From the IMG/VR virus record IMGVR_UViG_3300042507_002011, positions 1 to 29,528 of that record: a DNA stretch of 29,528 nt; one strand, written 5' to 3'. The stretch is from a virus. The position numbers were made by a program, and so were the translations under genes. Below, piece by piece: positions 1-29,528 of this stretch (its first letter is position 1; every line of letters begins with the position of its first letter). Under the pieces are notes generated by a model, which searched no databases, was not told the origin of the DNA, and saw nothing but the letters and a program-made list of their open reading frames with translations.

Positions 1-1
1 A

Positions 2-850
2 GCGCAGTCTCTTATTCTCGGCGCAATGCGCGATCCTGCGATTGCAGAAAGTCCTGAATATGCGATTGCATTTAATCGCATGTTCGGCCCGAAGCTGGTG
101 CAGGCTTTCAACCCTGCAACGCAGCAGATGGAATACACATACACGACGCCTCCTCTTCCGGCTGGCGTCATTCCTCCGCGTGGCATGGCGCAAGCTCCGG
201 CAGCTGGTGGCGCGCCGCAAGCTGGCGCTCCGGCAGCGCAAGGCGCTCCTGCTCCCGGCACAACAGCTCCTATCATCTCGCAGCGTCCGCCAGAGCCGAA
301 GCCTCTGACGGAAGATCAAGCGCGTGCAACAGGCTTCGCAAAGCGCATGGTCGAAGCATCTGCGATCCTCGATCCTATGGACTTCGGTGATGCAGCAAAG
401 CCGGGGACACTTGAAGCGATTATCGGTCCGCGTGTTGGTCAGATCGGGTCGAACTTGATGCGGAGCAACGATCGTCAACTCTATCGCCAAGCTCAGGAAA
501 ACTGGGTTCGCGCAAATCTTCGTAAAGAGAGCGGCGCGGTCATTGGTCCTGAAGAAATGCAGAAGGAAATCGAAAACTATTTCCCGCAGATTGGTGACGG
601 TCCCGGTGTCATTGAGCAGAAGCGTCGTTCGCGTGAAGCGGCAACGCAGGGAATGATTACCTCTGCCGGTCCCGGTGCTGAACGTGCCGGCATCAAATTC
701 AAACCATACGAGCCTCCGTTTGAAGTCAAGATCAAGGCTCTGCCTCCGCAAGAGCTGTTGCAGCTTGATACGACAGGGCTGACTGATGCACAGAAAGCAG
801 CCTATCTCGCACGCTTGCGTGAATTGAACATCGGTGGAGGTCGTCGCTAA
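2..850 (+). CDS. Virion-internal (ejection-type) structural protein, 5'-truncated
   Basis: The reading frame is open to the left edge, so the annotated Met at 26 is probably internal and the true start lies outside the window. The N-terminal third of the visible part is low-complexity, rich in Pro, Ala and Gly. The second half carries a block (around ENWVRANLRKESGAVIGPEE and NYFPQIGDG) that I recognise from large internal or ejected proteins of tailed phages. It overlaps the next gene by one base (TAATG), so the two are co-translated. Role in DNA ejection is inferred from position and that block; no enzyme motif is visible. Confidence 0.6.
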   Translation, partial: AQSLILGAMRDPAIAESPEYAIAFNRMFGPKLVQAFNPATQQMEYTYTTPPLPAGVIPPRGMAQAPAAGGAPQAGAPAAQGAPAPGTTAPIISQRPPEPKPLTEDQARATGFAKRMVEASAILDPMDFGDAAKPGTLEAIIGPRVGQIGSNLMRSNDRQLYRQAQENWVRANLRKESGAVIGPEEMQKEIENYFPQIGDGPGVIEQKRRSREAATQGMITSAGPGAERAGIKFKPYEPPFEVKIKALPPQELLQLDTTGLTDAQKAAYLARLRELNIGGGRR

Positions 851-2547
851 TGGCTGAGAAACTTGATTACGACGAACTCATCCGCAAAGAGCGTGAAGCT
901 CTCATGCAAAAGTCAAACAGCGGCATGTTCGACAGCCTTGCTCGCGGTGCTGGTCTTGCCACTCGAGCTGTTGCGCCGATCGTCGCTGGCGGCGCTGCTG
1001 GCGCTGCTATGGGTGCGCCGCTTATGGGCGTGGGTGCTATCCCCGGCGCGATCGCTGGTGCAACGGCGGCTGCATTTGCTGAACCGCTTTCTGATCTTGC
1101 TGTGTCTGCATATAACTATTTCACAGGAAGCGATCAGCCAAAACCATCGCAGGCGATCGACCAGCTGTTGACAAGCGCAGGCGTGCCGGCTCCTGAAAGC
1201 GCGCAAGAGCGTCTTGCATCGACAGCCTTGCGTGCTGGTGCAGAGACGATGACAGGCGCTCGCACGGCTCGCATGGCAGCTGACGCCTTGCCGCAGATGT
1301 CACAGGTTGCGCGTCCCGTTATGGAAACGCTTGCAACTCAACCAGCCTTGCAGACTGCTGCATCCACAATCGGCGGCGTCACAGCGCAAGGTGCGCTTGA
1401 AGCCGGCGCTCCTCCGGCCTTGGCTCTTCCGGCTGGCGCTGTCGCCGGTTCTCTGCCGTTCATGGCGCGTCCCGGCAACTTCTTCCCGAACACGGGTGGA
1501 GAAATTCGCGCTGCAAACGTCCGCACATTGCAGGATGCAGGCATCCCGATCACTCCCGGTCAGGAGCTTGGCAATCCTGCGGCGCAAGTGACCGAAAGCG
1601 TCATGCGGTATCTGCCAACATCTGCGCCGACTGTGGCGCGTGTCGAAGATCAGCAGATGCGTGCGTGGACGCGCAATCTGTTCAAACAAGCAGGCATCGA
1701 AAGCGACATCGCTACGCCTGAAGTGCTGAACAAGGCGCGTCAGGATTTTGGGAAACGGTATGACGCGCTTGAGGCAAAAACGTCACTGAAGGGTGACGGC
1801 GATCTGTTCAACGATCTGCTTCAGATTGAGCAGAACTATGTCGTGGGCTTCCCCGATACGGTCAAGCCGACATACAAGGCGCGCGTTGATGAAGTTCTGA
1901 AATACGCAGCCGGCGAGAAATCCGCAGACGGCAAGACATATCATCGCCTGCAAAGCCAGCTCTCCGAAGAAATCGCCCGCGCAAACCGCAGCACGGAGCC
2001 GTGGGCGGCGTATTACGGCGAGGCGATGCAGGGCCTTCAGGGTGCTTTGGCAAGAGCGATGGAGCGATCTGCTCCTGAAGGCTTGCGCGATGAATGGCGC
2101 ACGCTCAACAAACAGTATGCGATCTTCTCGCGCATCGAGGACACTATGGCGCGAGCTGGTAACGATAAGCTGAACACTGGCTTCATTCCGCCTCAGCAGA
2201 TCGGTGCCGTCGAGCGCGCTCGCAACCCGCGTCAGTGGGTTGAGGGCGGCAACGACTTCACGAACCTAGTTCGCGCTGGTGCAGGCGTGTTGCCTGATCC
2301 CGTTCCGAACTCTGGCACGGCGCAACGCAGCTTCGTCCAAGACCTTTTGACGGGTGGCAAGCGTGGGGCTGCTGCTGGTGCTGGCTATGGTGCAGCGCAA
2401 GCATCCGGCGTCACTGCTATTGATCCGGCGCTTGCTTTGGGCCTTCCGTATCTGGTCTCAAAGGGTTGGTATGCTCCCCGCCTTCGCCCTGAAATTCAGG
2501 GGCTTCTCGGAGCGCAGGCGATCCGTGGAGCTAACGAAGCAGATTAA
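850..2547 (+). CDS. Large virion-internal or DNA-ejection-type protein
   Basis: 565 residues. Residues about 30-75 form a Gly/Ala-rich hydrophobic stretch (repeated GAA/GxxxG steps), and a second one lies near 500-530. Such stretches are typical of phage proteins that leave the virion and insert into or cross the host membrane. The middle is charged and helical. The start overlaps the stop of the preceding gene by one base. It is the last gene of the left late operon and is followed at once by a strong terminator. No catalytic motif was recognised. The structural role is inferred from order, composition and the upstream ejection-type gene. Confidence 0.55.
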   Translation: MAEKLDYDELIRKEREALMQKSNSGMFDSLARGAGLATRAVAPIVAGGAAGAAMGAPLMGVGAIPGAIAGATAAAFAEPLSDLAVSAYNYFTGSDQPKPSQAIDQLLTSAGVPAPESAQERLASTALRAGAETMTGARTARMAADALPQMSQVARPVMETLATQPALQTAASTIGGVTAQGALEAGAPPALALPAGAVAGSLPFMARPGNFFPNTGGEIRAANVRTLQDAGIPITPGQELGNPAAQVTESVMRYLPTSAPTVARVEDQQMRAWTRNLFKQAGIESDIATPEVLNKARQDFGKRYDALEAKTSLKGDGDLFNDLLQIEQNYVVGFPDTVKPTYKARVDEVLKYAAGEKSADGKTYHRLQSQLSEEIARANRSTEPWAAYYGEAMQGLQGALARAMERSAPEGLRDEWRTLNKQYAIFSRIEDTMARAGNDKLNTGFIPPQQIGAVERARNPRQWVEGGNDFTNLVRAGAGVLPDPVPNSGTAQRSFVQDLLTGGKRGAAAGAGYGAAQASGVTAIDPALALGLPYLVSKGWYAPRLRPEIQGLLGAQAIRGANEAD

Positions 2548-2573
2548 ATCCAACCTATTGCGATCCGTTACCC

Positions 2574-2601
2574 GAACCCCCTGCAAAGGGGGTTCTTTTT
2601 T
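2574..2601 (+). terminator. Rho-independent terminator of the left late operon
   Basis: A perfect 8-bp stem, GAACCCCC / GGGGGTTC (2574-2581 with 2588-2595), has a 6-nt loop TGCAAA and is followed by six T residues (2596-2601). It lies 26 bases after the stop of the preceding gene. This is the clearest terminator in the window. Confidence 0.93.
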
Positions 2602-2715
2602 GCACTTACCGCATCGCTGATTGCACGAAAATCAACTAGATAGCACACGCGGGCGGTTCTCACATGAAGGTGGGATATCACTCTAAGTGCATTGATATCA
2701 TTGCATGTTAGTGAA

Positions 2716-2753
2716 GGCTTTACCCGAAACCGTTACCCGGCACGGGTAAAGCC
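2716..2753. repeat. 11-bp inverted repeat just past the integrase stop
   Basis: GGCTTTACCCG (2716-2726) and CGGGTAAAGCC (2743-2753) are perfect inverses separated by 16 bases that contain another GTTACCCGG. Read from the integrase side it could form a hairpin, but no T-run follows on either strand. A protein-binding arm site is therefore at least as likely as a terminator. Confidence 0.6.
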
Positions 2754-2759
2754 GGGTCA

Positions 2760-3836
2760 TTACCCGTTCACGATGCGATCCATGCTGTCGGCAAGCTCTT
2801 GATCGTCGCCTGTCAGGACGCCGGCATAGACGGTCATCGTCACCTCGACGTTCGCATGACCTAGACGCTCGGAGACAGCCTTCAGCGGCATCTTCTCGCG
2901 CAGCAGATGTGTGGCATGAGCGTGACGGGTGGAGTGCAGGCAATAGCCTTCGTCGAGGCCGATCGCACGCAGGGCGTCTTTCATGGCGCTGGTCATGTAG
3001 GACAGCGTCGGACGATCGCCCCAAACGGTCTGAAGGACGTGCTTGTCTGGCTTGCCAGATGCCGCCTTCAGCTCATCCCATAGGGACTTTGGCATGCGGA
3101 TGGAGCGCACGGATTTGGCCGTTTTGGGCTTCTTCTCGTATTCGCTCGCGCCGACGCGAACAACCGTTCTGGCGACATGGATGATGCCGGTCTCGAGGTC
3201 GATGTCGGACCAGCGCAGGGCGCACATCTCGCCACGACGCATGCCTGTGGCAAGGGCCAGACGGACCATGCGGCCAAGGAACGGCTTGTCTGCTGCGTAA
3301 GCAAGCAGCGCCTTGATGTGGCGCTTCTCAAGCGGTTTGCGGGCTTCGCTGTCGCCTTTGGGAGCGGAGACCCGCTTCATCGGGTTCTTGGTCAGGACGC
3401 CGGCTGTCACAGCCTGATTAAACATGGCTTTGAGATGGTGATGCGTGATCGTCATCGTCCCGGCAGCAACCTTGCGGATGCGGGTCAGGTAGAAGTCCTC
3501 AATGTCGTCCTTGGTGATGTCACGCAGGCGGCGTGAGCCGTAGTCGGCAAGAAACGGCTTGATGAGGTTTTCTTGGCTCTGGAAGGTCAGCTCGCTGATC
3601 TGGTTGAGGGCGACACGGCGGTTCTGCCATTTCGTCCAGTGCTGCTTCACGGTGTCGTCCGTGATGTGGACGAGATCGCCGGAGCGGTGATCTTTCAAGA
3701 TTTCGATCTTGCGGGCCTCGGCATCAAGCGCCGTGCCTTTTAGCGTCTCGGTGCGGAACTTCCGCTTGCCGTTCTCCTTGGTCTCGATGCGGATGCGCCA
3801 GACGCCGGGGCTACGTTCAAACAGGGTCACGTTCAT
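2760..3836 (-). CDS. int: Tyrosine-family site-specific integrase
   Basis: 358 residues from the chosen ATG at 3836, which has a good Shine-Dalgarno (GGAGAAA, 6-nt spacing); an upstream in-frame Met at 3890 lacks one. Residues 1-50 resemble an arm-binding N-terminal domain, about 65-160 a SAM-like core-binding domain, and about 170-345 the catalytic domain. Catalytic residues are visible: Arg in ATGMRRGEM (about R200), a Lys in the KTAKS hairpin, HSTRH (H301/R304), GHANV (H327) and Tyr337 in TVYAG. It should integrate and excise the phage DNA by recombining attP with a host attB. It is transcribed leftward towards the putative attP, and its promoter carries one of the 17-bp operators. Length and motif order are normal for phage integrases. 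Confidence 0.97.
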   Translation of the reverse strand: MNVTLFERSPGVWRIRIETKENGKRKFRTETLKGTALDAEARKIEILKDHRSGDLVHITDDTVKQHWTKWQNRRVALNQISELTFQSQENLIKPFLADYGSRRLRDITKDDIEDFYLTRIRKVAAGTMTITHHHLKAMFNQAVTAGVLTKNPMKRVSAPKGDSEARKPLEKRHIKALLAYAADKPFLGRMVRLALATGMRRGEMCALRWSDIDLETGIIHVARTVVRVGASEYEKKPKTAKSVRSIRMPKSLWDELKAASGKPDKHVLQTVWGDRPTLSYMTSAMKDALRAIGLDEGYCLHSTRHAHATHLLREKMPLKAVSERLGHANVEVTMTVYAGVLTGDDQELADSMDRIVNG

Positions 3837-3861
3837 GGGTTTCTCCTTCCCGTTACCCCGA

Positions 3862-3890
3862 ACAATAGTCGTCTTGTGTGCTAGACGCAA
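3862..3890 (-). promoter_or_regulatory. Integrase promoter (TTGCGT - 17 bp - TATTGT)
   Basis: On the minus strand TTGCGT (3890-3885) is followed after exactly 17 bp by TATTGT (3867-3862), 26 bp before the int start codon. The -35 box is the outer half of a 17-bp palindrome, so a bound regulator would block RNA polymerase. A copy of GTTACCC (3852-3858) lies between the -10 and the Shine-Dalgarno. Confidence 0.65.
3874..3890. promoter_or_regulatory. 17-bp operator-like palindrome, site C
   Basis: TTGTGTGCTAGACGCAA; its reverse complement begins TTGCGTCTAG, identical over ten bases to the site at 6071. It matches that site at 14 of 17 positions. It covers the -35 box and spacer of the integrase promoter. 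Confidence 0.6.
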
Positions 3891-3895
3891 GCGGT

Positions 3896-3924
3896 TTGTG
3901 TGTGGCGCGCAGCTATGGCATAAA
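3896..3924 (+). promoter_or_regulatory. Candidate promoter for the 3950 gene with a degenerate operator
   Basis: TTGTGT (3896-3901) is followed after 17 bp by CATAAA (3919-3924), 25 bp before the start codon of the rightward gene. The 17-mer at 3896-3912 (TTGTGTGTGGCGCGCAG) matches the operator family at 12 of 17 positions and is centred 22 bp from site C. The divergent int and 3950 promoters may thus share one regulator. Confidence 0.4.
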
Positions 3925-3949
3925 GGGACGGTTTTGAGGGGCTAGAAGC

Positions 3950-5899
3950 ATGGCCGAAGTTATCGAACTCGTCAGAAACGCGATCCGCTCCATCTCCGAA
4001 AAGACGAGGCAGGACGCCTATCGTCTTTTGGTCGATGGCGGCATGAAGCCAGAAGATGCGGCGCGTAATGCTGACCGAGTTGCGGACAAGGTAAAGATGC
4101 GTTCTGCCGTGGCTGCTGCCGTCCCGACGATGGGCGGGCAGCTGGTCGAAGGCGCAATCGACAGCGCGCAGTTCTTCGACGACGCAATCCGTGGTCGTGT
4201 GCAGCCTTCTCTGCTTGATCCAGAGACGGGCGAGACCGTCAGCAATCCGGCTTACACAAGAGGCATCCTCGACCTAGCCATGAACATTGGCACGCCGTCG
4301 ATGGCTCGATCCGTCACACGCGGAGGGCGCGTCGATCCGAACACGCTCGGCATCTTCGGCACGACAGACGCGCGCAAGGCTCCGCTCGAAACGCTCGACG
4401 CCGCAAAGGCGATGCAGAAGCAGGGCGCAGATGCGAATGACATCTGGCGGCAGACAGGATGGGGCTTCGACCCTACCGATCAGAAATGGAAATTCGAGAT
4501 CGACGACAGCGCATCGCGCGTCAGCGATCAATTCGCACAACGCGATCGTGGTCGTGGATTTACTGAACGCGGAAAAGTGAAGACGGTCGGTGAGGCTTAC
4601 GACCATCCAGAGCTATACGCGAACTACCCCGACACAGCTCGCACGCCTCTTGTGATGAACCGTGATGTGCAAAACAGCGCAACGGTTCGCGGTCTTTACG
4701 ACCATCGCAACAAAACGATGGACGTTCGTCGTGGCATGGATGACGAGCTGATGCGCTCGACATTGGCGCACGAAGCGAACCATAACGTGCAGGGCATTGC
4801 CGGCATGACGCGAGGCACAAGCCCCGAAGCTGCCGGCTCATACGAAGCCTATCGCTACAGCCCCGGTGAGGGCGGTCCGTTCGGCTCGTATAACGTCGAG
4901 AAGCGTTTGAGCATGACGGCAGACGAACGCCGTCGCACAACGCCTTTCCAGACAGCTGACGCAGACTTCGGCGGCTCGGTTCCGACAGGCGATGCGCCTT
5001 CGATGTCGGCTGGCCGTCCTCCGCGCATTGATCTCGGCGGTCCTCCTGTCAGCGGCATCCTTGATCTCTCGGGCCAGTATTCGCCCCGCAGCGGCCTGCT
5101 GGCTCCCGGCTCCGGCTATACGCCAGTTCCCGGCAAGCCGGGTGTCGTGACGATCCCCGGCATCGGTCAGGTCGAAGCGCGTCCTGTCGGACTGCTCAAT
5201 CAAGCTGCCGACGCATACATGGCGAAGACCGGCAACCCCGGCGCGCATCGAGCTGCATCGTTCCCTGAGTTCGACGAAGCGAAAGCTACGCGCATCGCCA
5301 ATGCTTTCGAGGCGATGCCGCACAACCCGTCTGACCCTGCCGTGAAGCGCAGCTATGACGCGCTGATCGACGAAACGCTGGCTCAAGGCCGTGCGCTTCA
5401 GGATGCAGGCGTCGATATTCGCTTCCTGAAGGAAGGCATGTCTGATCCTTATGCAAAGTCGCCGGCAATGGGATATGCCGATCTCGTCAAGAATAACCGT
5501 CTCTATGTGTTCCCGACAGACTTCGGCTTCGGCTCGAGCGCAGCTTTCGATCCGGTCGATAACCCGTTGCTGAAGGGCATCGGCAAGTTCGGTGATAAGC
5601 CGAACGCTGTGGCGAACGATGCCTTCCGTGCCGTTCACGATCTCTTCGGACACTTCGCTCCCGGCAATCCGTTCTTCCGCCACAAGGGCGAAGATCGCGC
5701 ATGGAATGTTCACGCTCGCATGTTCTCGCCGGAAGCTCGAGGAGCTATGACGACAGAGACACGCGGGCAGAACAGCTGGCTGAATTTCGGTCCTTATGGC
5801 GAGTTCAATAAGACGGCATCCGGCGCTGATACGCGCTACGCAGATCAGAAGATCGGGCTGCTGCCGGATTGGGTTTGGCGGGACGAAGAGTTCCGTTGA
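3950..5899 (+). CDS. Large polyvalent-type phage protein with a zincin-like HEANH motif and a conserved C-terminal domain
   Basis: 649 residues. Residues about 1-60 are helical. About 140-190 contains IWRQTGW...KWKFEIDDS, a signature I associate with domains of large phage polyvalent proteins. A metallopeptidase-like motif HEANH (274-278) sits in a typical setting, RSTLAHEANHNVQ. About 310-430 is a Pro/Gly-rich linker. The C-terminal 200 residues include AVHDLFGHF (562-570) and TETRGQNSW (601-609), highly patterned and probably enzymatic; I cannot name this fold. It stands alone between int and the early operon under its own putative promoter. Such proteins are often injected with phage DNA or act early against host factors; that role is inference. 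Confidence is high for the gene, moderate for the zincin, low for function. Confidence 0.75.
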   Translation: MAEVIELVRNAIRSISEKTRQDAYRLLVDGGMKPEDAARNADRVADKVKMRSAVAAAVPTMGGQLVEGAIDSAQFFDDAIRGRVQPSLLDPETGETVSNPAYTRGILDLAMNIGTPSMARSVTRGGRVDPNTLGIFGTTDARKAPLETLDAAKAMQKQGADANDIWRQTGWGFDPTDQKWKFEIDDSASRVSDQFAQRDRGRGFTERGKVKTVGEAYDHPELYANYPDTARTPLVMNRDVQNSATVRGLYDHRNKTMDVRRGMDDELMRSTLAHEANHNVQGIAGMTRGTSPEAAGSYEAYRYSPGEGGPFGSYNVEKRLSMTADERRRTTPFQTADADFGGSVPTGDAPSMSAGRPPRIDLGGPPVSGILDLSGQYSPRSGLLAPGSGYTPVPGKPGVVTIPGIGQVEARPVGLLNQAADAYMAKTGNPGAHRAASFPEFDEAKATRIANAFEAMPHNPSDPAVKRSYDALIDETLAQGRALQDAGVDIRFLKEGMSDPYAKSPAMGYADLVKNNRLYVFPTDFGFGSSAAFDPVDNPLLKGIGKFGDKPNAVANDAFRAVHDLFGHFAPGNPFFRHKGEDRAWNVHARMFSPEARGAMTTETRGQNSWLNFGPYGEFNKTASGADTRYADQKIGLLPDWVWRDEEFR

Positions 5900-5972
5900 T
5901 TTTCTGACGCCTTCTGCCATTCTCCCCTGACGGGTAGAGCCATGCTCCCCGTTGGCGCGTCCTCCCGACGCC

Positions 5973-6014
5973 GGGGGCGTTCTGTATCTCCTCTCCTCCC
6001 GACAGAACGCCCCC
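5973..6014. repeat. Perfect 13-bp hairpin with a pyrimidine-rich loop
   Basis: GGGGGCGTTCTGT (5973-5985) pairs perfectly with ACAGAACGCCCCC (6002-6014) around a 16-base loop containing TCCTCTCCTCC. No T-run follows, so it is not a standard terminator. It lies in the 240-bp gap after the 3950 gene and before the early promoter. It may end transcription by another mechanism, stabilise an mRNA 3' end, or be a structured RNA with an anti-Shine-Dalgarno-like loop. Confidence 0.6.
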
Positions 6015-6070
6015 ACCCCATTTCGGGCCGATCGGGCAAATCTTGAGCGTGATTTGATGTCGATTTCTCT

Positions 6071-6087
6071 TTGCGTCTAGGGCGCAA
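6071..6087. promoter_or_regulatory. 17-bp operator-like palindrome, site A
   Basis: TTGCGTCTAGGGCGCAA, with TTGCG/CGCAA arms around a CTAG-containing centre. Its first six bases can serve as the -35 of the early operon promoter; a weak -10, TATGTG, follows after 16 bp (6093-6098). It is almost identical to the site at 12452 (one difference in 17). Confidence 0.65.
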
Positions 6088-6139
6088 GGCGATATGTGTT
6101 GTGCATGGCGATCGACGGGATCGCTGCGAACAAGAGGAA

Positions 6140-6328
6140 ATGAAATTGAGCAAGTCGCCACTCGCACGCTACGCCAAAACTCTGAACACACTTTCGTCCG
6201 TCGATGTTGCGCGCATCTCATCAATGGTCCGTAAGGGCCATAGCGCGCAGGGCATCAAGTCAGAAACGCCTTTCACCTTGAAGCAGATCAATGCGGTCTT
6301 CGCATTGGTCAGCATGCAACAGCAATAA
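6140..6328 (+). CDS. Small early protein, unknown function
   Basis: 62 residues from ATG 6140, with an AAGAGGA ribosome site just upstream; a longer frame from 6071 would start inside the operator and is rejected. The product is basic and predicted helical (KLSKSPLARYAKTL...). It is the first gene after operator/promoter site A, so it would be among the first early products. A 12-codon reading frame at 6105-6143 overlaps its start codon as ATGA, a possible but unproven leader. I recognise no family. Confidence 0.7.
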   Translation: MKLSKSPLARYAKTLNTLSSVDVARISSMVRKGHSAQGIKSETPFTLKQINAVFALVSMQQQ

Positions 6329-6343
6329 AACAGGAGAGAAAAA

Positions 6344-6544
6344 ATGACACAGCTCAAGACATACGAAAACGTCTATGTGGCGATGGAGCAGCAGGCCGAT
6401 CGCACATGGCTCGTCTTCAACAAGGTTCGCGGCATCTACGAAGACCGCACCTTTCGCACCTATGACGCAGCGCGCAACACGATGGTCGAGCTGACAGAGC
6501 GATACAAGATCATCGCTCGCGGCAAAAACCCGTCATACGTTTGA
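6344..6544 (+). CDS. Small conserved-looking hypothetical protein
   Basis: 66 residues. A strong ribosome site (CAGGAGAG) precedes the ATG. The sequence alternates short strand-like and helical segments (TWLVFNKVRGIYED, then a basic helix) and contains no cysteine, signal or membrane segment. It is the second gene of the early operon, 15 bases after the first. No family recognised. Confidence 0.7.
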   Translation: MTQLKTYENVYVAMEQQADRTWLVFNKVRGIYEDRTFRTYDAARNTMVELTERYKIIARGKNPSYV

Positions 6545-6555
6545 GGGAGGGAGCA

Positions 6556-6909
6556 ATGACAGACACACCTACAAAACGCGACGGCAACGCCGAACTGCGC
6601 GAACACTGCGAACAGATTGCGGAGCGCCTTCGCACAGGCGTTTTCGATGACTTTGAGCCAGAGGAGGAGGGCGAAGAGCCAACAGCTTATGACTTCCTGC
6701 AAGACGCTCTCGACATTGAGTATGTCGTCAATACCAAAGGTGAATATCTCGGCGCTCGCGTTCTCGTTGCATTTGGCGGACCGAACATCTGGATCAACAC
6801 ACGCTCTGGCATGGTTGAAGGCGCATGGTGGGGAACGCGAGCAAATGTTCCGTTCTATGACGGCATAGGCTTAGACGACGCCTTAGAAGAACTCTGGAAC
6901 TGTCGCTGA
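6556..6909 (+). CDS. Acidic early protein, unknown function
   Basis: 117 residues from ATG 6556, placed behind GAGGGAGGG; a TTG five codons upstream is less likely. The first 55 residues are strongly acidic (FDDFEPEEEGEE). The second half is strand-rich with several Trp and Gly (GGPNIWINTRSG, VEGAWWGTRA). Small acidic early phage proteins often mimic DNA or bind host factors, but nothing here proves that. It ends 12 bases before the next gene. Confidence 0.7.
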   Translation: MTDTPTKRDGNAELREHCEQIAERLRTGVFDDFEPEEEGEEPTAYDFLQDALDIEYVVNTKGEYLGARVLVAFGGPNIWINTRSGMVEGAWWGTRANVPFYDGIGLDDALEELWNCR

Positions 6910-6921
6910 GAGGAACAACAA

Positions 6922-7227
6922 ATGCGCTCTTTATCTCACGGTGAATTTATCAATGCGGTGCAGGCCATTCGTGGCCGCACCGATCTCTCAGAGCGTGAAC
7001 GCGCTCGTCGCATCAACAAGCTAATGGAGGAGCAACGTGGCAACAAACGAGATGATCGCTCGATCGAGGGCAATCTTAATGGCTCGAGCGGCGATTACTG
7101 CACGCGACAAGAAGGAGGAGCCTCGTTTTATCAAACGTCGAAAGAAATCCGTGTCCCACACATCCTCTGGATCGCCCTGTTCTGGTCGATCGTGATGATG
7201 TTCATCGCAGAAAACTTTATTCCGTAA
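6922..7227 (+). CDS. Small protein with a C-terminal membrane segment; possible frameshifted pair
   Basis: 101 residues in one frame, with AGAGGA upstream of the ATG. The N-terminal 40 residues look natural (charged helix, SERERARRINKLMEE). The C-terminal HILWIALFWSIVMMFIAEN is a convincing membrane helix. The stretch between (about residues 45-75) looks like out-of-frame sequence, whereas another frame there, starting GTG 7037, reads naturally. This may be two genes linked by a -1 shift or an indel. Treat the 101-residue product with caution. Confidence 0.5.
   Translation: MRSLSHGEFINAVQAIRGRTDLSERERARRINKLMEEQRGNKRDDRSIEGNLNGSSGDYCTRQEGGASFYQTSKEIRVPHILWIALFWSIVMMFIAENFIP
7037..7195 (+). 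CDS. Overlapping alternative reading frame with its own ribosome site
   Basis: 52 codons from GTG 7037, preceded by GGAGGAGCAAC. The first 37 residues (MATNEMIARSRAILMARAAI..., ending in a basic KRRKK) look like a genuine helix leading to a positively charged membrane-anchor flank. The last 15 residues look out of frame. A -1 shift near 7140-7160 would join the basic stretch to the membrane helix encoded in the 6922 frame. It may be the real start of a small membrane protein. Confidence 0.4.
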   Translation: MATNEMIARSRAILMARAAITARDKKEEPRFIKRRKKSVSHTSSGSPCSGRS

Positions 7228-7245
7228 CAGAAGGAACCCTATGCA

Positions 7246-7770
7246 ATGTTTCCAGCACAAGTCGTCATCACAGCTCTGAATAAAGCCGGATCGGTCGCAG
7301 AACTCGCGCGTCAAATGGGCGTGATAGAGCAGACCGTCTACAACTGGCTGAACTACAAACACTGTCCATCTGCTCCGCGCATCGACGATCTGCTTGCGTT
7401 CATCGAAAACACACCGCGCAAGAAAAGCGCATGGGAGATGCGTCAGGAGGAAATCGAACTTCGCTCACATCGCGCACCAAAAGTCGTCGTAGAGGAGGAG
7501 CCAGTGCGTGCGTATAAGCCGGAGCCTGTTGCGCCGATCGAAAACAAGCCGTGGAAGCAGCTCGTCGAAATCACGCGCATCAGCGAAAGTCTGAAATTCT
7601 CATTCGGCATCACGGATGAAGCGAAGGTCGTTTTCATCCCGCCATACCTCACTGACAAGCTGAAGGATGACAATGTTCAGGACGGCGACGAGATCACGCT
7701 GATTGTCCGCGACAACGATCATCCGAACGCCGATCTCTTCGCGCTCAAGTGGATTGAGGAGGACGAGTGA
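7246..7770 (+). CDS. Helix-turn-helix protein with a C-terminal beta-rich domain
   Basis: 174 residues. Residues about 8-45 form a Cro/CI-like helix-turn-helix (SVAELARQMGVIEQTVYNWL). A basic, Pro-rich linker follows to about residue 100. The last 70 residues (SLKFSFGITDEAKVVFIP..., VQDGDEITLIVRDND) look like a small beta barrel, possibly OB-fold; that is a pattern judgement. A ribosome site (AGAAGGAA) precedes ATG 7246. It is a candidate regulator or nucleic-acid-binding protein of the early operon. Target unknown. Confidence 0.7.
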   Translation: MFPAQVVITALNKAGSVAELARQMGVIEQTVYNWLNYKHCPSAPRIDDLLAFIENTPRKKSAWEMRQEEIELRSHRAPKVVVEEEPVRAYKPEPVAPIENKPWKQLVEITRISESLKFSFGITDEAKVVFIPPYLTDKLKDDNVQDGDEITLIVRDNDHPNADLFALKWIEEDE

Positions 7771-7964
7771 TGGCGATCGAAGTTCGCAAGAACGCCGATG
7801 GGTCTTGGACCGTCTTCTATTTCGGCAAGGAAGCCGGGTTCATCGAACCTGTCCGCATCAACAGAGCAGAGCGCACCTATCGTGCAGTCAGCGTGCATGG
7901 TCGCCTGACGCACACCTACACGCTCGAGGGCGCAAAGCAATTCGTGATTGAGAACTACGCATGA
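7770..7964 (+). CDS. Small hypothetical protein
   Basis: 64 residues. The start ATG 7770 overlaps the stop of the preceding gene (TGATG) behind GAGGAGGAC, and its own stop overlaps the next start (ATGA), showing tight translational coupling. The product is strand-rich (SWTVFYFGKEAGF...) with one terminal helix. No family recognised. Confidence 0.7.
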   Translation: MAIEVRKNADGSWTVFYFGKEAGFIEPVRINRAERTYRAVSVHGRLTHTYTLEGAKQFVIENYA

Positions 7965-8395
7965 CGAACTGGACAGAACATTACAAACAGGTCCGCGCGC
8001 GTCTCAACAAGACAGCGCAGATCAAGAAGGTCGCGCCTCGCAAGCCGATCGAAGACTACGTCTTGCCTCGCCCGCTGCCGGAGACGCCGCAGTCGATCGA
8101 GGAGCAGCAACGCAAACGGATGAAGGGCTGTCCGCTCTCTCTGCGCCGGCAAGGTCTCGTCCTGCCGATCTTGGAAGAGTTCGACATGACATGGGAAAAG
8201 CTGTGGGCAAAAGATCGACGCGCCGTTCTGATGACGCCTCGCCGCAAGGTCTGGCTGAAGCTGTGGGAAGACGGCATGTCGATCTCGCAGATCGGCCAGT
8301 TCACGCAGCGCGATCACACAACCGTTCTATGGGGCCTGCGGGCAATCAAGAAAGCACAATCGGAGGACAAGGCATGCACTACCGCGACACTCTAA
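7961..8395 (+). CDS. DnaA domain-IV-like DNA-binding protein
   Basis: 144 residues. The C-terminal segment, about 105-132, reads SISQIGQFTQRDHTTVLWGL, close to the signature helix-turn-helix of bacterial DnaA domain IV (RDHTTV followed by a helix). No ATPase domain is present, so this is the DNA-binding module alone behind a basic N-terminal region. In host DnaA this domain reads the 9-bp DnaA box. A perfect box (TGTGGATAA) occurs at 12420-12428 upstream of the replication genes. A role at an origin or as a DnaA competitor is inference. The start overlaps the previous stop. Confidence 0.75.
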   Translation: MTNWTEHYKQVRARLNKTAQIKKVAPRKPIEDYVLPRPLPETPQSIEEQQRKRMKGCPLSLRRQGLVLPILEEFDMTWEKLWAKDRRAVLMTPRRKVWLKLWEDGMSISQIGQFTQRDHTTVLWGLRAIKKAQSEDKACTTATL

Positions 8396-8769
8396 AGCAG
8401 GCTGTTGAGACGATGGACGAGAGGCAGAAGAAATATGCCTCGCCAGAAAAGAACTTCGCCCGCATCGCATCGCTCGCGTCGATCATGCTGAACCGCAACG
8501 TGACGCCGTATGAGATCAGCATGATCCATCTCTGCACGAAGCTGGCTCGGCACATCGAGACGCCGACATACGACGACAACATCCTCGACGGCGTGAACTA
8601 CCTCGCCTTTGTCGGGACATTCGCCGGACAACATTTCGATGGTCTTGGTGAGGTCCGTCGCGTCGAGATCGTTAAGGGCATGGAGGATGCGCTGCTGGCG
8701 CAGCTGGCAAAGCAGGCTCCCGTTCTGACGGAGGAGGAGTTGGCCTCTCTCAAGGAGGCTGCGACATGA
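8374..8769 (+). CDS. DUF6378-family phage protein
   Basis: 131 residues from ATG 8374, with CGGAGGACA upstream; it overlaps the end of the DnaA-like gene by 22 bases. The core matches the DUF6378 pattern: KNFARIASL, then PYEISMIHLCTKLARH, then DNILDGVNYLAF, a compact helical fold with conserved Lys/Asp/Asn residues. The family is common in phage early regions and its biochemical activity is unknown. A longer frame from 7948 is a shadow of the preceding gene. Confidence 0.8.
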   Translation: MHYRDTLKQAVETMDERQKKYASPEKNFARIASLASIMLNRNVTPYEISMIHLCTKLARHIETPTYDDNILDGVNYLAFVGTFAGQHFDGLGEVRRVEIVKGMEDALLAQLAKQAPVLTEEELASLKEAAT

Positions 8770-8999
8770 AGAGCCTGATCGAACAGTTTGAGTTCTTGGC
8801 GCGCACATCGCAAGACCCTGTCGATGCACAAGGCTTCAGGGTCGCCGTCGAAGCCTTGCAGATGTGCCAGAGGGCGCTTGAGTTTTATTCCTGCAACTGC
8901 CAGCTTCCTTGCACGGAGCAGCAATACAAGGACAGTCCTTGCGGCATGCGTGCGAACTCAACACTGAAAGCGATGGCAGATGGACGAACAAACCATTAA
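8766..8999 (+). CDS. Small cysteine-containing hypothetical protein
   Basis: 77 residues. The start overlaps the previous stop (ATGA). Residues 1-40 are helical; the second half holds CNC, PC and PCGM cysteines (about 43-60) that could bind a metal. It overlaps the next gene by 20 bases. No family assigned. Confidence 0.6.
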   Translation: MKSLIEQFEFLARTSQDPVDAQGFRVAVEALQMCQRALEFYSCNCQLPCTEQQYKDSPCGMRANSTLKAMADGRTNH

Positions 9000-9234
9000 C
9001 GCCGACTTCAGCAGCAACGTGCGCGTTCGCTGCGCGCAGATTGCAAATGTCGTCATCACGCTCGCTGAGAACATCAGCGACCACACAGAAACACCAACAT
9101 GCGCTGTCTTTCAGGAAATCATAAAGGCAGCTGTTGGAGCCTTATACGTCAATGGTCACGAAGACTGCGCCGATGCTTTGCTCGCCGCGTTACTCGAGAT
9201 CAATGACATTCCCGAAGACGCCAGCATCAACTGA
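8980..9234 (+). CDS. Small helical hypothetical protein
   Basis: 84 residues, starting inside the 3' end of the preceding gene. It is predicted mostly helical, with three cysteines and an acidic C-terminus. The start has only a weak purine stretch (GATGGCAG). It is an early operon member of unknown role. Confidence 0.6.
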   Translation: MDEQTINADFSSNVRVRCAQIANVVITLAENISDHTETPTCAVFQEIIKAAVGALYVNGHEDCADALLAALLEINDIPEDASIN

Positions 9235-9246
9235 AGGAGAGGAAAG

Positions 9247-9405
9247 ATGCGCCGTTTATTGACTGCACTTGGACTGACTGTGTTCCTACTGGCCCCGACT
9301 GTCGCTGTCGCCTGTTCGACATCGACCTATTTCGTGAACGGCAAAGTGATCGTCTGCGTGACGTGCTGCCAGAACGGGCAGAACTGCTCGACGGTCTGTT
9401 CGTGA
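9247..9405 (+). CDS. Secreted six-cysteine mini-protein
   Basis: 52 residues, absent from a simple long-ORF view. AAGGAGAGG precedes ATG 9247. A short basic N-terminus (MRRLL) and hydrophobic core lead to LAPTVAVAC, a good signal-peptidase site (AVA before Cys) and a near-lipobox. The mature part is about 30 residues with six Cys, including VTCC and NCSTVC, so it should fold as a disulfide-bonded or lipid-anchored periplasmic peptide. Phage envelope peptides of this kind can act in superinfection exclusion or lysis control; here that is inference. It lies between cytoplasmic early genes. Confidence 0.75.
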   Translation: MRRLLTALGLTVFLLAPTVAVACSTSTYFVNGKVIVCVTCCQNGQNCSTVCS

Positions 9406-9414
9406 GGTCGCGCC

Positions 9415-9654
9415 ATGATGAATGAATTTCATGCGTGGTTCAAAAGCGCGAAGAAAGGTTATCGCTACACCTACCATCGCGGTGATCTTGCGTTTGATCG
9501 TTATGCCCCATCACGGCATGAGCCGACAGTGAAGCAGCGCGAGCTAGGGTTCCTAGCTGACATGGCTTACGAGCTTTTCTACCAGCGCGAGATCACGCTG
9601 ATCCAGAAGAAGCATGCCGTGAATGACTACGAATACATTGCGGTGAAGCTATGA
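9415..9654 (+). CDS. Small hypothetical protein
   Basis: 79 residues, rich in Tyr, His and basic residues (GYRYTYHRGDLAF...). Two Met codons stand at the start (ATGATG); a GAGG lies upstream. The stop overlaps the start of the deaminase gene (ATGA), so the two are translationally coupled. No family recognised. Confidence 0.65.
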   Translation: MMNEFHAWFKSAKKGYRYTYHRGDLAFDRYAPSRHEPTVKQRELGFLADMAYELFYQREITLIQKKHAVNDYEYIAVKL

Positions 9655-10091
9655 CGAAGTGGGCGCAACGCTTCCTCGATCTTGCGGCGCATGTTGCAGG
9701 CTGGTCGAAAGACCCGTCAACGAAGGTCGGTGCTGTGGCTGTCGATCCGACATCACGCGCCGTCCTATCGACGGGATACAACGGTCTGCCTCGAGGCGTC
9801 GATGACCAGCCGTGCCGCATGCAGCGGCCCGGCAAATATCTATGGACTGCACACGCTGAAGAAAACCTCGTCGCACATGCGGCGAGGCAAACGCTTCACG
9901 GTGCGACGGTTTATGTCACGCATCTGTGCTGCGCCAACTGCACACGGATGCTCATCAATGCCGGCGTCAGAAAGATCGTGTGCGGTCCCGGTCTGACAAA
10001 TATGGAATACGAGAACTTCGTCGTCGCGCGACAGATGATGAAGGAAGCTGGCGTAGAGCTAGAAGTCGAAGATGTGCAGGAGGGGAAGTGA
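9651..10091 (+). CDS. Deoxycytidylate (dCMP) deaminase
   Basis: 146 residues. It shows the zinc-dependent cytidine-deaminase core: HAEEN (H68, E70) and CxxC at C94/C97 (HLCCANC), with STKVGAV and GYNGLPRG typical of the dCMP branch. The usual Pro before the first CxxC cysteine is replaced by Cys. It converts dCMP to dUMP in the cytoplasm, feeding dTMP synthesis for phage DNA. No thymidylate synthase or dUTPase is visible in the window, so it probably feeds host enzymes. It is flanked by overlapping small genes. Length is normal for the family. Confidence 0.93.
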   Translation: MTKWAQRFLDLAAHVAGWSKDPSTKVGAVAVDPTSRAVLSTGYNGLPRGVDDQPCRMQRPGKYLWTAHAEENLVAHAARQTLHGATVYVTHLCCANCTRMLINAGVRKIVCGPGLTNMEYENFVVARQMMKEAGVELEVEDVQEGK

Positions 10092-10315
10092 TGGCTGGTA
10101 AGCGTATGCACTACGGTATCGGATCGTATGAAAGCGCACTCAAGTTAAATCGGGAGCTTCTTCTCCGCTTGCGAGAAAAGGATGAGATGAACTTTTCGAT
10201 TAACCGCTACATAGAAACGGCTGCGCTTGATAACTTGTTGCCGCCAGAGCCTCGCCGCACCAACGCCGTTGGCATCCCATTGATCCGCGCCGCGCTTGGG
10301 GAGGGGAAGGAATGA
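10091..10315 (+). CDS. Small hypothetical protein
   Basis: 74 residues. The start overlaps the dCMP deaminase stop (TGATG) behind GGAGGGGAA. The first half is a charged helix (SALKLNRELLLRLREKDE); the end is Gly-rich. No family recognised. It is co-translated with the deaminase and the following gene. Confidence 0.65.
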   Translation: MAGKRMHYGIGSYESALKLNRELLLRLREKDEMNFSINRYIETAALDNLLPPEPRRTNAVGIPLIRAALGEGKE

Positions 10316-10545
10316 CGCAAAAAACAGATGTCGTCCTTCGCATGCGTAAGGGTGCTGAAGTCGTCGATCGGCATCGCTTTCCGATGGTGTATCAGACCTA
10401 CACGGAAGCAGCCGACGAGATCGAAAGGCTGCGGCGTGACAAGGAGCGCGCGCTGGCTGCGCTGCGATATTTCAAAACAGGAAACTACAAGCAGCGTTTT
10501 GAGGTTCGCTACGCAGCCGAGTGTGCAATAGAGGAGATTGAGTGA
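10312..10545 (+). CDS. Small charged helical protein
   Basis: 77 residues. A GAGGGGAAGG ribosome site and an ATGA overlap define the start. It contains a long charged helix (about 30-55, DEIERLRRDKERALAAL) likely to dimerise as a coiled coil. No enzymatic motif. Unknown early function. Confidence 0.65.
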   Translation: MTQKTDVVLRMRKGAEVVDRHRFPMVYQTYTEAADEIERLRRDKERALAALRYFKTGNYKQRFEVRYAAECAIEEIE

Positions 10546-10643
10546 TGAGCAACATCACGCTGAGTTTTTTCGTTGTGGCAATAGCAGCGGCGGCAGCTGT
10601 TCTGATCGTCGTGCTGGTGAAGGAAATCATTGATGTCGAATAA
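10545..10643 (+). CDS. 32-residue single-pass membrane peptide
   Basis: ATG 10545 overlaps the previous stop (TGATG). Almost the whole product is one Ala/Val-rich hydrophobic helix (FFVVAIAAAAAVLIVVLV) ending in KEIIDVE. It could be a holin-like or regulatory membrane peptide, but it sits among early genes far from any endolysin, so function is open. It overlaps the following gene by 11 bases. Confidence 0.55.
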   Translation: MSNITLSFFVVAIAAAAAVLIVVLVKEIIDVE

Positions 10644-10845
10644 TTGCTCGTCGTGCCGATACTATCGCGGCACATCTATCGGCTCATGCCACCGCTATCC
10701 GCAAACGGTGAAGGTGGCGTCCGCGCACTGGTGCGGCGAATATGCTGCCGTCGATCTGCCGAAGGTCGAGCCGATCGTCAGCAAGAAGGGCAAGTCACGT
10801 CTTAACCTTCGCCCGCTTCCCCCCGAGGATGGCGATCAACTCTGA
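10633..10845 (+). CDS. Small Cys4 zinc-ribbon-like protein
   Basis: 70 residues from ATG 10633. It has the pattern CSSCRYYRG, SCHRYP, then HWCGEY, matching the small phage proteins with a CxxC-(loop)-CxRYP-(loop)-WCGE layout. A relative of the same design is at 16376-16597. It likely binds one zinc; target unknown. Its 3' end runs 51 bases into the convergently transcribed repressor gene, so it is the last gene of the early operon. Confidence 0.7.
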   Translation: MSNNCSSCRYYRGTSIGSCHRYPQTVKVASAHWCGEYAAVDLPKVEPIVSKKGKSRLNLRPLPPEDGDQL

Positions 10846-11199
10846 CGCCGTTTCAGACGAAACGTCCTGACACATCAGCACGCGCACGACGCCGGGTTCT
10901 TGCACTGTCATGCTGAACGTGCCGACAGCCGGCGCTGTGTTCTCAACATGAACGGACGGCTCGACGCGCCGTCCCTTCAACCCTAATCCTTTCGCCAAGT
11001 CATCTAGGGAAATCCCGATCATTGTGGCGAGCGTCACAGCACGCGACAGCGGCGGATCGACGCCTTCCTCACCAGAGATAAATCGAGACACGCTCGGATC
11101 AGCAATTCCCCATGCGCGCGCAAGGTCGCGCTGCGAATAACCATGCTGCTTTAAAGCATCTCGTATCCAGCCATTTGTCTCGTTTTTTCGCGTGTTCAT
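10795..11199 (-). CDS. CI-like transcriptional repressor without a protease domain
   Basis: 134 residues, the only leftward gene besides int. Residues about 15-70 form an HTH_3 domain (YSQRDLARAWGIADPSVSRFI, then a capping helix pair). The C-terminal 60 residues are short and lack the Ser/Lys LexA-type peptidase, so self-cleavage by RecA is not expected. By position (opposed to the early genes, divergent from an excisionase-like gene) it is the best candidate for the lysogeny repressor. The start codon has no clear Shine-Dalgarno and a possible -10 (TATTCT) lies only 18 bases upstream, implying a very short leader, as seen for some phage repressor mRNAs. Confidence 0.75.
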   Translation of the reverse strand: MNTRKNETNGWIRDALKQHGYSQRDLARAWGIADPSVSRFISGEEGVDPPLSRAVTLATMIGISLDDLAKGLGLKGRRVEPSVHVENTAPAVGTFSMTVQEPGVVRVLMCQDVSSETASELIAILGGKRAKVKT

Positions 11200-11200
11200 T

Positions 11201-11271
11201 TTGTGCCGTTTGTGCGGAGAATACTTATGCGCGCATCTTCTTCACGCTCGCTGTTGTGGGCTGGTTGCGGG
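11201..11271. promoter_or_regulatory. Repressor/excisionase intergenic region with TTGTGC-type direct repeats
   Basis: TTGTGC occurs at 11201-11206 and 11210-11215. TTGTGGG (11254-11260) and TTGCGGG (11265-11271) follow. These resemble half-sites of the 17-bp operator family but are not arranged as palindromes. They flank the 5' end of the repressor and the divergent gene and may be regulator binding sites. No full palindrome and no strong rightward promoter was found here. Confidence 0.35.
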
Positions 11272-11319
11272 TGCTGCACATTCTGTTTCCCCCAACACAC
11301 AACACGATTTTACGCTGTC

Positions 11320-11511
11320 ATGTCGTCCCTGTGCATAAGTGTGGCCGAAGCGGCCAAAGTTCTTGGCATCTCGAAACGAAGCCTCTACTCCTACATCGAA
11401 GCCGGAGTTTTCCCGTCCGTTCGCATTGGTCGTCGCATCCTGATCCGCAAGATCGACATGGATCGGATCGTTCACGGTCAGCAACAGCCGCAGCACCAGC
11501 AGACGCAATGA
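11320..11511 (+). CDS. Excisionase-family (HTH_17) DNA-binding protein
   Basis: 63 residues from ATG 11320; longer versions to 11203 read through non-natural sequence. The fold is a winged helix of the excisionase/MerR type: ISVAEAAKVLGISKRSLYSYI, then the wing VRIGRRILIRK. A Gln-rich tail follows. Such proteins act as recombination directionality factors or small repressors. Divergent placement from the repressor fits a Xis- or Cro-like role, undecided. No clear Shine-Dalgarno. Confidence 0.75.
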   Translation: MSSLCISVAEAAKVLGISKRSLYSYIEAGVFPSVRIGRRILIRKIDMDRIVHGQQQPQHQQTQ

Positions 11512-11834
11512 GCGTCCTCTGGTTCGTCGTCGGTCTGCTCGTCGGAAATCTGGTCGGCTTGTTCACGGCGGCGCTGATGTGCGCCAATGAGGAGGAGAGG
11601 AATGACAATCACACCGGGCGTCTACACGGGGATGCCAGCCCCCGACTATCACGCGATCGACGCGCTCTCTGCGAGCGGTGCGAAGCATTTACTGAGATCG
11701 GCAGCGCACTATCTCGCGCAGAAGGAAAAGCCGATGGAGCCGACAGCAGCGATGCGTCTCGGCACAGCGGTTCACACGATGATCCTCGAGCCGGAGAAAG
11801 CCGACACGGAGATCGCCCGCGCGCCGAAGGTTGA
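11508..11834 (+). CDS. Small membrane protein overlapping the exonuclease gene
   Basis: The start overlaps the previous stop (ATGA). The first 26 residues are a natural-looking membrane helix (VLWFVVGLLVGNLVGLF). From about residue 32 the frame runs 233 bases inside the exonuclease gene and the translation looks like out-of-frame sequence. Either the stop that normally ends a ~30-residue peptide here was lost, or the long tail is tolerated. Only the N-terminal part is well supported. Confidence 0.5.
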   Translation: MSVLWFVVGLLVGNLVGLFTAALMCANEEERNDNHTGRLHGDASPRLSRDRRALCERCEAFTEIGSALSRAEGKADGADSSDASRHSGSHDDPRAGESRHGDRPRAEG

Positions 11835-12414
11835 TAAGCGCACGAAGGTCGGCAAGGAAACGCTTGAGCTATTTGAGCGTGAGAACGCCGGCAAGCTCAT
11901 CCTTGATGCCGATGTCTACGACAAGGCTGCGGCAATCGCTGATGCCGTCTACAAGCATCCGCAAGCGCGCGAGCTGTTGAAGGATGGTCAGTCGGAAGTG
12001 TCGATGCTGTGGCAGGCGCATGGCGGTATCCCGTGCAAGGCGCGCTTTGACTATTACAAAGGCGACGGGATCATCGACATCAAGACGACGCAAGACGCAT
12101 CGCCTGATGGTTTCGCCCGCAACATCGCTGGCTTCAAATATCACATGCAGGCGGCGCACTACCTTCAGGGCTATCGTGAAGTCACGGGATGGGACGCTGA
12201 CCATTTCACGTTCATTGCGGTGGAGAGCGAGCCTCCCTACGCGATCGGCATCTACCGGCTCGACGAAGCCAGCCTGCACACAGGCCGCATGCTGATGGAG
12301 AAGGCTGCTGCCGCCTTCAGGCAGGCGAACGAGCCTTCCGTCTGGCACGGCTATTCGCCCGACATCCAGACGATCTCGGTGCCTTCGTGGGCGCTGCTGG
12401 ACCCCGCTTGGTAA
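11602..12414 (+). CDS. RecE-like PD-(D/E)XK exonuclease
   Basis: 270 residues from ATG 11602, directly behind a GGAGGAGAGG ribosome site. The nuclease core is visible: GTAVH (54-58), Glu at SEVS (132), KARFDYY (K146, D150), IIDIKTT (D159, K161) and a QAAHY motif (Q183-Y187) typical of RecB/RecE-type nucleases. It should resect double-stranded DNA ends to give 3' single strands for phage recombination. No separate RecT/Beta-type annealing protein was recognised; the SSB-like protein at 13373 may partner it. Same direction as the resolvase and SSB-like genes. Confidence 0.85.
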   Translation: MTITPGVYTGMPAPDYHAIDALSASGAKHLLRSAAHYLAQKEKPMEPTAAMRLGTAVHTMILEPEKADTEIARAPKVDKRTKVGKETLELFERENAGKLILDADVYDKAAAIADAVYKHPQARELLKDGQSEVSMLWQAHGGIPCKARFDYYKGDGIIDIKTTQDASPDGFARNIAGFKYHMQAAHYLQGYREVTGWDADHFTFIAVESEPPYAIGIYRLDEASLHTGRMLMEKAAAAFRQANEPSVWHGYSPDIQTISVPSWALLDPAW

Positions 12415-12419
12415 AAAGC

Positions 12420-12428
12420 TGTGGATAA
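12420..12428 (-). promoter_or_regulatory. Perfect DnaA-box sequence (TTATCCACA on the minus strand)
   Basis: TGTGGATAA immediately after the exonuclease stop is the exact reverse complement of the consensus DnaA box. It lies 3 bp from operator B1 in a 93-bp intergenic gap ahead of the recombination and replication genes. A second exact box at 18704 is inside a coding sequence. Confidence 0.45.
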
Positions 12429-12430
12429 GT

Positions 12431-12468
12431 TTGCGCCCTAGGCGTCAGTATTTGCGTCTAGAGCGCAA
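12431..12468. promoter_or_regulatory. Tandem operators B1 and B2, centres 21 bp apart
   Basis: B2 (12452-12468) is TTGCGTCTAGAGCGCAA, one base different from site A. B1 (12431-12447) is TTGCGCCCTAGGCGTCA, matching the inverse of site A at 14 of 17 positions. Centres at 12439 and 12460 are 21 bp apart, two helical turns, as expected for cooperating dimers. The TTGCGT of B2 can act as a -35; the -10 is weak (TCTAGC, 16 bp spacing). They precede the small HTH gene at 12508. Confidence 0.65.
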
Positions 12469-12507
12469 GGCGTTCTAGCTAACACAAGCGAAGCAGGGAG
12501 TGTCGCA

Positions 12508-12732
12508 GTGATTACCGAAATTCAGTCAGCCGAAGACATCGTTCGGTTCATCGAGAAAGAGCGCGTCAGGCAGGGCCTATCGCAGCGAAAGCTGTGCGCC
12601 GATGCTGGCCTGTCGCATGGAGCCTATTGGTTCGTGAAGAACAATGGTGGCGGCATCCACCTAGACACAGCATTGCGGCTTCTCGAGGCTGTCGGCGCTG
12701 ATGTGCTGGTCGAGGTGGAGCCGCAGCAATGA
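12508..12732 (+). CDS. Cro-like helix-turn-helix regulator
   Basis: 74 residues from GTG 12508, behind GCAGGGAG. It is a single HTH_3 domain (LSQRKLCADAGLSHGAYWFV, about 24-43, followed by a helix ending VGADVLVEV). Proteins of this size are Cro-type repressors or antitoxin-like regulators. It is the first gene after the paired operators B1/B2, so it may regulate itself and the other sites. No toxin partner is adjacent. The stop overlaps the next start (ATGA). Confidence 0.75.
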   Translation: MITEIQSAEDIVRFIEKERVRQGLSQRKLCADAGLSHGAYWFVKNNGGGIHLDTALRLLEAVGADVLVEVEPQQ

Positions 12733-12863
12733 GTTGGATGTTCTTTTCAATGGCAGCTCTCTACACCGTGATCGGCGTGTGGAATGACATCGACGGAGCA
12801 GTTCCTCGCAACTGGACGATGTTTGTCTCAGCTGCTCTGTTTGTATTGGCAGGCTTCCAATGA
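12729..12863 (+). CDS. 44-residue membrane protein
   Basis: The start overlaps the regulator stop and the stop overlaps the resolvase start (both ATGA). It has two short hydrophobic segments (MFFSMAALYTVIGVW and FVSAALFVLAGF) around a polar turn with DID and NW. It is a hairpin-like membrane peptide of unknown role. Tight coupling on both sides supports it as real despite its size. Confidence 0.6.
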   Translation: MSWMFFSMAALYTVIGVWNDIDGAVPRNWTMFVSAALFVLAGFQ

Positions 12864-13324
12864 TCGTCGGCATAGACCCCGGCGCATCAGGCGCACTGGC
12901 CTTCTTCAACATGGAAGCCGGCACGCTTGAGATCGTCGATATGCCTGTCATCGAGATCGAACGCGGCGGCAAGCTGAAGCGTGAGATCAGCCCGCATTTT
13001 GTCGCCGCAGCTATTCGTGACTTCAAGCCTAACGTCGCATGGATCGAGAAGGTCGGTGCGATGCCGGGTCAGGGCGTCAGCTCGATGTTCCAGTTCGGAC
13101 GGGGCGTCGGTCTCGTCGAAGGCGTGCTGGCCGGCCTCAACGTCCCATTGAACTACGTCACGCCGCAGGCTTGGCAGAAGGCCGTCAGCCTGCGTGGCGG
13201 CAAGGACGGAGCGCGTCTGCGTGCCGTCGAACTCTTCCCCCGTTACATCAACCTGTTCGCCCGCAAGAAGGACGACGGCAGGGCTGATGCCGCGCTCATC
13301 GCTTGGTATGGCGCGACTTACTAA
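12860..13324 (+). CDS. RuvC-like Holliday-junction resolvase
   Basis: 154 residues. An RNase-H-fold nuclease with acidic residues in RuvC order: GIDPGASGA (D6), AWIEKV (E63), and DDGRADAALIA (D139 and D143). It would cut four-way junctions arising from phage recombination and replication, preparing concatemers for packaging. Phage RuvC-like proteins of this length are common. It starts on the previous stop and is followed by the SSB-like gene, consistent with a recombination module. Confidence 0.9.
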   Translation: MIVGIDPGASGALAFFNMEAGTLEIVDMPVIEIERGGKLKREISPHFVAAAIRDFKPNVAWIEKVGAMPGQGVSSMFQFGRGVGLVEGVLAGLNVPLNYVTPQAWQKAVSLRGGKDGARLRAVELFPRYINLFARKKDDGRADAALIAWYGATY

Positions 13325-13372
13325 TCCCGGCTGCGGGGTTCAGCAGCATTTTGGTTGAAAGGTCTATGGATC

Positions 13373-13996
13373 ATGGCTCTTGGTTTTAATACAGAAGGTC
13401 GCTCGTCTGGCGACATCCTGCCGATCGTGAAGTTCGATGCGAAGTCAGGCGACTTCATCGCACGCAAGCGGGAGCAAGGCACGGACGGCATGTGGGAGAA
13501 CGTCGAAGAGGAAGTCGCTCTCCCGTTCAAAGCTATCTTCGACTTCGACAACATCGAAGTGGGCTGGCTGTCGTTCTCGTCGGGTGCGCCTGACTTCCAC
13601 ATGGTCAAATACGGCGAACGTCTCCCGGCGCAGCCGTCGCCCGAACACAAGCAGGCGTTCCGCATCCGCATCTACAGCAAGTCTCTTGGCCTGCGTGAGT
13701 TCAGCCATTCGTCGAAGACGCTGCTGCGCTCCATCGACACTCTCCACAATCAATTTCTGGCCGATAAGGATGCAAATCCCGGCAAGGTTCCTGTGGTCGA
13801 GGTGGCTGGTCTTGAGACCGTAAAGATCAACTCTCCGCAAGGTGAGCTGCGTTTTAAGGCTCCGAAGTGGTCGATTGTGTCGTGGGTGGCTCGTCCCGAT
13901 GCAATGGATGGCGCTACCGAAGCGCCTGCTCCTGCGCCAGCTCCGAAGCCTGCTCCGGCTCCCAAGCCTGTTGCAGCGTCAGACGACGAGTTCTAA
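13373..13996 (+). CDS. Putative single-stranded DNA-binding protein
   Basis: 207 residues from ATG 13373. It opens with ALGFNTEGRSSGDILPIVKF, the start of a widely conserved phage protein found beside recombination genes. About 1-175 is strand-rich with many aromatic residues. About 180-200 is a low-complexity Ala/Pro/Lys tail ending in the acidic tip SDDEF, the architecture of SSB proteins. Function as ssDNA-binding protein rests on architecture and neighbours (RecE-like nuclease, RuvC, primase-helicase), not on a diagnostic motif. A strong terminator follows directly. Confidence 0.65.
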   Translation: MALGFNTEGRSSGDILPIVKFDAKSGDFIARKREQGTDGMWENVEEEVALPFKAIFDFDNIEVGWLSFSSGAPDFHMVKYGERLPAQPSPEHKQAFRIRIYSKSLGLREFSHSSKTLLRSIDTLHNQFLADKDANPGKVPVVEVAGLETVKINSPQGELRFKAPKWSIVSWVARPDAMDGATEAPAPAPAPKPAPAPKPVAASDDEF

Positions 13997-14004
13997 GCAA
14001 AGAA

Positions 14005-14037
14005 AAAGGGCAGGCTCACGGGTATGGCCTGCCCTTT
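14005..14037 (+). terminator. Hairpin terminator after the SSB-like gene
   Basis: AAAGGGCAGGC (14005-14015) and GCCTGCCCTTT (14027-14037) form a perfect 11-bp stem with an 11-base loop. The A-run on the left and T-run on the right make it usable in both directions. It separates the SSB-like gene from the primase-helicase. Confidence 0.85.
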
Positions 14038-14072
14038 AGTTCGCCGCACTAGGGGGGATCGGGTAGCACGGC

Positions 14073-16238
14073 ATGACCGAAGCAGTATCAGAAAACACAA
14101 ACAAAAGCATCACCGAGCATTGCATGAAGCTCGCATTTGCTGTGGGTGGCCGCACGGACACGGCGCTCACGGTCAAGGATTACACGTTCCAGCAGCTCGC
14201 CGCTCGCCTGCGCTCACCAAAGCAGGGCGGTAAGGACGGCAGCTATTACATCCGTGGCGGCGATCTCGTCGCTCCCAAGCGCGCGGATGAAAACCTCCGC
14301 ACAGCTGAACTCCTCATTCTCGACGGCGACAGCCGGATCGACCCCGAAACAGGCGAGATCATCTCTGGCGCGCCTCCGATGCTGGAAGTCGGCGCCGCGC
14401 TCCGCGATATGAATATCGCTTATATCGCTCACACATCGCACAGCTATCGCCCGGTCAATGGTGGCGGTCAGCCGCACTGGAAATATCGCATCGTTATTCC
14501 GGCGCGTCTGAAGTCGCAGAAGGAGCTGGAAGCCTGCGTCCAGTGGACGCTCGCGCAGCTGCACGCACGGGGCGTCTGGCTGGCTGACGTGACCGAGAAC
14601 AGCAAATGGTCGCAGCCGTGGTATCTGCCTCGCGTAGAGCAGCCTGACGCCTTCCTAGCTGATGTGAACGAGGATGGTCATGCCTTCCCGGTCAGCGAGG
14701 CTATGGCGTGGGCGAAGGAGCGGCAGAAGCGCGAACAGGTCGAGCAGTCGATCGTCAGCAATCCTGTTAATCAATCATCCGGCGACATCGACACGTTCAA
14801 CAAGGCGCACAGTCTTGAGTGGGTGCGGTCGAAGCTCGAGAGCCAAGGCTACAAGTTCGTCTTCAAGGACGGCGACAAGTTCCGCTACATCAGGCCGGGT
14901 TCCGAGAGCGGCACTCCCGGCGTCGTCGTGTTTCGTGGCGCTCGAGGAGATTGGTGCGTCTTCTCGCATCACGGTGCCGCAGACCCGCTCTCAAACAAGG
15001 TCAGCGACCCGTTCGATCTCGTCGCAATCTTCGATCACAACGGCGATCGGAAGGCCGCAGCACGGGCTGTCCTGCCGAAGCAGCCGAATATCTCAGAGCA
15101 GCTTGGCATCTTGTCAGGACAACAGCCGGACAAGGCGGATCAAAACCCGATCAAATCTTTGGAGCCAAGCCAGCCCGAACAGCCCAAAAAGCGCGTCAGC
15201 CTCATCATGGCGAACGAGCTAAGGGATGAGCCGATCACATGGCTGATCGACCAGCTCGTCCCGGCCAAAGGCTTCGCGGCTCTCTACGGCAAACCCGGCA
15301 GCTACAAATCCTTCGTCGCGCTCTATCTCGCAGCCATGATCTCGACAGGTCAGGAAGCGTTCGGGCGCGACACAATCCAAGGCGACGTGATCTACGTTGC
15401 CGGCGAAGGCGGTGCTGGTCTCAAACGTCGATGGGATGCCGTCAAACGGCACTACAGCCTGCCAAACGATGCGCGCATCGCGTTCGTCAAGTCGCAGCTC
15501 AATTTACGCAGCACGCTCGAGGACTTAGAGGCATTGGTTGAAGCAATCAATGAACGAAAGCTCAAACCAAGCCTCATCATCATTGACACGCTCGCAAGAG
15601 CCTTCGCAGGCGGCAACGAGAACAGCTCAGAAGACATGGGCGCGTTCATAGCGGTCATGGGAGCCATGCAGGCACGGCTCGATAGCGCCGTGATGATCGT
15701 TCACCATTCAGGCAAGGACGAAGCCAGAGGACAACGCGGCCACAGTTCACTGCTAGGGGCCGTCGATGCCGAGCTAGAGGTCGTCAAGATCAGCGAAGAG
15801 GACAGCCAAGAGCGCGTTGGCAAGCTCACCGTTACCAAGCAGAAGGACGGCGAGGACGGCTTCGAGATCGGCTATGAGATGGTCACGATCCCGCTCTCAG
15901 CGATCGACCCTGAAGCGACATCGCTTGCCGTGCAGCCGATGGATAAGGTCGTCGAGGCACGCCGCAAGGCCGATCCGAACAAGCTCGCGCCCGGTCAAAA
16001 GCTCGTCTTCGATGCTCTCAAACTGGCGATCGAAGAGGCCGGAGAGACGGTCGGATTGGACCGCATACCGCCGCAAAAACGGTGCGTGAAAGTGTCTCTC
16101 TGGCGCGAGTATTACTACCGAATGTCTCCCCACAGCGATGCTGCCAAGAAAAAAGCGTTCATGCGGGCAAAAACCGAAATGCTGGCGCGGGGGACATTTG
16201 GCTGTTGGGCGGAATGGTGTTGGATTACAGAGGGTTAG
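14073..16238 (+). CDS. Primase-helicase fusion (AEP-like primase plus RepA/KaiC-type AAA ATPase)
   Basis: 721 residues. The N-terminal part (about 1-210) shows the archaeo-eukaryotic-primase pattern: LLILDGDS (D84, D86) and HTSHS (120-124), followed by KYRIVIPAR. The C-terminal ATPase has Walker A GKPGSYKS (406-413), GEGG (444-447), Walker B LIIID (501-505) and MIVHHSGK (541-548) as in RepA-type hexameric helicases. It should prime and unwind DNA at the phage fork and is the main replication protein here. GGGGGATC upstream can serve as ribosome site. Its last codons already contain the first GGGGGACAT of the repeat cluster that follows. Confidence 0.85.
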   Translation: MTEAVSENTNKSITEHCMKLAFAVGGRTDTALTVKDYTFQQLAARLRSPKQGGKDGSYYIRGGDLVAPKRADENLRTAELLILDGDSRIDPETGEIISGAPPMLEVGAALRDMNIAYIAHTSHSYRPVNGGGQPHWKYRIVIPARLKSQKELEACVQWTLAQLHARGVWLADVTENSKWSQPWYLPRVEQPDAFLADVNEDGHAFPVSEAMAWAKERQKREQVEQSIVSNPVNQSSGDIDTFNKAHSLEWVRSKLESQGYKFVFKDGDKFRYIRPGSESGTPGVVVFRGARGDWCVFSHHGAADPLSNKVSDPFDLVAIFDHNGDRKAAARAVLPKQPNISEQLGILSGQQPDKADQNPIKSLEPSQPEQPKKRVSLIMANELRDEPITWLIDQLVPAKGFAALYGKPGSYKSFVALYLAAMISTGQEAFGRDTIQGDVIYVAGEGGAGLKRRWDAVKRHYSLPNDARIAFVKSQLNLRSTLEDLEALVEAINERKLKPSLIIIDTLARAFAGGNENSSEDMGAFIAVMGAMQARLDSAVMIVHHSGKDEARGQRGHSSLLGAVDAELEVVKISEEDSQERVGKLTVTKQKDGEDGFEIGYEMVTIPLSAIDPEATSLAVQPMDKVVEARRKADPNKLAPGQKLVFDALKLAIEEAGETVGLDRIPPQKRCVKVSLWREYYYRMSPHSDAAKKKAFMRAKTEMLARGTFGCWAEWCWITEG

Positions 16239-16343
16239 ACGAAAAAGGGACATGGGGGACATTGGGGGACATTGGTGTTTTCCGAAAGATGTCCCTTGGG
16301 GGACATGGGGGACACCACCCTTTAAGGGTGTCCCTATGTCCCC
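16189..16343. repeat. Cluster of GGGGGACA(T/C) repeats in both orientations
   Basis: GGGGGACAT occurs at 16189-16197, 16254-16262, 16264-16272 and 16298-16306; GGGGGACAC at 16307-16315; GGGACAT at 16247-16253. Inverted copies are ATGTCCC (16289-16295), GTGTCCC (16328-16334) and ATGTCCCC (16336-16343). The last part folds into a hairpin around CACCCTTTAAGGGTG (16316-16330). The array begins in the end of the primase-helicase gene and fills the 137-bp gap after it. It resembles iterons or a structured RNA; no spacer regularity like CRISPR is present. Confidence 0.7.
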
Positions 16344-16375
16344 GGATCAATCGAGGCGAGTGAGGAGAAGAGAAG

Positions 16376-16597
16376 ATGCAGTGCGAAACGTGCGTTTTTT
16401 GGAAACGCAAAAACGACATCTTGGGAGCAGGCAGATGCCGTCGATATGCACCGAAGCCGATCAACTGGTTCGTGCCTGACAGCGGCGAGGAAGATGACGC
16501 AGAGCCGACGCCCGAAGCCGTCTGGCCGGAGACTTGGAATGACGATTGGTGCGGCGAGTGGCAAAGCATGTTCGGAGGCAAGAAGTGGGGCGAGTGA
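16376..16597 (+). CDS. Small Cys4 zinc-ribbon-like protein (second copy of the type)
   Basis: 73 residues. Cysteine layout CETCVFW, then GRCRRYAP, then DDWCGEW, as in the protein at 10633. An acidic insert (GEEDDAEPTPEA) separates the halves. A GAGGAGAAGAGAAG ribosome site precedes the ATG. It probably binds zinc; role unknown. It is the first gene after the GGGGGACA cluster and its stop overlaps the next start (TGATG). Confidence 0.75.
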   Translation: MQCETCVFWKRKNDILGAGRCRRYAPKPINWFVPDSGEEDDAEPTPEAVWPETWNDDWCGEWQSMFGGKKWGE

Positions 16598-17136
16598 TGG
16601 AACGGGCGATGACGCCGCTTCCGCTGATCGACAGGACGCCGATCAAGGATGCGCTCGAGCCTGTCGATCGGGTCGCCGGCGAGATGGAAGGCAAGTGGGG
16701 CGTCGGTCGTCTCCCGCGTCTCGTCTCGCCGGAGATGGCGGCGAAGTTCTCGTCCGCCAGAGCCAAGCTCGACGAGGCGATCAGGGCGAACGATCTCGAG
16801 GCTGTCGTCAGCAAGGCTGCGGTCGTGATCCGTGGCTGGCACGCGCTCGATAAGGCTGCGACCGAAGCGGGACACAAGACCTATCCGCAAGGCGTCTGGT
16901 CAACCAAGCACAGAGGCACGACATACACGGTCGTCCTCGATCGGGCTGACGTGAACAAGGTCGCGCACGACAGCAAGGACGCAGGCCATGTCGTGACTTT
17001 GGCAGAGCTGCTGCTAGTGTGGGACGAGTTTCAGGGGAACAGGGTCATCAGCCAAACGAAGAGCCTGTTTCCCGGCGCGACCGTCGAGAAGGTCGGAGGG
17101 ATTGCGGAGCTGGATGATGACATTCCGTGGAATTGA
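16597..17136 (+). CDS. Unknown protein with an SSB-tip-like C-terminus (DDDIPWN)
   Basis: 179 residues from ATG 16597, which overlaps the previous stop. The first 100 residues are helical and charged; about 100-150 is strand-rich (GVWSTKHRGTTYTVVLDRADV). The last seven residues, DDDIPWN, nearly copy the DDDIPF tip by which bacterial SSB recruits replication and repair enzymes. No enzymatic motif was recognised. A link to replisome recruitment is inference. It overlaps the next gene by 20 bases. Confidence 0.7.
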   Translation: MERAMTPLPLIDRTPIKDALEPVDRVAGEMEGKWGVGRLPRLVSPEMAAKFSSARAKLDEAIRANDLEAVVSKAAVVIRGWHALDKAATEAGHKTYPQGVWSTKHRGTTYTVVLDRADVNKVAHDSKDAGHVVTLAELLLVWDEFQGNRVISQTKSLFPGATVEKVGGIAELDDDIPWN

Positions 17137-17320
17137 CGAGAACGAGGCACAGGAGGCCGTAGACAGGCTTCTTGCTGATGTCATGGATGACTACCTAGCA
17201 GAGCCAGAGAAGCCGTCAGTGCGCGTTATAGCCGTGCAGAGCAATGGTCGGCTAAGGACGATCAAGGTGACAGGGAATGTGATTTGGTTCCCGATCAGTG
17301 GGAAGAGGAAAGCGAAGTGA
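17117..17320 (+). CDS. Small hypothetical protein
   Basis: 67 residues from ATG 17117 (ATG 17114 is equally possible), with GCGGAG just upstream. An acidic helix (DENEAQEAVDRLLADVMDD) is followed by a strand-rich basic end (RLRTIKVTGNVIWFP). The stop overlaps the GTG start of the terminase small subunit. No family assigned. Confidence 0.6.
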   Translation: MTFRGIDENEAQEAVDRLLADVMDDYLAEPEKPSVRVIAVQSNGRLRTIKVTGNVIWFPISGKRKAK

Positions 17321-18012
17321 GTGAGGCAGAAGCCAAAAAGAAACCGGGTCCGGCTTCGATCAAGTCGCCCGAACTCATGGAGGAAATCTGTCAGCGCATT
17401 GCAGAAGGCCGATCGGTGAAGAGCATTTGCAATGACGACGACATGCCTTCGTTCGGTTTCGTATGGCGTTGGATCAGCGAAGACGCGGTATTTGAGCACC
17501 GCTACGCGCGCGCGATCCAGCAGCGAGCGTTGAACCACGCAGACGAAATTGCTCAATTATCTCAACAGGTTATCAGCGGTCAGGTTCCACCAGACGCAGC
17601 TCGCGTTGCCATCGACGCAATGAAGTGGACGGCTTCTCGTTTGTTGCCAAAGGTTTATGGCGATAAGCAGATCGTCGAAGCGAACGTCACGCACACACAT
17701 CAGCTGCATCTCGATGCGCTGCGTGCGCTGTCTGCACGTCGATCGGGTAACGATCTCGGGTATATCGACGCACAAGCCATTGATATTACTGGCGATCCAA
17801 CCTTTTCAGGTGAAAGGTTGGGTGCGTCGATGCCGGCGATCGAGGCGGTCCCTGTGCCTGTCGATGCCGCAGACCCCCCCGGCTCCCCCGATGGGGGAGG
17901 GGCGGCGCTGGCGGCGCACCCTTCTACGTCTACGGACGAAAAACCGTCAGACCCCCCTACCCCCGGCAAGCCTAAACGACGCCCCGCCAAAAAATTAAAA
18001 AATAAAAAATGA
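17317..18012 (+). CDS. terS: Terminase small subunit (Sf6-like)
   Basis: 231 residues from GTG 17317, which overlaps the previous stop and has AGAGGA upstream. Residues about 10-60 form the DNA-binding HTH (SPELMEEICQRIAEGRSVKS..., FGFVWRWISED), and about 65-130 the helical oligomerisation core (YARAIQQRALNHADEIAQL). A long Pro/Ser tail ends in a very basic KKLKNKK. It recognises the packaging site and loads the large subunit. It lies 1.4 kb upstream of the large subunit, separated by three genes, which is unusual but seen in related phages. Confidence 0.85.
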   Translation: MSEAEAKKKPGPASIKSPELMEEICQRIAEGRSVKSICNDDDMPSFGFVWRWISEDAVFEHRYARAIQQRALNHADEIAQLSQQVISGQVPPDAARVAIDAMKWTASRLLPKVYGDKQIVEANVTHTHQLHLDALRALSARRSGNDLGYIDAQAIDITGDPTFSGERLGASMPAIEAVPVPVDAADPPGSPDGGGAALAAHPSTSTDEKPSDPPTPGKPKRRPAKKLKNKK

Positions 18013-18344
18013 CGATCAGCTGGTTCAGATACGTCAGACATGCTGACGTTCCCGAATACGCAGCGAACGGATGGACTTACGCGGCGGACCTTGGCCCGAC
18101 GCATGGACTTTGGAGCGTGCTGATGCAATGGTCACGCACGGGAAGCCCGCCGGGTGTAGAGACGGACCATCTGGATGCCGCAGCCGCCGATACCGAAAGC
18201 TCTTGCAGAAGAGACGGTCAATGCTTTGGTGAAGGCGTTGCGGGCGGGGCATCCGAAGAGCGATGCGATCCAGTTGACGGCGAAGAAATTGAACGTCAGC
18301 ACGGGGACGATCTACACGCGCCTGCGTGCGGGCGGACCGATTGA
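18009..18344 (+). CDS. Small protein overlapping the phosphoesterase start
   Basis: 111 residues in frame, starting on the terminase stop (ATGA). The first 50 residues (WFRYVRHADVPEYAANGW..., THGLWSVLMQW) look like a real small phage protein of the kind found beside terminase genes. From 18175 onward it overlaps the phosphoesterase gene by 170 bases and reads like out-of-frame sequence. The natural C-terminus may have been lost or the tail may be neutral. Confidence 0.5.
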   Translation: MTISWFRYVRHADVPEYAANGWTYAADLGPTHGLWSVLMQWSRTGSPPGVETDHLDAAAADTESSCRRDGQCFGEGVAGGASEERCDPVDGEEIERQHGDDLHAPACGRTD

Positions 18345-19227
18345 GCGGTCACATCCTGAGCTTTATCAGCTGTTTTTAGACGAAATCACGCTTGTTCCGC
18401 GTGATGTTGAGTTCTCGCCCGCACCAAAGTTGCGTGTGTCGGTGCGGGCGGGAAGCAACCCTGAGGGCGAGACGATCAGGGTTTGCGCGATCGGTGATGT
18501 GCATGACAGCCCTACGCAGGACAAGGCGCGGTTCAAGTGGTTTGGCCGGCACATTGCGAAGACGAAGCCTGACAAGGTTGTGCAGATCGGTGACTTTGGC
18601 GACTTTCATAGTTGCTCGAGCCATGAGCCGATCGGGTCTCTGAGCGCGGCGATGAAGCCGTCCTACAAGCGCGATCTCGAAAGTTTGGAAGAGGCTTTAG
18701 GACTTATCCACAAGGAAATTTCGGGCAGCGGTATTCATCTGCATGTGGTCGAGGGGAACCATGAGGACCGGGTTTATCGGTTCCAAGACTTGCATCCCGA
18801 AGCTGACGGCATGTTCATTGATGCGTTGCAGGATGTGTTTGCGCGGTATGACTGGCGCGCGAAGCCGTATGGTGAGTTTTTGTTTATCGGTGGCGTCGGG
18901 TTTGTGCATGCGCCGAAGACGATCATGGGGCGGGCTTACAGCGGAAAGAACTCAGAGCAGCAGATTGGGAATGATGCGTTGTTCTCGATCGTGTGGGGTC
19001 ACACGCATCGGGCTGTGTTTAAGCAAGTGCCGAAGATCGGTCCGTCGCAGCACATCGAGGTGTTGAACTTGGGGAGCGCGATGCCGACAGGCTATGTTGC
19101 GCCGTATGCAGGGACGGCGACGACGGGCTGGTCCTATGGCATCTTTGATCTTGAGTTACGCGGCGGTCACATCGTCGGGCATAACTTCATCAGCATGGAT
19201 AGTCTGCGGTCGATGTATGGGGACTGA
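18175..19227 (+). CDS. Calcineurin-like metallophosphoesterase with N-terminal HTH
   Basis: 350 residues. Residues about 10-55 resemble a small helix-turn-helix (SDAIQLTAKKLNVSTGTIYTRL). The phosphoesterase metal motifs follow in order: GDVH (107-110), GDFGD (139-143), GNHED (194-198), H245 and GHTH (275-278). It should hydrolyse phosphomono- or diesters with two metal ions; the substrate is unknown and could be DNA ends, a nucleotide or a cyclic signal. It sits between the two terminase genes, so a packaging-linked or host-signal-degrading role is possible. The start has only a weak ribosome site. Confidence 0.88.
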   Translation: MPQPPIPKALAEETVNALVKALRAGHPKSDAIQLTAKKLNVSTGTIYTRLRAGGPIERSHPELYQLFLDEITLVPRDVEFSPAPKLRVSVRAGSNPEGETIRVCAIGDVHDSPTQDKARFKWFGRHIAKTKPDKVVQIGDFGDFHSCSSHEPIGSLSAAMKPSYKRDLESLEEALGLIHKEISGSGIHLHVVEGNHEDRVYRFQDLHPEADGMFIDALQDVFARYDWRAKPYGEFLFIGGVGFVHAPKTIMGRAYSGKNSEQQIGNDALFSIVWGHTHRAVFKQVPKIGPSQHIEVLNLGSAMPTGYVAPYAGTATTGWSYGIFDLELRGGHIVGHNFISMDSLRSMYGD

Positions 19228-19229
19228 CG

Positions 19230-19442
19230 ATGGATGAGGAAGACGAAGTGGTAATGATTGGTCAGGAGAGCGAGCTGGCGCAGCTTGCTGGCGCGTTGTG
19301 CAATCTGGCAAATCAGGTAGATGTGACGCGGGACGAGGACGCAAGGCTTTACTTGTTGCAGGCGATGGCTGGCATTACCTACATGCTCAACCCGCCGAAG
19401 GGGGAGGTTCATGTCATCGACGGCAGCAAAGGAAAGCGGTAA
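19230..19442 (+). CDS. Small acidic hypothetical protein
   Basis: 70 residues, starting two bases after the phosphoesterase stop with GGGGA upstream. The N-terminus is acidic (MDEEDEVV), the middle helical (SELAQLAGALCNLANQV). It overlaps the terminase large subunit by 32 bases. No family assigned. Confidence 0.65.
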   Translation: MDEEDEVVMIGQESELAQLAGALCNLANQVDVTRDEDARLYLLQAMAGITYMLNPPKGEVHVIDGSKGKR

Positions 19443-20820
19443 CGATTTCGTTGCGTTCATTGAACGGTATGAGCGCGATCCTGTCGGTTTTGTTGAGAAT
19501 GTGTTGGAGGCGAAGCCTCTTCCTTGGCAGAAGGATTTTCTGAGCGCATTGGCGCGTGGCGAGCGTAGGATCAGCGTTCGCGCTGGTCACGGTGTTGGGA
19601 AATCGACGGCGTGTTCGTGGGCTTTGATCTGGCACATGACGACGCGCTACCCGCAGAAGAGCGTCGTGACTGCGCCGACATCAGCACAGCTGTTTGATGC
19701 GCTCTATTCAGAGTTGAAGACATGGATCAACAAGCTGCCGCCAGTGTTGCGCGAGAGCTTTGAGGTCTTTTCCGATCGCGTTGTGTTGAAGGGTGCGCCG
19801 GAGAGTTCGTTTATCTCGGCTAGGACTTCTTCGACGGAGCGGCCCGAGGCTTTGGCTGGTGTCCACTCCGAACACGTTTTGCTGGTGGTGGACGAAGCAT
19901 CAGCCGTTCCTGAGCAGGTTTTCGAGGCGGCGGCGGGTTCGATGTCTGGTCACTCGGCATCGACGATCCTGATTAGCAACCCGACTAGAAATAGCGGATT
20001 GTTTTATAAAACGCATCACGATCTTGCGTCCGATTGGTATCGGATGCACGTCTCTTGTTTGAATATCCCGCTCGTTTCTGCTGACTTCGTTCAGCAGATC
20101 AAGGCGACGTATGGTGAAGACAGCAACGCTTTTCGTATTCGTGTTCTTGGCGAGTTCGCACTTGCCGACGACGACACGCTCATCCCGGCAGAGCTGGTCG
20201 ATGGGGCGATTGGGCGTGACATTGTTGCTGGCGCTAACGATCCTCTTGTTTATGGCCTTGACGTTGCGCGGTTCGGCACTGACAGAACGGCTCTTGTGAA
20301 GCGCAAGGGGAATGTTGTGCTTGACGTGAAGTCGTGGGGCGGTCTCGACACGATGCAAGTTGTCGGCGCGATCGTGAACGAAATGAAAATCGACAACCCT
20401 GACGAGATTTGCGTCGATACGATCGGTCTCGGGTCTGGTGTGGCTGACCGATTGCGCGAGATGGGTTACAACGTGCGAGACGTGAACGTGGCAGAGGCGT
20501 CGGCTATGAACCCGAACGCGAACAAGCTGCGTGATGAATTATGGTTGAGTGTGAAGGATTGGCTGACGACGAGGGCAGTGAAGCTGCCGGCAGACGACCA
20601 GCTGCGGCATGAGCTTGTTGCGCCGCGTTATTCGTTCACATCGAGCGGCAAGGTTCAGGTTGAGAGCAAGGACAGCATGAGAAAGCGTCGTATGCGTTCG
20701 CCTGACTTGGCCGATGCGTTGTGCCTGACGTTTGCGTCTCAAGCTGCGATGGTCGGAGGGCGTGCGCCGAAGTGGATACCCGGTCAGCCTTTGCGCCGTC
20801 ACATCAAAGGCGTGGTCTAG
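19411..20820 (+). CDS. terL: Terminase large subunit
   Basis: 469 residues, with GGGGGAGG just before ATG 19411. ATPase motor: Walker A RAGHGVGKST (57-66), Walker B VLLVVDEAS (156-164), coupling region ISNPTR (188-193). RNase-H-like nuclease: GLDVARFGTD (D284), VDTIGLGSGV (D336) and SPDLADAL (D432/D435). It pumps DNA into the prohead and cuts concatemers. The sequence type is that of P22/Sf6-like headful terminases, fitting the circularly permuted map inferred here. The stop lies just before the capsid-operon promoter. Confidence 0.96.
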   Translation: MSSTAAKESGNDFVAFIERYERDPVGFVENVLEAKPLPWQKDFLSALARGERRISVRAGHGVGKSTACSWALIWHMTTRYPQKSVVTAPTSAQLFDALYSELKTWINKLPPVLRESFEVFSDRVVLKGAPESSFISARTSSTERPEALAGVHSEHVLLVVDEASAVPEQVFEAAAGSMSGHSASTILISNPTRNSGLFYKTHHDLASDWYRMHVSCLNIPLVSADFVQQIKATYGEDSNAFRIRVLGEFALADDDTLIPAELVDGAIGRDIVAGANDPLVYGLDVARFGTDRTALVKRKGNVVLDVKSWGGLDTMQVVGAIVNEMKIDNPDEICVDTIGLGSGVADRLREMGYNVRDVNVAEASAMNPNANKLRDELWLSVKDWLTTRAVKLPADDQLRHELVAPRYSFTSSGKVQVESKDSMRKRRMRSPDLADALCLTFASQAAMVGGRAPKWIPGQPLRRHIKGVV

Positions 20821-20823
20821 TGT

Positions 20824-20852
20824 TTGCGTTGCGGACGCAATCAACGTATTTT
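20824..20852 (+). promoter_or_regulatory. Capsid-operon promoter (TTGCGT - 17 bp - TATTTT) under operator D
   Basis: Operator D (20824-20840) is TTGCGTTGCGGACGCAA, with perfect 6-bp arms TTGCGT/ACGCAA. Its first arm is the -35; TATTTT (20847-20852) follows after 17 bp. A second half-site GGCGCAA (20854-20860) lies 20 bp on, over the downstream edge of the -10. It stands in the 54-bp gap after terL and should start the portal-capsid transcript. Confidence 0.65.
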
Positions 20853-20874
20853 CGGCGCAACTTAGGAGATCAGC

Positions 20875-21030
20875 ATGAAAAAGGTTTGGGACACAAAAGA
20901 CCCGACAAAGTCCGACAAGAAGCTGACGCCGAAGCAGAAGGCGTCTGCGAAGTCGATGGCTGCGAAGGCTGGTCGTCCCTATCCGAACCTCGTTGACAAC
21001 ATGCGTGCCGCGAAAAAGAAGGGCAAGTGA
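20875..21030 (+). CDS. Lysine-rich 51-residue protein
   Basis: First gene after promoter D, with TTAGGAG upstream of ATG 20875. It is extremely basic, with Lys throughout, and has a conserved-looking centre AGRPYPNLVDNMRAA. Small proteins of this pattern occur beside phage portal genes; a DNA-binding or virion role is possible but unproven. The stop overlaps the next start (TGATG). Confidence 0.7.
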   Translation: MKKVWDTKDPTKSDKKLTPKQKASAKSMAAKAGRPYPNLVDNMRAAKKKGK

Positions 21031-21506
21031 TGGCTGAAGAGATGGAAGGCGGCGCTTGTCCGGTCGCTACGCGCGACATCACGATCAATTTGCAGAACCG
21101 TGGCAAGGCGATCGACAAGGCCAACTATGGCCCGATGAACCCGCGTTCGCCTGACGACGAATACTGGCAGCAGATGGCAGCGAAGTGGGACGTGCCTGTC
21201 GAAGAGGCGATGTCGATGCGCTGCGGCAACTGCGCTGCGTTTAACCAGACCGAAAAGATGATGGCCTGCATCGCGCAGGGCCTTGGAGGAGAAGGGCAAG
21301 CTGATGACCCTATGGACACGATTGAAGCTGGCGATCTCGGCTTTTGTGAAATCTTTGACTTCAAATGCGCCGCAGAGCGAACCTGTGACGCATGGATCGT
21401 CGGAGGGCCGATCAAAGACGAAGACGGCGAGGATGACGACGAAGCCGAGGAATACGACGAAAGCGACGAGGGCGAATACGAAGGCGAAGAATACGAAGAG
21501 GGCTAA
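21030..21506 (+). CDS. Cysteine-rich, acidic-tailed phage protein
   Basis: 158 residues from ATG 21030. Residues about 62-120 hold six cysteines (RCGNCAAF, MACI, GFCEIFDFKC, TCDAW) in a layout that may bind a metal or an Fe-S cluster. The last 35 residues are almost all Asp, Glu, Tyr and Gly. I have seen this type in phage head gene clusters; its function is unknown to me. It is three bases from the glycosyltransferase gene. Confidence 0.7.
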   Translation: MAEEMEGGACPVATRDITINLQNRGKAIDKANYGPMNPRSPDDEYWQQMAAKWDVPVEEAMSMRCGNCAAFNQTEKMMACIAQGLGGEGQADDPMDTIEAGDLGFCEIFDFKCAAERTCDAWIVGGPIKDEDGEDDDEAEEYDESDEGEYEGEEYEEG

Positions 21507-21509
21507 GTC

Positions 21510-22199
21510 GTGAAGGTAGCCATTTGCATACCGGCGCGGGAGACGGTGTGTTCTGGCTTTGCGAAAGACTTGGCGATGTTGACAGCCAACATCTATGCAG
21601 GTCTTCCGCAAGGCGGCACGTTCAACATCAACATTTTGAGCGGCACGCTCATCGCAGATCAGCGGCAGAACTTGGTTCGCAAGGCATTTGCCGCTGATTT
21701 TGATTATGTGCTGTTTCTCGATGCTGACATGCGGTTTCCGGCAAACACGTTCTGGAAGCTGCAACGGCACGACAAGGACATCGTTGCGGCGAACTATGCG
21801 ACACGTCGCATCCCTGTGAAGACAGTTGCGTTCCGTGACTTTGCAAATCTTGAGTGCATTTACACGGACAACGGCAGCACAGGGCTGGAAGAAGTCGATG
21901 CAGTCGGTATGGGCTGCATGCTTATCAAGATGGACGTGTTTCGGAAATGCCCCCTGCCTTGGTTCAATCTGGCATGGCTTCCGTCAGGCAACGTGTGGGT
22001 GGGCGAGGACATTTATTTTTGCAAGCTCGCACAGGCTAACGGCTTCAAGGTCTACATCGACCATGATTTGTCGAAAGACGTGAAGCACATCGGCACGATG
22101 GAGTTCACGCACGATCATGCGGTTGAGTGCCGGCCAGACGAGCCGCAAGACGTGGCAGAGGCAGCGCAAAAGATGGAGGCGCTAAATGAAGAAGTCTAA
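21510..22199 (+). CDS. Glycosyltransferase, GT-A fold
   Basis: 229 residues from GTG 21510, with GAGGG seven bases upstream. The nucleotide-sugar pocket is visible: VAICIPARE at the N-terminus, and FLDADMRFP with the DxD metal motif at 71-73. GEDIYFC (about 169-175) fits the catalytic acidic region. It would transfer a sugar to an unknown acceptor: virion protein, phage DNA base or host surface. It sits between head genes and a methyltransferase, which favours a virion or DNA modification; that is inference. Confidence 0.85.
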   Translation: MKVAICIPARETVCSGFAKDLAMLTANIYAGLPQGGTFNINILSGTLIADQRQNLVRKAFAADFDYVLFLDADMRFPANTFWKLQRHDKDIVAANYATRRIPVKTVAFRDFANLECIYTDNGSTGLEEVDAVGMGCMLIKMDVFRKCPLPWFNLAWLPSGNVWVGEDIYFCKLAQANGFKVYIDHDLSKDVKHIGTMEFTHDHAVECRPDEPQDVAEAAQKMEALNEEV

Positions 22200-22344
22200 A
22201 GCTGACAAGAAAATCAGCAAGGTCATGGGCGAATACGCCGAAGGCAAGCTACACAGCGGATCGAAGAAGGGTCCGGTCGTTAAGTCGAAGAAGCAGGCGA
22301 TGGCTATTGCTTTGAGTGAAGCCGGCAAGAGCAAAAAGAAGTGA
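22186..22344 (+). CDS. DUF6496-type small basic protein
   Basis: 52 residues, overlapping the glycosyltransferase by 14 bases and the next gene by 4. The pattern KVMGEYAEGKLHSGSKKGPV then KKQAMAIALSEA is that of the DUF6496 family, short Lys-rich proteins common in phages and bacteria with no known activity. ATG 22186 follows GGAGGCGCT. Confidence 0.8.
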   Translation: MKKSKADKKISKVMGEYAEGKLHSGSKKGPVVKSKKQAMAIALSEAGKSKKK

Positions 22345-22898
22345 ACCACTTTTACGGCTCAATCGACGGCTGGTTCAATTTCAGCAAGCCTTACCGCGCT
22401 GCGGTGAAGGCAGCTGAAGATGGCGCTGTGTTCGTCGAGCTTGGCTGCTGGAAAGGCAAGTCTGCTTCGTTTATGGGCGTTGAGATCGTCAACAGCGGTA
22501 AGGAAATTTCCTTTCACTGTGTCGATCATTGGGGCGGCTCGAATGAGCCAGCTCACAAGGCCGATCCCGATCTCGAGCGCGTGTTTGACATCTTCAACGA
22601 AAACATGGACCGCATCGACGGTCTTGATTTGCATGTGCATCGCATGGCTTCGGCTCCTGCGGCGCATCTGTTTGAAGATGGGACTGTTGATTTCGTGTGG
22701 ATTGACGCCGGCCACGAATATGAAGACGTGATGGCTGACATCGAGGCATGGTGGCCGAAGGTGAAGGCTGGCGGCGTCATGGGCGGTGACGACTACCCGA
22801 TGGATGGTGTAAAGAAAGCTGTGGATACAGTTTTCCCCGGACGCGAGGTCGGCTCTGAGAATGGCTGGCAGTGGTGGCGCGTTCGGAAGAAGGGATAA
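22341..22898 (+). CDS. Class I SAM-dependent methyltransferase, first copy
   Basis: 185 residues from GTG 22341, which overlaps the previous stop. The SAM-binding motif I is FVELGCWKGKSAS (31-43); an acidic motif and DFVWIDAGHEYEDV (about 115-128) match the Methyltransf_24/TylF-like group, which usually methylates small molecules or sugars. With the glycosyltransferase close by, a methylated sugar decoration is plausible. It lies directly ahead of the portal gene. Confidence 0.82.
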   Translation: MNHFYGSIDGWFNFSKPYRAAVKAAEDGAVFVELGCWKGKSASFMGVEIVNSGKEISFHCVDHWGGSNEPAHKADPDLERVFDIFNENMDRIDGLDLHVHRMASAPAAHLFEDGTVDFVWIDAGHEYEDVMADIEAWWPKVKAGGVMGGDDYPMDGVKKAVDTVFPGREVGSENGWQWWRVRKKG

Positions 22899-22903
22899 GG
22901 ACG

Positions 22904-25108
22904 ATGGCAATGCTCCCCGGTAAATACGACCCTAGCTATACGCCGATCCCGAAAGAGCGCGTCCTGAACGGCGACACGGGTTTGCTTGTCCCTGACAACG
23001 GCCCGATGGATGACGACGAGTTCGCCTTCGTTCTGCGTCAGGCGATCGAGACGGCGCAGACCTACATCGACAGCTATCTCGCGCCAGAGCGCGAAGCTGC
23101 GATGGCTTACTACCTTGGCGACAAGTTCGGAAACGAGGAAGACGGTCTCTCGCAAGTCGTATTGACTGAGGTGCGCGACACGGTTCTGGCGCTTCTGCCG
23201 TCACTGCTTCGCATCTTCACGGGGCCTGATAAGGTCGTCGAGTTCGTGCCGAAAATGCCAGAGGACATTCCGGCAGCTGAACAGGCGACGGACCTGATTA
23301 ATTACATTTTCATGCAGGAGAACCCCGGCTTCCGCATCCTGCACGATGCCATGAAGGACGCTCTGATCCTCAAGACCGGCGTTCTGACTTGGTATAAGGT
23401 CGATGACGAGAGCGTCGAGTATTACAGCTATTCAGGGCTGACAGCTGACGAGATGATGCTTATTCAGGCCGAGCCTGACGTGACGATCGACGAAATGATC
23501 GAGGAATTTGACAGCGCAGTCGGCATCCCGTTCTACAGCATCAAGATCAGGCGCGTGAAGCGGACGCCTCGCTATGTCGTCGAGTGCATCCCGCCAGAGC
23601 AGTTCTTGATCGACAGCGAAGCGACCAACATCGACGACGCAATCTATTGCGGTCGGCGCAAGCTGGCGACTGTTTCTGAGCTGGTGGCGATGGGCTATGA
23701 CCGCGACATCATCGAACAGAACGCAGGAACGGGCGGATTTGAAGAAAATCTCGAGGTTCTTGTCCGAAATCCTGCCGATCAGTCGTTTTTTGGCATCACG
23801 AACGCGACAGACGAGACAACCGATCGCGTTTTCTACGTCGAGAGCTATGTTCGCGTAGACAAGGACGGCGACGGCATTGCCGAGCTGCATAAAGTTTGCT
23901 CTGTCGGCAATGGTGCTTACATTTTGCATGACGAAGTTGTGCAACATGCGCCGTTTGCAATCCTCTCGCCTGATCCGACGCCTCACACGATCTTCGGTCA
24001 GTCGATCGCAGATCAGACGATGGATTTACAGCTCATCAAGTCGTCGATTATGCGGAACACGCTCGACAGCTTGGCGCAGTCGATCCATCCGCGCACTGTG
24101 GTCGTCGAAGGTCAGGTCAATCTTGATGACGTGATGAACGTCGAGACGGGTGCTGTGATCCGAACTCGTCAGATCGGCGCTGTGCAGCCTCTTGCGACCC
24201 CGTTTGTCGGTCAGCAGGCTCTTGGCGTGATGGCCTATCTCGACGAGATCAAGACGCAGCGCACGGGCATCTCGCGCGCTTCGCAGGGTCTTGATGCTGA
24301 CGTGCTGCAATCGACCACAAATGCCGCTGTGCAGGCGCAGCTGACATCTTCGCAGGAACGCATCGAGATGATTGCGCGCCTGTTTGCTGATGGCCTGAAA
24401 CGCTGTTTCCAAGGCTTGCTGAAGCTGGTCGTGCAGCATCAGGACAAACCGAAGATCATCCGTCTCCGCAACCAGTTCGTGCCGATCGACCCGCGTGCGT
24501 GGGACGCCGGCATGGATATGACGATCAACATCGCGCTTGGTCGTGGTTCAGACGAGCAGCGTATGGCCTTCCTGATGCAGATCATTCAGCAGCAGAAAGA
24601 GGTCATTCAGACCTATGGGCCTTACAACCCGCTGGTCGATCTCGTTCAGCTGCGCGATGCCTTGGCTGAAGTGACGCAGCTTGCCGGCTTCCAAGACCCG
24701 TCCAAATTCTGGAAAGAGATTAATCCAGAAGAAGTTGCGGCGTTTATGGAGCAAATGCAGCAGAACAAGCCGTCCGATCCAGCTGCGATGCTGGCAGAGG
24801 TTGAGGCCGAGAAGATCAAGGCTGACATCATCATCCAAGCTGCCAAGCAGGAGCTTGATCGTCAGAAGGCTGTGGCTCAAGCCGATCTCGAGCGCGACAA
24901 GCTGATGGTCGATGCCATGCTGAAGGCGATAGAAATTCAGGCGAAATACGGCGCTCAAGTCGATATGGCGATGATTAAGGGTGAAGTTGACCGCCAGCGC
25001 GAGGAAATTCGTGCCATGTTCAGTGCGGCACAGGCGCAAGCCGTTGCGCCACAGCCGCAGCCTGAAATGCCGATGCCTCCGATGGGTATGCCGATGGGTA
25101 TGGCATGA
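22904..25108 (+). CDS. Portal protein
   Basis: 734 residues from ATG 22904 (the frame extends 11 codons further but without a ribosome site). Length, position between terminase and scaffold, and sequence type match P22/SU10-like portals. The C-terminal 150 residues are a long helix (AEKIKADIIIQAAKQELDRQ...) as in the barrel of such portals, ending in a Met/Pro-rich tail (MPMPPMGMPMG). It forms the dodecameric ring through which terminase packs DNA. The stop overlaps the start of the second methyltransferase (ATGA). Confidence 0.9.
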   Translation: MAMLPGKYDPSYTPIPKERVLNGDTGLLVPDNGPMDDDEFAFVLRQAIETAQTYIDSYLAPEREAAMAYYLGDKFGNEEDGLSQVVLTEVRDTVLALLPSLLRIFTGPDKVVEFVPKMPEDIPAAEQATDLINYIFMQENPGFRILHDAMKDALILKTGVLTWYKVDDESVEYYSYSGLTADEMMLIQAEPDVTIDEMIEEFDSAVGIPFYSIKIRRVKRTPRYVVECIPPEQFLIDSEATNIDDAIYCGRRKLATVSELVAMGYDRDIIEQNAGTGGFEENLEVLVRNPADQSFFGITNATDETTDRVFYVESYVRVDKDGDGIAELHKVCSVGNGAYILHDEVVQHAPFAILSPDPTPHTIFGQSIADQTMDLQLIKSSIMRNTLDSLAQSIHPRTVVVEGQVNLDDVMNVETGAVIRTRQIGAVQPLATPFVGQQALGVMAYLDEIKTQRTGISRASQGLDADVLQSTTNAAVQAQLTSSQERIEMIARLFADGLKRCFQGLLKLVVQHQDKPKIIRLRNQFVPIDPRAWDAGMDMTINIALGRGSDEQRMAFLMQIIQQQKEVIQTYGPYNPLVDLVQLRDALAEVTQLAGFQDPSKFWKEINPEEVAAFMEQMQQNKPSDPAAMLAEVEAEKIKADIIIQAAKQELDRQKAVAQADLERDKLMVDAMLKAIEIQAKYGAQVDMAMIKGEVDRQREEIRAMFSAAQAQAVAPQPQPEMPMPPMGMPMGMA

Positions 25109-25764
25109 CATTCGACCTAGAAACGGTCGAGCGTGGGACGGTCGAGGCGGTCGAAAAGGGCCACCTCGTCTTCCAAGCTCATCGCTTTGCAGAAGACGAC
25201 TTTCAGCATGTGCGCCGATTGGCTCTGTGGGCTGATTTGCCAGCCGGGTCGCACGTTGTCGATATGGGAAGCGGTGTAGGGGAGATGGCCCGCATCTGGA
25301 GCCTGTTGCAGCCTGATTTGACGTTTTGTCTTGTCAATATCAGCCAGCTACAGCTCGATCTCTCCCCTGTAGATATGGAGCGTGTCTGCTGCGACATGCT
25401 GAACGTGCCTAAGCCTGACGCCTCGTTTGATGCGGCGATCTGCTGCTTCTCGATCGGCCATGTTGATCGGTTTAAGGCGCTCCGTGAGATGGCGAGGCTC
25501 ATTAAACCGGGCGGCATCGTGTTTATTTACGACATGGTGCGCGTTGATGGCGACAACACACGGCTGCTTGAGCTGGCCTATCGGGTCGATGGGCGAGAAG
25601 TCATTGAGAACTACGCAGAGATGGCGGGGCTTGAGCTTGATGTCTACCTTGAGCCGTCAGATGCAGGCTGGTATGGGCCACAGACTTTGGGAGACGGCTT
25701 CGATTATTACTTCGGAGACGTGAAGCCGGCTATTTGGCGGTTTAGGAGGGGCGATGTCGTTTGA
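25105..25764 (+). CDS. Class I SAM-dependent methyltransferase, second copy
   Basis: 219 residues. Motif I is VVDMGSGVGEMAR (51-63); later VCCDMLNVP, FDAAICCFSIGHV and LREMARLIKPGGIVFIYD follow the Methyltransf_11 order. It is not close in sequence to the methyltransferase at 22341, so the two are not simple duplicates. Substrate unknown. It is translationally coupled to the portal gene and overlaps the next gene by 11 bases. Confidence 0.88.
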   Translation: MTFDLETVERGTVEAVEKGHLVFQAHRFAEDDFQHVRRLALWADLPAGSHVVDMGSGVGEMARIWSLLQPDLTFCLVNISQLQLDLSPVDMERVCCDMLNVPKPDASFDAAICCFSIGHVDRFKALREMARLIKPGGIVFIYDMVRVDGDNTRLLELAYRVDGREVIENYAEMAGLELDVYLEPSDAGWYGPQTLGDGFDYYFGDVKPAIWRFRRGDVV

Positions 25765-26008
25765 ACAGGAAGACTTATGGCGTGAGGCGAAGAGCCTCGC
25801 GCAGAGCAAGGCGACGGCTGAAATCATCAGACGGATTGAGCAGCGCCTTATTGATGAATGGTCGAACTCTGACCCTGACAAGTGGGACGCGCGCGATGCG
25901 GCATATCACCTCGTTCGCGCTATTCGCACTTTTCGGGATGAGCTGGCGGCGTTGGCGAGTGAGCCAGACGTGACCGCATTTAACCGTCGCTTGAAGGGCG
26001 ACCGATAA
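25754..26008 (+). CDS. Small conserved-looking head-operon protein
   Basis: 84 residues with a strong AGGAGG four bases upstream of the start. Mostly helical and charged (WREAKSLAQSKATAEIIRRI...). It lies between portal-linked genes and the scaffold. Function unknown. Confidence 0.7.
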   Translation: MSFEQEDLWREAKSLAQSKATAEIIRRIEQRLIDEWSNSDPDKWDARDAAYHLVRAIRTFRDELAALASEPDVTAFNRRLKGDR

Positions 26009-26020
26009 GGGAGTAAATAC

Positions 26021-27058
26021 ATGAGTGGAGCCGAGCAGTCGCAGCCTAGCGAAATCGGCATTGCAGAAGCAGCAGATCGGATGGCGGCATTGATGGGAGG
26101 CCCTGAAGCCGAACCCGCACCCGCCAAAAGTCAGCCTGCCCCTGCCGAGACCGAAGAGGTCGAGGCGTCTGCGGAAGATGTCGAAGAGACGCCTTCTTAT
26201 GACGGTGAGGCCGCAGAGACCGATGAGGTCGAAGCGTCGTCAGAAGAAGATGCGACGGAACCCGCAGAGGACGACGAAGATAGTTCGGAACGTGAGCTTT
26301 CGGATGACACGCTCGTAACCGTCAAGATTGACGGCAAGACGCAGCAGATCACCCTGAAAGAAGCGCGGGAAGGTTATCAACGGCAGTCCGATTATTCGCG
26401 CAACATGAACGCTCTCCGCGAGGAGAAGCAGGAAGTTGAAGCGGCTCGTGAACAGGCAAAAATTCTGGAGGCTCAATACGCGCAGTTAATCCCGGCCTTG
26501 CGTCAGCAACTTGAACAGATGATGCCGCAAGAACCTGATTGGGAAAAACTGCATCGTGAAGACCCCCTGAATTACCCGCTGATAAGAGACCAGTGGCGTG
26601 ACTATCAAGAACGCCTTGCTGCGACGAGAGCCGAACAGGAACGTCTCAGCTATCTACGTCAGCAGGAAGAGCAGACGCAGCTTAGGAAGATCGTCGAGGA
26701 AGGCCAAAAGTGGCTGACCGAGAAAAATCCTGAGTGGCGCGATGCAAAGAAGTGGGATGAAGCGCGCAGCAAGCTGAAGGACTATGGCCGCAAGATTGGC
26801 TATACGGACGAAGAACTCGCGCAAGCATACGACCCACGCGCCCTGTTAGTTCTCGATAAGGCTCGTAAATACGACGAGCTGATGGCTAACCGCCCCAAAC
26901 CTCAAAAGCAGGAAGGGCCGAAGCCGATGAAAGCGGGAACAGCGGCATCCTCGCCGCGTAAGACGACCGAGATCACGCGAATGAAACAACGTCTCGCTAA
27001 AACCGGCAGCGTCGATGACGCAGCTGCCTTTTTCGGACTTCTAGACAGCAGGAGGTAA
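26021..27058 (+). CDS. Scaffolding protein
   Basis: 345 residues. Residues 1-100 are very acidic and disordered (Glu/Asp/Ala/Ser-rich), about 110-250 is a long charged coiled coil (REEKQEVEAAREQAKILEAQ...), and the C-terminal 50 residues are basic, the part that usually contacts capsid protein. Its position immediately before the capsid gene and this architecture are typical of phage scaffolds. GGGAG precedes the ATG. Confidence 0.85.
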   Translation: MSGAEQSQPSEIGIAEAADRMAALMGGPEAEPAPAKSQPAPAETEEVEASAEDVEETPSYDGEAAETDEVEASSEEDATEPAEDDEDSSERELSDDTLVTVKIDGKTQQITLKEAREGYQRQSDYSRNMNALREEKQEVEAAREQAKILEAQYAQLIPALRQQLEQMMPQEPDWEKLHREDPLNYPLIRDQWRDYQERLAATRAEQERLSYLRQQEEQTQLRKIVEEGQKWLTEKNPEWRDAKKWDEARSKLKDYGRKIGYTDEELAQAYDPRALLVLDKARKYDELMANRPKPQKQEGPKPMKAGTAASSPRKTTEITRMKQRLAKTGSVDDAAAFFGLLDSRR

Positions 27059-27062
27059 GCCG

Positions 27063-28043
27063 ATGGCTTCCGTTTCTAAAGTAACCACCTACGATGCTTC
27101 CAACTCAATTCGGGAAGATTTAGCCAACATCATCTATGACATCAGCCCGGTCGATACGCCGTTCATGTCCAACATTGGTCGTGACACTGCGTCGAACACC
27201 TATTTCGAGTGGCAGACAGACGAACTCGCCGCTGCTGGCGCGAACGCTGCAATCGAAGGTGCTGACGCCGGCAATGCTGATTTCGACGCAACTTTGCGCG
27301 TGGCGAACTACTGCCAGATCAGCACGAAGGTCGTGTCTGTGTCGAACACATCCGACGCAGTGAACACTGCCGGGATGCGCACGGTCATGGCCTACCAACA
27401 AGCCAAAAAAGCGAAGGAGCTAAAACGGGATATGGAATTTATCCTGTTGCGCAACCAAGCTGCTGCTGCTGGTAACAACTCGACCGCCCGCAACACTGCT
27501 GGTTTGCCTGCTTGGTTGCAGACAAACATTCAAGCGAACAGCGCCGTTGCTCCAACGATGTCTGGTGCAGGCGGCAACGGCTACCCGAACGCTGCTTGGA
27601 CAAGCCTTTCGACCGCGACAGACGTTGCGTTCACTGAAGGCATGCTCAAGACTGCTCAACAGCAGGCTTGGTCAGAGGGCGGCAATCCGTCGATCCTCAT
27701 GGTCGGTCCTTACAACAAGACTGTTGCATCGACCTTCGCTGGTCTCGCTGAACAGCGCATCCAATACAACAACGCGAAGCCGTTGAAAATTATTGCGACA
27801 GCTGACGTATACCTCGGAGATTTCGGGGAGTTGGCCATAGTCCCAAATAGATTTCAACCTGAAAACTTCGCGTTCGTCATCGACCCCGAATACGCTTCGG
27901 TGTCGTATCTCCGTCCGTTCCGTGTCATCGACATCGCTCCGACAGGCGATGCGGTGAAGAAGGAAATGGTCGTGGAATATGGCCTCCGCGTGAAGAACGA
28001 AAAGGCTCACGCGATCATCGCCAACTTGACGACTTCAGCCTGA
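27063..28043 (+). CDS. Major capsid protein, SU10-like (DUF5309)
   Basis: 326 residues, with a perfect AGGAGGT six bases before the ATG, overlapping the scaffold stop and predicting strong expression. Signatures of the DUF5309/SU10 group are visible: IREDLANIIYDISPVDTPFMS near the N-terminus in pieces, FEWQTDEL, and LRPFRVIDIAPTGDA near the C-terminus. It should adopt the HK97 fold and form the head shell. A hairpin terminator follows, separating it from the tail-connector genes. Confidence 0.92.
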   Translation: MASVSKVTTYDASNSIREDLANIIYDISPVDTPFMSNIGRDTASNTYFEWQTDELAAAGANAAIEGADAGNADFDATLRVANYCQISTKVVSVSNTSDAVNTAGMRTVMAYQQAKKAKELKRDMEFILLRNQAAAAGNNSTARNTAGLPAWLQTNIQANSAVAPTMSGAGGNGYPNAAWTSLSTATDVAFTEGMLKTAQQQAWSEGGNPSILMVGPYNKTVASTFAGLAEQRIQYNNAKPLKIIATADVYLGDFGELAIVPNRFQPENFAFVIDPEYASVSYLRPFRVIDIAPTGDAVKKEMVVEYGLRVKNEKAHAIIANLTTSA

Positions 28044-28051
28044 TGAATAGG

Positions 28052-28080
28052 TGGGGCGGGTTTATCCCGCCCCATTCTTT
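28052..28080 (+). terminator. Hairpin after the capsid gene
   Basis: TGGGGCGGG (28052-28060) and CCCGCCCCA (28066-28074) form a perfect 9-bp stem with a 5-base loop, followed by TTCTTT. It likely attenuates transcription so that capsid mRNA exceeds downstream messages. Confidence 0.88.
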
Positions 28081-28094
28081 CACGGAGAGGATTG

Positions 28095-28421
28095 ATGGCA
28101 GAAGAATTTGCTCCCGGCACGTTTTATCTCGGCGGTGATGCGTTCACTGGCTCGATGACCAAGATGCACATCACGCCTGACGGCAAGATGCACATCGAAA
28201 ACATTTATCAGGTCGATGAAATCATTGAGCGTGCAAAAGCAGAGCGCAACGAGGTATCTCGCACAGCAAAGCTCGGAGACATGGTGAAGGTTGCAAGTCT
28301 TCCGATGCACGTTCATCTTGATCTTATGGAGCGCGGGATCATTGGCGACAAAACAGCAATGCGCCGCTGGCTGGCTTCTGAAGAAGCTGCGCCGTATCGC
28401 ACGCACTGGATCAAAAGCTAA
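28095..28421 (+). CDS. Conserved-looking head-tail region protein
   Basis: 108 residues from ATG 28095, with GGAGAGG upstream. The N-terminal half is strand-rich (TFYLGGDAFTGSMTKM, PDGKMHIENI), the rest helical. It lies between capsid and adaptor, where small head-completion proteins are usual. No specific family named. Confidence 0.65.
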   Translation: MAEEFAPGTFYLGGDAFTGSMTKMHITPDGKMHIENIYQVDEIIERAKAERNEVSRTAKLGDMVKVASLPMHVHLDLMERGIIGDKTAMRRWLASEEAAPYRTHWIKS

Positions 28422-29038
28422 TGGCGACGATCACGGACTACACATCACTGCAATCCACGATCGCGGATTATTTGAACCGTGCTGATCTCACGGCTCAAAT
28501 TCCTACCTTCATTCAATTTGCCGAAGCTGACTTCAATACGCGCCTTCGCACGCGCGAAATGATTGTTCGTGCTGAAGCGCAGAGCAGCAACGAATATGTG
28601 CAGCTGCCGGCTGATTGGCTCGAGGCGATCAACCTTCACATCATCGACGGAAAACAGCCGCTTCGGTATGTGACGCTTGATGAGGCTGATCGCATCATTC
28701 AAGAGAATATATATACCAATGTCGTAGCGTTCTCGCTGATGAACGGCGCGCTTGAGCTTGTTCCTGCGCCCGGTTCTGACGTTGACATTGAGATGATCTA
28801 CTACGGAAAGATCACTCCGTTGTCGGCGCAAGTCTCGACAAACTGGCTTCTCACAAAAGCGCCTGACGTTTATCTCTATGGCGCTCTTATGCACGCGCAG
28901 CCGTTCCTTATGGACGACCAGCGGATGCCTGTCTTTGCCACGCTTTACAGCTCACGCATTGAGGCATTGAACGAAGAGAGCATGAAATCAACTCACAGCG
29001 GCTCTCCGCTGGTAGCTAGAGCACGGAGGGTCTACTGA
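28421..29038 (+). CDS. Head-tail adaptor (connector) protein
   Basis: 205 residues; the start overlaps the previous stop (TAATG). The helical opening (DYTSLQSTIADYLNRADLTA, then IPTFIQFAEADFNTRLR) and LPADWLEAI match the adaptor proteins that sit under the portal in SU10/P22-like phages. It would complete the neck after packaging. It is coupled to the next gene (TGATG). Confidence 0.8.
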   Translation: MATITDYTSLQSTIADYLNRADLTAQIPTFIQFAEADFNTRLRTREMIVRAEAQSSNEYVQLPADWLEAINLHIIDGKQPLRYVTLDEADRIIQENIYTNVVAFSLMNGALELVPAPGSDVDIEMIYYGKITPLSAQVSTNWLLTKAPDVYLYGALMHAQPFLMDDQRMPVFATLYSSRIEALNEESMKSTHSGSPLVARARRVY

Positions 29039-29430
29039 TGGCCGGCTTAACTAACTTCGCTGAAGACCTTGTTCTTGATTGGCTCTTCACAACGAACTCT
29101 GCAACACGTCCGACATCTTGGTATGTCGGTCTCTTCACTGTTGCTCCGGGTGAAGGCGGCGGCGGAACTGAAGTGTCAGGCAACGCCTATGTGCGTGAAG
29201 CTGCCACATTCACTGTTTCTGGCACGGCTCCGACAACAGCCGAGAACGCTTCTGCAATCGAGTTTCCGACAGCTACAGGCAACTGGGGCACGATCGTCGC
29301 TGCTGGCATCTTCGATGCTTCGACCAGCGGCAATTTGATCGCGTTCGCTGATCTGACAGCTTCAAAGACCATTCAGTCTGGCGACGTGCTGCGTTTCAAT
29401 GCAGGCACACTTACGATCACGCTGGACTAA
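29038..29430 (+). CDS. Gp80-like phage fibre/decoration protein
   Basis: 130 residues. The pattern SWYVGLFTVAP, GTEVSGNAYVREA, NWGTIVAAGIFDA and SGDVLRFNAGTLTITLD fits the beta-rich Gp80-type family annotated as tail-fibre or virion decoration protein in many phages. No collagen-like or lysozyme domain is present. It is part of the tail end of this operon. Confidence 0.78.
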   Translation: MAGLTNFAEDLVLDWLFTTNSATRPTSWYVGLFTVAPGEGGGGTEVSGNAYVREAATFTVSGTAPTTAENASAIEFPTATGNWGTIVAAGIFDASTSGNLIAFADLTASKTIQSGDVLRFNAGTLTITLD

Positions 29431-29433
29431 TAG

Positions 29434-29528
29434 ATGGCTGATTACGGCGTAGCAGACTACGGCGAAGGACTATATGGCTCAGGCTATGTAGTAGAAGCCG
29501 CTGCTACGTCTGCCGTTACATCGAATAT
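29434..29528 (+). CDS. Virion protein, 3'-truncated by the window edge
   Basis: ATG 29434 is three bases after the previous stop, and 31 codons are visible. The start is Tyr/Gly-rich (ADYGVADYGEGLYGSG), a repeat-like opening seen in phage tail or fibre proteins. The rest lies outside. Confidence 0.6.
   Translation, partial: MADYGVADYGEGLYGSGYVVEAAATSAVTSN

Follow-up and report, generated by a model that had tools for sequence, protein, structure and literature searches.

Palindromic sites over four promoters of an environmental phage point to a dispersed-operator repressor regulon

Background

In phages lambda and P22, repressors of the Cro/C1 type bind dyad operators within promoters, the OL and OR operators form clustered triplets, and the regulator precedes the replication genes. 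The C1 protein of phage P1 is a repressor with dispersed operators. In cluster A mycobacteriophages, numerous asymmetric stoperators are found genome-wide and their motif varies with the repressor between related phages (PMC6550527); a second source likewise describes stoperators as asymmetric, many and spread over the genome (PMC9283540). Small Cro and prophage repressor pairs are described in telomere phages (PMC4997575, PMC4488713). The Sinorhizobium phage phiM5 is described as temperate (PMC10386132).

The stretch of DNA analysed here, called the window throughout, is an IMG/VR virus record of 29,528 bases with a gene set typical of an integrase-bearing tailed phage. It shares with lambda and P22 a Cro/C1-type protein (HTH12508), predicted dyad operators within promoters, proposed autoregulation and a regulator gene ahead of the replication genes. 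It differs from them in that single operators are dispersed over four promoters, including those of the integrase (int) and structural genes, and in that the CI gene is often missing; an operator cluster flanked by diverging CI and Cro genes is not found in the window. As with P1 C1 and the cluster A stoperators, one repressor would act at related sites dispersed over the genome. Unlike the stoperators, which are asymmetric, many and distributed, the sites in the window are palindromic, number four and are all at promoters, and HTH12508 has no extra C-terminal domain. Judged from its sequence, the predicted system is a dispersed-operator phage repressor regulon, known in kind, with unusually clean comparative support.

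Results and discussion

Predicted palindromic operators in the window

Four 17 bp palindromes in the window are predicted operators (Table 1). The arms TTGCG-N7-CGCAA are exact at 6071, 12452 and 20824, with a single arm mismatch in the minus-strand copy at 3874. Three exact-arm sites compare with 0.11 expected in the window; TTGYG-N7-CRCAA occurs four times, against 0.22 expected and a maximum of two in 300 Markov shuffles. At all four sites the first arm, TTGCGT, is in the -35 position, an overlap that a preliminary description of this DNA had observed, and a -10-like box follows after 16 to 17 bp. The TTG at 6071 consists of operator letters and is unlikely to be the start codon of the early gene.

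A matrix of 40 columns, trained on 21 sites that all come from other phages, identifies exactly four sites in the window, scoring 27.9 to 44.9 bits; after these, the highest unrelated hit in the window reaches 1.9 bits, and 20 shuffles gave at most 11.2 bits. A matrix scan had been suggested in the preliminary description, which counted near-identical copies at five places. The core of that observation, the four sites and their promoter geometry, is borne out, with the qualification that the site at 20824 shares only its arms with the others and differs in its centre. The fifth copy (12431) carries two mismatches in its arms, and the relatives-trained matrix misses it. The loose copies also fall away: with two or fewer mismatches allowed, the pattern occurs in the window about as often as chance predicts (31 against 28.9 expected), and such copies are therefore no evidence. 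A dyad ranking within the window alone placed CGATC-N11 first, so it was not decisive.

Table 1. Predicted operators, promoters and associated genes of the window
Feature	Position	Strand	Remarks
Predicted operator O-int, TTGCGTCTAGCACACAA	3874..3890	-	44.9 bits, relatives-trained matrix; in front of int
O-int promoter	-35 TTGCGT 3885-3890; -10 TATTGT 3862-3867	-	17-bp spacer
Degenerate upstream partner of O-int	3896..3912	+	2 arm mismatches; 22 bp away
Predicted operator O-early, TTGCGTCTAGGGCGCAA	6071..6087	+	30.9 bits
O-early promoter	-35 6071-6076; -10-like TATGTG 6093-6098	+	16-bp spacer
Perfect DnaA box, TTATCCACA	12420..12428	-	Fixed distance from O2/O1 pair
Degenerate upstream partner O2 of regulator promoter, TTGCGCCCTAGGCGTCA	12431..12447	+	21 bp from O1
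Predicted operator O1 of regulator promoter, TTGCGTCTAGAGCGCAA	12452..12468	+	27.9 bits
O1 promoter (12508)	-35 12452-12457; -10-like CTAGCT 12475-12480	+	17-bp spacer
Predicted operator O-late, TTGCGTTGCGGACGCAA	20824..20840	+	31.9 bits; between terL and structural genes
O-late promoter	-35 20824-20829; -10 TATTTT 20847-20852	+	17-bp spacer
Integrase (tyrosine recombinase)	2760..3836	-	Family matches; downstream of O-int; start 3836 set by homologues
First gene after O-early, 62 aa	6140..6328	+	No known family
Third HTH protein HTH7246, 174 aa	7246..7770	+	
CI-like HTH_3 protein CI10795, 134 aa	10795..11199	-	Homologue of phiM5_48 (P22 c2-like)
PDDEXK exonuclease	11587		Neighbour of HTH12508
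HTH12508, 74-aa Cro/C1-type (XRE) HTH protein	12508..12732	+	Candidate operator reader and autoregulator
RuvC-like resolvase	12860		Neighbour of HTH12508
AAA-domain primase/helicase-like protein			Encoded in window
Terminase large subunit terL	19411-20820		
SU10-type capsid protein	27063		

Degenerate partners had been described at 3896 and 20844, with paired spacings of 20 to 22 bp. They are degenerate as stated, and the spacings of 21 bp (12431) and 22 bp (3896) stand; all three pairs rest on degenerate partners. The copy at 3896 mainly keeps one arm in the relatives, with a comparable two-mismatch site in four of them (G001, G010, G012, G018) and a weaker one elsewhere. That at 20844 is a half-site only, GCGCAA, and is lost in L015, L017 and L019, which have GCGCGA. 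In the subgroup of the window, O2 keeps its left arm and CT-GGCG and its right arm is degenerate.

Conservation of the sites in related phages

Relatives were identified through terL, with 80 terminase loci compared and sites counted on 50 terL-related contigs from IMG/VR. Downstream of terL, about 25 to 30 of the 80 loci have a site at the matching position, where the arms and the 17 bp spacing to the -10 box (TATTTT, TAGGTT etc.) are kept and the 7 bp centre is variable. At least one exact site is found in 30 of the 50 contigs, against 1 for the reversed pattern. When spacers of 0 to 20 were compared, only 7 was enriched (49 against at most 7), and an unprompted 5-mer dyad search ranks TTGCG-N7 top in G024, G026, G027, G028 and G029.

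The int site and its -10 box (TATTGT/TATTCT), 17 bp apart, are found throughout the subgroup of the window. A site with a -10 box lies upstream of int in G001, G008, G010, G012, G014, G017, G018 and G052, and copies at the early operon are found in six of these phages (G001, G008, G010, G012, G018, G052). A scan upstream of int established that the int and early sites of the relatives are two separate sites. Among the phages without such sites, G041 alone yielded a convincing operator when dyads were searched for blindly.

Some exact palindromes in the relatives are intragenic and lack a good -10 box. The preliminary description had asked whether sites are equally common inside genes; in the window none is at the matrix level, and the relatives hold the copies just described.

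These data bear on the reading that the palindromes are chance repeats, driven by codons or promoters, with no regulator behind them. The two-mismatch count in the window and the exact copies within genes in some relatives are what such a process would leave, but the exact arms are kept at promoters across diverged phages, the spacer is specific and the independently trained matrix finds the same sites. Chance is refuted by these comparative sequence data and its probability is negligible.

HTH12508 as the candidate reader

The preliminary description had singled out the gene behind 12452, and among the possible readers it is this gene, encoding HTH12508, that the relatives support best. Orthologues are present in the site-bearing phages wherever the early region is covered, with identity down to 34%. 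Where the upstream DNA is readable, the orthologue's start is preceded at 48-80 bp by the palindrome, even at 34% identity; in G001/L137 the palindrome is 916 bp upstream, beyond inserted DNA. The family is remotely detectable across most of the terminase clade. Many site-less phages have such remote relatives and no recognisable operator, and those examined sit within operons.

Taken alone, HTH12508 scores 18.3 bits against Pfam HTH_3, under the cut-off of 23. As a family, 8 of 8 members match HTH_3 (best E 1.6e-6), those of G024, G028 and G029 exceeding the cut-off, and the family belongs to the Cro/C1-type (XRE) HTH proteins. The predicted structure is a small HTH fold (pLDDT 82.5). The solved folds nearest to the model are HipB(Lp) (8ezt), the HipB-operator complexes 4yg1 and 4z5h, and the restriction-modification controller (C) proteins C.BclI (2b5a) and C.Esp1396I; at the sequence level, too, HipB(Lp) matches best. 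Unlike the HipB and C-protein systems, no HipA kinase toxin or restriction-modification gene adjoins HTH12508, which lies between the exonuclease and resolvase genes. A toxin-antitoxin reading was rejected, no toxin gene being adjacent.

It is very unlikely that CI10795 or HTH7246 alone reads the sites. CI10795 matches HTH_3 better than HTH12508 does, and in phiM5 a palindrome stands at the promoter of the CI homologue. However, HTH7246 is missing from many site-bearing phages and CI10795 was not found by HMM in nine of them (G008, G010, G011, G012, G014, G017, G018, G029 and G052), although the int, early, regulator and late sites are kept in many phages that lack these proteins. Two of those without CI10795, G052 and G017, are apparently complete genomes, with terminal overlaps of 100 bp and 103 bp as in complete genomes. 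In G052, which has an integrase, HTH12508 is the sole HTH_3 match. As sole readers across the clade, CI10795 and HTH7246 are largely refuted.

A host transcription factor borrowed by the phage is a similarly improbable reader. In its favour, the palindrome overlaps sigma70-like promoters, and G038 has one site, after terL, and no detectable HTH12508; this late site is perhaps a relic after replacement of the early region. In the host-genome search the best terL match was only 53%, on a contig of a Desulfuromonadales MAG, and a profile search of the genome contigs detected no relative of HTH12508. Against a host factor, a site is present at the phage regulator's own promoter, and the operator sequence differs between lineages (G041, phiM5) at matching promoters.

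Divergent lineages

The HTH12508 homologue of G041 is 43% identical and has L in place of Q26, at the start of the HTH motif. This phage has no TTGCG-N7-CGCAA and six TTGT-N7-ACAA palindromes, where other spacers give 0 to 2. One is at the HTH promoter, two are in the int/early gap, one follows terL, one precedes the portal gene and the last is at 31857. In several the first arm again forms the -35 box, 17 bp from a -10-like box: TATTCA at int, TATCCT after terL and TAGTCT at the portal gene. In G041, then, operator and HTH12508 protein appear to differ together at matching promoters, in a single lineage whose motif was found post hoc.

Phage phiM5 (MF074189) resembles the window in its terL (69.5% identical), its homologues of CI10795 (phiM5_48, 46%) and HTH12508 (phiM5_36), and its 17 bp palindromes at several promoters. 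It differs in its early region and in the arms, TTGTG-N7-CACAA, and its sites are at int, at 37483 and at the promoter of the CI homologue (TTGTGTATTATACACAA), whereas the gene for phiM5_36 lacks one. The phiM5 pattern fits the CI homologue, not the HTH12508 homologue. In G024/G028 a 17 bp site with one mismatch lies directly ahead of the CI start, and the CI promoter of G041 has a 17 bp palindrome, TTGCGCCTAGTGTACAA, 17 bp ahead of TATTGC. Taken with the phiM5 site, these suggest that CI-family proteins may read the same class of operator, much as lambda CI and Cro share theirs.

It is quite possible, if short of probable, that CI10795 and HTH12508 bind the same operators in opposite roles, CI for lysogeny and HTH12508 as Cro, with CI-less lineages keeping HTH12508 only. 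The position of HTH12508, before the ruvC-like and primase/helicase-like genes, is cro-like, and the CI-promoter sites of phiM5, G041 and G024/G028 would fit. On the other hand, the palindrome at the G041 CI promoter is unlike that phage's regulon motif, and the sites and their positions are unchanged in phages without CI10795. The CI promoters of the window and G001 have no site, nor does the gap that separates CI10795 from its divergent neighbour in the window. The preliminary description was correct that no perfect copy stands at the CI-like gene of the window; HTH12508 is 1.3 kb from that gene. Such sharing is compatible with HTH12508 as the reader and would add a second one, a possibility raised by the phiM5 site.

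Proposed regulation

The best explanation, given a probability of about 0.7 from the sequence comparisons, is that a repressor encoded by the phage, most likely HTH12508, reads the four palindromes as its operators and would be autoregulated. After comparison with the relatives, a phage regulon over the int, early, regulator and capsid promoters, as first proposed, is the best-supported reading. The predicted dyad operators lie over phage promoters, that of the regulator gene included, as in an autoregulated repressor regulon. Each covers the -35 box of a sigma70-like promoter together with its spacer, where a dimer, once bound, would keep RNA polymerase out. With a 17 bp spacer, activation from such a position is unlikely, so the arrangement is read as probable repression with autoregulation.

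HTH12508 would repress its own promoter through O1, giving negative autoregulation, and with it the replication genes that follow its gene. Together with its proposed hold on int, the early operon and the structural genes, this would leave the phage silent or damped. Its place ahead of the replication genes is Cro-like by analogy. Control of the structural promoter, together with its being the sole HTH_3 protein of the integrase-bearing G052, favours a role wider than that of a Cro-type damper, and one that may extend to lysogeny.

A stronger proposal is speculative and rather doubtful. A lone HipB-like protein of 70-odd residues, with no effector domain, might be the only immunity repressor of widespread environmental temperate phages, with one operator each at the integration, early, replication and structural promoters and with an operator that drifts between lineages. 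The conserved DnaA box at its own promoter could then tie the switch to host replication.

Conclusions

For these environmental phages, a group about which little is known and whose packaging genes are related to those of the cultured phage phiM5, the analysis supplies a defined operator, a list of targets and a small protein as candidate regulator. The small size of HTH12508, at 74 residues, makes testing easy, and the conserved arms ease promoter annotation in these uncultured phages. The operator changes between lineages at matching promoters, and the group could therefore serve the study of how immunity specificity diverges.

Putative operators in related phages

The divergent relative G041 carries six palindromes of the form TTGT-N7-ACAA, and these are a distinct putative operator type, located at matching promoters. 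In the related phage contig G038 the early region is unlike that of the others, a conserved late-type site is present, and HTH12508 was not detectable. The cultured Sinorhizobium phage phiM5 has a set of TTGTG-N7-CACAA-type palindromes at promoters, including that of its CI-like gene; its record holds no annotation for these palindromes.

Features in the window and in related phages
Feature	Sequence or locus	Position	Location
TTGT-N7-ACAA palindromes	L134, G041	23513, 27149, 31857, 37304	
TTGT-N7-ACAA palindromes	L133	4505, 4628	
Conserved late-type site	L114, G038	31160	
TTGTG-N7-CACAA-type palindromes	L191, phiM5	23171, 29153, 34411, 37483, 43261	
Perfect DnaA box TTATCCACA	window, minus strand	12420-12428	adjoins regulator operators
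Second perfect DnaA box	window	18704-18712	within phosphoesterase gene
Small protein	window	7961-8395	
649-aa gene, LPD23 domain	window	3950-5899	gap flanked by int and early operators

DnaA boxes and the int/early gap

DnaA boxes are otherwise scarce in the genomes of this phage and its relatives. The spacing of the first box to the regulator operators is unchanged in many relatives, and relatives also have a box corresponding to the second. The small protein, which is kept in most relatives of the subgroup, is similar to the DNA-binding domain IV of DnaA, with a match to Bac_DnaA_C that is below the cut-off.

The 649-aa product has weak similarity to metallopeptidases. Because relatives have other genes between the int and early operators, or none at all, this gap looks like a cargo slot.

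Follow-up and report, generated by a model that had tools for sequence, protein, structure and literature searches.

Why does a phage carry a gene of polyvalent type as a unit of its own between its integrase and its early genes, and on what does the gene product act? The question is raised by the open reading frame (ORF) at 3950-5899 of the virus record IMGVR_UViG_3300042507_002011, whose 29,528 bases were analysed in full and are called the window here. The portal and capsid proteins match the Pfam families of SU10 (PF23899, E 4e-199, and PF17236, E 2e-96, respectively), so the window phage is an SU10-like podovirus, and, as it has an integrase (PF00589), it is probably temperate. The left end of the window consists of two genes, the second of which matches a “DNA ejection protein” PHROG; this gene is followed by a terminator-like hairpin, the integrase gene on the minus strand, the divergent ORF, and then early-type genes. 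The original prediction had placed the ORF between the integrase and early genes, and the place proves to be conserved in relatives as well, with the junction of integrase and ORF kept in synteny in two of them, L003 and L004. A comparison of positions 1-12000 of the window with deposited phages found no close DNA relative. The features around the ORF are as follows.

2574..2595, plus strand: strong terminator-like hairpin, 3′ of the ejection-protein gene
2760..3838, minus strand: tyrosine integrase, divergent neighbour of the ORF (PF00589, E 1e-22; start likely at 3838)
3870..3887, no strand assigned: operator-like dyad CGTCTTGTGTGCTAGACG between integrase and ORF, a zero-mismatch copy
3896..3924, plus strand: candidate promoter TTGTGT-N17-CATAAA
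3950..5899, plus strand: polyvalent-type ORF of 649 aa, with LPD23, zincin and C-terminal HDxFGH domain
6074..6091, no strand assigned: second copy of the operator-like dyad, upstream of the next plus-strand operon
12455..12472, no strand assigned: third copy of the operator-like dyad

A candidate regulatory signal is the dyad, CGTCTWG-N4-CWAGRCG, whose zero-mismatch copies in the window are found only at 3870, 6074 and 12455, each preceding a transcription unit, and of which 300 simulated windows contained none. Since the first two sites served to define the pattern, independent support comes from the third site and from L003 and L004, which carry corresponding sites, the first of them with one or two mismatches; with a tolerance of three mismatches, the dyad is no more frequent than by chance. 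The dyad lies 62 bases 5′ of the ORF start and at a similar distance ahead of the next operon, a placement suggesting a regulator that the ORF probably has in common with the early operons, and not with late genes. The candidate promoter was read by inspection, a consensus scan having given no report there, and the same hexamers and spacing are present in L004. A helix-turn-helix (HTH) protein encoded at 7246-7770, with weak YdaS and CII-type matches, is a candidate regulator for the operator-like sites. The ORF lies outside the late operon, behind the terminator, so that its protein is only a candidate for packaging into the virion.

The protein had been described from its letters as being of polyvalent type, with a patterned domain (IWRQTGW/KWKFEIDDS), a zincin-like HEANH and a further domain, and this description is borne out, since LPD23, a zincin and the C-terminal domain are found in one ORF. 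Several unrelated effector-type domains, of the types described by Iyer et al., are thus combined in a single polypeptide. The patterned domain is LPD23 of Pfam, an accepted match (66.2 bits against a curated cut-off of 27). All three domains are under purifying selection, with dN/dS against L004 of 0.10 for LPD23, 0.11 for the zincin and 0.11 for the C-terminal domain; the linker has a value of 0.31, and residues 1-60 have 0.92. Structural matches of residues 1-60 in the N-terminal model, to MscS and similar entries, are helix-hairpin matches and were dismissed. The N-terminal and central parts are laid out as follows.

4352..4522, plus strand: LPD23 domain, residues 135-191 (Pfam PF18838, E 2.2e-18)
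4526..4954, plus strand: zincin-like metallopeptidase domain, residues about 193-335 (family alignment, AF2, VIA-align)
4769-4783, plus strand: HEANH, residues 274-278, the HExxH of the zincin family alignment
4868-4870, plus strand: E307, candidate third ligand, at the conserved GE in the family alignment

Several lines of evidence support a zincin-type fold, and hence a predicted peptidase, for the region around HEANH. Relatives of residues 121-380 are encoded at 300 places on viral contigs, and their alignment has the common motif HExQH..[IV]Q..EGFA.GG ... RLAGEVEARN; the window protein reads HEANHNVQ ... PGE, retaining both His residues, the catalytic Glu and a later Glu, E307, which the alignment marks as the candidate third ligand. 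An AF2 model of this part (mean pLDDT 76.8, and above 90 in much of the core) places strands at 233-237, 248-251 and 256-260, followed by a helix at 265-284 that holds HEANH, so that HExxH lies on a zincin-type helix preceded by a three-stranded sheet, contrary to what would have spoken against the prediction. The best Foldseek match of the zincin-region model has E 0.6, which is not significant by itself, and a DUF6782 metallopeptidase match (PF20573, E 6e-4) stays below its curated cut-off (19.5 against 27 bits). Most of the structural matches that VIA-align returned across residues 162-336 are zincins of diverse, mutually unrelated kinds, namely IrrE, PprI, a M. tuberculosis regulator that contains a zincin, selecase, Wss1 and ArdC (Z 4.4-5.4). 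Pseudomonas phage vB_PaeM_USP_25 has an identical order of LPD23 and zincin within a protein of 4899 aa, right before the holin and lysozyme. Polyvalent proteins are delivered early, and their zincins have been proposed to process the polypeptide itself (Iyer et al. 2017, PMC5512222). As in those phage proteins, LPD23 and a zincin MPTase are here fused with a further enzyme-like domain; the window protein differs from them in its length of only 649 aa, in forming its own transcription unit beside the integrase, and in having a C-terminal domain without a Pfam name.

The central question is therefore what the C-terminal domain does. It has the following parts.

5090..5896, plus strand: unnamed enzyme-like C-terminal domain, residues about 381-649 (A1/A2 alignments; AF2; phrog_3170 match)
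5636..5653, plus strand: HDLFGH, residues 563-568, with H563, D564 and H568 invariant in 51 sequences
5690..5713, plus strand: E581 ... H588, an acidic and a His position, both invariant, on the next helix (alignment; AF2 helix)
5753..5779, plus strand: TETRGQNSW, residues 602-610, with E603 and Q607 invariant (alignment; helix 214-233 of the domain model)
5840..5851, plus strand: ADQK, residues 631-634, also conserved in a solo family of T7-like phages

Invariant or nearly so in an alignment of 51 sequences are H563, D564, H568, E581, H588, E603, R605, Q607, N608, Q633 and K634, and relatives of the domain are encoded at no fewer than 594 places on viral contigs and at 130 places in bacterial and archaeal genomes. 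With motifs nearly invariant in the alignment and relatives this numerous, the pattern in the C-terminal domain is not due to chance. AF2 yields a helical model of high confidence (pLDDT 91.3, pTM 0.90), in which the HDLFGH, GE..H and TETRGQ residues lie on three successive helices. Residue type and invariance suggest that H563-D564-x3-H568, E581, H588, E603, Q607 and Q633-K634 represent a metal-site pattern. As the original prediction had it, the domain could not be assigned: a scan of the 51 members against Pfam, and also NCBIfam, gave no family match, PDB sequence searches gave nothing significant, and PADLOC assigned no defence family to the window protein or to a bacterial trio. PDB sequence matches to a clostridial neurotoxin light chain, with E of 0.43 at best, were dismissed as chance. 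Foldseek returned no significant match for the model, VIA-align listed none of 721 chains with a Z of at least 2 (an oddly empty output), and a match to a known structural protein, which would have spoken against the prediction, was likewise absent from these searches. A match was found only to phrog_3170, at residues 554-614 with E 2.6e-14; it covers only the core of the C-terminal domain and carries no function. The domain could be one of the LPDs of PMC5512222 for which there is no Pfam model, for example LPD19 or LPD21.

Further homologs come from T7-like Pseudomonas phages (LKA1 ORF7, phi15 ORF2), where a solo, diverged form of the domain, phrog_7806, was found via BFVD. Profile-profile comparison of phrog_7806 with the C-terminal domain gave probabilities of 90-95% (P 1.6e-6 to 5.7e-8), the best of the decoy families reaching P 0.014 once one family that contains the C-terminal domain was set aside. 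Profile comparison thus shows the two to be homologous. They have in common the collinear motif N..FR..HD.(.)GH...E...[ED]T..Q...DQK; phrog_7806 differs in its length of about 160-190 aa, its solo state and its HDxxH spacing, in having Q in place of H588, and in having mostly D for E603, the last two differences counting against the metal-enzyme reading favoured below.

Two known metalloprotein families share letters with these motifs. If the C-terminal domain were a remote relative of the pterin-dependent aromatic amino acid hydroxylases (PF00351), it would be an iron oxygenase of the 2-His-1-Glu type, with H563, H568 and E603 as ligands, and would hydroxylate either an amino acid or the side chain of a protein. 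Bacterial PAH also reads HDLFGH and has a Glu further on, at a distance of about 40 residues as against 35 in the window domain, TPH and PAH chains recur among the weak Foldseek matches, and the hhalign P of 0.001 ranks above all decoy families free of the C-terminal domain. Against this, the hhalign probability is only 21% over 35 columns and is not significant, the Foldseek rows have E 1 or worse and TM of at most 0.20, no Pfam match was found, and a likeness to the hydroxylases is missing from the solo T7-like family (P 0.08); we consider this kinship unlikely. A Coq4-like metalloprotein (PF05019), with the motif HDxxHx11E, is suggested instead by the solo T7-like family, which reads FRxFHDxGHx11E, and by a P of 0.006, above the decoys, for the LKA family against Coq4. 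The hhalign probability for Coq4 is only 2-7%, amounting to a match of motif length and not a significant profile match, and the window domain has HDxxxH where Coq4 has HDxxH, so that this assignment appears very unlikely. Kinship with either family is only suggestive.

Additional evidence on the role of the domain comes from its phage contexts. Giant proteins of 1200-3600 aa carry it, among them a 3600-aa protein of a Halomonas prophage in which it is joined with InPase, LPD38, DUF7178 and ART-PolyVal, a further likeness to the polyvalent proteins of PMC5512222. In deposited phages, proteins of 3209 and 2803 aa with the domain lie among structural genes. A second group consists of phage proteins of 410-560 aa. 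To it belong those of the SU10-like relatives L020, L027 and L037, which share 44-53% identity with the window in portal, TerL and capsid and have the domain gene between TerL and portal; the C-terminal domain of the window nests in the clade of this second group (24 rows, support 98/90). The gene for phrog_7806 is gene 1 in vB_PpuP-Keeri and gene 2 in phi15 and BIM BV-99, in the early region. T7 Ocr and T3 SAM lyase occupy that first early place. In several T7-like phages (L287, L288), a 2OG-Fe(II) oxygenase gene lies near the early phrog_7806 gene. On Actinomycetota plasmids, the domain occurs in proteins of about 450-470 aa at three loci, with one domain gene near an ArdC-like gene and another near a telomere-associated protein gene.

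The place between TerL and portal, together with the annotation of gp205 of Rhodococcus phage E3 as structural, could also mean that the domain serves the head mainly as a structural or ejection module, its conserved residues being there for the fold. An invariant pattern of His, Asp, Glu and Gln argues against such a module, as do free-standing bacterial proteins in operons with enzymes and the early solo versions, and we regard it as the least probable of the readings discussed here. A search of the open-access literature found no virion proteomics for any member of the domain family. The same two contexts, TerL-portal in SU10-like phages and gene 1 or 2 in T7-like phages, make “injected or early”, as originally predicted, a fair guess for the timing; the second half of that claim, an effector against defence proteins, fares worse, as the bacterial relatives indicate.

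Stand-alone bacterial domain proteins have 220-305 aa and are found in two main types of operon. The first occurs in Bacteroidota and in alpha- and gammaproteobacteria (Aquimarina, Enterovibrio, Aureispira, Chryseobacterium, Ruegeria and Pelagibius), with an adenosylhomocysteinase-like gene adjoining or near and, in most operons, a DUF3293 gene also present. The adenosylhomocysteinase-like partner, about 350-410 aa long, matches the AdoHcyase NAD domain with E 1e-4 to 5e-11; models for adenosylhomocysteinase itself match it with E 1e-16 to 1e-24 and far under their cut-off, so it is a relative and not AhcY. In BD1-7, DUF3293 is fused to the domain, and Actinophytocola encodes an 812-aa triple fusion (L136:6756-9194), in which the HDxFGH domain is joined both with an adenosylhomocysteinase-like NAD domain and with DUF3293. 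No paper that mentions DUF3293 was found in the open-access literature. Conservation of the partners across phyla, together with fusion, provides strong evidence for a functional link.

The second operon type occurs in Actinomycetota (Nocardia, Streptomyces, Micromonospora, Actinomadura) and Paraburkholderia, where the neighbours are varying subsets of a SufS-like aminotransferase V, a SAM methyltransferase, a Cys/Met PLP enzyme, a homocysteine S-methyltransferase and SAHH. The cluster, seen at L163 (about 8000-13000) and at four other loci (L130, L135, L173, L175), looks like one for biosynthesis or recycling. At six Micromonosporaceae loci (L157, L159, L161, L168, L172, L177), a solo domain gene has as its divergent neighbour a gene of about 698 aa which, judged by eye, resembles an N6 DNA methylase. 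Judged from the genes present, the bacterial partners share a theme, the metabolism of sulfur amino acids together with the SAM cycle. SAM-linked genes are common and the partners differ between clades, so that the metabolic link is indirect.

Partners of this kind, enzymes of sulfur amino acids and SAM, point to a small molecule as target, and not a host defence protein. According to the original prediction, the whole protein would be an effector that cleaves or modifies host defence proteins, with the C-terminal domain directed at proteins. The intact active-site residues of the zincin and the early delivery of polyvalent proteins (PMC5512222) are consistent with an effector. The published view of such zincins is one of self-processing (PMC5512222), and in bacteria the C-terminal domain is accompanied by enzymes of metabolism around SAH, homocysteine, cysteine and SAM; the prediction is left unsupported in this respect, and we consider such an effector distinctly unlikely.

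We therefore favour, tentatively and at somewhat less than even chances, a metal enzyme, injected or made early, that acts on a small molecule of the sulfur-amino-acid or SAM type, is freed by the zincin, and is perhaps directed against SAM-dependent defence. The gene contexts suggest that the phage protein would be injected or made early. In the host, the zincin would process the polypeptide, in line with the literature (PMC5512222), and free the C-terminal domain, in which H563/D564/H568, E581, H588 and E603 would form a metal site. The freed enzyme would convert a small molecule of the sulfur amino acid or SAM-SAH-homocysteine group, as its bacterial partners suggest. More speculatively, a SAM-type cofactor would be lowered or altered, starving restriction, methylation or nucleotide-signal defence. 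With the recruitment of the domain by phages, its substrate may have changed. No described reaction was found for any member of the domain family.

A wider proposal, which we think unlikely as it stands, is that the domain defines a new metal-enzyme family whose substrates are metabolites of the SAM, SAH or homocysteine type; in bacteria it would serve metabolism, and in phages it would disarm SAM-dependent defence, either injected within polyvalent proteins or as the first early gene. If this were true, phages would have a second route beside T3 SAM lyase. The domain has hundreds of phage copies and many bacterial copies and is nameless in the libraries searched, and the bacterial operons and fusions point to concrete candidate substrates. 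Its presence in a head module, as a first early gene and in giant polyvalent proteins suggests a role for it when infection begins. If its function were solved, many phage genes would gain a name, and a small-molecule mechanism of anti-defence might come to light.
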